A DNA stretch of 64,000 nt from Hemileia vastatrix (lineage: Eukaryota; Basidiomycota; Pucciniomycetes; Pucciniales; Zaghouaniaceae), in contig JASXTE010000011.1 of the NCBI GenBank assembly GCA_030280995.1, positions 6,951,501 through 7,015,500 on the forward strand. Direction: 5' to 3'. The notes beneath the pieces were generated by a model. That model saw nothing but the letters and a program-made list of their open reading frames with translations. It was not told the origin of the DNA and did no database searches. A program made the translations under genes and the position numbers. Below, piece after piece: positions 1 through 64,000 of the stretch (its first letter is position 1; every line of letters starts with the position of its first letter).

Positions 1-1
1 T

Positions 2-181
2 GAAGAAATTGTGGAAAAAGAAAAGATTGAAAAAATACTCAAGAAAAGAATCCTTACTAAAGAAAAAGGAGCTGAGTATTTACTAAGATTTAAAGGGAAA
101 TCAAATGAATTTGATAAATGGATACCTGAAAAAGAAATTTCTAATTTATCCACCCTTCTCAAAAAATTTAAACAGAAATAA
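2..181 (+). CDS. Gypsy element X: C-terminal tail of pol (partial)
   Basis: This is the last 59 codons of a Ty3/gypsy polyprotein; the rest lies left of the window. The frame encodes a chromodomain-like tail with the sequence EYLLRFKGKSNEFDKWIPE and ends in KFKQK and TAA. It aligns with the C-terminus of the complete 2055-residue polyprotein at 17987-24154 (EYLLRYKNKSSEHDAWIPG). Such tails in chromoviruses help steer integration to particular chromatin. No stop codon interrupts the visible part. The 3' LTR begins 178 bp downstream. Confidence 0.85.
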   Translation, partial: EEIVEKEKIEKILKKRILTKEKGAEYLLRFKGKSNEFDKWIPEKEISNLSTLLKKFKQK

Positions 182-359
182 ATTTCTGATCAACCAGCTG
201 AGGGGATAAAACCAGTACTCATAATATTTTATTATGTTTCATTTCTTTAAAGTATAATCTTTAATGCTACAGAATTAATCTGAATACCTGAAAATTACAA
301 ATAAATAAATAAAAATGAATAACTTATCATTTTTTTTATTGTTTTTTTGGGTGGGCGAG
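182..359 (+). other. Element X 3' untranslated region with polypurine tract
   Basis: This non-coding spacer lies between the pol stop codon and the 3' LTR. Its last 30 bases are a T-rich run followed by the purine-rich GGGTGGGCGAG, directly before the TGTCAG of the LTR. That is the position of the polypurine tract used to prime plus-strand DNA. Element C shows the same layout (T-run, then AGAGTGAGGGAG before TGTCAG on the minus strand). Confidence 0.7.
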
Positions 360-1857
360 TGTCAGCCTGTATATCCCCAGGACTGAGTAAAAAGTGCTTA
401 TAATTTATGTTAAACACATGAACTATACAGGGGAACAATAATTGAGAGTACACAAACAGTATACATAAGTAAAATTATGATAATATACAAAATATGCCAT
501 TATAACACCTTATATACACAAATATATCCACCTTTTATAGGTCTTATGTACTTAATATTAAGTTGTAAAATGTTATGGTAATCTTAAGAACCTTAAGTAT
601 AAGGCTACATAATTTTTAAGTACACTTAAAGCTGTTATATTCATTGTTTTATGCAAAAAACAAGAAATGTGCTTTATTTCACTTAAAAGTTGACTATATG
701 CACTATAAAATTGAGAATATGAAAATTGCGCTTTGACAGATCAATTTGTCTCATTTAGGAATATTGATTTGGCTATTTAAATTCATAAAAATAACTCTTT
801 TCAAATTTGGTGTTTTTTATGCCAGAAATGGCTTCTGTGTACTGGCCACATACTGCCTGCTTTTTTCCCGTGTGAATAGCTTCATTTTTAGCAAATTTAG
901 CTTTTTCACAATATAATTACCCCCACATTCTACGCCCACTGTGGGGAAACACACTAAAATAGGTGGTGCTTATTTAGTGTCCTAGCTTAATTAATAATGC
1001 ATTGACCTTGTTTATATGCACTAATTTCATTAATAACCTCACTCTTGGCGTCTTTTTTCATCACCACGCTTAAATTTGCCTAATTTTAGTCAAGGATTTA
1101 CCCATGCAAGTTCCTGCCAAGGACTGCGTGTAGTTACCCCACATCCCACACTCTTTTTTGAGTTTTTGGGTGGTTTCTCAGTCAATATTGGTTATTTTTG
1201 GATGGGAATTTCACGTAGTATAATGTCAGGATTAGCCCCATAATTTCCACAGTGAATCACCCTTATTAATAAGCTAGTATTAACCTTAAAAAGGCCCCTT
1301 TAGTCTTTTATATTATTGTTTTATACGCATATACTCTCTTTTTGTCTTTTTCTTTGATTTTGATGGATTTCCCTTATTATTACAGGATTTTGACGGTTGT
1401 CACTCTTCTAATTATGTCATGGGTTACTAGGGATGTTTATGGGAATGTCTATTAGATGTTTGGAGGCGTCATTAACTGTGTATTGGGTGGTACATCAAGG
1501 GAATCATTGGGGAACTCAGTGTGTATAAAAGGAGGAGGTTTTTGGGTCTTGTTTCTACATTCTTTATCATTTACAATTTACACTATATAACCATATAAAT
1601 TACAATACACATAAATTAGCACTTTTATAAGACTTTTGAGTAGTATCTGAATTATTAAACTCTATTTTTCTACCAACTAAAAAGATTGTAAGCCACATAT
1701 AAAAATAGTGAGAATTATATTACTGAGACTTTTATTTTGAATTATATTTTACTATTTGTTGGATTTATACTACAGTATTCATATAGGACCATTTAGATCT
1801 TCTAGACAAAGACTTTTAAAGCTAGTTCACGTCCTTTTAGTTGATCTTAGCCTGACA
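360..1857 (+). repeat. LTR family A, copy 1 (3' LTR of element X)
   Basis: A 1498-bp long terminal repeat starting TGTCAGCCTG and ending CAGCCTGACA-type sequence (here TTAGCCTGACA), with TG..CA ends. Two further copies lie at 27597-29096 and 30764-32264. A TATAAAA box sits at 1524-1530 before a GGAGGAGG stretch and is kept in the other copies, so it is probably the LTR promoter. Here the LTR closes element X. The sequence immediately right of it is RT coding sequence of a different element (Y), so X was inserted into Y. Confidence 0.88.
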
Positions 1858-4455
1858 AAATTCCTGTTGAAAAGAACTCACAGAACTTTTTGTTGATAAC
1901 AACACATATGTGAATTTATAAATATTTCAGGATGCCATTTGGACCAAAAGATTCTCCTTCAGTATTTTAGAAGTTAATGGATATAAAATTCCATAATGAA
2001 ATCATTGAAGGATGGTTAATGTTATACATTGATGACATCAGAGTGTTCTCAAGACATATGATGAACACTTAATCCAATTGAAGAAGGTATTACAGAAAAT
2101 GGATGAAATAAAAATGACCCTTTCATTGAAAAAATGTAAATTTGGGTTTGAGTCTTTAAAATTGTTTGGTCATATTGTATCTGGCTTACAAATATGTGTT
2201 GACCAAAATAAGGTGGCTGAAATCAGGAATATTGAAATTCCTCAAAATGTAAAGTATGTACAATATTTTCTTGGTATGTGTGGTTATTATAGACAATATA
2301 TAAAGAACTACCAATTAATTGCTGCACCTTTGACCACACTGATAAAAAAAAAGAAGCTTTCATTTGGAAAAATTAAAGACAACAGGCTTTTGATAAGTTG
2401 AAAGAGTTTTTAACAACAGCTCTTATCCTAGGATTACCAGATTTAAAATTACATTTTGTCTTGTATACTGATTCAAGTTTTATTGCCATGGGTGCTGCTT
2501 TGCATCAAAAACAACTTATATAAGGAAAATTTCAGAAGTAGTAATTTGCTATATTTTATGTACTCTAAAAATTAGTGAATTGAAATATGGTGCTACTCAA
2601 CATGAGTGTTTGGCATTAGTATAGGCTCTTGAGAAGCTACATTATTACCTTGAAGACCAAAAATTTGAGTAAATAACTAACTGTAGTGCAGTTAAGTCAC
2701 TTTTAAACATGAAAACTCCTAATATAAATATGTTTAGATGGCAATTAGATGTACAAGAGTATAAAGTATGGATAACTATTACACATAGAGCATAAACTTT
2801 ACACTCTAATGTAGATATGTTATCTAGAGTACCTCTACCTAATAATGATGATAATCCAGCTTATGTTCCTGAAACAGATATTATTAAAATTTATGGCAAT
2901 TATATAATAGATCTTGAGGATGAATTCATGCAATCAATTCTTGATAATTATGCTTCAGATCCTAACTTGAGTAAACTTACTACAATATCAAATGATCCAT
3001 CTAATGCTTCAATGAGTGTTTTAATAAAAACATTTCAACAAAAGTATAAAGAAGCATTAGGAAAAGAAAAATTTTCCATTGAGGATGGTTTTATATATTA
3101 CAGGAAGAAATTAAACAATGTAATTGTAATTCCCCCTTCAATGAAGGAGTTAATGTTAAGCATATTTCATGATGATATATTAGCAGGTCATTTTGACTTC
3201 CATAAAACATTAACCAGAGTAAAAAATACAGCTTGGTGGATTAAAATGCCTTATGATGTTCAAAAATATGTTGAGACATGTGATTCTTGTCAAAAATCTA
3301 AAAGATTTTCAGGCAAAAGTGCTGGTTTATTACAACAACTTGAGAAACCAAAAGCACCATGGGAAATAGTTAACATGGACTTTGTAACAGGTTTGCCAAT
3401 AGCAGGGCATAAGAGTTATAACTCCTTCTGGGTAATTTTAAATAGATTTACATAAAAGTGTAAATTTATTCCTACCAAAAAGAGGTTTCTGAAAAGGACT
3501 TAGCTTTTTTATGGTGGACACAAATGTTAAATATAGCAGGTTTCCCCAAAGAAATAGTCTCAGACAGAGATCCTAAATTTACTTTTGAGTTCTGGAAATC
3601 ACTTATGGATGTTTCAGGGTGTCAATTAAAACTTACTGCAGCACACCATCCACAAATTGATTGGCTAGCAGAAAGAATGATTCAAACCTTAGAAGATATG
3701 ATAAGAAGACATTGTGCTTTTGGTCTTTAATTTAAAGACAATGAAATATTAAATCATGATTGGGTAACCCTTATCCCAGGTTTAGAATTTGCATACAATA
3801 GTACAGTACATTTTGTCACTGGCAAAATACCAATTGAGTTATGGTTGGGTTATGTACCCAATACCCTTTCTAAAACTATTAATAAATTACCTAGATTGGA
3901 TATCCATCCAGGTACAAAATCTTTTCTTCAAATGTAAAAATTATGCAGAAAGCATGCTCAAGAATGTATAAATAAGGCATTTGAGTATGAGAAGAAAAGA
4001 TGGGATAAAGCCCATAAAGAGAAAATTTTCAAAGAGGGTGATGAAGTCCTTATTTATACACTAAATTTCAATTTAAATGGTAATGTTAAATTAAAAGATC
4101 CATTCATTGGACCATTTTTAGTAAAAAAGATGGGTGGTAACGATGCTGTTGAAGTTATATTATATGCACCATATAATAGAAACTTCCAGCATTTCCTATT
4201 TCTCTTATAAAACCATACCATTCTAATGATACTGCTCTATTTCCAAGAAGATCAGGAAGGCATAAACAGAAACCTGAAGAAATAGTTGAAAAATCAGAAA
4301 TTGAAAAGATAATTAAAAAGAGACACCTTACTAAAGAAAAGGGAGTTGAGTATCTATTAAGGTTTAAAAATAAATCAAGTGAATATGACCAGTGTATTCC
4401 TGAAAATGAAATCTATGATCATAAAAATCTCTTGAAAAAGTTTAAAACCAAATAA
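1858..4455 (+). pseudogene. Gypsy element Y: decayed pol (RT to chromodomain)
   Basis: This is the 3' part of a Ty3/gypsy polyprotein. It begins in RT exactly where element X was inserted (IPVEKNSQNFLL, then IYKYFRMPFGPK) and ends at TAA 4453-4455. Order: RT, RNase H, integrase with HHCC region (CDSCQKSK near 3280) and catalytic core (MDFVTGLP near 3375, SDRDPKF near 3555, LAERM near 3665), then a chromodomain-like tail. It matches the intact polyprotein at 17987-24154 throughout but has many in-frame stops and some frameshifts (for example stops at 1915, 1960, 3455 and 3730). It cannot encode a working enzyme. Confidence 0.9.
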
Positions 4456-4572
4456 TACTGTTCAAAATTCAGTATATGTATTATAGAAATTTAAAAATTG
4501 TTTTTCTATCCACTCCTTATTTATTAATTAAAATGTCTTAACATTTTTTTATTGTTTTTTTGGGAGAGGAAG

Positions 4573-6022
4573 TTTCAGCCTAAGTATACCCAAGAGTGAG
4601 TATTTTTTATGCTTAAAATAAGATAATCTTAATGACATTAAGCTTATAAGTAAAAATTATGGTTATAATACTTATATATATGGTTATTATGCTCATATAT
4701 ATATATTACACTATTAAATAACTTATATAAGTTTAAATATCTAATCCATAGTCCTTTAATACTTATTAAGGTGCTAATGGAGTCATAATATACTTATCAT
4801 AAGTGATATTAAGTAATTATAGACATACATAAGCTTATATGTATGCATAAACCTCATATTCAGTGAAATATGTCATTATATTATGTATACATAGGTGTAT
4901 TAGCAGGTTTTAACCTCTATATATCCTATAAGATTTATTTTTCTGTTTATTTTAGGTCATATGGATGTATTCAATAGATTTATCATGCCTACACAAGCAT
5001 ATACACCTTTTTCAGGTGCATATATCCAGTTTGAACAACTAAATCTGCTTCCTTTGATGGATTTTCATGGATTTATGGGTTGGGATAAGATTACTGGGTT
5101 AATATGGATCCTGGGAATTTTATTGAGGGCTTGGAAAGTTTATTTGGTTCCTTTATATTCTTTGGGTTTCATTCTATACTCTTTGGATGAGTTATTTTAC
5201 CTGTTTCTTTATGGTATCTGCTTTGATCTGTTTTCTCTATATATGTTATGGGTTTATGATATCATTAATTGTGATTGAGGGTCCTTACTGGAAGTCTGGG
5301 TGTTGAAAATGCTTGAATTGGACACCATGGGGAGGTGATAAGCCCTCACAGTGCTTTAATTTCCTGGGAGAGCAGTGACATCATCCAGATTGAAGGTCTG
5401 TGCACTCCAGTGGATTTTGGTATAAGTAAGGGAGGATTTGACAGGTTATGGGACATTATTCAATCAAAAAAATCACTTACTAAAACACAAATAAGAATTA
5501 TAACACAATTATTATCATATAAAAATATATTTTAAAGCATTTATAAATTGATATTATTTTTATATTAGCTATCACCACACAATATGGGGGGCGGACTTGC
5601 TAGCAAGTCCGCAACCTTGGACCCAAACTCACCATAGATTGAACACACATTGAGCTATTGATAAAGGAACCATACAATCAGGGATGAACACCACTCAGCA
5701 GAACAGTTTTAGGTGGGTGTTCAAGTAGAGTTCAGTATGGGTTCAGTCTGAGTTCAGTCTGAGTTCCATCTGAGTTCCATCTGAGTTCAGGTTGAGGACT
5801 TTCTAGCAAGTACACCCCCTATATTGCGTAGTGTATAACTATATTTTATTAACCTATTTTCCACCACTAGCATGCACCAATCCAAATATTGTGAGTTAAC
5901 ACTGAGCATAAATATTTTATTAGTCTTTCCATGAGCTTTAATCACTAAATCATTTATAAATAAGTAGTAGGACCATTAATATTCACTATTAAACTATAAT
6001 TAGATACTAGCATACTCTGAAA
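4573..6022 (+). repeat. LTR family B (3' LTR of element Y), split by a miniature transposon
   Basis: The LTR starts TTTCAGCCTAAG (TGTCAG with one change), 117 bp after the Y pol stop and directly after a T-rich/GGGAGAGGAAG polypurine tract. It ends near TCTGAAA at 6022, after which RT coding sequence of element Z resumes at ATHMGIYKY. The same family starts at 62964. A 261-bp DNA transposon (5573-5833) interrupts it, so the LTR proper is about 1186 bp. The 105-codon open frame at 4961-5278 is not kept open in the copy at 62964 and is not called a gene. Confidence 0.8.
5573..5833. mobile_element. 261-bp miniature CACTA/Plavaka-type transposon
   Basis: A non-coding element with imperfect terminal inverted repeats: left CACCACACAATAT then six G; right, read inward, CACTACGCAATAT then A and five G. 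Each is followed by a palindrome around TTGCTAGCAA (TTGCTAGAAA on the right). A TAT duplication flanks it (5570-5572, 5834-5836). The related LTR near 63950 reads AGCTATAACTATA with no insert, an empty site confirming both ends. Seven GTTC motifs start at 5719, 5730, 5741, 5752, 5763, 5774 and 5785, exactly 11 bp apart. Ends, target duplication and phased repeats match the 26.9-kb element at 35718-62637, whose transposase may move it (inference). Confidence 0.9.
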
Positions 6023-8162
6023 GCTACTCATATGGGTATTTATAAGTATATTAGGATGCCATTTGGCCCCAAAAATGCCACTTCAGTTTTTTGAAAAGGT
6101 CATGGATAACAAATTTCATCAAGAAATAATTGAAGGATGGTTGATGGTTTACATTGATGATATCATCATACTCTCCAAAAATTTTGAGGACCACCTTAAC
6201 CACCTATGTAAAGTGTTCCATAAAATGGATGAGATAAATGTGACACTTGATTTGAAAAAATGTAAATTTAGTTTTCATTATTTGAAAGTGCTTGGTCATG
6301 TTGTCTCAGGATTACAGATATGTGTTGACCAGAACAAAGTGGCAGCCACACCACAGGTACAAGCTCCTACTACAGTTAAGGAGCTCCAAAGTTTTTTGTG
6401 AATGTGTGGATACTATAGACAATGCATTAAACATTATCAGGTCATAGCAGTACCCCTAACCCAATTAATTAGGAAGGATGTTGCTTTTGTCTGGAACAGT
6501 GAAAGACAAACAGCTTTTGACACTATGAAACATTGTTTGATGTCAGCACCAATTCTTTCTTCATCTAACTTGAATTAACCATTTGTTTATACACTGATTC
6601 CAGATTTATTGGCCTTGGTGCTGCTCTCCACCAAAAACAAGTTATGAATGACAAAATATCAGAAGTAGTTATTTGTTAGATTTCATGAACCTTGAGAAAT
6701 AGTGAATTGAAATATGGTGCCACTCAACTTGAGTGTTTAGAAGATGTGTGCGCTTTGGAGAAATTACATTATTATCTGGATGAGCAGAAATTTGAACTTA
6801 TCACTGACTTCAGTGCAGTAAAATCCCTCTTAAACTTAAAGACACCTAACATACACCTGTTCAGATGGAAGTTGGCTGTTCAGGAATACAGAGGAAGGAT
6901 GAAAATAATTCATAGAGATGGTATTTTTCACTCAATTGTGGATATGATATCAAGGTTACCTTTGCCAAATGATGACTCTAATCCTGCATATGATCCTGAG
7001 GATAAAATAGCTCACGTTCATGGCATATATGTGGTTGATATGGAGGAAGAGCTACTACAGCTTATTCTGGATTCATATGATAAAGAAACTGACTTGAAAA
7101 ATCTGTGTAAAATATTTAATGATCCAAAGAATGCTTCAATACAAGCACTAATCAAATCACTCCCACCAAAGTACCAAAATGCTTTGGACAAAGGAAAATT
7201 TTCAATTGATGAAGGCCATCTCTATTACAGAAGAAAGTTGAGTAATTTTATTTTTATTCCTACTTCTATGAAAGAAATCATCTTGAACATTTTTCATGAT
7301 GACATATTGGCAGGAAAATTTGATCTTGAAAAAACATTAATTAGAATTAAGAACACTACTTGGTAGTCTAATATATCTGAAGACACCAAACTATATTTTT
7401 AATCCTGTGTTTCTTTCCAGAAATCAAAGAATTTAACTGGGAAGAGAGCTGGATTAATGCAACATATTGAATCTCCTGATGCACCATGGAAAATTATAAA
7501 GATGGACTATGTAACAGAACTACCCATTGCTGGGAAAGACAGTTGTAACTCTTTATGGGCTATTGTGAACAGATTTACAAAAATGTGTAAATTCATTCCT
7601 ACTCACAAATATGTTTCCACTAAGGAATTAGCCTTCTTATGATGGTCTCATATGTTTAATACTGCTGGTTCCCAAAGGCCATAATCTTTTACAGAGACCC
7701 TAAATTTACTTCTGAATTCTGGATGTCTATGATGAATGTTTGTGGCTGTGATATGAAACTTTCTAATTCTTATCACCCCCAAACTGATGTATTATCTGAG
7801 AGAATGATTCAGAATTTAGAGTACATGATAAGAAGGTATTGTGCTTTTCGCCTTGAGTACAAAGACAATGACAGGTTCACTCATGATTGGGTCACCCTAC
7901 TTCCTTGTCTGGAATCTGCTTATAATAGCACTGTTCACTCTGTTACTCAAAGAAAGCCTTTTGAGCTCTGGATTGGATATGTTCCAAATACTCCTGCCCA
8001 AATTATCAATAATAAAATACCTAAATTGGATTTACATCCTGGTGTAAAATCTTTTCTTCAAATGAAACTACTTTTCAGAAGTCATGCTCAAAAATTTATT
8101 GAAATATCTTTTGAATATGAAAAGAAGAGGTGGGCCAAATCCCATAAAGAATGCACCTTTAT
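6023..8162 (+). pseudogene. Gypsy element Z: decayed pol (RT to end of integrase)
   Basis: This pol fragment starts in RT at ATHMGIYKYIRMPFGP, exactly at the right end of the Y LTR, and contains YIDDIIILSK (near 6160), RNase H, and integrase with DFVTEL-like and LSERM regions. It stops resembling the intact polyprotein after SHKECTF at about 8160, before the GPF/chromodomain part. Premature stops (for example 6401, 7366, 7402) and frameshifts show it is dead. The upstream part of Z must lie left of X, outside the window. Confidence 0.88.
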
Positions 8163-8736
8163 GATGAGTGGCGGCGTATCACTGGTGGTTTCCCATTATT
8201 TTTACTTATTGGAGGGAGCCCACCCAGTGATCATTTCCTTGGATTGGACTTTTACTTTTCTTTTTTTCTGAGTGCTGTGTTTATGGTTGTGTTAGATAGT
8301 AGTTTTAGATTATTTTCTTTTTTCTCTTTTTTTCTTTTAATTTTTTTATGGGGGTTATCAGGATTTAAAGATGGAAAATCACAAAAATTATGGTGTTACC
8401 ACATCAGGGTCACCTGGATGTGGGAAAGCATTGGTGGGGAAAGGCTCATCAATTGGCCAGGCAATGCTATTTTCTTTTTTTATTTATATCATTTATTTCT
8501 GAGTTTCATTTCTTATTATTTTCTTTAATTTCTAATTTTTTTATCATTAATCATTTAAAAATATTTAATTGTGTATCCACATCAAGGTGCACTTGGATGT
8601 GGGTAAAGTATCGGGGGATCAGCTCATCAATTGGCTGGGGGATACCATTTGTAATAATTATTCATTTCATATTATTTTGTTTATTTCATCTTAATTTCAT
8701 TTTAAATTTTTTTTAGTATGTTAGTAGTTTAGTAGT
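8163..8736. other. Unassigned T-rich segment with an 80-bp direct repeat
   Basis: This segment replaces the end of element Z and leads into the AAAAAT array. Two related stretches of about 80 bp, 8393-8472 and 8574-8652, share CCACATCA, TGGATGTGGG and GCTCATCAATTGGC and are separated by T-rich DNA. No convincing reading frame was found. It could be the 3' end of a non-LTR retroelement whose tail seeded the microsatellite, but no coding part supports that. Confidence 0.4.
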
Positions 8737-9463
8737 TAAAAATAAAAATGAAAATAAAAATAAAAATAAAAATAAAAATAAAAATAAAAATAAAAATAAA
8801 AATAAAAATAAAAATAAAAATAAAAATAAAAATAAAAATAAAAATAAAAATAAAAATAAAAATAAAAATAAAAGTAAAAATAAAAATAAAAATAAAAATA
8901 AAAATAAAAATAAAAATAAAAATAAAAATAAAAATAAAAATAAAAATAAAAATAAAAATAAAAATAAAAATAAAAATAAAAATAAAAATAAAAATAAAAA
9001 TAAAAATAAAAATAAAAATAAAAATAAAAATAAAAATAAAAATAAAAATAAAAATAAAAATAAAAATAAAAATAAAAATAAAAATAAAAATAAAAATAAA
9101 AATAAAAATAAAAATAAAAATAAAAATAAAAATAAAAATAAAAATAAAAATAAAAATAAAAATAAAAATAAAAATAAAAATAAAAATAAAAATAAAAATA
9201 AAAATAAAAATAAAAATAAAAATAAAAATAAAAATAAAAATAAAAATAAAAATAAAAATAAAAATAAAAATAAAAATAAAAATAAAAATAAAAATAAAAA
9301 TAAAAATAAAAATAAAAATAAAAATAAAAATAAAAATAAAAATAAAAATAAAAATAAAAATAAAAATAAAAATAAAAATAAAAATAAAAATAAAAATAAA
9401 AATAAAAATAAAAATAAAAATAAAAATAAAAATAAAAATAAAAATAAAAATAAAATAAAATAA
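8737..9463. repeat. (AAAAAT)n microsatellite, about 120 copies
   Basis: About 727 bp of nearly perfect AAAAAT hexamers, with few interruptions: AAAAATG near the start, one G for A at about 8874, and AAAAT pentamers at the end. The 236-codon open frame of alternating Lys-Ile across it is a by-product of the repeat. Its uniformity suggests recent expansion, or an assembly-limited length. Confidence 0.97.
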
Positions 9464-9500
9464 ATTTTTATATATCTGTTAGCTGTTATTGTTTTTCTAG

Positions 9501-11018
9501 TTATTGTTTAAAATATTTTATTTTATGACAGGATGAAGAAGCCTCTGGTGGTTGGTCTGGATGGTTATGGTGTTTTTGTTTCTTGTTTGGATTAGAGGAA
9601 GAACTGTGTTCTTTGTGGTGCAGGCGGCTGGAGAAAGTATACGGGTTATAATGGTCTGGAACTGGGTTGGAAGGTAAATTTTGGAAAGAAGAAGAAGAAG
9701 TAGGAATGGAGTGCTGGAAAGTGTGATTGATAATTCGTGAAATATTCCAGTGGTCATCAAGGAGTTGGTTTCTTAGATTCTTCTCAAAATCATTCAATGG
9801 ACCATGAAGAGCAAAGGCTTTAAGCATGTTTAGCACATCATGCTTAGGTGTTGTTTCATATTAGCTTAATCCAGCGTCAAGGTAGTTTCTAGGGGTTGGC
9901 CAGTTCCAAATGTAGTTGCAGGAGGTGGGGTTCCAACTAAAATCAGAAGAATTTGTTCAATAAATATTCTCTTTTGAAGAAATTTTATTTTGTTAATTTA
10001 TTTTGGTACTTACAGATTGGGAGATACTCAAATTTGTATGCAGCTGGAATCTGGATGGCTGAAGAGTGTTGAATAGGTATTTTAGGAGGGTCCACCAGAT
10101 GGAGGTATGGATTTTTGGGGTAATCCTCTGAATGGTGTTGAGAAGATGAAGGGGAAGAGAGGGGATCCTGGGCTCTGGTTGCAGCAGCAGGGCTGTTGTT
10201 GTTGTCATTGTTTATATTATTGCTTGGTGCAGGTTTACTAGATGCTGGCAGAGGAGTGCCAGGTTGATTGAGGGTAGGACCAGGAGATGGTGATCTGGTG
10301 GCTTATTGGGATCTTCTGGATGAAGATTCAGAAGAATAATTGGCGGCCAGAGGAGAGGTGAAGTTGTTTTCTCCTGAAGCAACAGGGGTTTTGTGTTTAG
10401 AAGCAGTGTTGGCCATTCTGGCGTTAATAGAAGAAGAAATGGCGGAGGTACACATCGCTCTGGGAGCATTAGGAGGGTGTGATGATGAGTTATTGGGGTT
10501 GGGAGGAAGAAATTGGTTGTTTTTTGGCTGAATTTGGATGTTCTGAGCCTGATTTTTGTTTTCTGATGAGGCAGGCATGATAGCTGCCTGGACACGGTCC
10601 AGCAGCCTAGGAGCTGATTTTGGCACCATTTTTGATGAATTTCAGAGAGGAAAGCAGATTCTTGGGATGATAAAGCTGGTCTTTTGGGCTTGGTTTTGGG
10701 AGTAGAGCGGTGTGATCTTCTGGAAGGAGCAGAAGACAAAGAGGAAGAAGCAGGTCCATACTCTGGTGACCTGGCAGGTGATCTGGATATATATTTATGT
10801 GAAGGTGAAGGCGGAGGTATTGGGTAATTGGGATCTCTGTCACACCTTTTCTTTTTGGAGTTGCAAGAATCACAGGCCCTGTTATAGAGTTTGGCCTGAG
10901 GAGTAGGAAGAGTGAAAGTGCAGGGTCTGCACATGTGGATGCACTGTTTGCAAGCATAGTCTTTTGCAGCAGTGAAGCAGGGAAGGTCCAATGGGTTAGA
11001 TTTAGGTGATCCAGCCAT
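9501..11018 (-). pseudogene. Retroelement gag-like gene with zinc-cluster-like N-terminus, broken
   Basis: Read from ATG at 11018. The first about 130 codons carry CKQC, a CRPC pair, then ACDSCNSKKKRCDRD, resembling half of a fungal Zn2Cys6 cluster, followed by a Ser/Pro/Arg-rich stretch. After SEIHQK near 10630 the plausible protein moves to another frame (VPKSAPRLLDRVQAAIMP...). Further pieces lie at 9993-10208 (ending at a GTAAGT donor) and 9501-9960 (acceptor TTTTAG, then NYIWNWPTPRNYLDAGLS, a stop, and LKAFALHGPLNDFEKNLRNQ). The last part resembles a retrotransposon capsid region. It is probably a decayed, intron-containing gag-type gene; the family is unnamed and frame joins are inferred. 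Confidence 0.5.
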
Positions 11019-11164
11019 AACCTGTGAAGGAGCAATAGTGGGAAGAAAAGAGATGAATTAACAGATTTATCAGTGATGTGTAGATGGTGTTGAAAGAGTG
11101 GAATTCAGAAGGTTGGCAGTGGTGCATTGTGCATGGAGGAGGCGCTGCCTTTGCTATGAAAGCA

Positions 11165-11640
11165 GTTGGTCAAGACTTTAAACTGAAAATTGCAAACAGT
11201 CCATCAACACTTTAAACTTAAAATTGCAAACAGTCTGTCAATACTTTAAACTGAAAATTGCAAATAGTCCGTCAAGACTTTAAACTGAACACTGGTACAG
11301 TCCCCCAAGACTATAAACTGAGGATGGGTTAATGGTTGAGTCCTTCAGGACTATAAACTGAAAAAGGGAGTTGGTGTGATTCTGGAAGAGGGAATCCAAG
11401 GGGGAGTCTCTGAATTTTGTTAAGGCAAGTGTGGGGGTAACTGATGAGCTGGCTTCTCTGTAGAGCAGTTACCCCAGAATGTTAGTTTATTTCTTTGGGT
11501 CTTAAATGTTTTGATCTCTGGTTCTGTCTTTTGATTTAGGTTTTTAGTCCCCCAAGACTATAAAATGAGGGCTGTTAGTCCCCCAAGACTTAAAACTGAG
11601 GATTATTCCCCCAAGACTGTAAACTGAGGAATTTTTTTTA
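11165..11640. repeat. 34-bp minisatellite, motif CAAGACTTTAAACTGA
   Basis: The motif CAAGACT(T/A)TAAACTGA recurs with ACTTTA or ACTATA starting near 11175, 11209, 11243, 11277 and 11310, spacing 34, 34, 34 and 33 bp. Further looser copies lie near 11350, 11555, 11587 and 11617. It lies between the two zinc-cluster-like reading frames, probably in the leader of the same retroelement. Confidence 0.8.
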
Positions 11641-11710
11641 GGATGATTTGCTACATTCAGGAAGTCTGGAGGAGTCAAGAATTTGTTTTATTTCTAAGTC
11701 AAGATATTAA

Positions 11711-12314
11711 TCAAGAGTCAGGAGGCAGAAGAGAGTCAAGAGATGTGACAAAATGTTCAGCATTAGCTTTGAATTGGTGTATGAGGTTCTTCCTTTTCTC
11801 AAGATCCTGTGTGTTCCTAGCAGGAGTGGATTGGAAATAGTTTAATAGGAGATGCTTCTGTTGAGAAGAATGTTGTAGAAATTGGTCCTTAATTGTGGGC
11901 AATGGGTTAGGTGGGGGTTTTTCAATGGTTCCCACATTGTCATCATTGCTGTCAAGAGGAAAATGAACTGGAAAATTGTCAGATTGGAGTTCAGTATGAA
12001 GAAGTTCTGTGTTTACCATCAGATGGACCAGGGATGATAGAAGTAGTGGTAGTAGTAGTGTGGACACTCTTTTTTGGAGGGTGTAATTTTTGGACCAGTC
12101 TGGGGATCAGGATAGAAGGCCTGGATCTTTTGGCGCTGGTAGAAGGTGGATCAGGCTGTGGAGAAGGTGAAGAAGTTGCAGAATACAATGGACCAGGTCT
12201 GAAGCAAGTTTTTTTTCTAGAGTGGCAGGCATCACAGGAGGTTTGGTAGGGATGAGCCATTGGTGAGATGGAGCAGATGAAATTATTGTCAATGCAGTAT
12301 TGGCAGGGGCCCAT
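11711..12314 (-). pseudogene. Second zinc-cluster-like reading frame, frameshifted
   Basis: Starts at ATG 12314 with CQYC, a Cys, then SCDACHSRKKTCFRPG, the same spacing of CxxC and CxxC-x-basic-C as at 11018. It runs 107 codons to 11991, then the likely continuation is in another frame (ELQSDNFPVHFPLDSNDDNVG to SLLPPDS, stop at 11711). The two reading frames are paralogous in layout and orientation, so they look like two diverged copies of one retroelement-borne protein. Nucleic-acid binding is a guess from the cysteine pattern. Confidence 0.45.
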
Positions 12315-12329
12315 GTCAGTAGCAGATTT

Positions 12330-13488
12330 GGAAAGAAAGCTGAAAATGGTGGTTGTAGTATAGGAAAATATGGAAATTCTCTATTTGAGGGAGGATGTGG
12401 TCTTCCAAAATTGGCGGAGCCTTTTGTTGGTTTATTTGGTGATGTTTTGGTATGCCTTAAATGGCATTGTTTAAATAATTAGGTATTTTTCTGGAATTAC
12501 GCAGAAAATATTGGGACTACAAAGATCTGGATGCTATCATTGGATGGCCCTGGTTTTTATCTATACTTTATGTCTTGTGGAAATTTTTCATAGCATAAGT
12601 ATTTGGGGGATAATTCCTCACTTTTCGTTTTTAAAAGATTGCTGTTGAATTCTTTTTTTCGTGTTTTATGGGCTAACCTTAAGTCTTAGGGTTAAGTGCC
12701 TAGTACCATTGGAAAGAGCGTAATTTTCTCTACATTTCATGTCCCAATGTTGTTGTAGTGTAATTATGTGTTTTAAGGGTTTTAGTAGTTGTAGGTGAAT
12801 TTTCTAAGTATTTTGGATGTTTTTGGTGGTTTTCTGGCTTCAGGGTGGTCAGGCCGCTTCAGGCAGGCTTCCCAGTGCCAGGCAGACCACCCGCCTCAGT
12901 GCTAGAGGGCTGGGAAGAATTTCTAGGGAGGTTTTATGCAATTTGGTGGTCGGGAACACCAGATTTGCAGGTGTGCATGGGCTCTTGATTAGTAGTCTGT
13001 GTGTATATAGTGAAAAAGACTGTTTGGGGAAACCTTAATTATCATTCAACCATCTGGCGGTGATATCCTTGTTCCTCACTCAGTTTTCACTGTTGTTGGA
13101 AACAATTTGGCTGTGTTTGTTGCAAGTAAGTTCTTCATTTAACTTAGCTTAGCAACTGTTTTCTCTGTTATAGTCTTGCAAGCTATAGCAAGTATCATTG
13201 CTGTCTCTGGTGTGGATTTTCAACCTACATCAAGTATCATTGCTTTCTCTGGTGTGGAAATTAGTCTGCATTTCAGTTCTTTGGTTTGGTAGTCTGTCTG
13301 GAGACTACTTTCTTGACTGATCAAGCAGTCAAGTGTGTTTGGAAAAGGGCATTTGTGGTAACAGGAACCAATTTACTGTAACAGGTAAATCTCACTCTAT
13401 TTTTCTAAAGGGACAGGGGTTTTTCTTCTGGTTTTACTCCAACTCCCTTGGTCAAGGCCTATAGCTAGTACTATAGGATTGTCTACAA
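12330..13488 (-). other. Non-coding, possible LTR of the minus-strand element
   Basis: No supported gene. The right edge reads, on the minus strand, TGTAGACAATCCTATAG, a TG-type LTR start, and it abuts a gypsy gag (element D) that breaks off exactly there. A GC-richer patch (12840-12920) and two copies of CAAGTATCATTGCT(G/T)TCTCTG (about 13187 and 13226) lie inside. I read this as the 5' LTR and leader of the retroelement at 9501-12314 inserted into D; a matching second LTR was not found. Confidence 0.35.
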
Positions 13489-14700
13489 CGTAAGGATGAA
13501 TTGTCATCTACTAATGAAGCATTTTCATTTACAAGGGGTTTTGAATCATGAATAATTTTATGTAAATTAGAAGTCATATCCAAAAGCGCCTTGTGATCAT
13601 TTTTCAATTGTTTTTTTTGAGAAAGAACAGTATTCAAGGTGTCTTTCAACTTAAAATAAGAAGTATCTTGAGTCGAAGAACTCACTTTACAATGTAAGAG
13701 CAGATTATTTAATCTGTCATTCTCATGTTTCAACAAATCTCTCAGTAGTCTATCTTTGATAATACCAAAATCAGGAGAATCCTTAAATATATCCTCAGAA
13801 GTTTTCTCAAGCAAGACATAAACCTCAGGGGAAACAGAATCATTTTTCATTGCAAGAGAAGGATTAATTAAAGAAGTTGAAGTTAAGTGTAAAGGTTCAT
13901 CAAATGACAATATACTAATTACATCATTTGGGCTACTTATAACAGGAAGTTGTCTCTTAATAGATTTAACAGTTCTTTCACCATGATAAACAATATTACC
14001 TGTAGAAGAATATTTATTATTATAAATAACAGCATTTTATCAAACAAATTACTCACCATGGCAAGGGAGGAAACTTCCCCTGTGCTTTCCTGTTTCTGCC
14101 TCCCTGATAAGTAGGGGCCTGAGAAGGTTGATGGTACATTTGTGTCCTGGATTGGCCAGGTTGATGAGATTTTTGATGCTGTACATTCTGATGGTAGTGG
14201 CTCATGATATAGTCCCACTTCCACTGCTCCACTTCCAGAGTATTTTAATTTTTTGGGAAGAGCTGGGGGTTTGATGGGACTGCAGCTGTGTCTGGGTGGT
14301 TTATAAGGGAGGAGGATGTGCCTGTCTGTGAGTCAAGAGCTCCTGAATTTTCCCTCAGAGGGTTTTCACCTTTGCCTTGTAGCTCATATTGTCTGCTCTT
14401 AGTTCCTTTATGTGATTGGATAAATTTTTTACCTGCTGTGACAGTGGAATCTTTTTTGTCTTTATTCCTTTTAAAGGATTTTCCAGATTTATTAAAGCTT
14501 TGACTTTTTTCAGAGTTGTTAGGGAAGGGGGGTTTACCACTTCTCCTGACATTCCCACTTCCTGCTGAATTTGATTTATATTTGTCAGTAGAAGAGTTTT
14601 TGTAAGTCAATTTAGAGGAACTCACACAGTCAACCTCACATCCTACCTCAATTTCATCCACACTTAAGTTATCCATGCTTTTAGTAAAGTTACTAGACAT
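13489..14700 (-). pseudogene. Gypsy element D: truncated gag
   Basis: Read from ATG at 14700 (MSSNFTKSMDNLSVDEIEV), this matches the gag N-terminus of element C (MSNNLTEKMDNMQVDEIEI) and continues through MEVGLYHEPLPSE and SFDEPLHLTSTSLINPSL before breaking at 13489. Stops (for example at 14245 and 13937) and shifts interrupt it. The second, overlapping frame seen in C is also present here: KIPLSQQVKNLSNHIKEL near 14440, then WKWDYIMSHY near 14215 and an ending KFPPLPW with TGA at 14053-14055. One TGG-to-TGA change near 14355 breaks that frame. Confidence 0.85.
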
Positions 14701-15438
14701 GATATCTAAAATAATTAAGTTTTTTTCAACAAGAATGAACTGATTTTCTCAAAAGTGGTGTTCAATATTTTAAAACAATAAGAATATAAATATTAATATA
14801 TTACTTGAGTTAAAATAAATTGATAATTAAATAATTTATTAAGATTATTATTTATAAAATAAAAAATAACAATCAAAAAATTACTTATTAATTCAATTAA
14901 TATGATTTTATTTATAATATAAAATAATAACCACTAATTATTAAATTTGGAAAAATACAAAAGTATAAAAGTCAGCCAATAATAATAATACCAAAATTTA
15001 TTGGCAATAATTGGGACTAAGCACAGAGTACTATTATTATCAACCAATAATATCAAAATTTAATGAATATTTAATTTAATAATTTAATCAAAAAAAAATG
15101 ATTTTCTAGGACTAAGAGGGTTGCTCTACTATTGTCAACTAGGAAAAAAATTATCATAAAAGTTGATCACTTACTCTCAGTGTCTCAGCAAAAAAGCTAA
15201 GGCACTGTTATTGCAATAAAACTTTAGTATTATAATTGTGAGGTGCAAAGTGAAACTTACTAAAGTGATCAAAAAATCACTATAAAAAATACAATTAATA
15301 ATATTGTATAAACTGTATTAGGAAGATCCTGGTTAAATTCACAGTTGTGGAAAGAATTGTTTTTGCATGCAAGGTGGTCTGTGCGTTAGTTGTTTGTCCA
15401 ATTGTCAAAAGTCATCATCATTTGGAAAGGCCTCAAAT
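14701..15438 (-). other. Element D leader (5' untranslated region)
   Basis: Non-coding sequence between gag D and its LTR. It aligns with the leader of element C (24155-24851): both hold GGGACTAAGCACA, CAACTAGGAAAAAAA and TTGGAAAGGCC. Where C reads TCGTCGTCGTCG, D reads TCATCATCATT; where C reads GGTCCGTGCG, D reads GGTCTGTGCG. The changes are mostly CpG to TpG or CpA. Confidence 0.75.
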
Positions 15439-16671
15439 TTTTGGCCAGTCATCTAGAAGAGGTAGGAAACTGAAGGGGGGTAAAACTAAGGACAACAATA
15501 GAATTTTTAAAGGACTTGTAATAGGTCTTGGTACTATTATTGATTTCAGTAAGTATTTTTTTATCTCTGCTTAAACAACACAAATAGATAATATTAAAAG
15601 TAATCTCTTAATGCAACCTTGTTAACATATAGTTACTTATATTTTCAAAGGGATAATTCTGCAATAAATTTTATTCTATGTAAAATAGTTATGTTATTTA
15701 TAAATATAAAGTAATAGATGAGTAAAATAAGTGATGAGGATTCAGGGGATTAACCAATGCCTTTATAATGGCAAGAGCTCCTCTGAAGTGCCACAAAAAC
15801 AGATACATGAGAAGAAAATAAAGTAAAACATTCATAAAATAACTATAGCAATGATTAAAGGGGAAAAAACATAGAACACGTAACAAATACCAGTAAGAGC
15901 CCAATTTTTCCACCAGTAAGAGCCCAATTTTTCCACCACTAAAATCCCAGACAAGTTAGTAAAATTAATTGAAACTTTACTGTAGATTTAAACACTGGAT
16001 TAAACTATTTAAAGATAAAACAAGTATTATAATATAATAAAAATGGTAAACAAATTACATGAAACATTAATAATCATTCTACTTTAGAAATATGGTTAAT
16101 TTATTTAGTGTAAAACATAAATAAATAAGTGTTTCAAACTATTTAAATATTGTAATAACTATTTTGAGTTAAAACAAATAATTAAATTAATGAAATAACT
16201 AATTTAAAGTTGAAATTTTAATATTGTTTTATTAAGTAAGTGTTTTAACTTAATTAATAGTTTTCAGACACAATTAAGGGTCAAAAAAGTGCCCAATATT
16301 TATGATTTATAAGGTATGTATAATATAATTATATATAATTAATTAATTAATTGGTTTATAATTTTAAAATTATAATATGTAATTATAATAAGATATTATA
16401 TTAATTAATTAATAATTTATAATTATTAAATACATTTAAGTTGCTCATTTCTATAGAATATAATGTATTAGTTATTTATTTAATTGTATTTACAATTTAT
16501 ATAGTAATTAAATTTATATTACTCATATTTTAATTTATTATTAGTTATTTTAATTTTATTTCTCAATATAAATTTAATTTAAATACACAAATAAAATAGA
16601 AATTTTCTCATTCTAAAGTTCAATAAAATATTATAACATTTTACTGGACTCCTGGTACAACCTTTCTGAAA
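15439..16671 (-). repeat. Element D 5' LTR, diverged
   Basis: About 1.23 kb related to the 1140-bp LTR of element C. Shared landmarks are GGCC-GTC-TCTAGAAGA at the left, a GATGAGG-CAGGGGATTA stretch near 15735, the AATTAAGGGTCAAAA motif near 16275 and CATTTTACTGGACTCCTGG near the right end. Terminal bases have decayed (TTTTGGCC and TCTGAAA for TGTCGGCC and GCTGACA). It contains no gene; the 71-codon frame at 15698-15913 is chance. Confidence 0.75.
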
Positions 16672-16809
16672 CTGAAGTTGAGACTTTATAATGGTACCCT
16701 ATAAGTATATAATTATGAGTTTTTGATTAAAATTTATGATATGTTATGTCAAAGTGTTATATTTATAAGGGTATTGCAAATCATATAATGTTATGTAAAT
16801 AATTGTTGT
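16672..16809. other. Short spacer between gypsy D and gypsy C
   Basis: 138 bp of AT-rich DNA with no recognised feature except the left GTTGT target duplication of element C (16805-16809). Confidence 0.5.
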
Positions 16810-17949
16810 TGTCGGCCGGTCGTCTAGAAGAAGGAGAAAAATAGAAGAAGGAATGAGAGGAGGAGAAGGAGGAAAGGAGTATGGGTAATAAAAGAAATAA
16901 AATTTAATAAAATTATTTAATTTATTGAGAGAAAACAACGATGAGTGAGCTGAGAAGAGACAACAAATTGGTTTTATAAATATTATTATTTTTTAAGTAA
17001 GAGTTCTGCGCGGCAACCAAAATAATTACTATCAGACTTAAAGCAACCTTTAAATTGTTATATAAAATTTTAATTAGAATTTTATTACTAATAAAAAGAA
17101 TATAAACGTAATATAAAAATTGTATTTAAATTGTTGAGTGTATAATAAGTGATGAGGCTACAGGGGATTATCCAAGGCCCTTTTATAGGCAATGGGTCCT
17201 CTGAAGCGCTACTCTCTTTGTAAATACAATGATTAGAATGGAATAAAACAAATATATCAAAAGAGTAAATGAAACATAACAATATAGAGAAAAACATGAA
17301 ACAAATAATTAAAAGCCCAATTAAGAATCCAATTTCCCCGCCATTAATCCCCAAATCAGTAAGTGACAATAGTAAATAACTAAACAAGAGTGGAAACATA
17401 GGAACTATGAGAAATATAATTCCCAACAGATGGTACATCCTGATTAGAGGACATTTTAAGTGAAACAAAAAATAATTTGACGCAACAAAACAAGCAATTA
17501 ATCTCAATTTAGTCCAAATTAATTTATTTGTTTTTTCTAACACAATTAAGGGTCAAAAGAAGCGTCCTTAATAATTGTTTAGTATCATATGAGAGGTATT
17601 AGTTAATATATAAATTTAAGTAATTAATTTAAATATATTATAAATCAAATTTACACTTGTAATTATAATATATGTTTTTTAATTAATTAAATATAAATTT
17701 ATAATTATTAAATATATAAAAATGCGCCATTATTTGTAGAATATATTATATTATGCTCAATTTAATTGTATATAAAAATATATATAACCAATAAATTTAA
17801 TGTAACATTTGTATATAATAAAATTCTTATATAATTTCATTATGTAATAAAATATTAAGTTATATTCATTAAATACAAGTCTTACCCACTCTTTAAGGTT
17901 TTATAATTTATATATCATTTACTGGACTCCTGGAATAGCCTGGCTGACA
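16810..17949 (-). repeat. Element C 3' LTR
   Basis: 1140 bp. On the minus strand it starts TGTCAGCCAGGC and ends GGCCGACA. It is preceded by the purine-rich AGAGTGAGGGAG. The 151-codon hydrophobic frame at 17088-17543 occurs identically apart from one residue in the other LTR because the LTRs are copies, so it is not evidence of a gene. Confidence 0.95.
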
Positions 17950-17986
17950 CTCCCTCACTCTAAAAAAAACAATAAAAAAAAAAATG

Positions 17987-20900
17987 CTAAGATTTTTTCT
18001 TTTTGTATTTTTTCAACAGAGCAGGCAGATTTGAAATTTCTTTTCCAGGTATCCATGCATCATGTTCAGATGATTTGTTCTTATATCTCAATAAATATTC
18101 AGTACCTCTTTCAGAAGTGATAATTCTATCATTGAGAATTTTATCAATTTCTGCTGTTTCTGTGACTTCCTGAGGGTTCTTCTTAGGTCTTCCTCTTCTT
18201 TTTGGAAATAAGTCACTGTTGGAAGTATAAGGTTTAAGCAAAGAAATGGGAAAGACAGGATGTTTCCTATCATATGGAGCATACAATACAACTTCTACTG
18301 CATTATCACCAACCAATCTTTTAACAACAAATGGTCCTACAAAAGGATCTTTTAATTTGTGGTTACCTTGTAAATTGAAATGGACAGTAGAGATCAACAC
18401 TTCATCACCCTTGTTAAATGTGTATTCTTTATGGGATTTATCCCATCTTTTCTTTTCATATTCAAATGCTTTATCAATACAACTCTGAGCATGTTTTCTG
18501 CATAGCTGTTGCATTTGCATAAAAGATTTTACACCAGGGTGTAGTTCCAACTTAGGTAATTTATTATTGAGAATCTGAGCAGGAGTGTTTGGGACATAAC
18601 CTAACCAAAGTTCAAAAGGCTTTTTCTCAGTGACAGAATGAACAGTGCTATTATATGCAAATTCAAGACCAGGCAAAAGAGTGACCCAATCATGAGTAAA
18701 TCTGTCATTGTCTTTATATTCTAAACCAAAGGCACAATACCTTCTAATCATATCTTCCAGAGTTTGAATCATTCTTTCAGCTAGACCATCAGTCTGAGGA
18801 TGGTGAGCTGTAGACAATTTTAACTCACAGCCACAAATATCCATCAAAGAGGTCCAAAACTCAGAAGTGATTTTTGGATCCCTATCAGAGATAATGGCTT
18901 TTGGAAAACCAATAATATTAAACATGTAAGACCACCATAAGAAAGCTAATTCCTTGGTGGATACATCTTTGTGGGTTGGAATAAATTTGCACATTTTTGT
19001 GAATCTATCAACTATTACCCAACAAGAGTTAAAGCTGTCTTTACCTGCAACAGGAAGACCAGTGACAAAATCCATATTAATGATTTGCCAGGGAGCACTA
19101 GGTGCTTCAATATGTTGTAATAACCCTGCTCTCTTACCTGTTAACCTTTTAGATTTTTGGCAGGAATCACAAGATTCAACATATAATTTTGTGTCTTCAG
19201 ACATATTAGCCCACCATGCAGTGTTTTTGATTCTAATCAATGTTTTTTCAAGATCAAAATGACCAGCTAATATGTCATCATGACAAAGTTTGAGGATAGT
19301 TTCTTTCATTGAAGGAGGAATAACAATTACATTGGTAAGCTTCCTTCTATAATAAATATAACCATCTTCAATAGAAAACTTTCCTTTATTTAAAGCATTT
19401 TGGTATTTTGCAGGAAGAGTTTTTATTAATGCTTGAATTGAAGCATTCTTAGGATCATTCAAAATAGTAACTAATTTATTTAAGTCAGAATCTTTATCAT
19501 ATGAATCCAGTATTACTTGTAATAACTCTTCTTCCATATCAACTATAAATATACCATGTATATGAACAGTGTCATCCTCAGGTACATAAGCAGGATTGGA
19601 GTCATTATTTGGCAGAGGCAATCTGGAGAGCATATCAACATTAGAGTGAACATTTCCAGCTCTGTGGATAATAGTCATCCTTCCTCTGTATTCCTGAACA
19701 GCAAGTTGCCACCTGAACATATGTCTGTTAGGTGTTTTGAGGTTTAAGAGAGATTTCACAGCACTACAGTCAGTTACCAACTCAAATTTTTGGTCATCCA
19801 AGTAGTAATGAAGTTTCTCAAGAGCCCAAACAACTGCTAAGCACTCCAATTGAGTGGCACCATATTTCAATTCACTATTTCTTAAGGTTCTTGAAATATA
19901 ACAAATTACAACCTCTGAGGATTTATCATTAATAATTTGTTTTTGGTGAAGGGCAGCACCCAGACCAATAAAGCTAGCATCTGTATAAAGTACAAATGGC
20001 TTGTTAAAATCTGGGAGAGCCAATATAGGGGCTGTCATTAAGCAATTTTTCAATGTATTAAAAGCTTTCTGACAGTCATCATTCCAGAGAAAAGCAACAT
20101 CTTTTCTGGTTAGTTTTGTAAGAGGCAAGGCTATGACCTGATAATTTTTAATATATTGTCTATAATAGCCACACATACCTAAAAAACTTTGGATTTCTCT
20201 TACAGAAATTGGTGCTTTCACATTTTGAATGGCAGCAACTTTATTATGGTCTACACAAATTTGTAAGCCTGACACAACATGGCCAAGGACTTTCAAAGAT
20301 TGAAAACCAAATTTACACTTTCTTAAAGATAAGGTCATATTGATTTCATCCATTTTTTGGAAAACTCTATTTAAGTGAATCATATGTTCATCAAAAGTTT
20401 TAGAAAAAACAATAATATCATCAATATAAACCATGAGCCAACCTTCAATAATTTCTTGATGGAAAGTGTTATCCATGACTTTTTGGAAAACTGAAGGAGC
20501 ATTTTTAGGGCCAAATGGCATCCTAACATACTTATATATTCCCATATGAGTAGCAATAAGCAAAAAATTTTGAGAATTTTTCTCAACTGGAACTTGATGA
20601 TAACCTTTATTACCATCCAGACAACTAATAAATTTTGCACCTTGCAAGGTAGCATGTATTGAATTAATTCTGGGTAAAGGATAAATATCATCAACAGTAT
20701 AAGTATTTAAAGCTCTGTAATCTCCACATAATCTAGCCTTATCTTTTTCATAAGAAATTAAGACTGGGGAGATGACACAATATTTGGGGGTGACATCCAC
20801 TTTCTCAATGATATTCATTTTCAATAATGTTTCAATATTATCTTCAATATCTTTTCTTTTTGATGGAGAAGCAGGATATGGTTTTTTCTTAAGGGAAGGA

Positions 20901-23900
20901 GGAATATCACTCAAAATACAGGATAAGGTAATTTTCATCTCTTCCTGAACAATTCCCAAGACATGAGAACCATGAGCAAAAGCCATAGGGAAAGAGGTAA
21001 TAGAGGCAACAATAGAATCCTTTTGTTCATTAGTCAAATGATCACCAAAAGAAGCGGTATTTATTTCATGTAATAAATCATCCATTTCAGTTGTTGTTCT
21101 ACCTTTACATTGGGTCAGTGAGTTACAAGATTTCAACAAATGCCCAGAAGGTTTAGGAGAAGAAATTTTGAATTTTCTTTTCCCATTCATTCCTAAGGTA
21201 AAGCAATTATTTGCTGGGTCCAGTTTCACACCAAACATGGTTAAAATATCATTTCCCATAATAAACCAATTGCTCAAATTATCATTTTTCATGACAACAA
21301 ATTCACAAATAGCTCTGACAAAACCACCATTATATTTGAAGAATACAGAGGTTTTGTATTTGCCAATAGGAAATAAGGTAGAACCATACCCTCTCCATTT
21401 TTCAGAAGTTATAGGCAATAATTTACTCAAATATTCCTTATCCACTGAAGCCAAAGCTTTTTCAGATACTACACTTCCTCCAGCACCAGAATCAAGAACT
21501 ACATCAACATTTTTACCATTAATGATAACAGGTGCCTTTAAAGGGGATATAGGAATAGAATTGTTAGTAATATCTTTAATTATTTCAGCATTTTCTACTG
21601 AAGATAAATTCAATACACAATCTTCAGATATATTATTTAAATAATGGACATCATGTTCTAACATTAAAACATCTTTAACAGATTCATTGTCATAGGAGAT
21701 ATTACTTTCACAGTCACTGGAAGAATTATTGACATCAAGTTCAATTTCATCAGTGTCTTCATTTTGTTCAACAAGATGAATTTTCTTGTCACAAACATGA
21801 CCCTTCTGCCACGGTTTGTTACATTTATAACAAGTATTTGTTGCATATTTTTTAGGTGCAACTGGGGCAGAGGGTTTACCAGATTTTTCTGGGAGCTTTA
21901 TAGAAGGTTTATTCTGATCATTATAAGATTTACTAAGGTAATTCTTTGGTTCATATCTATGGTTGAGTAGTACTTCATTACAGATATTAATGAAAGAAGA
22001 ATTTTCCCTTACATGCTCAGTTCTAGCAACAATCAAATCCCTAAGAGAATTTGGTAATTTATACAAGATTTTATCTCTCCAAATATCATAATCCATCTTT
22101 GGATCAATTGCTCTAAGGATTTTAGTTATTTTCATCAGAAAAACAATGGGCTTTTCAACAGAGGAGGATACATATCTAGTATTCTCATACAGTCTTTGCT
22201 GAGCTAACCTGAATTTTGAACCACCAAACTGATTCTCAATCAAGGATTTCCAATCATTCCATGTATAATGATTGTTATCTAAGAGGACAGATTCATACCA
22301 CATCAAGGCTACATTGGAAAATAAAGAAATTAGCTTAGAAACAATTTCCTCATCAGGTAGTTTATAAGATCTCTTTAAATTATCAATTCTTTGGATAAAG
22401 TGTTGCCAATCAGAGGAAGAATCACCATCAAAGGTAGGATATTGGTCTAACTTAGGCCAATTTTTCTGACTACTGGGATGGTCCACTTTTTGGTTTGAAT
22501 TATTTATTAGTAATAATTCCTGAAGTTTAGCCAGGTGTTCAGAAATTTCATTATTTACAGAAACAGCTGGTGCATGACCATCACAAGATTTTTTGCTAGT
22601 AGCAAAAGATTTTACAGACTCATTGTCAGTTTGTTTAATGGTTGAAATATGAGGAAGAAAGGATGAACTTTGTTCAGGTTTTTTCCCTTTATTTTTATGC
22701 AGCTTACTGGCAGAAATCTCATTTAATTCATTATTGATGGTTAAGGTTGAGAACTTTTCCTGTAGGTCAGACACATAGTTTCTTATTCTTGGAATTTCAG
22801 ACATCTGGTCATTCACTTTTGCAAGAGATAGAACATTTCTGTCCTCAGAAACTGAGTGTTTGGTACTTAGTGCATGGAAGTCATTTTTTAGTTTCTTCAA
22901 CTCATTTTGTAGAGATTTTATTTCATTTTTGAATGAATAATTTTCCTCAATAAGGGGTTTCAATTCACTCAATGTCTTATGCAGACTGATATTTCTATCT
23001 GAGATAGCTCTATGGTCACTTCTTATTTGTTTTTGTTGACTAAGAACAATATTCAAGGTTTCTTTGATTTTTAAATAAGCTGTATCTTGTACAGAAGAAC
23101 TCACTTTACATTGCAAGTGTAAATTATTTAATCTATCATTTTCATGGATTAACACATCTCTCACATGTTTGTCTTTCACAATATTAAAATCAAGGGTATC
23201 TTTCAATATTTCCTCAGAAGTTTTTTCAATTAAGTTATAGATTTCAGGGGGAACAGAATCATTTTTAATTGCAAGAGAAGGATTAATTAAAGATGTAGAA
23301 GTTAAATGTAAAGGTTCATCAAATGACAATTTGCTAATTACATCAATAGGGCTACTAGTTACAGGAAGCTGTCTTTTAACAGGTTTAACTGTTCTTTCAC
23401 CATGTTCAATAATATTACCTGCAGAAGAAGATTTATTAGAAAACATACCCAAGTGACTATCAACCAAATTACTTACCATGGCAGAGGAGGAAACTTCCCC
23501 TGGGACTGGGTTTGGGATTGTGCTTGGGCCTTCTTTCTCCTGCTTTGTTGGTAGGGATGAGGAGGTGGATGGAAATTGGGTGTTCTGGATGGGCCAGGCT
23601 GATGATGGGGAGGGTGTTGCACATTCTGTTGGTAGTGACTCATTAGATAATCCCATTTCCATTGCTCTACTTCCATAGTATTTGGATTTTGGATGGTTGA
23701 GCTGGGTGGCTGTGAAGGTTGAGCCTGAAATTGAAGCTGATTGGGAGGCAATTGAGGAGGGGCCTGGGCCTGAATCTGGTTCCTGAGTTCTTGGACCTGA
23801 TCCCACAATGTGTCTACCTTTGCTTTGTACGTCATATTTTCTGTCTTCAACTCTTTTATATGACTGGATAGGTTGCTGATTTGTTGTGGCAGAGGAAGCT

Positions 23901-24154
23901 TTTTTATTTTGAAGCCTTTTGGAAGACCTTCTTGAGGCACTAGAGGCTTTACTTCCTTCTGTGGTACTGGGGGAAGGGGGTTTGGTTTGTTTGCATTTCC
24001 TGTCATTTCCACATCCTGCAGTATGTGAATTCTTTGTGTTAACATAAGATTTTTTATGACCAACTTTAGAAGAACTTACAGTGTCAGCATCATAGTCAAT
24101 TTCTATTTCATCCACTTGCATGTTATCCATTTTTTCTGTCAAATTGTTGGACAT
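17987..24154 (-). CDS. Gag-pol polyprotein of gypsy element C
   Basis: 2055 residues in one frame. Gag: basic, disordered N-terminus, coiled-coil stretches (about 300-470), capsid-like region (YPTFDGDSSSDWQHFIQR...) and a zinc knuckle CYKCNKPWQKGHVC starting at C775. Protease: DSGA at D888. RT: YIDD at 1243-1246. RNase H: YTDAS with D1392. Integrase: HHCC region ending CDSCQKSKR, catalytic D1695, D1757 and E1793 (35 residues between the last two, the D35E signature). The C-terminus has a GPF-type segment and a chromodomain-like tail (EYLLRYKNKSSEHDAWIPG). All key residues are present and no stop interrupts it, so it probably encodes active enzymes. Gag and pol share a frame, as in other single-ORF chromoviruses. 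Confidence 0.97.
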   Translation of the reverse strand: MSNNLTEKMDNMQVDEIEIDYDADTVSSSKVGHKKSYVNTKNSHTAGCGNDRKCKQTKPPSPSTTEGSKASSASRRSSKRLQNKKASSATTNQQPIQSYKRVEDRKYDVQSKGRHIVGSGPRTQEPDSGPGPSSIASQSASISGSTFTATQLNHPKSKYYGSRAMEMGLSNESLPTECATPSPSSAWPIQNTQFPSTSSSLPTKQEKEGPSTIPNPVPGEVSSSAMVSNLVDSHLGMFSNKSSSAGNIIEHGERTVKPVKRQLPVTSSPIDVISKLSFDEPLHLTSTSLINPSLAIKNDSVPPEIYNLIEKTSEEILKDTLDFNIVKDKHVRDVLIHENDRLNNLHLQCKVSSSVQDTAYLKIKETLNIVLSQQKQIRSDHRAISDRNISLHKTLSELKPLIEENYSFKNEIKSLQNELKKLKNDFHALSTKHSVSEDRNVLSLAKVNDQMSEIPRIRNYVSDLQEKFSTLTINNELNEISASKLHKNKGKKPEQSSSFLPHISTIKQTDNESVKSFATSKKSCDGHAPAVSVNNEISEHLAKLQELLLINNSNQKVDHPSSQKNWPKLDQYPTFDGDSSSDWQHFIQRIDNLKRSYKLPDEEIVSKLISLFSNVALMWYESVLLDNNHYTWNDWKSLIENQFGGSKFRLAQQRLYENTRYVSSSVEKPIVFLMKITKILRAIDPKMDYDIWRDKILYKLPNSLRDLIVARTEHVRENSSFINICNEVLLNHRYEPKNYLSKSYNDQNKPSIKLPEKSGKPSAPVAPKKYATNTCYKCNKPWQKGHVCDKKIHLVEQNEDTDEIELDVNNSSSDCESNISYDNESVKDVLMLEHDVHYLNNISEDCVLNLSSVENAEIIKDITNNSIPISPLKAPVIINGKNVDVVLDSGAGGSVVSEKALASVDKEYLSKLLPITSEKWRGYGSTLFPIGKYKTSVFFKYNGGFVRAICEFVVMKNDNLSNWFIMGNDILTMFGVKLDPANNCFTLGMNGKRKFKISSPKPSGHLLKSCNSLTQCKGRTTTEMDDLLHEINTASFGDHLTNEQKDSIVASITSFPMAFAHGSHVLGIVQEEMKITLSCILSDIPPSLKKKPYPASPSKRKDIEDNIETLLKMNIIEKVDVTPKYCVISPVLISYEKDKARLCGDYRALNTYTVDDIYPLPRINSIHATLQGAKFISCLDGNKGYHQVPVEKNSQNFLLIATHMGIYKYVRMPFGPKNAPSVFQKVMDNTFHQEIIEGWLMVYIDDIIVFSKTFDEHMIHLNRVFQKMDEINMTLSLRKCKFGFQSLKVLGHVVSGLQICVDHNKVAAIQNVKAPISVREIQSFLGMCGYYRQYIKNYQVIALPLTKLTRKDVAFLWNDDCQKAFNTLKNCLMTAPILALPDFNKPFVLYTDASFIGLGAALHQKQIINDKSSEVVICYISRTLRNSELKYGATQLECLAVVWALEKLHYYLDDQKFELVTDCSAVKSLLNLKTPNRHMFRWQLAVQEYRGRMTIIHRAGNVHSNVDMLSRLPLPNNDSNPAYVPEDDTVHIHGIFIVDMEEELLQVILDSYDKDSDLNKLVTILNDPKNASIQALIKTLPAKYQNALNKGKFSIEDGYIYYRRKLTNVIVIPPSMKETILKLCHDDILAGHFDLEKTLIRIKNTAWWANMSEDTKLYVESCDSCQKSKRLTGKRAGLLQHIEAPSAPWQIINMDFVTGLPVAGKDSFNSCWVIVDRFTKMCKFIPTHKDVSTKELAFLWWSYMFNIIGFPKAIISDRDPKITSEFWTSLMDICGCELKLSTAHHPQTDGLAERMIQTLEDMIRRYCAFGLEYKDNDRFTHDWVTLLPGLEFAYNSTVHSVTEKKPFELWLGYVPNTPAQILNNKLPKLELHPGVKSFMQMQQLCRKHAQSCIDKAFEYEKKRWDKSHKEYTFNKGDEVLISTVHFNLQGNHKLKDPFVGPFVVKRLVGDNAVEVVLYAPYDRKHPVFPISLLKPYTSNSDLFPKRRGRPKKNPQEVTETAEIDKILNDRIITSERGTEYLLRYKNKSSEHDAWIPGKEISNLPALLKKYKKKKS
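23473..24045 (-). CDS. Overlapping second reading frame inside gag of element C
   Basis: A 190-codon frame (ATG at 24045; ATG at 24006 is an alternative) lying inside gag in a different frame. It encodes a Pro-rich start, a coiled-coil segment (QQISNLSSHIKELKTENM), the motif EQWKWDYLMSHYQQNVQH, a Pro/His/basic tail and ends KFPPLPW-stop. Homologous frames exist in element D (WKWDYIMSHY ... KFPPLPW) and in element A' at 32941-33387 (RKWKWDWYAQNYNN ... IRPW), where the gag frame over the same bases is much less alike. In all three the end lies on a splice-donor-like G|GTAAGT or G|GTGAGT. It may be a dual-coded accessory protein, or a first exon spliced into gag-pol. Confidence 0.6.
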   Translation of the reverse strand: MLTQRIHILQDVEMTGNANKPNPLPPVPQKEVKPLVPQEGLPKGFKIKKLPLPQQISNLSSHIKELKTENMTYKAKVDTLWDQVQELRNQIQAQAPPQLPPNQLQFQAQPSQPPSSTIQNPNTMEVEQWKWDYLMSHYQQNVQHPPHHQPGPSRTPNFHPPPHPYQQSRRKKAQAQSQTQSQGKFPPLPW

Positions 24155-24851
24155 ACTAGTGGGAAGATTAATATTTTACTTTGTACTTTATAAAAAAAAT
24201 AATCAAAGTTAGTCAATAATTGCTCCAAATAATATAAAAAAAATTTTTTAATTAATTAAATTATAGAAAAAATAACTTTCAATATAAAGTAATAATTAAA
24301 AAATTAATTTTTTTAAAAAAAAAAATGGATTGCAAGTTTAAATTGGGAATAACAAGTTAGTTAATTCAACCAATTAATTACCAATATTAAATATGGCAAT
24401 ATATTGGGACTAAGCACAATGTACTTTTAAGTCAACCAAAATTAACAATAATTAATAATAAAAAAAATTAAATTAATAATTCAATTTGTATTAATAATAA
24501 TGTCAATTCTTCTAGGACTAAGAGGATTTAACACTCTATAATGGTCAACTAGGAAAAAAAAAATTTTTTAAAATTGAACACTTACACTCAGTGAATCAGC
24601 AATTAAGCCACAATCACTGTTATTGCAATAAAAATATAGTAATATGAGTGAGAGGCGCAAAGGTGAACTTACTATAGTGATCGAAAAATCACTTCAAAAT
24701 AATATAAAAATTAATATTATATAAACCTAAGATGTCGAACCCAAGTTCGAAACACAGTCGCGGCAAAAGTTTCGTTTTGCTAGGTGGTCCGTGCGTTTTG
24801 TCGTTCGTCGCCAGGCTTCGATCGTCGTCGTCGTTTGGAAAGGCCCTCAGT
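24155..24851 (-). other. Element C leader
   Basis: Non-coding leader between the 5' LTR and gag. Near the LTR it is CpG-rich (several CGTCG words at 24800-24835), unlike the rest of this AT-rich region and unlike its decayed counterpart in element D. The candidate primer-binding region directly follows the LTR. Confidence 0.7.
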
Positions 24852-25991
24852 TGTCGGCCGGTCGTCTAGAAGAAGGAGAAAAATAGAAGAAGGAATGAGA
24901 GGAGGAGAAGGAGGAAAGGAGTATGGGTAATAAAAGAAATAAAATTTAATAAAATTATTTAATTTATTGAGAGAAAACAACGATGAGTGAGCTGAGAAGA
25001 GACAACAAATTGGTTTTATAAATATTATTATTTTTTAAGTAAGAGTTCTGCGCGGCAACCAAAATAATTACTATCAGACTTAAAGCAACCTTTAAATTGT
25101 TATATAAAATTTTAATTAGAATTTTATTACTAATAAAAAGAATATAAACGTAATATAAAAATTGTATTTAAATTGTTGAGTGTATAATAAGTGATGAGGC
25201 TACAGGGGATTATCCAAGGCCCTTTTATAGGCAATGGGTCCTCTGAAGCGCTACTCTCTTTGTAAATAAAATGATTAGAATGGAATAAAACAAATATATC
25301 AAAAGAGTAAATGAAACATAACAATATAGAGAAAAACATGAAACAAATAATTAAAAGCCCAATTAAGAATCCAATTTCCCCGCCATTAATCCCCAAATCA
25401 GTAAGTGACAATAGTAAATAACTAAACAAGAGTGGAAACATAGGAACTATGAGAAATATAATTCCCAACAGATGGTACATCCTGATTAGAGGACATTTTA
25501 AGTGAAACAAAAAATAATTTGACGCAACAAAACAAGCAATTAATCTCAATTTAGTCCAAATTAATTTATTTGTTTTTTCTAACACAATTAAGGGTCAAAA
25601 GAAGCGTCCTTAATAATTGTTTAGTATCATATGAGAGGTATTAGTTAATATATAAATTTAAGTAATTAATTTAAATATATTATAAATCAAATTTACACTT
25701 GTAATTATAATATATGTTTTTTAATTAATTAAATATAAATTTATAATTATTAAATATATAAAAATGCGCCATTATTTGTAGAATATATTATATTATGCTC
25801 AATTTAATTGTATATAAAAATATATATAACCAATAAATTTAATGTAACATTTGTATATAATAAAATTCTTATATAATTTCATTATGTAATAAAATATTAA
25901 GTTATATTCATTAAATACAAGTCTTACCCACTCTTTAAGGTTTTATAATTTATATATCATTTACTGGACTCCTGGAATAGCCTGGCTGACA
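24852..25991 (-). repeat. Element C 5' LTR
   Basis: 1140 bp, practically identical to the 3' LTR at 16810-17949. It is flanked on the right by the GTTGT target duplication (25992-25996). Confidence 0.95.
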
Positions 25992-26040
25992 GTTGTTGTT
26001 GAATAAAACTCTGTGATTGTTAATAATAAAGATGCATGTA

Positions 26041-27093
26041 ATGTTCTCTGATGATGTCTATTTTTGAGTCTTCAGGCTTTATATGCATTGTATGTCATGT
26101 GCCATACTTTTTCCAGCTGCAGCATCCCAGAGCCCATCTGAAAATCACTGGAGGTTGCACAGAGCTTGTACGGACTTCATGACTCAATTATAACCTCAAA
26201 ACTTTAATAAAAAACCTAGAAAACTTTAAGATAATAGAGCTACTTCCCCTCTTTACTCCAAACTTATTTTTTTAGCTTGAGCTGCCCCTATTCATCTAAT
26301 TAAAAGTCATCAAAGTTATATGAATTATGAAAAATAAAAAATACTTTATAAAATTATTAAAAATAGTAGAAAAAAAGTAAAAATTCCACAAAAATTTCCA
26401 AAGGTTCTTGAGACTCTGAAAGTTAATTTACCTACCCATTTTAGACCAATATTTGCATTTTTTACCTGTAAAATAATTGTGAAAATCTTGACTTGTAAAA
26501 TTAACCCTTTTATTCCACTTTTAATATTATTTCTGCCTCAATAAAACTAAATAAATTAAATTAACTTCTCCCAATCTTCATAACATCTCTCAAAACCCTC
26601 TTTAAATATATTTTTGTGCTGTACTAATCTTTAGGATTCCACAACATGTCATTAGACTAATAAATGAAACAAGATGTGAACCTGTCAATTAAAAATACTG
26701 AAAGAATATTTTTACTACTCCAGGGTTATCTTTCCCAAGTCACAGAAATGCATAATATTTTAATTCCTACTCAAGGAAGGAAAATATTCATATGTCACTC
26801 AACCTCTCAATAAAACTCCCACCATGAGAATACCTAAGTCAATATTAGTATTTTGGGGTGTCAAATAATTAATTTTTATTGTGAGTTCTTTTAAGTTATA
26901 ATATTGAGTCTGCCTTCAGTGTTATTGATCAAAATGAGATAAGTATTTTGTCTTAACACTTAACAACTGTCTGAAACGCAAATGCACAAAAAAAAATAAA
27001 TAAATAAAAAACTATAATGCCCTTTCTATTTTTCTACACCCCCCAAATATATATATATATATTATATCTTCCCCCTCAAAAAACTTCTCATCA
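26041..27093. repeat. Repeat R, copy 1
   Basis: About 1.05 kb of non-coding DNA starting ATGTTCTCTGATGATGTCT and ending after an (AT)n tract near 27060. A second copy, diverged by a few percent, lies at 29096-30140. It has no coding capacity and no recognised ends. Each copy is followed by a tail unlike the other's and then by a family-A LTR. Confidence 0.8.
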
Positions 27094-27376
27094 ATCACCA
27101 TTACCTATCACTAAAAATCCAACTCTAATATGAACAAAAAAATCCTTCCTATTCTCAATAGAACCAATCACCACTTTATTCACTTCATCTTTTGAACCCC
27201 CCTTCCCACTACCATTTCTTTCTGTAATATTTTCTTCCATTTGTCTTGTTTTCTCTACCCTAATTGGATCAATCACAAAATGAATGTCTTCTGCTTGACC
27301 TTTCATCTGTGTATTTTATTTTTGATTGTCATAATTCTATCTTATTTTTGAGATACCATGAGATAGATAGATATAT

Positions 27377-27407
<31 letters not shown>

Positions 27408-27596
27408 ATGTGAATGTACCAGGAGCAAGAGACCCAGACTACTGACAAATCTTAACCCACTCATCAACCACATTAAAATATCCAACTTTAGGACCTATCT
27501 TCCAGTGAGAATCTACCTTACTTGTATTGGTTAAAATAATTTTTTCACCAATCATCCCAACTCCTCCATGATCTTCAGTCCAATTAATAAAATTAA
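27094..27596. other. Unique tail after repeat R copy 1
   Basis: About 0.5 kb with an (AT)n/GATA-type microsatellite at 27361-27408. Two weak minus-strand frames (27091-27306 and 27439-27690) have no recognisable domain; the second runs into the LTR. Nothing else is seen. Confidence 0.4.
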
Positions 27597-29096
27597 TGTC
27601 AGCCTGTGTATCCCCAGGACTGAGTAAAAAGTACTTATAAGTTATATCAAACACATGAACTATACATTGGAACAATAAATTAGAGTACACAAACAGTATA
27701 CATAAGTAAAATTATGATAAAAAGCAAAAAATGCCATTATAACACCTTATATACATGCAAATATCCACCTTTTATAAGTCTTATGTACTTAATATTAAGT
27801 TGGAATATGTTAGGGTAATCTTAAAAACCTTAAGTATAATGCTACATAATTTTTAAGTACACTTAAAGCTGTTATTTTCATTGTTTTATGCAAAAAACAA
27901 GAAATGCGCTTTAAATCACTTAAATATTGATTATATGCGCTATAAATTTAAGAATATTATAAATGTGCTTTGACAGTTAAATTTGTCTCATTTAGGAATA
28001 TTGATTTGACTATTTAAATGCATAAAAATAAAACTTTTCAAATTTGGTGTTTTTTATGCCAGAAATGGCTTCTGTGTACTGGCCACATACTGCCTGCATT
28101 TTTCCTGTGTGAATAGCTTCATTTTTAGCAAAGTTAGATTTTTCAAACTATAATTACCCCAAATTATATTCCTACTGTGGGGAAACACGCTAAAATAGGC
28201 GAGAGGCACTTATTTAGTGTCCTAGCTTAATTAATAATGCATTGACCCTCTTTATATGCACTAATTTCATTAATAACCTCACTCTAGGTGCCTTATTTCA
28301 CTACCACACTTAAATTCACCTAAAATTAGTCAAGGATCTACCTGCGCAAGCGCCTTCCAAGGACTGCATGTAGTTACCCCACATCTCACACCCTTTTTTT
28401 GGGTTTCTAGGTGGTTTCTCAGTCAATTTTGGTCATTTTTGAATGGGAATTTCACGTAGTATAATGTCAGTATTAGCCCCATTATTTCTAATGTGAATCC
28501 CCCTTATTAGTAAGCTCTTATTAACCTTAATTTTCCCTCTTTAGTCTTTTATATTGATGTATAATACGCATATACTCTCTTTTTTACTTATTCTTTAATT
28601 TTGATGGATTTTCCCTATTATTACAGGATTTTGGTGGGTGATATTCTTCTAATTATGTTATGGGTCACTTGTGATGTTGATGGAGATCTCTATTAGTTGG
28701 ATGGAGGCGTCATTAACTTTTTATTGGACTGGTAAATCAAGGGATTCATTTAGGAAATTATTGTGTATATAAGGAGGAGGTTTTGGGTCTTGTTTTCTAC
28801 ATTCTTTATCATTACAATTCAAATCATATAACCAAACCAATTACAATACATACAAATTAGCACTTTTAAAGTCTTTTGAATAGTATCTGAATAATTAAAA
28901 TCTATTTTTCTACCAACTATAAGATTGTAAGCCATATATATAATTAGTGAGATTTATATTGCTGAGACCTTTATTTTGGTTTATATTTTACTACTTATTG
29001 GATTTGTACTACAGTATTCATATAGGACTACTTAAATCTTCTAGACATAGACCATTCAAGCTAGTTCACGTCCTTGTACTTGACCTCAGCCTGACA
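27597..29096 (+). repeat. LTR family A, copy 2
   Basis: 1500 bp from TGTCAGCCTG to CAGCCTGACA, with TATATAA at 28766-28772 matching the promoter position of the other copies. No gag or pol adjoins it and no 5-bp target duplication is visible (ATTAA left, TGTTC right), so it looks like a solo or rearranged LTR. The 98-codon frame at 28947-29243 crosses its right end and is not a gene. Confidence 0.88.
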
Positions 29097-30140
29097 TGTT
29101 CTCTGATGATGTCTAATTTTGAGTCTGCAGGCTTTATATGCATTGTATGTCATGTGCCATACTTTTTCCATCTGGAGATCACTGGAAGTTGCACAGAGCT
29201 TGTACTTGACCTCAGCCTGACAATCAGAACCTCAAAGCTTTAATAAAAAATCTAGAAAACTTAAAGATAATAGAGCTACTTCCCTTCTTTACTCCAAACT
29301 AATTTTTTTCTAGCCTGAGCTGCCCTATTCATCTAATTAAAAGTCATCAAAATTAAGTAAATTATGAAAAATCAAGAATAATTTATAAAATTATCAGAAA
29401 TAGTAGAAAAATAGTAAAAATTTTCCCAAAAATTTACAAAATTTCTTGAAACTCTGGACATTAATTTCCCTACACATTTTAGACTGATACTTTCATTTTT
29501 TACCTGTAAAATAATTGTGAAAATCTTCACTTGTAAGATTAACCCTTTTATTCCACTTTTAATATTATTTCTGCCTCAATAAAATTAAAAATAAATTAAA
29601 ATAACTTCTCCAAATCTTTATAACATCTCCCAAAACCCTCTTTAAATAATTCTTAGTGCCGTACTAATCTTTAGGATGCCACAACATGTCCCTAGATTAA
29701 TAAATAAAACAAAATGTGAGCCTGTCAATTAAAAATACTGAAATAATATTTTTACTACTCCAGGGTTATCTTTCCCAAGTCACAGAAATACATAATATTT
29801 TAATTCCTACTCAAGGAAGGAAAATATTCACATGTCACTCAACCTCTCAATAAAACTCTCATCATGAGAATACCTAAGTCAATATTAGTATTTTGGGGTG
29901 TCAAATAATTAATTTTAATTGTGAGTTCTTTTAAGTTATAATATTGAGTCTGTCTTCAGTGTTATTGGTCAAAATGAAATAAGTATTTTGTCTTAACACT
30001 TAAAAACTGTCTGAAACACAAATGCACAAAAAATAAAGAAATAAAAAAAAACTATAATGCCCTTTCTATTTTTCTACATCCCCCCCAGATATATATATAT
30101 ATATATATTATATCTTCACCCTCAAAAAAATTCTTATCAC
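29096..30140. repeat. Repeat R, copy 2, with a transplanted LTR end
   Basis: Second copy of R, starting at the LTR end. At 29199-29222 it holds a 24-bp exact copy of the adjoining LTR terminus (CTTGTACTTGACCTCAGCC then TGACA, also at 29073-29096). Copy 1 reads differently there after the shared word GCTTGTAC. This suggests gene conversion or template switching at that word. Confidence 0.75.
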
Positions 30141-30763
30141 ACCATGTGAAAACAGCTGATGTATCCACCGCTACCTCAGCGCAATGTAGCGGAAAGGTAT
30201 TTCAAAAGCTGGCCTGCTACGTCGGCTAGTTTTTTCTCACAGTATCCAGGAATTCTTCCCCCCAAAAAAGGGAGATCCTGGTCACCTGATGCAGTGCATC
30301 AGATCATCGGATATGCAATCAGTGCCTTAACCAGTCTCCTCTTGCCCCCTTGCCCCACTCTTGACTTCAATTTCCTCTCTTCCATTTTGTTGGTCCTGGC
30401 CATAAATGTAAGTTTTTCTTTTTTCTTTTCTCTATTCTTAAAATTCTTCCCACTCTTGTTTTCCTCAAAAATGACTATTGTTTTTTTTGTTTTCTGTTTT
30501 TCCTTTTTTTTTATCTAGCTACCCACTCATGGTTTATTCTGTAAGCTTTTCATTTTTTCATTATATTTGTTTCAACCTCAACTTTCTTTACATAAAAACT
30601 GACTGTTGCACTTTTTTTTTCATCTAGCTCTTCCCTATTTTCTTCTATCATAAAATATTATTTTTCATTCTATATTTTTATATTTTTTTGTTATTTTAGC
30701 TACCTAGTCATTTTATTCAGCAAACAGCACCCAACCCCATCTTTGACTATTAAACACATTAAA
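30141..30763. other. Unique tail after repeat R copy 2
   Basis: Starts with a GC-richer stretch (30150-30360) containing short inverted repeats, CCGCTAC...GTAGCGG (30169-30192) and CTGATGCAGTGCATCAG (30287-30303). Then follows T-rich DNA. A 119-codon frame at 30159-30518 has no domain and degenerates into Phe/Ser runs. It may be a short interspersed element or a captured fragment; unassigned. Confidence 0.35.
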
Positions 30764-32264
30764 TGTCAGCCTGTATATCCCCAGGACTGAGTAAAAAGTG
30801 CTTATAAGTTATTTTAAAAACATGAACTATACAGGGGAACAATAATTGAGAGTACACAAACAGTATACATAAGTAAAATTATGATAATATACAAAATATG
30901 CCATTATAACACCTTATATACACGCATATATCCACCTTTTAAATGTCTTATGTACTTAATATTAAGATGAAAAATGTTAGGGTAATCTTAAGAACCTTAA
31001 GTATAAGGCTACATAATTTTTAAGTACACTTAAAGCTGTTATATTCATTGTTTTACGCAAAAAAACAAGAAATGCGCTTTATTTCACTTAAAAGTTGACT
31101 ATATGCGCTATTAAATTTAGAATATCAAAAATGCGCTTTGACAGATCAATTTGTCTCATTTAGGACTATTGATTTGGCTATTCAAATGCAAAAAAATAAC
31201 ACTTTTCAAATTTGGTGTTTTTTATGCCAGAAATGGCTTCTGTGTACTGGCCACATACTGCCTGCTTTTTTCCCATGTGAATAGCTTCATTTTTAGCAAA
31301 GTTAGCTTTTTCACACTATAATTACCCCACATTCTAAGCCCACTGTGGGGAAACACACTAAAATAGGTGAGAGGTGCTTATTTAGTGTCCTAGCATAATT
31401 AATAATGCATTGACCTTGTTTATATGCACTAATTTCATTAATAACCTCACTCTTGGCGTCTTATTTCATCACCACACTTAAATTCTCCTAATTTTAGTCA
31501 AGGATTTACCCATGCAAGCGCCTGCCAAGGACTGCATGTAGTTACCCCACATCTCACGCTCTTTTTTGAGTTTTTGGGTGGTTTCTCAGTCAATTTTGGT
31601 TATTTTTGGATGGGAATTTCACGTAGTATAATGTCAGGATTAGCCCCTTCATTTCTACAGTGAATCCTCCTTATTATTAAGCTATTATTAAACTTAAAAA
31701 GTCTCCTTTAGTCTTTTATATTATTGTTTTATACGCATATACTCTCTTTTTGTCTTTTTCTTTAATTTTGATGGATTTCCCTTATTATTACAAGATTTTG
31801 ATGGGTGTTACTCTTTGAATTATGTCATTGGTTACTGGGGATTTTGATGGGCATGTCTATTAGTTGTTTTGAGGCGTAATTAACTGTGTATTGGATGGTA
31901 CATCAAGGCAATTATTGGGAAACTCAGTGTGTATAAAAGGAGGAGGTTTTGCGGTCTTGTTTCTACATTATTTATCATTTACAATTTACCAATATAACCA
32001 AATAAATTACAATACATATCAATTAGTACTTTTATAAGACTTTTGAATAGTATCTGAATTATTAAATCTATTTTTCTACCAAATACAAAGATTGTAAGCC
32101 ATATATAAAAATAGTGAGAATTATATTACTGAGACCTTTAATTTTGATTATATTTTACAACTTATCGGATTAGTACTACAGTATTCATATAGGACCATTT
32201 AAATCTTCTAGACAACTGACCATTCAAGCTATTTCACATCTTTGTTCTTGACCTCAGCCTGACA
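30764..32264 (+). repeat. LTR family A, copy 3 (5' LTR of element A')
   Basis: 1501 bp, TGTCAGCCTG to CAGCCTGACA, with TATAAAA at 31932-31938. It is followed at once by a leader and gag, so it is the 5' LTR of element A'. The matching 3' LTR is not in the window. Confidence 0.92.
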
Positions 32265-32852
32265 ATTGGGGACCTTTCCTCAAGAATTCTGTTATAATCC
32301 AGTAAGTAAACATTTTCAAAGAAGGTACACGTAAATAATATCCGTATAGAAATATTTGGATAATTACAACAGGTTGGGGTCACTTATATAGTGATTTCAG
32401 AAAAAGAAGCCCTGTTATATAATAAAATTTTGATATTGAATCAACAATTTTACCACTAATTTAACATAAAATTGTTATTAGTGGGAGTCTGTCAATAGAC
32501 CAATTAAATTTGTTATCTTTGCAGATAATAAACCAATTAAACTGATTAATTGTTTTCTTTTAACAGGACACTTAATATTTTCTTTTTATTGGTTTTTAAC
32601 ATTCATTTAATATTTAGAAAGAATCTTACTGACAGATTTTCTTTTTTAAATATAAAAACACGGCTACATATTGTAGACCAGTTAAATCAAGTGACCACAT
32701 AAAAGCATATTTGACTTTTGGCACTTAAGAATTCACTTCATACCAATAAGTAAGCAATAAAATTGTCTTCAGTGGTATTGATAAATACTGATAAAACTCC
32801 TTTTTTGAAGTTTTCATATCTAAACTTTCAATTCTTTAAATTCCACATAAAA
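32265..32852 (+). other. Element A' leader with candidate primer-binding site
   Basis: Non-coding leader. TTGGGGACCTTTCC at 32266-32279, two bases after the LTR, is the likely primer-binding site; element C has CTGAGGGCCTTTCC at the same place. The shared ..GG.CCTTTCC core argues for function. Which tRNA, or whether a self-priming mechanism is used, cannot be told here. Confidence 0.6.
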
Positions 32853-35717
32853 ATGTGTGACAACAATGAAATCGTAAGTAATAAGGCAAAACCTTATAAC
32901 TTAAGACCTAGAGCTGAAAGAGCTGTTACAGGAAATCCAAATGGAGGGTCAGGAATTACTAATGATAAACAACACTCCACCAATGTCCCTGGAGGAAAGG
33001 GAAAAACTCTTAAAACAAGTGTCAATAAAGAAGTCCAAAAACACGTTGCAAGAGCAAATTCACTCCCTCTCAACCCTAATGAATACCCTAAAAATAAGAA
33101 TAAACAATATGGTAGACCAGATCAACAATCTGGAGAGAAGGGAAGCACAGTGCTTTATAGAAGTCAACCAGGCTCTAGTGGATATAAAGTCTCATCCACA
33201 AACAGTGGCACCAAATACCACAGCAACACCTCCAGCCCCAGAAGAGGACCAAAAAATAACACTCAGAAAATGGAAGTGGGATTGGTATGCCCAAAACTAC
33301 AACAACCCTCCTCAACAGGGATCGAGCAGTCACCCTTACAGGGGAAAGGCAAGGAGAGGCAGGGGAAGTGGGATAAGACCTTGGTAAGTCATCCAACTTC
33401 TTATGATCGATTGTATCAACCTAACAATGAATTACTTATAGGTAATGAGATTGATAGGGAATTATTGGATATAATTGATGAGGATTTAAAAAATTATTCA
33501 TTTGATAATAACATTTTAAAATTGTCTTTAGATGAGTACAATGTAAATAGTTTTATTGATCACCAGGATAATACTATTAATATAAAATTGGAACCAAATG
33601 AATCAAATAATGAGTCTTCTGAGTTGGACACAGAAAAAATAGAATATTTTTTAAAAGAGAATCCAATGGAATCAAAAATAATAAGTAAATTATTATTAAG
33701 AATTGAAAAATTGGAAGAGTTCTCAAAAGAGTCAAACAATAATACAGAAAAGGTATTATTACAGCTAACACAATCATTGAGTACCATAGCCAATAGATTA
33801 AAAATTATTGAAAATTCAAATAATGAATTAATCAATGAGAATAAAAGATTAAACTCTGAGATTAGAAATTTAGAAAGTAAATTAGAACACTCTCAGAATG
33901 TTATGGCCACCATTGAGGGACATGTTAAATTATCTTTTTCAAATGTAAATGATACTCTAACTCATGTACCTGTTATAAAGGATAGGTTACAAAGTGTAGA
34001 AATAGAAGTAGCAAACATGTTGAAAAATACTGAAAAAATAAAAGATAAAATGTCTTATGTGGCAAGAGTACCTGTTTTCATGAAACATGCAAATGAAACA
34101 CCAATGATGGAACATGAACATAGTGTCATGGGCTCTGAGAACAATAAATCAGTAAAAGATGAAATAAATGATCATCTTTCCAAATTAAGTGAATTACTGA
34201 ATATTCCTCAGGTTAGGGAAGCAAAAACTAACCAAAAGAACTGGCCTAAGTTAGATCAGTACCCATCTTTTGACGGAGATTCAAAATCTGATTGGCAGCA
34301 ATTCATACAAAGAATTGATAACTTAAAATTTTCATACAAATTACCTGATGAAGAAATTACTTCAAAGTTAATATCTTTATTTACAGATGTGGCCTTATTA
34401 TGGTTTGAATCTGTATTGAGTGAGGGAATTTATCACTCCTGGAATGAATGGAAGGCACTAATTGAAAGGCAATTTGGTGGCCCAAAATTTAGAATCACTC
34501 AACAAAGATTGTATGAAAGAACAAGATATAATCCAAATGCTGGAGATAAACCCATGGTCTTCTTAATGAATTTAATAAAAATCATGAAAGCTATGGATCC
34601 AAAAATGGATAATGAAGAGTGGAAAGAAAAAATAATATACAAGTTGCCTATATCAGTTAGAAACATTATTGTAGCTAGAACTGAAACCATCAGAGATACC
34701 TCTGGATTCATTAATATATGAAATGAGATATTATTAAACCACAAGTATGAAACCAAGTATAGTAATTACAGACAAAGTGTTGATGTGGTAAAACCTACTA
34801 CAAGTAAGTTACCAGTGGAGAAGAAAAAATCTTCAGATCCCCTTGTCCCTAACACACAAGAAAATAACACTTGTTACAAATGTGATGAACCTTGGGTTAA
34901 GGGTCACATGTGTAAGAAGAGAGTAAATGTTATTGAAACCTCACAGAACTCTGAACCAAGTAATCATGAAAATGAGAACATAGAATCCAGTGAGGATGGT
35001 AAAAGTAACATATCTTACAGTGATGATGAAAATGAGATATTTGTATTAGAACAGGATATTATGTTCCTGAATGATGCTATACCTCATACAGACACATCTT
35101 TAACTTCCATTGAGGAAGCTGAAATAATTAAAGATGTATCTCATGATACTTACAAAATAAAACCTATCAGAGCATTTGTTATCATATGTGGAAAAGAAAT
35201 GAATGCCATTCTTGACACTGGGGCTGCAGGTAGTGTGGTTTCAATTAATACATTAATGAAACTTGATAGTAAGTACCAGGAAAAACTAGAACCTGTTCAG
35301 ACAAAGAACTGGAGGGGTTTTTAGTTCGGTATTAAATCCAATAGGCAAGTTCAAAACTGCTGTATTCTTTAAATATAATAATGGATATGTAAGAGCAGTT
35401 TGTGAATTTGTAGTAATGGATAATAATAATTGTAGTGATTGGTTTATTATTGGAAATGATTTATTGACAAAATTTGGCATTAAACTAGATCCTGCAAACA
35501 GTTGTTTCACCATAGGCATGAATGGTAAGAGAAAATTCAAAATATGTTCTGAAAATTCAGTGTATGCCATTTCTCCTAAGGAAGAACAACTGAAAGGTGG
35601 AAGAACCACCACTGAAATGGTTGAATTGGAAAATGAAATCCAAAATGCCTCTTTCAGTCCTCAACTCTCAAAAATTGAAGATGAAAATATTTTGAGATTG
35701 ATTAAATCATATCCTAT
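32853..35717 (+). pseudogene. Gypsy element A': gag and start of pol, part 1
   Basis: Starts at ATG 32853 (MCDNNEIVSNKAKPYNLRPR). It encodes a disordered N-terminus, coiled coils, the capsid region (YPSFDGDSKSDWQQFIQR near 34260), a zinc knuckle (CYKCDEPWVKGHMC near 34875), the protease motif LDTGAAGS (near 35215) and the linker to RT. Two lesions are visible: TGA at 34719-34721 where relatives have Cys, and a one-base frameshift near 35320 after NWRGF. At 35717 the frame is cut by the 26.9-kb transposon and continues at 62638. An earlier in-frame TTG at 32763 is not used as the start because ATG 32853 aligns with the start in element C. Confidence 0.9.
32941..33387 (+). CDS. Overlapping second reading frame inside gag of element A'
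   Basis: 148 codons from ATG 32941 to TAA 33387 in another frame over gag. It encodes a coiled-coil stretch (LQEQIHSLSTLMNTLKIRI), then RKWKWDWYAQNYNN, a basic Arg/Gly tail and IRPW-stop. It is the counterpart of the frame at 23473-24045 in element C and of the broken one in D. It stays open although the A' gag-pol frame itself carries lesions further on. The stop lies on TTG|GTAAGT, a splice-donor-like sequence. Confidence 0.55.
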   Translation: MEGQELLMINNTPPMSLEEREKLLKQVSIKKSKNTLQEQIHSLSTLMNTLKIRINNMVDQINNLERREAQCFIEVNQALVDIKSHPQTVAPNTTATPPAPEEDQKITLRKWKWDWYAQNYNNPPQQGSSSHPYRGKARRGRGSGIRPW

Positions 35718-35757
35718 CACCACAGAAAATTTGGGGGGTATTGCTAGCAATACCCCT
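35718..35757 (+). repeat. Left terminal inverted repeat of the large transposon
   Basis: 40 bp: CACCACAG, AAAATTT, six G, then a perfect 22-bp palindrome (35735-35756) centred on CTAG, then T. It matches the right end with two mismatches and one extra G. The inner palindrome means each end alone can form a hairpin. Confidence 0.95.
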
Positions 35758-35768
35758 CATTTAAAAAT

Positions 35769-35808
35769 GTTGGGAAGTGGTTGGAAAGCTGTTGGAAGGC
35801 TGTTGGGA
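35769..35808. promoter_or_regulatory. Left subterminal 11-bp-phased repeats
   Basis: GTTGG(G/A)A occurs at 35769, 35780, 35791 and 35802, exactly 11 bp apart, starting 12 bp inside the terminal repeat. CACTA elements are known to carry subterminal motifs bound by an element-encoded protein; that this is such a region is inference. Other loosely related words (GGTTCAA, AGCTTGG) follow up to about 35960. Confidence 0.75.
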
Positions 35809-36611
35809 GTTCATTGTGAAACCAGATTTAAATTAATTGGACAAAGATTTGGTAATCAGTTAGACCTAGGTTCAACCAAACTCAATCACAGGTTTCTTGG
35901 AGCTTGGTGATTACTTTGATTTTGAGCTGAGCACAGATTGAGCAAAGCTTGAACATATCATTTAACATATCATAATATTCACTTTCCCATCTTGTGGAAA
36001 GCAAAATTTGATATTCGTTCTAAGAATATCTACATATATTTTCTTGCCAAGTTGGTAACAGAAGGTTAAACTGTAGTATCTCAATTATTACACTAGACTA
36101 CATAGATATTTGATAAAACATACAATTCAAATCAATTTTAATATTATTGAGATCACCATAAGTGTCTTTCCAAAGACTTACAAAAAGTATGTTAGTATCA
36201 AGATATCGTTCTAGGTAGTAGTTTCAATTTGGATTTTGAACTGACATCTAAAGCATTTTACTATTAGACAGAAACATAAATAAGTGTAATAAGAGTGAAA
36301 TTATTCTATTTTGTGATTATAATGTAACAATAATGCACATTTTTATTGAGAAAATTTTTCTTCCTCCACAAACCAAAATTTACTCTATAGGCTCAAGATT
36401 TATTTTTAAGACATATTATTCATTTCAGTTATCATTGATTTACTTCCAATATTTATTAAAAAGATAATAATAATACATGTGAAAGAATTATGAGCTTAGC
36501 ATAGCATATGCTAAAAAGTTATTTTGTCGTTTTATTCAAAACTGATTCTTCATTTTTTGCTTCAATTCATCTTTTAACAACCACTATCTTCAGATACTAT
36601 TCTTACTTAAT
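35809..36611. other. AT-rich left arm, no gene
   Basis: About 800 bp between the phased repeats and the SNF2 gene. No reading frame or structured repeat was seen. It presumably contains the SNF2 promoter. Confidence 0.5.
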
Positions 36612-39040
36612 ATGTCAAGTCTCAGATGTGTTGGACAGTTCTCAATAACAATCGATCAAATTTATATGAATGTAATTTCAAGATTTCAAAACTCACCGAC
36701 CCCCACAATTTTACAGCGAGGCCATTCGAATGTTCATATTTTTGGACTATTTGAAGAAAGAAAACCAACCCTTGTTGGTAATCTTTCTCAAGTGCAGAGT
36801 CAGCACATTGGACCACTATTGGGTGACATTGGCTCTGGATCTCACCATTTAAACCAAAGAAGTGCCTTGAATCCTATGAAGCCTTTCTATTTTCATGCTT
36901 ACTTGGTTCCAGTTTTTGGTAATCAGTATCAACTTTGGGGATGCCTCTTTTCTTCAAGTACACTAATCAGTCTTGCTAAAGAAGCATTTTCTTCTGCACA
37001 AATCGATTTATGTCCAATCCTGAACTACGACTCCACTATCTTTTTTAATATCCCGCATGTAATTTTTGAAGGCTCTTTCCAAATATCTCAGAGTACTCAA
37101 GATTGGAAAGCTGATCAACTTATCCGAGGAATCAAAACAGTTCTCAAAACACATCAACTTCAAGCAATAAATTTTATGATTGACAATGAACGAATGTTAA
37201 AGGAAAAGTTGGATATCATGTGGAGGCACCAGGACAACCATTGGCTTAGAACTGGATTCGATGACTATAAAGATCAGTTTCCTAACAATCAATTGCCGCC
37301 TGAAGGAAACGGGTCAATACTTGCTGATGATATGGGTTTGGGAAAGACACTTTCAACTCTTTCTCTTATAAGTGCAACTCAAGGTGAAGCAAGACAATTC
37401 CAGGTATCAGAAAATCAAGAAGGTATTAATCGGAGTTCAGCCACACTGATTATATGCCCCCTGGCAACACTATCGAATTGGATCAATGAAATAAGTGTGC
37501 ACTTTGAAGATAATGCACTTCCTTTCAAGGTTCTTTATGGGAAGGATTGTCAAAATACTAATGTCAATGAGCTACAGGACACTGCTATTGTTTTAACGAC
37601 CTATGAAATAGCTAGCCCAACGATGTCAAAAAATCAAAGCCAAAAAAAGATACCGGTGACTCAAATGCTCTTTTGGTATAGAGTTGTTTTAGATGAAGCT
37701 CAGTTAGTGCCCATTTCTATATCTAAAACTTAAAACTTAATTTTTATTATCAATTTTTATAAATATTCTTTTAGTTACATTAAAAATCCTTACTCGCAGA
37801 GGGCTCAAACAATATTTGACTTGGAATCCCAACACCGACTATGCTTGACTGGAACTCCACTTCAGAACAGGCCCACTGACCTTCAAAGTCTCATATTTTT
37901 TCTTAGAATCGAAAAGTGGCAAGAAGACTGGTTATGGAAGAATTTCCTTTTTCCAGGTTTGCAAAAAGGAAAGGCTAATTCTATTAAATCAATCAATCAC
38001 TTAATGAAAGTCATAAGCCTACGTAGAACAAAGGATGCAATTTTGTCTCTTCCAAAAAAGATTCAAAGGGGGATATCGGTTCAATTAGCAGATCCATGGA
38101 GGTCTAAACTTGATGTGCTTCAAGAAGGATTCACTGAGCAATATGGGCCCTCCAGAAGCACTGACTTCCCTTGGGACTCATCTGAGTTTCTAAGAGAGCT
38201 GATGATTTTAAGAAAATTCTGCAACCATCCAATCTACGAAAATCTGGATGAAACTCCAACTTTTGATTTCACCTGGCAGCATTCCGCAAAGATTTGTCAT
38301 CTTATAGGCCACTTAAAAAACTTTTTGTCTGGTGAAAGGGATATAAATTTTCCAAAAGCTGTTATATTCTCCAACTTTGCAGACTTTTTGCAGATGTAAG
38401 TGATTCTATAATGAATTGTTTTACAAAATTGTGTTGGCTTATTAAAAACAATTTTCTAATATTTCAAAATAGAATAAAAATGGCTTTAGATGACCACAAT
38501 ATTAGGTATACCCAGCTTACGGGTGAACTCAGCCGGACAAAGCAAGACAAAAATATGCATGAATTCCATTTTAATAAAAATTGCCAAGTTTTGGTTGGAA
38601 CGATTCAGGCTGCAGGAGTGGGTATAGATCTCAGGTGTGCTCAAAATGTATATATAATGGTGAGCTCAATGTCTTTTATTTCATATTAAGAACAAAAATA
38701 TTAAATTTTTTATATGTTCAATGTTGAAATAGGAGCCAAATTGGAATCCAGCAGTTGAGCAACAGGCTGTTGATCGGCTGTATAGAATGGGGCAGCAAAA
38801 TGAAGTAAATGTTTTGAATTATTTTGTACAAGGAAGTATAGAATTCAGCATGTATAAGATTCAAAGGAAAAAAATGGAGCTAACAATGTAAGCCAAATTT
38901 CATTTCTATAAATTTTAATGATAATAGTAATCATTAAAATTATGTTTTTGTTTTCAAGGCTAAGTGTCCCAAACAGTGGAAATGAGGAGTATGAGTGTGC
39001 AAACCTATTATTAAGGGAGTTTGTCAATCACTCACATTAG
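36612..39040 (+). CDS. SNF2-family ATPase (RAD5/HLTF-like core, no RING)
   Basis: Predicted exons 36612-37702, 37775-38395, 38473-38659, 38733-38887 and 38959-39040 encode 711 residues with phases agreeing at every junction. Motif I is ADDMGLGKT with K245. Motif II is DEAH (361-364), whose His codon spans the first intron and is followed by YIKNP. Later parts are TGTPLQNRPTD, LRRTKD, TGELSRTKQDKNMHEF, GVGIDLRCAQNV and QAVDRLYRMGQQ, the C-terminal helicase core. SNF2 proteins use ATP to translocate on DNA and remodel chromatin or protein-DNA complexes. RAD5/HLTF/RAD16 relatives usually have a RING between the lobes; none is seen. It is probably functional; its role in the transposon is unknown. 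The 3' end overlaps the convergent neighbour by 17 bp. Confidence 0.88.
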
Positions 39041-40145
39041 AGGAACAAAGAATTTCAAGGAGAGCAGGTAAATTTATGGGATTTTGAGGATTTAAAAGTC
39101 TGAGTTGTTGAGGATTTAGAGATGCAAGATATAAGGGAGAATAACAGTCATTCGGCAAACCCCGGGGGACATGAGAAGGATTAAGGTTAGGGGATAATGT
39201 TGAAACCAAACTGATTCTTTTGTACAAGGCCAAGTCCTTTAGCACACTGCCAGAGTAGGTTGAATTATCTCGAATATCAAAGTGTTGTTGGTCAAGATAT
39301 TGTGCAACTTTAGAAAAATCTTCAGACCTCCATTGCATTAAGATACGTCTTAACGATCCATCATTATCAATTTCGGTGTCTGAACAACATTTGATGTTTG
39401 TGAAAAGGTTGTGATAAGTTTCACAATGTGGAAGTTGTTTAAGAAGTTTAGTTCGGTTAACTGAATTCTAAGAATCTTTGTTATTTGAAATAAAGGTCAT
39501 AAATAAAAACGGTTGAAAAAAAAGGGATTTTCATACTTTTTTTTTTATTCTATATTTATGCTTTCTCACTTTGATTATTTCTTGAGAGCTATGAGAATCC
39601 TTCCCAAGTCTTAATCTATCAGCATGACCTAAAAACCAACGGTGAAGAACTCCTATTTGATTTGAGAAGCTAATTTGAGTTGAGTCAATTGGATATGCAA
39701 TCAAATTATTGGTTTTTAAGGCATTGTCCCAGTGTTTAATGAGAATATTTGCCAAGACCTGGTTCCATTTGTCAAACCAATCTAGGTTCCAAGCAAAAGT
39801 TGATCCTGGGAAACCACACATGCGAAGGTGCTCAATAAAAGATTCACGGAAAATTGGTGGAAACTTTTCTGAAACCGCTGAATTTGATTCTGGATGAGGT
39901 AGTTCAAAGGCAATGTTGCAAGAATTCATGTCGAATGATGAAAATCTGTCTAATTGCTCTTCAGTAGGGTTTTGTTTCCATCCATTTGATTCTGGTGACA
40001 TATCCAAAAGTGAACGACAAAAATTGTGTATAGATCTACAAAAGTGAGAATTGAATGGAGGCAAAGTCTCATTAAAAATTCTATTAAGTGTTCTTGTGTT
40101 TGTGGGCAGGTTTCCATGAGGAAAGTAAGAGCTACTAGGGTTCAT
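39024..40145 (-). CDS. Unrecognised two-exon gene, convergent with SNF2
   Basis: Exons 39537-40145 and 39024-39467 (intron 39468-39536, GTATGA..TTCTTAG, phase 0) encode 350 residues from ATG 40145. I do not recognise the family. Visible features are an N-terminal half with GFPGSTFAWNLDWFDKWNQVL and HRWFLGHADRLRLGKD, a basic run KVRKHKYRIKK at the exon end, and a second exon with NRTKLLKQLPHCETYHN and RRILMQWRSEDFSKVAQYLDQ. Both exons are fully open and the phase fits, so it is probably a real gene. No membrane segment or signal peptide is apparent. It might act with the SNF2 protein; that is only a neighbourhood guess. Confidence 0.65.
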
Positions 40146-40172
40146 AAATAATAAGATTAAGAAAGTGTTCAA

Positions 40173-41220
40173 TTAAATTAAACAAAGAGGAAGGATAAAT
40201 TGTTGAGCTCCAAAACTTTATGATCAAAGTTGATTTAAGGAGAAATATCACAAAAATTAAGAATAAGAAATATTTCGACTTTATGGAATTATAATATGCA
40301 TAAATTATATTTTTATATGCAACTTGAACTCAAAAGGAATGGTATAAAATAAAGAGAATGATTATGTGATAAAAGCAGACTCATTTAAGAAACGGATTTT
40401 TTTTTCTTTTCAAAAAATTCTTCCACAAAAATAATTTGTTAAATGTGAGGCTATGTTCATTTTTTGATTACCAAAAAATTATTTTTGGTCCAATATGATA
40501 GTAATACATATTCTTTTGAGTAATTTTTTTCAACCTGAATAAATAGACTAGAGTGTCACTTCATCGCATTTATGTATGAAAAGTTATACAAGGTTTCAGC
40601 TTTTATGTAATTCTTTAAGGTTTACACTTTTGTAGCATCTATTATTTGAGTATTTTTGATTTTTTCTTTATAGAAAATTCTACCTAGTACAGACCAATTT
40701 TCAAGTTGAAAGAAATATGTTTGTGATTGTTTTTTACAAAATATTTAACTTATTTTTGGGTTTAACTTTGATTTTTGGGGTAATTTTTTAAATAATTATG
40801 TTAAAAATATGGATTACTTTTCTTATAGTCCATAACTAAGAATTTTTATCAAAATCAAATAATTATAGGGTAGTTAGATATAACTCAGAAGGCATTTGAT
40901 AGAAAAATAATTAAGATGCTTGTGCGTACAACAGAATTTTTTCTATGATAGAAAATATTCTGATAAACATGCATGCATTGTTGTACAAATGCAGAGAGTA
41001 TACAGAATACAAATAAAGTAGACTGCATAACTTTAAATTAATATATAATTTATCCGATTAAAAATTAAACATTTAAACTTAAATAATTTCAACACATATT
41101 CCATCATATTCTTTTGATAAAAAAATGTAGCTTATATTAGCTAGTGCCTTTCAAAAAAAGGAATACCTTCAATCGGTAACTTCGAATAGCTAACTTATTC
41201 CTACAATTATCACAATTACA
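40173..41220. other. Intergenic region between the unknown gene and the transposase
   Basis: About 1.05 kb of AT-rich DNA between divergent genes. No reading frame, repeat or hairpin stands out; it presumably holds both promoters. Confidence 0.5.
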
Positions 41221-44200
41221 ATGCCTCCATTTTTTCATGTATGTCAATGTCAAGATCTTGGATGTGTCAATAGAAAGTATCAAACTTCTTCTGGGTCCTT
41301 TGAAGTTGGTATGGCTTTCAAAAGCTCTAATTCTTATGCAAAACATCAAGAGGAAAGAAATAGGAAGGCCCAGATGGTTATTTCTTCCAACAATCCACTT
41401 AACATTGGAAGTTCCCGCTCCACAGAAACAGTAAGCTGTATATCTATAGTTCAATGTGAGAATTAAAGTCTTTATGATGTTTCAATGATTTATTACATAG
41501 GGGCAGTTGCTATTGGGGGCAGAAGTATCTTCAACAGTCTCTAGAAACTCAAATCTCGGGGAACGGTATAGCCAAATAATTATGTGGCAGGCAGCAAAGC
41601 TTTCTCTGATTCATCATTTGAGCAAAGAAGGTTGTACTCAATTTTTGGATGAAGAAATTAAGAAGCTCAAACTTCTAGGTGATAGTGGAATACTGGATTC
41701 TGATAGCATTGTCCGCCTGGTCCCACGCTCGATAGATACAGTTTTTAGTCGATTAAAGCTCAATCAATCATTTTTCACTAAAACATGCTGTCCTAAATGC
41801 TTTGCTCTTTATGAGTATAACTCTGAATCTCAACCATCTATACTATGTTGCAATCAACCGTTTCTTTCATCATCAAAGCGCTATTTAAAAATGTTTGGAG
41901 CAGGACAAATTGCAGTTAAATGTGATGAAAGGCTGTATTTGATGGAGGAACATCAAGAACATGTAAAATACTTATCTCTTAAAACATTTCATCACCATTC
42001 TTTTATCGACTGGCTTAAGGAAAAGATCAAACTGTTCAAATTTGAGCTTCTGATTGAGAAGAAAACCCCTGTGGCAGAACGTGTAGAGTGTGATTTGATG
42101 AAGGATGTTTGTGATGGTTCAATTTGGAAAAACTTTCCCATAACCACTCCAGCTCTGGATAGCAATGATGATGAATATACGATAACTTCAGGCAAATTAA
42201 TGTTTACTTTATATGTCGACTGGTTTAGGCCTGGTGGCAATAGGATTGGAGGTCATCAGAAGTCTGTAGGCAATATTATGATGGTGTGTATGAACCTACC
42301 TCAAGAAGATAGATACAAAATGGAAAATCTTTTTTTGTATTCTATTATACCCGGACCAACAGAACCCACAAGTGAACAGCTTAATCACCTTCTAAAACCA
42401 CTGGTTAATGATCTACAAACTCTATGGGATGGTATATTGATTGAAAAGACACATCTTTATCCACGAGGCCGGAAATTAAGAGTTGCATTGTTCTCTTTGA
42501 TAGGTGACATTCCTGCAATACGAAAATTGGCTGGCTTTTCGAGTCACTCTGCAAAAATGTTCTGCTCTTTCTGTAATATCTCTAAAGATGAAATTAGTGA
42601 AAAGAATGTGGGAAATTTTTCATTACGGAATCATGAGGATCATATGTGCTGGGCAACAAAGTGGAAAAATTCTAAGTCACATTGGGAGCGTGTATCAATT
42701 GTTCAAAATCATGGGGTACGATGGAGTGAGCTGAATAACCTTGAATATTGGCGTCCAACTGAATATTGCTCAATTGATGTTATGCATTCACATATGCTTG
42801 GCAACCTAAAAGATCACAGTCTAAGCTATTTTCAAATCCAAAATGCAGCAAAAGATCTAGAAAGAAAGCTGGAAAAGGATAAAAATTGGCATGTAAGAGA
42901 AGAAGATGATGATTTCTTTTCTGATACTTCACTGCACAAACATTCGAAAAAACGTAGAAGTAGCTTAAGCACCACGAATAATGATGATGATGATACAGGA
43001 CACACGAGACAGCACAAGCGGCAAAGACGTACGAGTTCAAGACAGTCATCAAGTCATCATGGACTAGATAATGAAGGATTGGGAACAAATCGATCAAGAA
43101 GCCAGAGTAGGTCATCCAGCTCCAAATTTATTCCTCCATATAGCGATGTGGCCTCAGTACAGTCTCAAAGCAGTGACAGTAGGAATTCATTGTATAACTT
43201 AAGGCAAAGAAGCATTAGCATATCACAGAGTGAAGGATCTCACTCATCAAATGAGACAGCTAGAGATGAAGAAAATAAAAGGAAAGGTAAGGAGAAAGAA
43301 AATGAAGGTAGTAGTAATCCACGAATCACAGCAGCAGAGCTACAGGTTGTATGGAAGATGATTGATCAAGTAAGAAGACCTTCCTGGCTAACACGAGTTC
43401 CAAAATCAGTAGGATCTAAAAAGGCAGGATCCCTCAAGGCAGCAGAATGGCACATGCTGTATACTCTCTACTTCCCTTTGTCACTTATACCCCTTTGGTT
43501 TGAAAAATTTAAAGAATCTGAATCTTCAGCTTCCTCAGCTGATAACCCAAGAGAATATTATCTTCTCAAGTCACTTGTAACATTATGCTCGATCACCAAT
43601 TTTTTGACATTAAAAAATATACAGACTAATGAGCTTAAAGATCTAGATCAATTTCTGTTAGAGTATCGTGAGTGCCTTGAAGAGGGTTGGAAGAATATTA
43701 ATGCAAAGCCAAATCTGCATATCACTCAACATTATCCTGAAATGATAAAGCGTCTTGGTCCACCATCAGGTACAGCTACTTGGTCTGGAGAGCGGGTGAA
43801 TCATATATTATCTGAAATTCCAAACAATCACCATCCACGTATGTAATGTTTGTAAGAAATGATTTAAAAACTCAGCTGTGCTAATTTATTAATATTTACC
43901 ACAGGAGAGATACCGCTAACAATGCTCAAACATTGGTATCGGAAGTCTAGGGTATTAGATCTTGGTGAAGCTGAAGATAATGATCAATGTGAGACTAAAA
44001 AAATCCATATTGATCTCAATAAACAAAACAAATGGATCCATCTAAGTATGGCATTATTTACTAAATGGGTAAGGGCACGAATGGGAAAAGAAACTTCAAG
44101 ACGGGCTTTGACACCATCGGAGAAAAGTGGGGATCGGGTAGTTGAAAATGTAGCAAGCATATTGATACATGGAAAGAGGTTTACTAGTTACCATCGACAC

Positions 44201-44599
44201 ATTGCTAATTCAACAATTGAATTCTACTATGGAAAAGATAGCCAGTTTGGGCAAATTGATGATCTTTTCAGATCAAAGGAAGAGATTGATCAAATATATT
44301 TAATAGTAAGTCCTTTCAAAGAGCTCCGTCCAGAAGAAACATCAAAGGATCCCTATGAGCTTTTCCCACAAGTGCATTGTCGGTTAGTAAGAGTAGCCAA
44401 AGCAACTCAAATTGTGATTAAGAAAGATGCAATAATTGGACATGCAGCTACTGTCGAGCACAAAAAAGGAATGTTTGGAATCAAAGACGAGGTTGTCACT
44501 GCCATTGGACTGCAGACAGTAGTGAGTGAAAAAATTAATCAAATTTATTTTCTGTTGACTAACATCTTTGTGTTAATTTGGGATTCGGGAAATTTGTAG
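41221..44599 (+). CDS. Plavaka-type DDE transposase
   Basis: Predicted exons 41221-41430, 41501-43838 and 43905-44599 encode about 1080 residues. Order: N-terminal CQCQDLGC; zinc-binding CCPKCFALY with a later CC; the core with VDWFRPGG (D310), IIPGPTEPTSEQLNHLLKPLV, LRVALFSLIGDIPAIRKLAGFSSHS, FCSFC, and DVMHSHMLG (D496); a Ser/Arg/Asp-rich insertion (about 535-640); then WSGERVNHIL (E834) and EIPLTMLKHW. These match the Plavaka family of fungal CACTA-related transposases, giving a D-D-E triad at 310, 496 and 834. It should cut at the CACCAC ends. A last exon after GTGAGT at about 44521 is possible, so the C-terminus is uncertain. All core motifs are intact. Confidence 0.9.
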
Positions 44600-45025
44600 G
44601 ATTGGTGATATTTGTAAATGGTGAAAGAAATAATTCAATGCTCGATTAAAAAATGCAATGCATCCAACTTACCTTATCATAAACCAGTGAACAATTACTT
44701 TGGTTGCTTTTATTGCGAGAGAACCCATGCTTTCAATGAGTCATTTTTATCTTAAATGTAAGAATGAAAGAAATAAAATCATGATAATGAGAAATATGAT
44801 AAAATTTTTACTTAATGAATGATCTTCTTGCTCATTCATCTACTATAAATAGTTTGACCTTCCAACTTTAGCTGATAGCTATATATTATTCACTTTATTT
44901 TTCGACAAGAGAACATACACGTTTACAAGACTATATACATAGTATCTTTTTTTACTTTAGCTTTGATAGGTATAAATTTTAACAACTGATTATTTTTATT
45001 TTATTTTATTTTATTACAGTTCATT
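44600..45025. other. Intergenic region
   Basis: AT-rich spacer between the transposase and the next gene in the same direction. Nothing distinctive was seen apart from a TTTTA run just before the next start codon. Confidence 0.5.
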
Positions 45026-46703
45026 ATGGATGATAATTTTGAAGGGATGTCTGTTGACCCAACCGATTCTGATTGTTTTCCGCCTCAACATACTAATACT
45101 GGAAATACTCCTCCACCACCCTCTGCTGATCCACCTCCAGATGCATCTCAATCTGTACCACCTAATCCTAACCCACCACCTAATCCCAATCCAGGCCAAG
45201 AGTCTCATTCAGAACCGAGAAATTTTAATCCCAATCATCCTTCTGCTTCTGAAAGTGCTGATCAGCAAGCTGATCAGCTAGGAAGAGATTGGGCTAGTGA
45301 AGTATTGAGGGAATTTTTCGGAGACCAATCATCATCTGCTCAGCCTAACCAAGGAGCAAGCACAAGTGGAGCAGGTAAGTAAAATTTGTAGTGTATTCTT
45401 TTATTGAAAAATAACCAATTTAATTAACTTATTTGAATTGTTAGTGAATCCCTCAATCATTATGGGTATCAGTGATTACCACAGACTCAATTCAGCAGAG
45501 TCTCATGAGCGAGAACGGGGGTTAAGGGCTGTAAGAGGCTTAGTTAGAAGGAATGATGTTCCCAGGAGCTCGGACAGTCTAAATAGAAATATTTACCACT
45601 TTCTGAAGTATTGTCTTGGGGGACCAACACAAATATCAAAATATCCTGCGAGCCCAACACCTTTGGAGATTGAAAATTGGAAAGATTGGAGCCAATTCAA
45701 ACTAAAAACCATTCAAACTGTCCTAACCCAAGTCCAATCTTCTAACCGTGCCAATTCTGCAGCTGATCGACAATTTCTGATAACCAATTCTATAGCCTTC
45801 TTGCGATCCAAAATTCGACTACCCGAATTTTTTCCAGCACCTGAGCCTCGAGGACTAAAAGGAGGAGCACCGATCCCACTTTCTGTCAAAAGAAACTTAG
45901 AGCGTGAATTGCAAGAAAAAGGTTTTCGGAAATTCATGTTTGATTGGACTTGCCGTGATTTTTCAGAATCAACTTGGAATCAAGTCATGGGAAGCATAGT
46001 ATGCGACCACTGTACCAGATGGCTCACCACCTTGAATACAATCGATCAGTCAAAGCTTCAGTTCACTCAATGTGTTATTGCGAAATGGGTAGTTAATAAG
46101 GGGAAGGAGATGATAAGGTTGTTTGGGCAAGAAGAGGAAAGGGTAGCAAGAGAAAAGATTGAAAAGAGGGCAAGGGCACAAGTAAAACGTTATCGGACCA
46201 AGGTAAGTTTTTAATTTTACTTTGCTTTTTGTTATTATGAAGCTGATTTAGTTGGAATTCAGATTGCTAGTGCACGCTACAAGTTAGCAAGAGATCTCTG
46301 CAGTGATGTGCCAGGTTTTGTTGTGCTTTTTCATGATACTAGGTGCATCTCTGATATTGAGGAAGGCCCAGCACCAGCCCCAACTGCACCTATCCGAGCT
46401 ATTCCTGGATGGCGAAATCCTGAACTCAATGATTTGTTTAAAAAAATGGATAAGATGACAAAGGACTTAGCCCATACACCAGCTCAAAAAAAATCAACAT
46501 TAAAAACATATTCACGGTCATCAGAAAGGACAGTTGCACAAAATGGTATATTCAATGTTCCCAAATACCTCCCCAAGAATTGCTATTCAGCAACATTTTT
46601 GCAAGGATTATCTGTGAATGAACGTGAGTCACTTGGGGTTGGAGCTGATATTGATCTGGTAAAGATTCGGGAATCAATTAATAGAGCATCAACATCATCA
46701 TAA
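45026..46703 (+). CDS. Unrecognised three-exon gene downstream of the transposase
   Basis: Exons 45026-45374, 45445-46202 and 46263-46703 join in phase to 515 residues. I do not recognise the family. The first about 115 residues are Pro/Ser/Asn-rich and acidic, probably disordered. The middle has ERERGLRAVRGLVRRNDVPR, WKDWSQFKLKTIQTVLTQVQ, FMFDWTCRDFSESTWNQVM and CDHCTRW. A basic helix (EERVAREKIEKRARAQVKRY) ends exon 2. The C-terminus has FNVPKYLPKNCYSATFL. The disordered-acidic plus basic-helix layout would fit a DNA-binding accessory factor like those of CACTA elements, but nothing directly shows it. Introns are 60-70 bp with standard borders. Confidence 0.7.
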
Positions 46704-46919
46704 CTTAGGTATAACGGTGATCTTCTGTGTAATATAGCTATCTTATATTGAATTTTATGTATTCTGTTTTTTTTCAAAGCAGCTTGGTAAATGTTATAAA
46801 GTGATATTGAGAGAGAGTAACATTTTATTTAAGAAAAACAAATAATGTATGAGATATAAAAATGTATTTTCAACAAATTGATGGTCCATACCTCTTTATG
46901 TCACATTTATGTATCCATA
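46704..46919. other. Short spacer before the palindrome array
   Basis: 216 bp of AT-rich DNA after the stop codon; no feature seen. Confidence 0.4.
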
Positions 46920-48855
46920 TTAATTTCAATCGAATTTAATGTTGACCAATACATAGTGAATACACGCTATGCCACTTATAATTGCCAGGCATTGCTACCA
47001 TTAAATATGCCAGTATCAAAAATTAATTTCGATCGAAATTAATGAGCATGATAATCATGAATTTCTGGAGTCAACTGCTTATTTTTATGCATGGTGCCTT
47101 GCCAACATTAATTTCGATCGAAATTACTTTTGATACTGGCATATTGCATGGTGTCTATTCCTGGAAAGTGTAAGTGGCATAGTGTGTATTCATTACGTAT
47201 TGGTCAACATTAATTTCAATAGAATTTAATATTGACATTTTCATATTGAACCCAAACCAGCAAACGACCCAAAAAATTCTTCATAAAACTGCTCATTAAT
47301 TTCGATCGAAATTAGTGAGCACCATATACATATTGAATGGTAGTTATATCTGGTGTGTGTAAGTTGTAAAGCTTGTGTTCAATGTTTATTGGTCAACATT
47401 AATTTTGATTGAAATTAATATTAATGTGTAAATGATATTTACATGCTCAATATGCATTGTAATGTGTTTACTTAACAATAGAGTGCCCTACTTTTCATCT
47501 TACATAAAAATGCTTGGTAGCATGTCAAATTCAATTTTTATTAAAATTAATGTTGACATGTTACCATGCATAACAGTAAGCAACTGACTGAATAAATTGA
47601 TGATAATCATGAACCTTAATTTCGATCGAAATTAATGTTGCCAAGTGCAGATTGAAAAAAAGCTATGCCACTTACACTAGCCAGGCATATTTACTATTTA
47701 TTATGTATTGGTCAACATTAATTTTTATAGAAATTAATATGGATATGTAAATTTTATATTTACCCTCAACATGTATAGTAAATTTCAATACTTAAAAATA
47801 CTTGCCGTCCTTTACATGTCATGCAAAAAAGCATTATATCATTTCAACATTAATTTTGATCAAAATTAATGTTGGAATGCCATTATGCATTGAAACAACT
47901 AACTGACTGAAAAAGTTCATGATCAAAATGCTCATTAATTTTGATCAAAATTAATGTTGACCAATAAACATTGAACACAAGCTTTACAACTTACACACAC
48001 CAGATATAACTACCATTCAATATGTATATGGTGCTCACTAATTTCGATCGAAATTAATGAGCAGTTTTATGAAGAATTTTTTGGGTCGTTTGCTGGTTTG
48101 GGTTCAATATGAAAATGTCAATATTAAATTCTATTGAAATTAATGTTGACCAATACATAATGAATACACACTATGCCACTTACACTTTCCAGGCATATAT
48201 ACATGCAATATGCCAGTATCAAAAGTAATTTCGATCGAAATTAATGTTGGCAAGGCACCATGCATAAAAATAAGCAGTTGACTCCAGAAATTCATGATTA
48301 TCATGCTCATTAATTTCGATCGAAATTAATTTTTGATACTGGCATATTTAATGGTAGCTATGCCTGGAAAGTGTAAGTGGCATAGCATGTATTCATTATG
48401 TATTAGTCAACATTAATTTCGATCGAAATTAATATGGACATGGACTATGCATAAAATTCCTATAAGTATAGGTAAGCTAAGCAGTTAGATAAACTGGTTT
48501 GATCAAGTACACCATATAAAAATTGATGTTTTAATGCCTTGGTTAATTTCGATCAAAATTAATATTAAGCCATGCATGTTGAATTTTATCTATGTCTGTG
48601 TAGTCCATGTGAAATGGCTTGTATTCAATATGCAGGGGTCTATATTAATTTTGATCGAAATTATGAGGTTCATTGCCTCATAAATTTGATGGTTTCTGTC
48701 AGTGTTTCATGCATGGTGCCATCTGATACTTGTTGATTCCTATCAAAATTAATTTCAACACCAATATATTGAATACAAACCATGGCACTTACAGTACTTG
48801 GTCATAGCTAAAATTCAATATGCTAGTCTCAAAATTAATTTCGATAGAAATTAAT
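46920..48855. repeat. Array of about 20 CGATCG-centred palindromes with fixed spacings
   Basis: The palindrome ATTTCGATCGAAAT, often extended to TTAA at both sides, and decayed forms (TTTTGATCAAAA, TTTCAATAGAAT) recur. Centres lie near 46930, 47032, 47117, 47220, 47305, 47408, 47540, 47625, 47728, 47859, 47944, 48047, 48132, 48234, 48320, 48422, 48552, 48654, 48738 and 48844. Spacings fall into three classes: 84-86, 102-106 and 130-132 bp. Unit bodies between palindromes recur in both orientations. 46920-47420 is an inverted copy of 47935-48435, and the block between is a direct duplication with a 319-bp period. It has no coding capacity. It may be a protein-binding array or satellite belonging to the transposon. 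Confidence 0.92.
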
Positions 48856-49890
48856 CAGGATCCATGAAGTTTATCAATAGTGTATGAGTTAAGTTTCAAG
48901 TCATATGTTTCATCATTTTCTTGCACCCATTTCTAGGTTATCTCAACAATTTTTTTCAAGTTTTATTATATTAATCAAAACTGTGGTAAGTTGTGAAAAA
49001 TTAGCTAATCCAAATCTCAAATTGAATATTAATATTTTAATAATTTTGAATGTTGCTTAAGGTATTTCATTGGGTGATTCATAATAATATTTTATCAACT
49101 TAGTAGTCCTATAACTTTTGAAAAGTAACAATTTTGGTATAGTTAGGGACAACAATGCAATATCTTGTGCAGACTAAGATATATTGCAAAATAAAACTAT
49201 TCAATTTTTTTTTTTCCCTTAGTTGTATCCAAGTTTATCAAAGGTTTGGTCACGGTGCCCACACCCTAGCCTGACACTCCTCCTGTCACTTAAAAAACAA
49301 ATTCTTATCTTAAATTCTAATGTTACCAATTTTATATTTATAATTCATTTCTTGTTTGATGAGGCATATCAGTATATATGTGAATCTCGCATTGTCATCT
49401 GAAATTAAATTTAACAAATATTCATAAAGTATTATCCTTTTTTTTCATATAATATACTAATTAAGTGTATCTCCATTGTTTAGGAGTAAATTCTAATTTA
49501 AAAAATTTTGTATTTACCCGTGGCAATTTGAATATGGGATATAAATTTGTTATTATTTGTTTTTCACACTAAAAGTCCCCAAAGAATTACTAGTATTTTC
49601 TGTTAGCTACATCAAATTTCGCTTCAATATAAACAGATTGTGATTTAGCATGTTACTCAGTTTACCCCACTATGAATAATACATGTTAAAAAAAGCTCAA
49701 ATAATATAAAATCCCCCTCTTTATGTTTTCTGTTTCTTTCATCCTCACTTTAATTTTAATCTTATTCAATTTTTTATCCTATTAAAATATCAACTTCAAT
49801 TTTCTAGAATAGAGTTTCTTATAATTATTCATCATATTACATCATAATTTTTTGATATCGAATACTTTTTTTTAATATTCATTAATCAAT
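48856..49890. other. AT-rich spacer with a possible LTR remnant
   Basis: No gene. At 49236-49290, GTCACGGTGCCCACACCCTA then GCCTGACACTCC and a run before AAAAAACAAA resembles a gypsy LTR start plus polypurine tract on the minus strand (compare 17935-17975). No pol sequence follows, so at most a fragment is left. Confidence 0.35.
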
Positions 49891-52323
49891 ATGTCTAGTA
49901 TACAAAATCCTACACCTCCACTTTGTATGTATATCATGTTCCTCTCTCTTAATTTATATATTTCACTTATGTTCTATATCTTTTTTTTTTCAAAAATTTG
50001 ATTTTCCAGCACCCAAATGTGTTTCATCCCACTCTCTGATTGATACTCGCTTTGAAGCTTTTGAGCTTGCACCATGTCTGCCACATGGCATGGCACCTAA
50101 CCCTCCTGTACTTAGCAATGAGAGGCAGGAAATAACGAGAGTTCAGTATCGCAATTTACTTGAATTGGCTAGAGATAAAACAGAAGAGCTTGTCAAGATC
50201 CTTAACAATAATCCTTCTCCTTCATATTTATCTAACCCTTGTAATGAATTACTCCAATATGTGAAAAGCCTTGAAAAATGTATGTTCATCACCTTTTTTG
50301 TCTCCTTTTAAATTAGTAGATAAGATTATTAATATTTTTTTTTCTTCATATATATTTGTAGCTTATGAGGAGGGTATGATTCCTCCTGATGAAGTCATTG
50401 TCATTAGGGATGATGATGAGACAGATGAACCATCAGCTTCAACTCATGCTTCAACTTCTAAGGAAAATCTTGAAACACCTGTTATCCGCTCCAAGAAAAA
50501 GAGATTATCCCAAGGCTCCTCTTTTGTTCGACGTATTAAACCGGCTTCTGCTAATGAATTTTCTGATGTATCAAATAATAAATCTCAAAAAAAAAGCAAA
50601 GGTTTTGATAATGAGTATATTCTTGTTTCCTTTTTTTTTTATTGTTATTCTTTTATCTTTAAAATTCAATCATATATCTCTTTTATTGCTTACATATTGT
50701 ACTTTTTATCTTTCTTTTGATATTTTGTACCAGAAACTCACCTGCTGTAGATTGTTCCATCCATAAACGCCCTCTCCCTGATGAAGATGATGAAAAGAGC
50801 AATGAAAATAGCGATGATCAACTATCAGAATATGAAGCTATGCTTGTTCATCAAAAAAAGCAAAGTTTAAAATCTTCTTCAAGACATGTTGATATGTTTG
50901 ATAAAGATGATGATTCAAACAGCTCATCACCGAATTCCTTCATTTCTAAGAAGCAATACCCATCACCTCCTAAATTACCTACTTTGACCTCTTTGAAAGC
51001 TTCTCTACCAATGAAATCAACTCCAATCAAGATATCGAAAAAACCTCTAACTTATTCACCCTCAGTTCTAAAAGAATCTGATTTGCAGGAGGAATTCTGT
51101 AAAATTCATAATTTTTATAAAGGTAGAATCAGCACGGCAAAGGTCCTAAGGTCGTGGTTGGAAATTGTTACTCTCCTCGAATTACGCTCTTCTACTTATT
51201 CCCAAGAACCCATGTCAAATATTCCAATGTTTACTTTTCATTGGGAAAAATCTTGTGGAGAAGATTGGCTTTCAAAACTTACTGAGTTATGTAAGTTACC
51301 ATAATTTTTAGTCTTGACTTTTGTTCTTTTACTTATTTTTTTTTTCCTTTTGTAGCAAATATTTTTTTAGAGATTGATAGCTCACAGCTATGGGTACTCG
51401 ATAATATTGATTTCAAAAAAATGGAAGATTTATGTGATCCTGATGGTTTAAATACTGAAATTCTTTCCTCAACAAAGAAAACGGATCACCCTGAATCCAA
51501 TCTTATCCGAATGCTCATGAGATTAATGATCCCAAGTGACCACTGCCGTTCTTCATGGGTATCTCTTATATCATCTTCACTTTATCTGACCGCACATGAA
51601 TTCAGCCAGCTTCCATCACATCAAAACATTAACTCAGATTGTCCAATTGAACGTGGTCTTCAGCTTCTAGCTCACCTTTCAAATCTGAAGAGTCCGATTT
51701 CTGATGGCTTAGAAGTTGGTCCCACTGCACTTCAAACCCGTGATATATCAATGTCAACTCTTCTTCAAATCAGCAATATTATCATTGATATAATTATGTC
51801 AATTATCATTCTTAAATCAAAATATTGTGCTGCAACAATATCAAGTGGCAAGACTAGTGAAGCTCAACAATCAAGTGAGAAAAACGAAAATACTGAACTG
51901 ACTATAAGGAGAGAGAAACAAAAGGCTGCACTAAACAAAATAAATTCTGAATACTCCCACCACCGATATCAATCTTTCACATTCTATATAATTGATGGTG
52001 TCCGTGGTTTATTTCTGAGCTCTCAAGATCATAGATTGGCTTCAGCAGCTGATTGCTTGGAGGTAATATCAGAAGTTAAGTTTCTTAATTTACATGAAAA
52101 AAAAAATCATTTGATGGAAGAAATAATTTGGAAAAATTTAAATAACTATATTTTAACATTAATAAAACCTTTTATAGGCAAGTGTGATCCATTTCCTTTA
52201 AAATTTGATACCCCAAGCCCTCCGGGAATTGCTAGGGCTATTTCTGCAGATTTTCTTAATCACTGGAGCTCCATTCAGCCAGTATCACCTTTTTTTGCTA
52301 AACATAGCCTTTCAATAAATTAA
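49891..52323 (+). CDS. Unrecognised five-exon gene
   Basis: Exons 49891-49924, 50010-50279, 50362-50614, 50734-51290 and 51356-52323 join in phase at every junction to 693 residues. I do not recognise the family. Residues about 100-280 are acidic and Ser-rich with a basic KKKRLSQ patch, probably disordered. The second half looks folded: FCKIHNFYKGRISTAKVLRSW, FTFHWEKSCGEDWLSKLTEL, FLEIDSSQLWVLDNIDFKKM, YQSFTFYIIDGVRGLFLSSQ and PPGIARAISADFLNHWSSIQP. A GTAATA..TTTATAG pair inside the last exon (52063-52177) could be an intron but would break the frame, so I left it in. It runs with the transposase. Confidence 0.68.
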
Positions 52324-53122
52324 TATTCCAACATGTAAATAGATAAAGTTCTTTCTATATGATATATCTTGTATAATTCAAGTTATTTTCCTTCAAATAC
52401 GTCAAAAATGTGACCATCTTTGAAATTTATTAAGTAACCTTTGACATGATTTTCTAAATTAATTATTAAAAAAAATTATTGTAAGTCCAGCAATAACAAA
52501 GATTTTAAAATCTACTTATATGATTTCAAATACTTGTATTAAATTCTTAAATATTTTATTGTTTATATAAAAATATGATAACTGCTCTAGTTTTGTTACT
52601 TTACCTTTAATATTATATAATCTATTATTTATTACAAATATTTTCGTTGATTGTAACATTTTTAATCAGAAGTAGAACAATTTAAATAATTAAATGAGTA
52701 CATTCTTAAAAAAATACAATTTAATCTATCATTGATTCAAAATTCTTTCTTCAACTCTTTATTATTACCTTTTTTATTAATAAGCCTGTTTGACCTAAAA
52801 TACTATACAGTTAATTTGGTAGCATTAAAAGCACATTTTTATGGCTAATATATTTCAAATTCTTTATTATAGTTTTTTTTATTTTAGAACCTTTGCTACC
52901 AATTTAATAAAAATGACATTTAAAGATTTCACAACTTATATATTTCCTCAAAAGTAAATCAAATTTTCTTATAATATTATGAAAAAAAATTATTTTATTT
53001 CACAAATAAAAGAAATAGATAATACTATAATTATCAAAACTGAAAATGTTACAGCTACTCCCAGTATTTATCATGTTTAAATTTGCATTAAGTTGTGTAT
53101 ATATAATATAAATTTTTAATAT
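52324..53122. other. AT-rich intergenic region
   Basis: About 0.8 kb between convergent genes. No frame, repeat or hairpin was seen. Confidence 0.5.
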
Positions 53123-54333
53123 TTATATATCTAGATTTTTTAGATTTGTCTTAACATTAGATAAATAATACTTTTCTGATTCTATTTCTTCCTCTATTAA
53201 GTCATCTCTTTTCAAAAAAACTCTCAAAGCACTAATCAAATATTCTAACCTAAATTTTTCTGTTTTAATTTCTAAGTATTCTGAAATATCAATATCAAAA
53301 ACATTAAGCTTTTCTATAGCATGAAAAAGTCTAGTGCTGATTTGAATAGAAGAACCTATCCTAGTGAAGCCAGGAATTTCATGACATCTTGAGGTAAAAT
53401 GCCTTAGTTGATTGGCAGGCCATAATGTCACTGTTATTCCATTAGTTGCTTCAAAGTTGATTTTACTTTGAATTTCGGGAAACATAAGTTCTCCACCTAT
53501 TTGTCGTGGTTGGGTCTTATCATACTTCATATGAATGGTGTTTTTTTCTGTATCTTTAGGAAAAAATATTCCTAAAGTATACTCACTTGCATCCTTATCG
53601 AGATGAACCTCATTAGAGAACCCATTACCATTCCCTCCAGATGTCCAAGTTAAATTACTAGCAAACGGTACACCGTCTTCTTCACTAGAAACTTTTGAAA
53701 ATCCAGGAATACCAAGTTTTGCGCAAAGATTAGTTGCCTCATTGTACTTTACATATGATATTTTTTTAAAAAAATATTCAAAGTACATTGCAATCCTCTT
53801 CATTCGTTTTTTATATTCATCCGTTTTTACAATATCATCAGTGTATTCATCTGCAAGGAAAAGCATTCAAAAATTCAGTATTTAAATTAAAAAAAGTGAT
53901 ACTTACGAATATGTAAAGATTTCTTTCTATCTAAAATAAAGCCACCACCAAACATTTTTCCAAAACCACCAGCTCTTTGATGATAACCATTATTTTTAAT
54001 TTCATGTTCGCAGTAAGAAAGGTCCTTAATGCATCGCACCGTAGCTTCTAACATATCTAGTTCTTTGAGCTCATGAATTTCAAAAGTCTGCACAAGAACA
54101 TTAGGTATTAAGACACCTTTTGGTTTATAAATACTACATCCAGGAAAAAAATTGTAATAATTATTGCAATCTGTCATATTATTTGCATAAGATCGTGCAT
54201 AGAAATGTGGCTTCTTCCCGTTTGTATCCATTCCAAGAGCGTTTACAAGTTTCATTCCAGTAGCAATGTCTTTCGCCCACCTATTGTTAGAGTTCTTCCC
54301 TGGCCGTTTTTTTTTTTTCAAATCGTTACTCAT
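53123..54333 (-). CDS. Tet-like 2OG-Fe(II) oxygenase
   Basis: Exons 53907-54333 and 53123-53850 (56-bp intron GTAAGT..TTGCAG) encode 384 residues from ATG 54333. The C-terminal half matches the fungal Tet-like 2OG-Fe(II) oxygenase family: SNLTWTSGGNGNGFSNEVHLD gives the HxD iron ligands (H225, D227), IGGELMFPE follows, RHFTSR supplies the distal His (H293) and FTRIGSSIQIS the 2-oxoglutarate-binding Arg (R306). TET/JBP enzymes oxidise 5-methylpyrimidines in DNA, and fungal TET/JBP genes are known to be expanded and linked to KDZ transposons. All expected catalytic residues are present. The N-terminus is Lys-rich (DLKKKKRPGK). The substrate is unproven; some relatives may act on other targets. 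Confidence 0.82.
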
Positions 54334-54585
54334 TGATGGTTCAATCCTAAGAGAATTCAATTTTGATTTAAAATAGAAAAAAATCAAAAATTAGAAAATA
54401 GTAACATAATTTCAATTATCAGTCAATGATACCTTTAACTTTATCATATCTTCAATATTAGAAATACAAAAGTTAGCATATCTACATATTAGTAAATTTA
54501 TATACTTTTTCTTTATTTCAAATATTAAGAAAGCGTTTCAAAGGTATACTTTATTAAATTATACATATAAAGAGTATAGCTTTAT
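54334..54585. promoter_or_regulatory. Likely promoter region of the Tet-like gene
   Basis: AT-rich DNA directly upstream (minus strand) of the Tet-like start codon. No clear TATA box was singled out. Together with the repeats at 54586-54924 it is the probable control region. Confidence 0.35.
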
Positions 54586-54924
54586 CCTGTATGCATTCAG
54601 CAAGTACGAGATTTGGCTCTACACTTAATATTAATAATATAATGAAAGTATAACTCCAATACACTAGTAATATTAAAAAATTTATGGAATTATGATATCC
54701 ACATATATAAAATGAAAAATCTTGCTCTGATCAATATATTGACTTAGAAAGTTATACTTCAATAAATTATTAATTTTTAAATTGTAGCATTGTCCTGTAT
54801 GCTTTCAGCAAGTACGAGACTTTGAAACAACTTAAAAATCAATAAATTAAAGGTAAAGTACAAACAATCTAATTATTATTATGAAAAGCAAAACATTATC
54901 CTGTATGCTTTCAGCAAGTACGAG
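54586..54924. repeat. Three copies of a 25-bp motif upstream of the Tet-like gene
   Basis: CCTGTATGC(T/A)TTCAGCAAG then TACGAG occurs at 54586-54610, 54794-54818 and 54900-54924, with one mismatch among the three. Starts are 208 and 106 bp apart, close to multiples of about 105. The surrounding DNA is AT-rich and not conserved, so the motif stands out. It lies 250-590 bp before the start codon, so a control-site role is plausible. Confidence 0.8.
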
Positions 54925-56079
54925 ATGATGTTTTACTTTTCATATTAATAATATAATGGTTGAGAAAGTATTAAAGAAATATAGAAAAATGATAAGCAAA
55001 ACATGAACTTACATGTCTATAAAATCTTCTTCCATTTGTAGCTGATTGATCAAAATTAATTATAAAGTTTATTTTATAATCACTGTTTTAAAAAATAAAT
55101 GGTTAGATAAATAAATTGAACATTTTTGATAAGGAATAAAGAAAAGTAAATTGACAAACAAATAAAAAAACTTTAAGTTAACTGAAAAAGAATTTTTTTA
55201 TAATGAATCGAAAGGGTACAGTAAAAGATACCATAAAAATAAATTCAGAATTAGAATCATTAGATTAACTTGTCAAAAGTGTAAAAAAGTGTAACAAACC
55301 AAAATGATATGAAATGCAATAGCAAGAAAAATTTGCTTACCGGTAATCAGATAAGGTCAAGAAAATAGTACCAATAATTCAAAATGATAAAGCAAAAATA
55401 TGATTGATAATTTTTGAAAAAGGTAAGTGAGAAAGAGAAAGGAAAAATAAATTGGGTGGCAAACAGATGTATATATCATGAATTTTCACTGATCACATTT
55501 TCAAAAAAATGCAGCTCTCCAAGTCATATGATAAACTTCATCTAAATTCCAAGAATGATGTTGCCAAGGCACTTTACACAGCATGATCATTTTTTCCTAT
55601 GCATATACTAATTCCAGCTAGAATTTACTTGGCTGCATGTTGTACAGATGCACATTTGTGGAACACTGAATTTCACATCTAAAAAAAATTGACGCCACAT
55701 AATTCTAGCTACCATGTTTCACGTAGCTAAAAAACATACACTCATCACATTTAAATTTACATTGCGCCAAAATTAATTCATTTTTGAATTTTTTTAAAGG
55801 AAACTATAATGTGCACCACCTATTTCTAAAATATGAACCTCCGCACCATATTAAATTGGGAGACTTTTAATTATGCAATTTTTTTGCCGTGACCTTTTTC
55901 CTGATCTTACTTGGTTCAAAATATTGAAACATGGCCAATGTTGATGAAAGAAACATTTGATTTTGTTTCTATGTGTAACAATGGAAGGCTGTTTCTTACT
56001 GGCGAAAGAGTGTTGTATATTTTATTTGAACAAATTTTTATTTTTTTATGTATTTTATTTAAAAAATTTACTTTTTATT
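54925..56079. other. Gene-free stretch before the hairpin cluster
   Basis: About 1.15 kb. No gene. A weak 7-bp inverted repeat (AGAAACA..TGTTTCT, 55949-55970) may be an outlying member of the hairpin cluster that follows. Confidence 0.45.
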
Positions 56080-56758
56080 GCAGCCAGATTTATACTGGCT
56101 GCTTTTTAGAAACCTTAATTTATGACCCAAGCCTTTGAAATTGGCTTGGGTCCCTTACATTGCAATTTAGTACTTCCAGCCAGGTTTCCCCTGGCTGGAA
56201 GTGTCTCTTTCAAGCAATCGAAGTCGCTAAAAGCGACTTCGATTGCTTGCTGTAATGTTTGCCACCCTCCCAGCTAATTTACTAGGCTGGGAGGTGGCCA
56301 AAGCAGTGTGCAACGCGCGTTGCACAATCGCTACCATATTTCATGCAGCTGATATCAAGTCAGCTGCATGAGATATGCGCAGCATGTGCAATGCGCGCTG
56401 CATGCAATGCGCATTACTTGCAGCAGCAATGCATGTTGCATGTGCTGCATGCAGTGCATTGCACAGCCAGTTTTTTTCTGGCTGTGCAATGCACACAGAG
56501 AAACCAAAGTCCCTGCAAGGGACTTTGGTCTCTAAAATGGAAGCGACTTTCCCTACCAGGTGCAATCTGGTGGGAAAGTGAGAGAAACGTTAGACCGAAG
56601 TTGTTTGAAAGCAACTTCGGTCTTAAAAACATTAAAAATCATAAAAAAAAAAATGAGAAATGTAGAAAAAAAAAAAAATTAAAAATTAAAATGTGAGTAA
56701 AAGAAAAAAAATAAGTTCTAGTGATACCAAAAATCCAAGCCAATTTCATTTGGCTTGG
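56080..56758. other. Cluster of 13 consecutive hairpins, mostly unrelated in sequence
   Basis: Inverted repeats follow one another with short gaps (stem length): 56080-56102 (8), 56124-56152 (10), 56172-56202 (13), 56211-56249 (18, loop AAA), 56261-56298 (13, one bulge), 56307-56326 (20-bp perfect palindrome), 56341-56371 (12), 56376-56464 (imperfect, TGCA-rich), 56454-56494 (17, loop T7), 56497-56534 (12 plus a bulged extension), 56546-56579 (13, one bulge), 56592-56623 (12) and 56735-56758 (9). Stems are richer in G and C than the flanks. Arms are not copies of one unit, though CAGCCAG recurs in three and CCAAGCC in two. Frames across it (for example 56343-56696) are incidental. Confidence 0.9.
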
Positions 56759-58912
56759 TTATTTAATAATTAATTTTTAATACATTAAATTTAAAATTCA
56801 AACACCATAAAATATATGAATTTTTTTTATATGAATATTATAAATTTAATCTACCTCTTTCTCATAATTATATTTATAATTTTGTTTTTTTAATTTTTGA
56901 CATTTAAGTTTATTTTTTGGAAATACAAAATTAAATTTTCAGCTAAATTTTTTAGTAAGGTAAAATAAATTATAAATTTGACATTTTGTAATTGAATAAT
57001 GAAAAAAATTTTAAATTTATTTAAAAAATATTTTTGTTAGAAGAATACAAATATTTTAAGGGTAGAAATATGGTGCAAATTGTAAGTAAAAAAAATTATA
57101 TTTTTTTTTGTGAGGGGTTATTTCTATTTTTAAAAATATTTTTCAAAAACATTCATTAAATACTGAATTAAATTACTTTGAAACTCAAATTTTTTGTAAA
57201 ATAATTAAAAATGAAATAATAATATTGTTGTATTTGATATAAATTTTGAATTGGTAATATTAATGTCTCTTTAAGTAAATTTGAAAATCATTTAAAAAGA
57301 CCATGTTGATAAGTACTTCATTTTTGATATACAATGGTTATATATATATCTTATATATATTTCTTGAGTGTTATTTTTATATACATTCAATAAAATTTGT
57401 AATATAAAATGCCATTTAATAATTAATTAATGTTCAACTTAGTTATAACAACTTCATATTTAATACCAGCCACTAGTATTTACTTTTTAATTTAAAACTC
57501 CAATATAATATGAGAGTATCCTTATTTTGTCTGTATGTAATGAACAACAATAACAGACCATAAATGAGTGGGTAGTTAATTACAATAAATAGTTGAAGAA
57601 TAACCTATAAGAAATGATAAGTTTATCAAAAAGAGTACATTAAAAAAATATACTTTTGAATTTTTTTTGATATAATTTGGGTAGTTAAATGAAAATTTAA
57701 ATTATCAGACATCAAAATGGATAAAATCTAAAAGTAGTGTTTATATAATAAGCCTCATAAAAAAAAAGGATAAAAAATCTACTATGTAACTAAATTATTA
57801 AATATTAAGGTATTATTAAAATTATTGAAAAACTTATTTTACAGTTATAATGAAATCTAAATGTGAAAATAATGGTGGGATAATAGTAAGACTATGTGGA
57901 AACACTTTAATTTATACATACTTTCAACTATGTTCAGATAAAAAAATTGTTAAAATTGTATAATAACATCTAGTTAATAGTGATGCAATTTTATTTAGAT
58001 CAAGAATAAATTTTTCTGAGGAAAAACTAATTAAATTGAGATATGGCCATCTCCTTTCAAGAGATAGAATAATAATAAAAATTTAAAAAATTATAATAAG
58101 TATTCTTAATCACCATTTTTGAAAAGTCTCTAGTAAAATTCATTATAATATATCATTCATTGATTACATTATATGGAGTTTCATCTTGAAGTAGTGATGT
58201 GCAGCTTTGAACTTATGTTATGAAAAACAAAAAAGTTAAAAAATATATAGTTATACTAATGAAAAAGCCAAAAATAAAAATACTATTATAAATTAAAAAA
58301 ATAAAACTACATAAATTTTATTCTGCTCTAATGATGGAAGGGTACTATGTATGAATTTCCACATGTTAAATCCAAACCTGCTTTAAGGCTAGTTTACAGG
58401 TAGAGCTATTAAGTTTCCTTAAATTCTAAAAATAACTTATGCATTTTACTAATTATTTTTTTCTTGTTTCTTTCCAAAGTTGTTAGAGTTGCTTAATTAA
58501 TACTGTTATCTTGATTGTAAGATATATAATTTTTTTTGAATACATGATTTATTGTTTCAAAAATTATATTATAAATTTAAATCATTTATTTCATTTTCTA
58601 AAGCTTCATTGTCAAAGACACAACTCCATTTTCTATTACTTAACAAATATATAAAATGTGATAGTAAAATTTAAGGAATTTTCTTTTTTAGAGGGTCAAA
58701 CTATATTGTGAAGATTTTTATCTAGAAATTCTTGTACTCTAAAACCAAATAATTTTCTCCCTTAAGTAAGCCATTTCAAAAATATGAGAATATAAACAAG
58801 AATATTAACTTATCTTATTTTTATTTTCTTTACTGAAAGTTTTAGTTCAATCCCTTTTTTTATATGACATTAGTATAAAAACATGGTTAAATGCTACTAT
58901 ATAATTAATTTT

Positions 58913-58953
<41 letters not shown>

Positions 58954-61900
58954 TTAGAACGTCATCCTTTTTTATTTACTTGAATAAATGGCTCAATTAT
59001 AATACCCAACACTTATTAATGTTTCCCAAACTCAATAACAAATTTCTCATATGAAATATTAGCTTCTAATATAAGAAGTTTATCTATAGATGATATTCAA
59101 CATGTGATTTTACTTTTTAGATTCAGCTAAAATTAAACAAAAGGAGAAATCATGCATATGTGTATAAATGGTAACCATATGTTACTTAGAGGATTGTGAA
59201 ATTCACTCATCAGAATGGTTTAAGTATTAAAATAAATTGAGGTCATTATTTTCTAGTATTTGAAACTAATTAGGAAATTATTCTAAAAATATATTTTAAT
59301 GTGTATCATGTTTAAAAAGTTGGAAATATGATTTTTGAAAATTGTGAGTTTCTTATGAGATACCAAGCTTTAGTTTACATTGTTTCAAGTAGAATAGAAT
59401 TTTAGTATTAGAAATTGAAAGCAATGTACCATTATCAGATTTTAACTGTGTTCTACTTATAGAATGATTACATAACATTAAACATTATTTAAATCAAAAA
59501 GGTTTAAAAGATATTTAGAGTTTTACCAAATTTCACCATTTATTAATCTTTGATTTGAAAACAAACTATGATGTACACTCACTAGAAATAAGCAATCCCA
59601 ATTTTAACATAATTTATCAATCCAAAAATAATGAGTCAATTAACATGAAAATATATATTATTTCAAAACCAATTCTCTAGATTTAAAATATGATGCTTTA
59701 ATGAAAAATTATTACAAAACTTTAATGCAATGAAGTCTCTTAAAAAATTCAAAAATAGAATATCAAAACAAGTAATTTCTGCAAAAAAAACTACTAACTA
59801 TTGTAGATAAAGCATAAAAATAAGTCATATTTTTTAAAAAAATGATCTAACAATATTTATTTTTGTTAAAAAAATCAAAACATTGTTAAGTTTGCTTGTT
59901 ATAATAATGTTAAAATCCACTAAACATTATCTAAAGGTGGTAAAATATGTTAAAAATAAGTTGAATTTTATGAGATAAAAATCAACAATTTTGTATCATT
60001 TCCTGTTGTGCTATGACTTTATTCCACCCTTTTTATCTGATTCTTCCAGTATTACTTTGCTATGATCACTAGTTTTCAAGTTAAAATTTACAAATGTTCA
60101 TTATACTTGATAATATGAAAAATAACTCAAACTTTTATAACTACAAAATAAGATTTTGTAACTCCTTCTTTCAATCAATATTTGAAGAAATTTTAGTTTA
60201 TTTGAGTAATGATTTTAAGAATAACAAAAAAATTGAAATTCACAAGGAATTATTTCCAGAGACTATAATTATTTACTTGTGTAATGCATGAGCTACTTAT
60301 CAATGATGTAAAACATCAGAAAAGTAAGTTATAGTTATAAATCTACAGATTATACTGTTTCTGGTATATATATCTTCAATAAATCTTTTAAACTTATCTT
60401 AGCCTACATACCACACAATAGAAAATCATTATATTAAAAAAGGAAAAAATTCTATGATAATATCATAAAGAATGATAACCATGGATTAATATTCCATAAA
60501 AATGGTTAAAAATATTTTAAGAGAACCTAAATCAGTATTCTTTCATCAAAATATATCCTTTTTGTCTTTGTAATTTATTCCAAACAAATTTTTTGAAAGT
60601 TGAATCTATATATCTAATGCCAAAACCACTATTAAGTTCCCTCTTAGACTTTTTAAGAAATTATATATATATATATATGCATATATATATATTATTTATC
60701 AAAAATTGAAATAAAGAATAAAAACATAATTTTATTTACCTTTAATTATTTAAATATAGAGTATTTTCAGAATGCATTGTGGTTACTTGTGAAGGTTAGA
60801 AGATTTGAAGTTGGATTTATGAGTTTTTAGAAGGGCAAATATTGTAAAATTCTTTCATAAATATTTATTTCATAGTTTCAAATGTTGAAATCTACAAACT
60901 AATGGGATTTAAAATTATATTGAGATTTAAAATCTGTTTTCTACTCAAGTAAAATAAAATAAAATGATGATATCAAAATTGAAATTAAGTTTAAACTTTT
61001 GATATGCTCTATCTTCAATTTTATTGATAGTGCATCAAAAATTTAATAATATTTTTTTCCTTCATCACTTTTTACATAAAAGATAGTTTTATCATTTTAT
61101 GAATTAAAGATTGCTTATATAAATTTAACATCTATGTCAACTGTTTATGACTATTAATCTATATAATAAATTTTTTAGAAGAAAAAATAACATCAGTATA
61201 TACTGACTTTGAAATTATTCAATTTAAAATAGTTTACAGGTAGATAATGAAGGGTGATTTCATTTTTGAATATGAACTATAGAAGTCTTATTTTATCAAT
61301 TTTAATTCTTTTTGAGCTCAAATGTATCCACCGCAACTTAAGTAAGAATAAAAATTATTTTTATTGAAATTTACATGAGAAAGTATGCCTATTATTCAAA
61401 ATCAAACTTGCTCTAATGGTGTTTTTCAATCATTATTTCCATTCATAACAATAAAAAACATTTCAATTTGCTGATGTTTTAGTTTTTGATATCCCCAAGT
61501 TTATATCTCAGGTGTACTATTCACAAAATTATTAAAAATATAATTTTCGAAATACATGATAAACTTGAAAGTGAGGGGGCATTAAATTTTTAAAAATGAA
61601 TTCTAAATTCAGGATGGATAGTATTTTTTCTATTTTCACAAATGAACAATTTTTCGTTTCAATTAATCCAGAAAGAAAATTTTGTTGTAAGCATATTATA
61701 TTATATTTATTATGATTTTAAATACTATATTTTCAAGATTTGTGTTTAATATTTCCTGTGAAAGTTAATGTTAATGTGAATTTAAAGTAAGCTTGAAGAA
61801 ATTTAATCAATAGGCATATTGGATATTTAAAATAATATTTTGCTCCAATCTTGAATCATCCTGGGCTAAAAAATATCCCAAATAAGGTTTTTGTGGGTCA

Positions 61901-62399
61901 ATTTGGATTTAAGTAGGATTAAGTGAGGTTTAATAAAGGACAGATAAAAGGCTAAATTCATTACTAGTGACTTTTTTCTCAAAATAGTTATAAAATATTT
62001 ATCATTCTGGACTCAAGCTTCAATAAAGTTGAATTGAAACAGAGATAATTTCTAGCAGCACAACACCATATTTACAAAGGTGTAAAATACCTCAAATATT
62101 ACTCATAATATAGGAAGGCAAGGAATCTACAAAATTCACATTTCAAACGAGGATTTATATTTTGAATTTGAAATTGAGAAATGGAATATTATTTTCCAAT
62201 TTAAATATCTATTAGTCATTTTAACAAAAGTTTTCAGTAATCAGATTGAATTTTGATGGTATTTTGTTGTAGATTAATCATTTTGATGAGACATTTACTC
62301 AAAATTACTGGTTTCGTTTCTAATATTCCATGTGAAATTCATTATGAATCTTTTTGAAAGTGAATAGTTGACATATTGGATATGCAAAAGCTTATGTTA
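56759..62399. other. 5.6-kb AT-rich gene-free right arm
   Basis: No gene-like frame (longest about 65 codons, 60094-60291, no features), no tandem array and no relation to the gypsy elements was found. It holds only simple (AT)n tracts near 57345, 58915-58947 and 60662-60692. Such a long empty stretch inside a transposon is unusual; it may contain very old, unrecognisable sequence or regulatory DNA. Confidence 0.6.
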
Positions 62400-62470
62400 G
62401 ATCAAAGTGAGATCAAAGGGAGCTTAACTGATGATCAAATTAGGATTTTACAAGATCAAACGGTGATCAA
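62400..62470. promoter_or_regulatory. Right subterminal GATCAAA repeats phased at about 11 bp
   Basis: GATCAA(A) starts at 62400, 62411, 62433, 62454 and 62465, with intervals 11, 22, 21 and 11 bp. The same half-site is part of the TTTTGATCAAAA variants in the array at 46920-48855. It is likely the right-end counterpart of the phased repeats at 35769-35808. Confidence 0.7.
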
Positions 62471-62597
62471 TGTAGGTTCATCTTGAGCTCAATCTGTGAC
62501 AAATCTCTGACTAAATGTAAGGCCAAACAATTTCCTACATGGTGATGATGTGTGCATAATTCAAGCATAGATTTGTGGCTCAACGGAGCTCAAGCAA

Positions 62598-62637
62598 GGG
62601 GTATTGCTAGCAATACCCCCCCATTTTTTCTGTGGTG
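62598..62637 (-). repeat. Right terminal inverted repeat of the large transposon
   Basis: Read inward: CACCACAG, AAAAAAT, seven G, then the same CTAG-centred 22-bp palindrome (62598-62619). It is followed outward by the TAT duplication at 62638-62640. Confidence 0.95.
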
Positions 62638-62963
62638 TATGGCATTTGCTCATGGTTCAAATGAACTAGGATTGGTCAAAGACCATGAGATGAAAATCTC
62701 TTTAAGCTGTGATTTGGATAATATTCCTGGCAGCCTGAAAAAGAAACCTTACCCAGCATCTCCTGCAAAAAGGAAAGATATTGAAGACAATATAAAGATG
62801 TTGTTGGAAATGGGTATTGTTGAAAAAGTAGACACAACACCTAAGTATTGTGTCATTTCACCAGTATTGATCTCTTATGAAAAAGATAAGGCAAGATTAT
62901 GTGGTGATTATAGAGCTCTGAATACATACACAGTAGATGATATTTACCCTCTACCAAGGATAG
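62638..62963 (+). pseudogene. Gypsy element A' pol, part 2 (start of RT)
   Basis: The frame cut at 35717 resumes as MAFAHGSNELG, then KKKPYPASPAKRKDIEDNI, TPKYCVISPVLISYEKDKARLCGDYRALNTYTVDDIYPLPRI, matching the start of RT in the intact element C. It is open throughout, but is cut at 62964 by another LTR between PRI and NSI of the RT sequence. Element A' was therefore hit twice. Confidence 0.93.
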
Positions 62964-64000
62964 TGTCAGCCTAGATATCCCTAGGACTGAGTATTTCTTA
63001 TGCTTAAAATAAGATAACCTTAAGTACATTAAGCTTATATCTTAAAAATAAGGTTAAAACAATTATATATATGATTATTATACATTTATATATAATTATT
63101 ACACTATTATATAACTTGTAGTAGTTTAAATAGCTTATCCATAGCTTAATAATACTTATTAAGGTGTTAATGGAGTCATAATATACTTATCTTAAGTGAT
63201 ATTAAGTAATTATTGACATACATAAGCTTAAATGTATACATAAATCTCATATTCAGTGAAATATGCAGTATATTATGTATATTTAGGTCTATAAGTGGGT
63301 TTTAGCCTCTTAATAGCCTATACCCTTAGTTTTTCTGCTTATTTTAGGTCATATGGATGAAATCAGTGGATTCACAATGCCTACAGAAGCATAGACATCT
63401 ATATCAGGCGCATACACTCAGTTTGGACAACTTAATCTGCTTCCTTGGATGGATATTCACGGATTTATGGGTTGGGAGGTTATTGCTGGGTTAATGTGGA
63501 TGCTTGGGGATGTTATTGGGGGCTTGGAAACTTCATTTGTTTCCTTTATATCCTTTGGGTTTCATTAAATCTCTTTTGGATTGTTTATTTTACCTGTTTC
63601 TTTATGGTATCCGCTTTTATCTGGGTTTTCTATTTATGGTATAGGTCTGTGTTATCATTAATTGTGATGGAGGGTCCTTACTGGAGGTCTGGGTGTTGAA
63701 TCTTCTTGAAGTGGATGCCATGAGGAGGTGATGGGCCCTCATAGTGCTGTAATTGCCAGGGATAGAAGTGACATCATCTGGATTGAATGTCTGTGCACTC
63801 CAAGGGATTTGGGTATAAGTAAGGAGGGATTTTGACGGTTATTTATCATCATTCACTTACTACAATTCAAAAAAACACTAAAATACAGTTATTAGCATTT
63901 AGAAATATATTATAAAGCCTTTTATAAGTTGAAATTATCATTATATAAGCTATAACTATATTCTATTTATCTATTTTCCACCACTAGCACGCATTTAAAT
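62964..64000 (+). repeat. LTR family B, second copy (5' LTR of a further gypsy, runs off the window)
   Basis: Starts TGTCAGCCTAGATATCCC and aligns along its length with the LTR at 4573-6022 (for example GGTCATATGGATG near 63348 and CCACCACTAGCA near 63980). It lacks the 261-bp miniature transposon (site near 63950) and so documents the empty target. The frame at 63445-63699 corresponds to part of 4961-5278 but is interrupted upstream, so neither is called a gene. Confidence 0.85.

Follow-up and report, generated by a model that had tools for sequence, protein, structure and literature searches.

Genes and features of the locus

The 64-kb window (the whole stretch of Hemileia vastatrix DNA that was analyzed) contains a 26,920-bp element at positions 35718-62637, flanked by TAT on both sides. 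The original prediction of a transposase and five other genes was borne out in the form of splice predictions. The features are as follows, in window coordinates.

17987..24175, minus strand: uninterrupted gypsy gag-pol ORF, 2062 aa, outside the element (Pfam RT, RNase H, integrase, and chromo; flank alignment; empty-site paralog)
35715..35717, no strand: left target duplication TAT, 3 bp (same as 62638-62640 and as the 3 bp shared by the two flanks on the uninterrupted gypsy ORF)
35718..35757, plus strand: left terminal inverted repeat (38/41 to the right end; 22-bp palindrome 35735-35756)
36612..38891, plus strand: SNF2-family ATPase, RAD5-like, 685 aa, 4 predicted exons (PF00176, PF00271; splice model; RAD5 E 4e-47)
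39024..40145, minus strand: gene B, orphan, 350 aa, 2 predicted exons (splice model; paralog of C)
41221..44599, plus strand: transposase, CMC-type (tnp2), ~1080 aa, 3 predicted exons with an ambiguous first-exon border (PF02992 E 7.9e-15; splice model; conserved residues)
45026..46703, plus strand: gene C, orphan, 515 aa, 3 predicted exons (splice model)
46904..48861, no strand: array of ~18 imperfect palindromes, best form ATTAATTTCGATCGAAATTAAT (repeat and palindrome searches)
50090..52323, plus strand: gene D, orphan, 655 aa, 4 predicted exons (splice model)
53123..54333, minus strand: Tet-like 2OG-Fe(II) oxygenase, 384 aa, 2 predicted exons (PF20515 E 1.9e-23; splice model)
54334..62596, no strand: AT-rich right arm with no gene recognized (a single wholly internal ORF of 120 aa or more)
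62597..62637, minus strand: right terminal inverted repeat (alignment to the left end; 22-bp palindrome 62598-62619)
62638..62640, no strand: right target duplication TAT, 3 bp (sequence reading and gypsy paralog flank alignment)

Ends of the element and its insertion site

The left end reads CACCACAG from 35718, and the right end reads CTGTGGTG, its last base being 62637. Aligned with each other, the first 40 bases and the last 41 match at 38 of 41 positions with one gap (E 6e-12), and each end contains a perfect 22-bp palindrome (at 35735 and 62598). The insertion site was examined by aligning the two flanks separately, unjoined, to the uninterrupted gypsy ORF at 17987-24175 on the minus strand. 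Both flanks aligned to it, confirming that the element was inserted within a gypsy gene. On the strand of this ORF, the last base of the left flank corresponds to position 3191 and the first base of the right flank to position 3189, meaning that exactly 3 bp were duplicated. The matched ends, the TAT flanks, and this overlap on a paralog in the same window together establish the bounds of the element to the base, as had been claimed. It had also been claimed that excision restores the pol frame. This holds around the junction, where both flanks share one frame of the paralog, but not beyond it: the interrupted copy shifts frame upstream (~35320), and its right-hand ORF ends with a stop at 62974.

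The transposase and the class of the element

Searches found 12 protein homologs of the transposase, which retains D, D, CxxC, HxxxH, and E as read from the alignment. The second D and the CxxC are invariant across the 13 rows, and the first D is present in all 10 relatives that cover its site. The HxxxH (HITQH) and the E (in GERVN) were read by eye in a part of the alignment covered by three relatives. These are the residues of EnSpm/CACTA elements (CMCT clade), namely D, D, and E together with C(2)C and H(3-4)H, with the H motif and C(2)C located between the second D and E. The CAC..GTG inverted-repeat termini and the 3-bp target duplication likewise belong to this group.

Within the CMCT clade, the original prediction had used the label Plavaka. 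The available text of Kojima 2025 (PMC12730594) gives the termini of PlavakaA as TGT..ACA and those of PlavakaB as CATCA..TGATG, and calls elements with CAC..GTG ends and a 3-bp target duplication EnSpm, noting that rust EnSpm transposases are Plavaka-like. The ends CACCACAG..CTGTGGTG fit neither Plavaka form. Judged by its terminal sequences as that text defines them, the element is an EnSpm and not a Plavaka, and the label was dropped. The broader prediction of a single giant CACTA-like DNA transposon whose six genes include SNF2 and Tet-like ones is borne out by the ends, the target duplication, the tnp2 transposase, and the domain matches. The element is probably an autonomous-looking giant transposon of the EnSpm/CACTA type in a rust fungus.

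Cargo genes and non-coding regions

Two of the five other genes belong to recognizable families. Among solved structures, the SNF2 protein has its best relative in RAD5, a repair factor (E 4e-47). The Tet-like model holds HLD (HxD) and a later H, assigned by reading, as in Tet-like 2OG-Fe(II) oxygenases; a solved-structure search with a Tet-like exon gave no match at E <= 1, and a protein homolog search returned none for this protein or for gene C. Pfam placed gene B in no family, and Pfam and NCBIfam searches placed neither C nor D in one. Genes B and C resemble each other over two regions (E 1e-5 and 4e-7 as single comparisons). A predicted fold of the last exon of gene D had a mean pLDDT of 34.6 and was set aside.

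The palindrome array spans 2 kb, is cored on TCGATCGA, and sits in a 506-bp inverted repeat (46914-47419 / 47934-48438). It has at least 40 full-length matches genome-wide at ~100% identity. Thirty-five of these 40 adjoin a match to gene C, and for two others the distance to a right end is close to that expected; the array therefore belongs to the element. The right arm contains three 103-bp direct repeats at 54.54-54.96 kb and a tract at ~56.3-56.5 kb that differs in length between copies in a four-copy alignment. Of the large structured arrays originally described, one is clear, at 46.9-48.9 kb, but the right-hand 8 kb is mainly AT-rich.

A recently amplified family

The element is not a lone insertion but a member of a very recently amplified, high-copy family. 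Three genome searches combined gave at least 173 distinct loci. Both ends were present at 38 of 48 loci examined, with a spacing of 26,920-27,097 bp, and a matching 3-bp duplication was found in 37 of those 38. Full copies are ~99.7% identical. Exon 2 of gene C occurs at no fewer than 150 genomic places (98-100% amino acid identity), and, counted against the at least 150 gene C matches listed, 29 of 40 left ends are followed by gene C at a downstream distance of 9.70-9.73 kb. The same gene set recurs between such ends elsewhere, as three other full-length copies hold all six genes in alignment. The six genes are all open in two of the four copies compared, and the other two contain broken genes. 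One locus without a second end in the examined slice contains a ~7.5 kb insertion. The family would amount to 4.7 Mb of the 748-Mb genome if all 173 loci were full length, or ~3.7 Mb at the 38/48 full-length share.

That the element is a Starship or an assembly artefact is almost certainly wrong. Its size and gene number are like those of small Starships, and the two flanks at a single locus could in principle have been misjoined. However, a misjoin is excluded by the independent loci, 37 of 38 of which have matching duplications. Starships use a captain tyrosine recombinase (PMC13066641, available text). Of the 23 ORFs that overlap the element and reach at least 100 aa, 17 were scanned along with four splice models, and none gave a tyrosine-recombinase/DUF3435 match; a tnp2 transposase is present.

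Comparison with known elements

The closest known elements are TET-carrying EnSpm families of another rust, Puccinia striiformis, which share CAC..GTG ends, 3-bp duplications, a Plavaka/EnSpm-like transposase, and a TET/JBP gene (Kojima 2025, PMC12730594). The original view that such an element is undescribed is thus correct only in part. A TET-carrying rust EnSpm is already published; SNF2 does not occur in the main text of that paper, and Hemileia does not occur in its available text, which, for EnSpm, also gives no lengths and mentions no burst, palindrome array, or additional genes. What is apparently new is the 27-kb size, the SNF2 gene, the paired orphan genes B and C, the palindrome array, and the large burst.

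Other systems share single traits, as far as the available text of each source goes. PlavakaA and PlavakaB belong to the same CMCT clade, with the transposase likeness that Kojima states for rust EnSpm, but differ in their termini. EnSpm/CACTA elements of the red alga Chondrus crispus are also enlarged and have 4-5 ORFs, but reach 16-20 kb compared to 27 kb here (PMC6431247). Starships are likewise large multi-gene fungal elements, but the rust element has a tnp2 DDE-type transposase in place of the captain (PMC13066641). In rusts, several transposon lineages carry TET genes, among them Harbinger/PHISTA elements, which have a Tet-like gene on a DNA transposon of another transposase superfamily (Kojima 2025, PMC12730594). 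Elsewhere in the H. vastatrix genome, a Tet-like gene lies ~4 kb from a DDE_Tnp_4 transposase fragment. The 10 kb compared at that locus showed no clear match to the transposase, SNF2, or B of the element, and matches to genes C and D at E >= 0.07 only.

A proposed model for transposition and escape from silencing

How could so large an element spread to so many loci? Cut-and-paste transposition is well supported. The transposase would bind the palindrome-bearing ends, cut out the whole 27 kb, and place it at triplets rich in AT, chiefly AAT or ATT. We infer, in addition, that the element carries its own anti-silencing kit. In the copies, CpGs mutate ~59 times faster than other G/C sites. With CpG so strongly mutated by the host, an element that escapes methylation should benefit. 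The Tet-like enzyme may oxidize 5-methylcytosine on the element, and the RAD5-like SNF2 ATPase may open its chromatin or aid repair or replication through it. B, C, or D might bind the palindrome array and thereby bring the Tet-like and SNF2 activities to the element, although DNA binding by B, C, and D is a guess. In maize En/Spm, TnpA and subterminal repeats serve an analogous role. Any protection of the copies is incomplete, because their CpGs still mutate at the elevated rate. Taken together, a giant EnSpm/CACTA transposon that moves by cut-and-paste and carries an anti-silencing kit is a fairly likely explanation. That a complete addressable kit (Tet-like, SNF2, and B/C binding their own array) carried the element, in near-identical 27-kb copies, to more than 170 loci is a more tentative possibility.

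The cargo allows other readings. Even with a real giant CACTA element, SNF2, TET, B, C, and D may be passengers gained before the burst that serve neither transposition nor escape from silencing. Given how young the burst is, open frames tell little of selection on the cargo; in addition, two of the four copies already have broken genes, and Kojima 2025 (PMC12730594, available text) sees TET genes as passively transferred between transposons. On the other hand, that text argues that most transposon TET frames are undisrupted, and here, apart from the transposase, five multi-exon genes still had open frames at the onset of the burst, as they do in two of four copies. B and C are diverged paralogs, suggesting a long residence of this kind of gene, though not necessarily in the element. 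On balance, the passenger reading is unlikely. A related view, that the element is a composite in which a smaller CACTA element received SNF2 and TET from other transposons and later became mobile as one unit, draws on the movement of TET genes between transposon superfamilies in rusts (Kojima 2025, PMC12730594, available text) and on gene orientation, B and SNF2 lying on opposite strands, as do TET and D. Yet repeat searches inside the element showed no second, undegraded set of transposon ends, and 38 full-length loci near one length indicate that the unit, however it arose, has by now become fixed. Such a history is very unlikely.

The cargo could also serve a step unrelated to silencing, with SNF2 acting in repair or replication after a 27-kb excision, TET in base marking, and the array as a site for replication or partition or as a boundary. 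The likeness of the SNF2 protein to a repair factor and the inverted, palindromic arrangement of the array fit this proposal, and other activities of such TET enzymes are allowed by the available text of Kojima 2025 (PMC12730594). It is nevertheless quite unlikely, as a role in silencing is the simpler interpretation under the mutation pressure on CpG.

Implications

The common view is that cut-and-paste transposons of large size are rare and move poorly. This one, at 27 kb, has amplified to at least 173 loci. One mobile unit here joins two enzymes predicted to act on silenced DNA, in a host with fast-mutating CpGs. If the anti-silencing model is true, the element would represent a DNA-transposon answer to CpG methylation; in contrast, the coding sequence of a neighboring gypsy element avoids CpG. 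Whether a transposon-borne TET defends its carrier, a question raised in the available text of Kojima 2025 (PMC12730594), becomes testable through the copies and their methylation. With its near-identical copies at many genomic sites, the element is well suited to studying how large transposons deal with silencing.

Boundaries and insertion site of the element

The element extends over positions 35718-62637 of the window (26,920 bp); as read from the window, its first bases are CACCACAG and its last bases CTGTGGTG. The two termini match at 38 of 41 positions with one gap when aligned as inverted repeats, and a perfect palindrome, GGGGTATTGCTAGCAATACCCC, lies inside each end. TAT flanks the element on the left and on the right. 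The gene split by the element is a gypsy pol, of which the window also holds an uninterrupted copy.

Features of the window (genes of the element are splice predictions with GT-AG introns)
17987-24175, minus: uninterrupted gypsy copy, ORF of 2062 aa; Pfam reverse transcriptase, RNase H, integrase and chromodomain
36612-38891, plus: SNF2 ATPase, 685 aa predicted; PF00176 and PF00271; closest solved relative RAD5 (E 4e-47)
39024-40145, minus: gene B, 350 aa predicted; splice model
41221-44599, plus: transposase, ~1080 aa predicted; PF02992
45026-46703, plus: gene C, 515 aa predicted; splice model
50090-52323, plus: gene D, 655 aa predicted; splice model
53123-54333, minus: Tet-like oxygenase, 384 aa predicted; PF20515 (E 1.9e-23)

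The left and right flanks of the element were aligned separately to the uninterrupted gypsy ORF. The left flank ended at ORF-strand position 3191 and the right flank began at 3189; thus, the overlap is precisely the three duplicated bases. The original prediction was that removal of the element restores the pol frame. This is true around the junction, where both flanks share one frame of the gypsy paralog, but not farther out, because the interrupted copy changes frame farther upstream and has a stop farther downstream.

The element belongs to a young, highly amplified family

The window's assembly (747,610,610 bases, 791 contigs) was searched for relatives. The left and the right 583 bases of the element each gave at least 40 matches at 99-100% identity, and among the matches listed ten left ends have a right-end partner 26,920-27,097 bp away. 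Flanks were inspected at 48 loci. Of these, 28 (the window's copy and hits 2-28) belong to the 40 listed left-end matches, and 20 were drawn from the 30 listed right-end matches that lack a left partner among the matches listed. Both ends were present at 38 of the 48 (24 of 28 and 14 of 20, respectively), spanning 26,920-27,097 bp. The 3-bp duplications agreed at 37 of these 38 loci (24/24 and 13/14), the sole mismatch being ATC versus ATA; AAT occurred seven times and ATT six times in the first 24. At the other 10 loci the second end was not in the stretch inspected, and one of them (C338) carries an insertion of ~7.5 kb. The transposon of the original prediction is real and exact to the base, and its support exceeds what a reader of the single sequence could know.

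Exon 2 of gene C matched at least 150 genome sites at 98-100% amino-acid identity, and 147 of the 150 matches listed contained no stop. Among the matches listed, gene C lay 9.70-9.73 kb downstream of 29 of 40 left ends and 29 kb downstream of one. Left end, right end and gene C matches combined to at least 173 distinct loci, which is a lower bound for loci and not for full-length copies. Among the 150 copies listed, the open frame around exon 2 mostly measured 268 aa, with a minority at ~420-431 aa, and these two lengths suggest at least two subfamilies.

How old is the family? The window's copy was ~99.7% identical to three other whole copies, and most differences in the four-copy alignment were private to a single copy. 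With tract 56300-56480 and gapped columns excluded, CpG transitions affected 31 of 1,992 site-copies (1.56%) and transitions at other G/C 8 of 30,196 (0.026%), a CpG excess of ~59-fold; non-CpG differences of all kinds amounted to 50 of 104,968 (0.048%). The amplification burst is thus very recent, and its copies are subject to CpG mutation. Two of the four copies, including the window's, kept all six gene models open; in the remaining two, three genes and two genes respectively were broken by stops or a frameshift. Tract 56306-56480 showed indels of up to ~50-90 bp and clustered shared differences among the four copies.

Genes and palindrome array

In an alignment of the transposase with 12 relatives, the second D, the following CxxC and two histidines were invariant. 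The first D (VDWF) was kept in all 10 relatives covering that part, and HITQH and GERVN, taken to be the H(3)H motif and the final E, had counterparts in all three relatives covering them. Genes B and C are paralogous. B, C and D matched no Pfam family, C and D matched no NCBIfam family, and neither gene C nor the Tet-like protein had a relative in a collection of 5.8 billion proteins.

Between genes C and D lie ~18 imperfect palindromes (best form ATTAATTTCGATCGAAATTAAT), mostly spaced at 85-86, 101-103 or 130-132 bp. They sit inside an inverted repeat of 506 bp whose arms are 96-98% complementary. As a genome query, this array gave at least 40 full-length matches at ~100% identity. A gene C match adjoined 35 of the 40 and two more lay at about the expected distance from a right end; the last three had no partner among the matches listed. 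Part of the cores read TTGATCAA, as CpG transitions would give.

Relation to known transposons

Kojima 2025 (PMC12730594) describes rust transposons with TET genes from seven lineages, including three EnSpm families in Puccinia striiformis. The latter have CAC..GTG ends, 3-bp duplications and transposases resembling Plavaka, and that text reports no TET-carrying Plavaka from rusts. By these criteria the element counts as an EnSpm. SNF2 is absent from the main text of the same paper. The EnSpm families of one red alga, as given in a giant-transposon review (PMC6431247), measure 16-20 kb with 4-5 ORFs. Starships are given as Pezizomycotina elements, and eight are reported in the basidiomycete Tremella (PMC13066641). 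No description of the element turned up in the open-licence literature searched for giant or cargo-bearing CACTA elements of rusts, for SNF2 and TET on fungal transposons, and for CACTA, EnSpm or TET in Hemileia (including PMC12210899, PMC6431247 and PMC13066641). It is an extreme form of a recently described kind, not a separate kind.

A PF20515 profile search of the assembly gave at least 150 matches above cut-off among 10,849 first-look candidates, and 20 of the loci (L068-L087) were ~22-32% identical to the element's Tet-like protein. Additional Tet-bearing families are therefore abundant in this genome. One further Tet-like locus (L128) lies near a DDE_Tnp_4 transposase fragment.

Mechanism and possible anti-silencing role

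The element would be moved by its CMC-type transposase through the inverted ends, a reading as well supported as sequence allows. What might the other genes do? The inferred answer is a self-carried anti-silencing kit made up of the Tet-like enzyme, SNF2, B/C and the array. A single unit would join two enzymes for methylated or nucleosomal DNA, CpG mutation is strong in the host, and several rust transposon lineages are described as bearing TET genes (PMC12730594). However, the CpGs of the copies keep decaying, and the open frames are a weak argument because the burst is young.

The window's other repeats include a nearly perfect TAAAAA tandem array (8737-9464, ~121 copies, 99% matches) and a direct repeat of at least 1.5 kb present three times (~360-1870, 27597-29109 and 30764-32276). 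Segment by segment, the three copies of this direct repeat are 63-100% alike; 3.17 kb separates the second from the third, and they may be the long terminal repeats of other retroelements. In the gypsy element (16808-25268), the 2062-aa gag-pol ORF is open and the terminal repeats show no difference over 419 bp or more.

The gypsy ORF has 3 CpGs in 6,189 coding bases, and CGN makes up none of its 73 arginine codons versus 31 of 62 in the element's transposase. The gypsy terminal repeat is without CpG depletion (observed/expected 0.97 over 419 bp). The pattern looks like a strong avoidance of CpG within coding sequence. Judged from one element of each kind, the gypsy lineage seems to avoid CpG whereas the element's lineage carries a demethylase-like enzyme, a contrast that may be telling.
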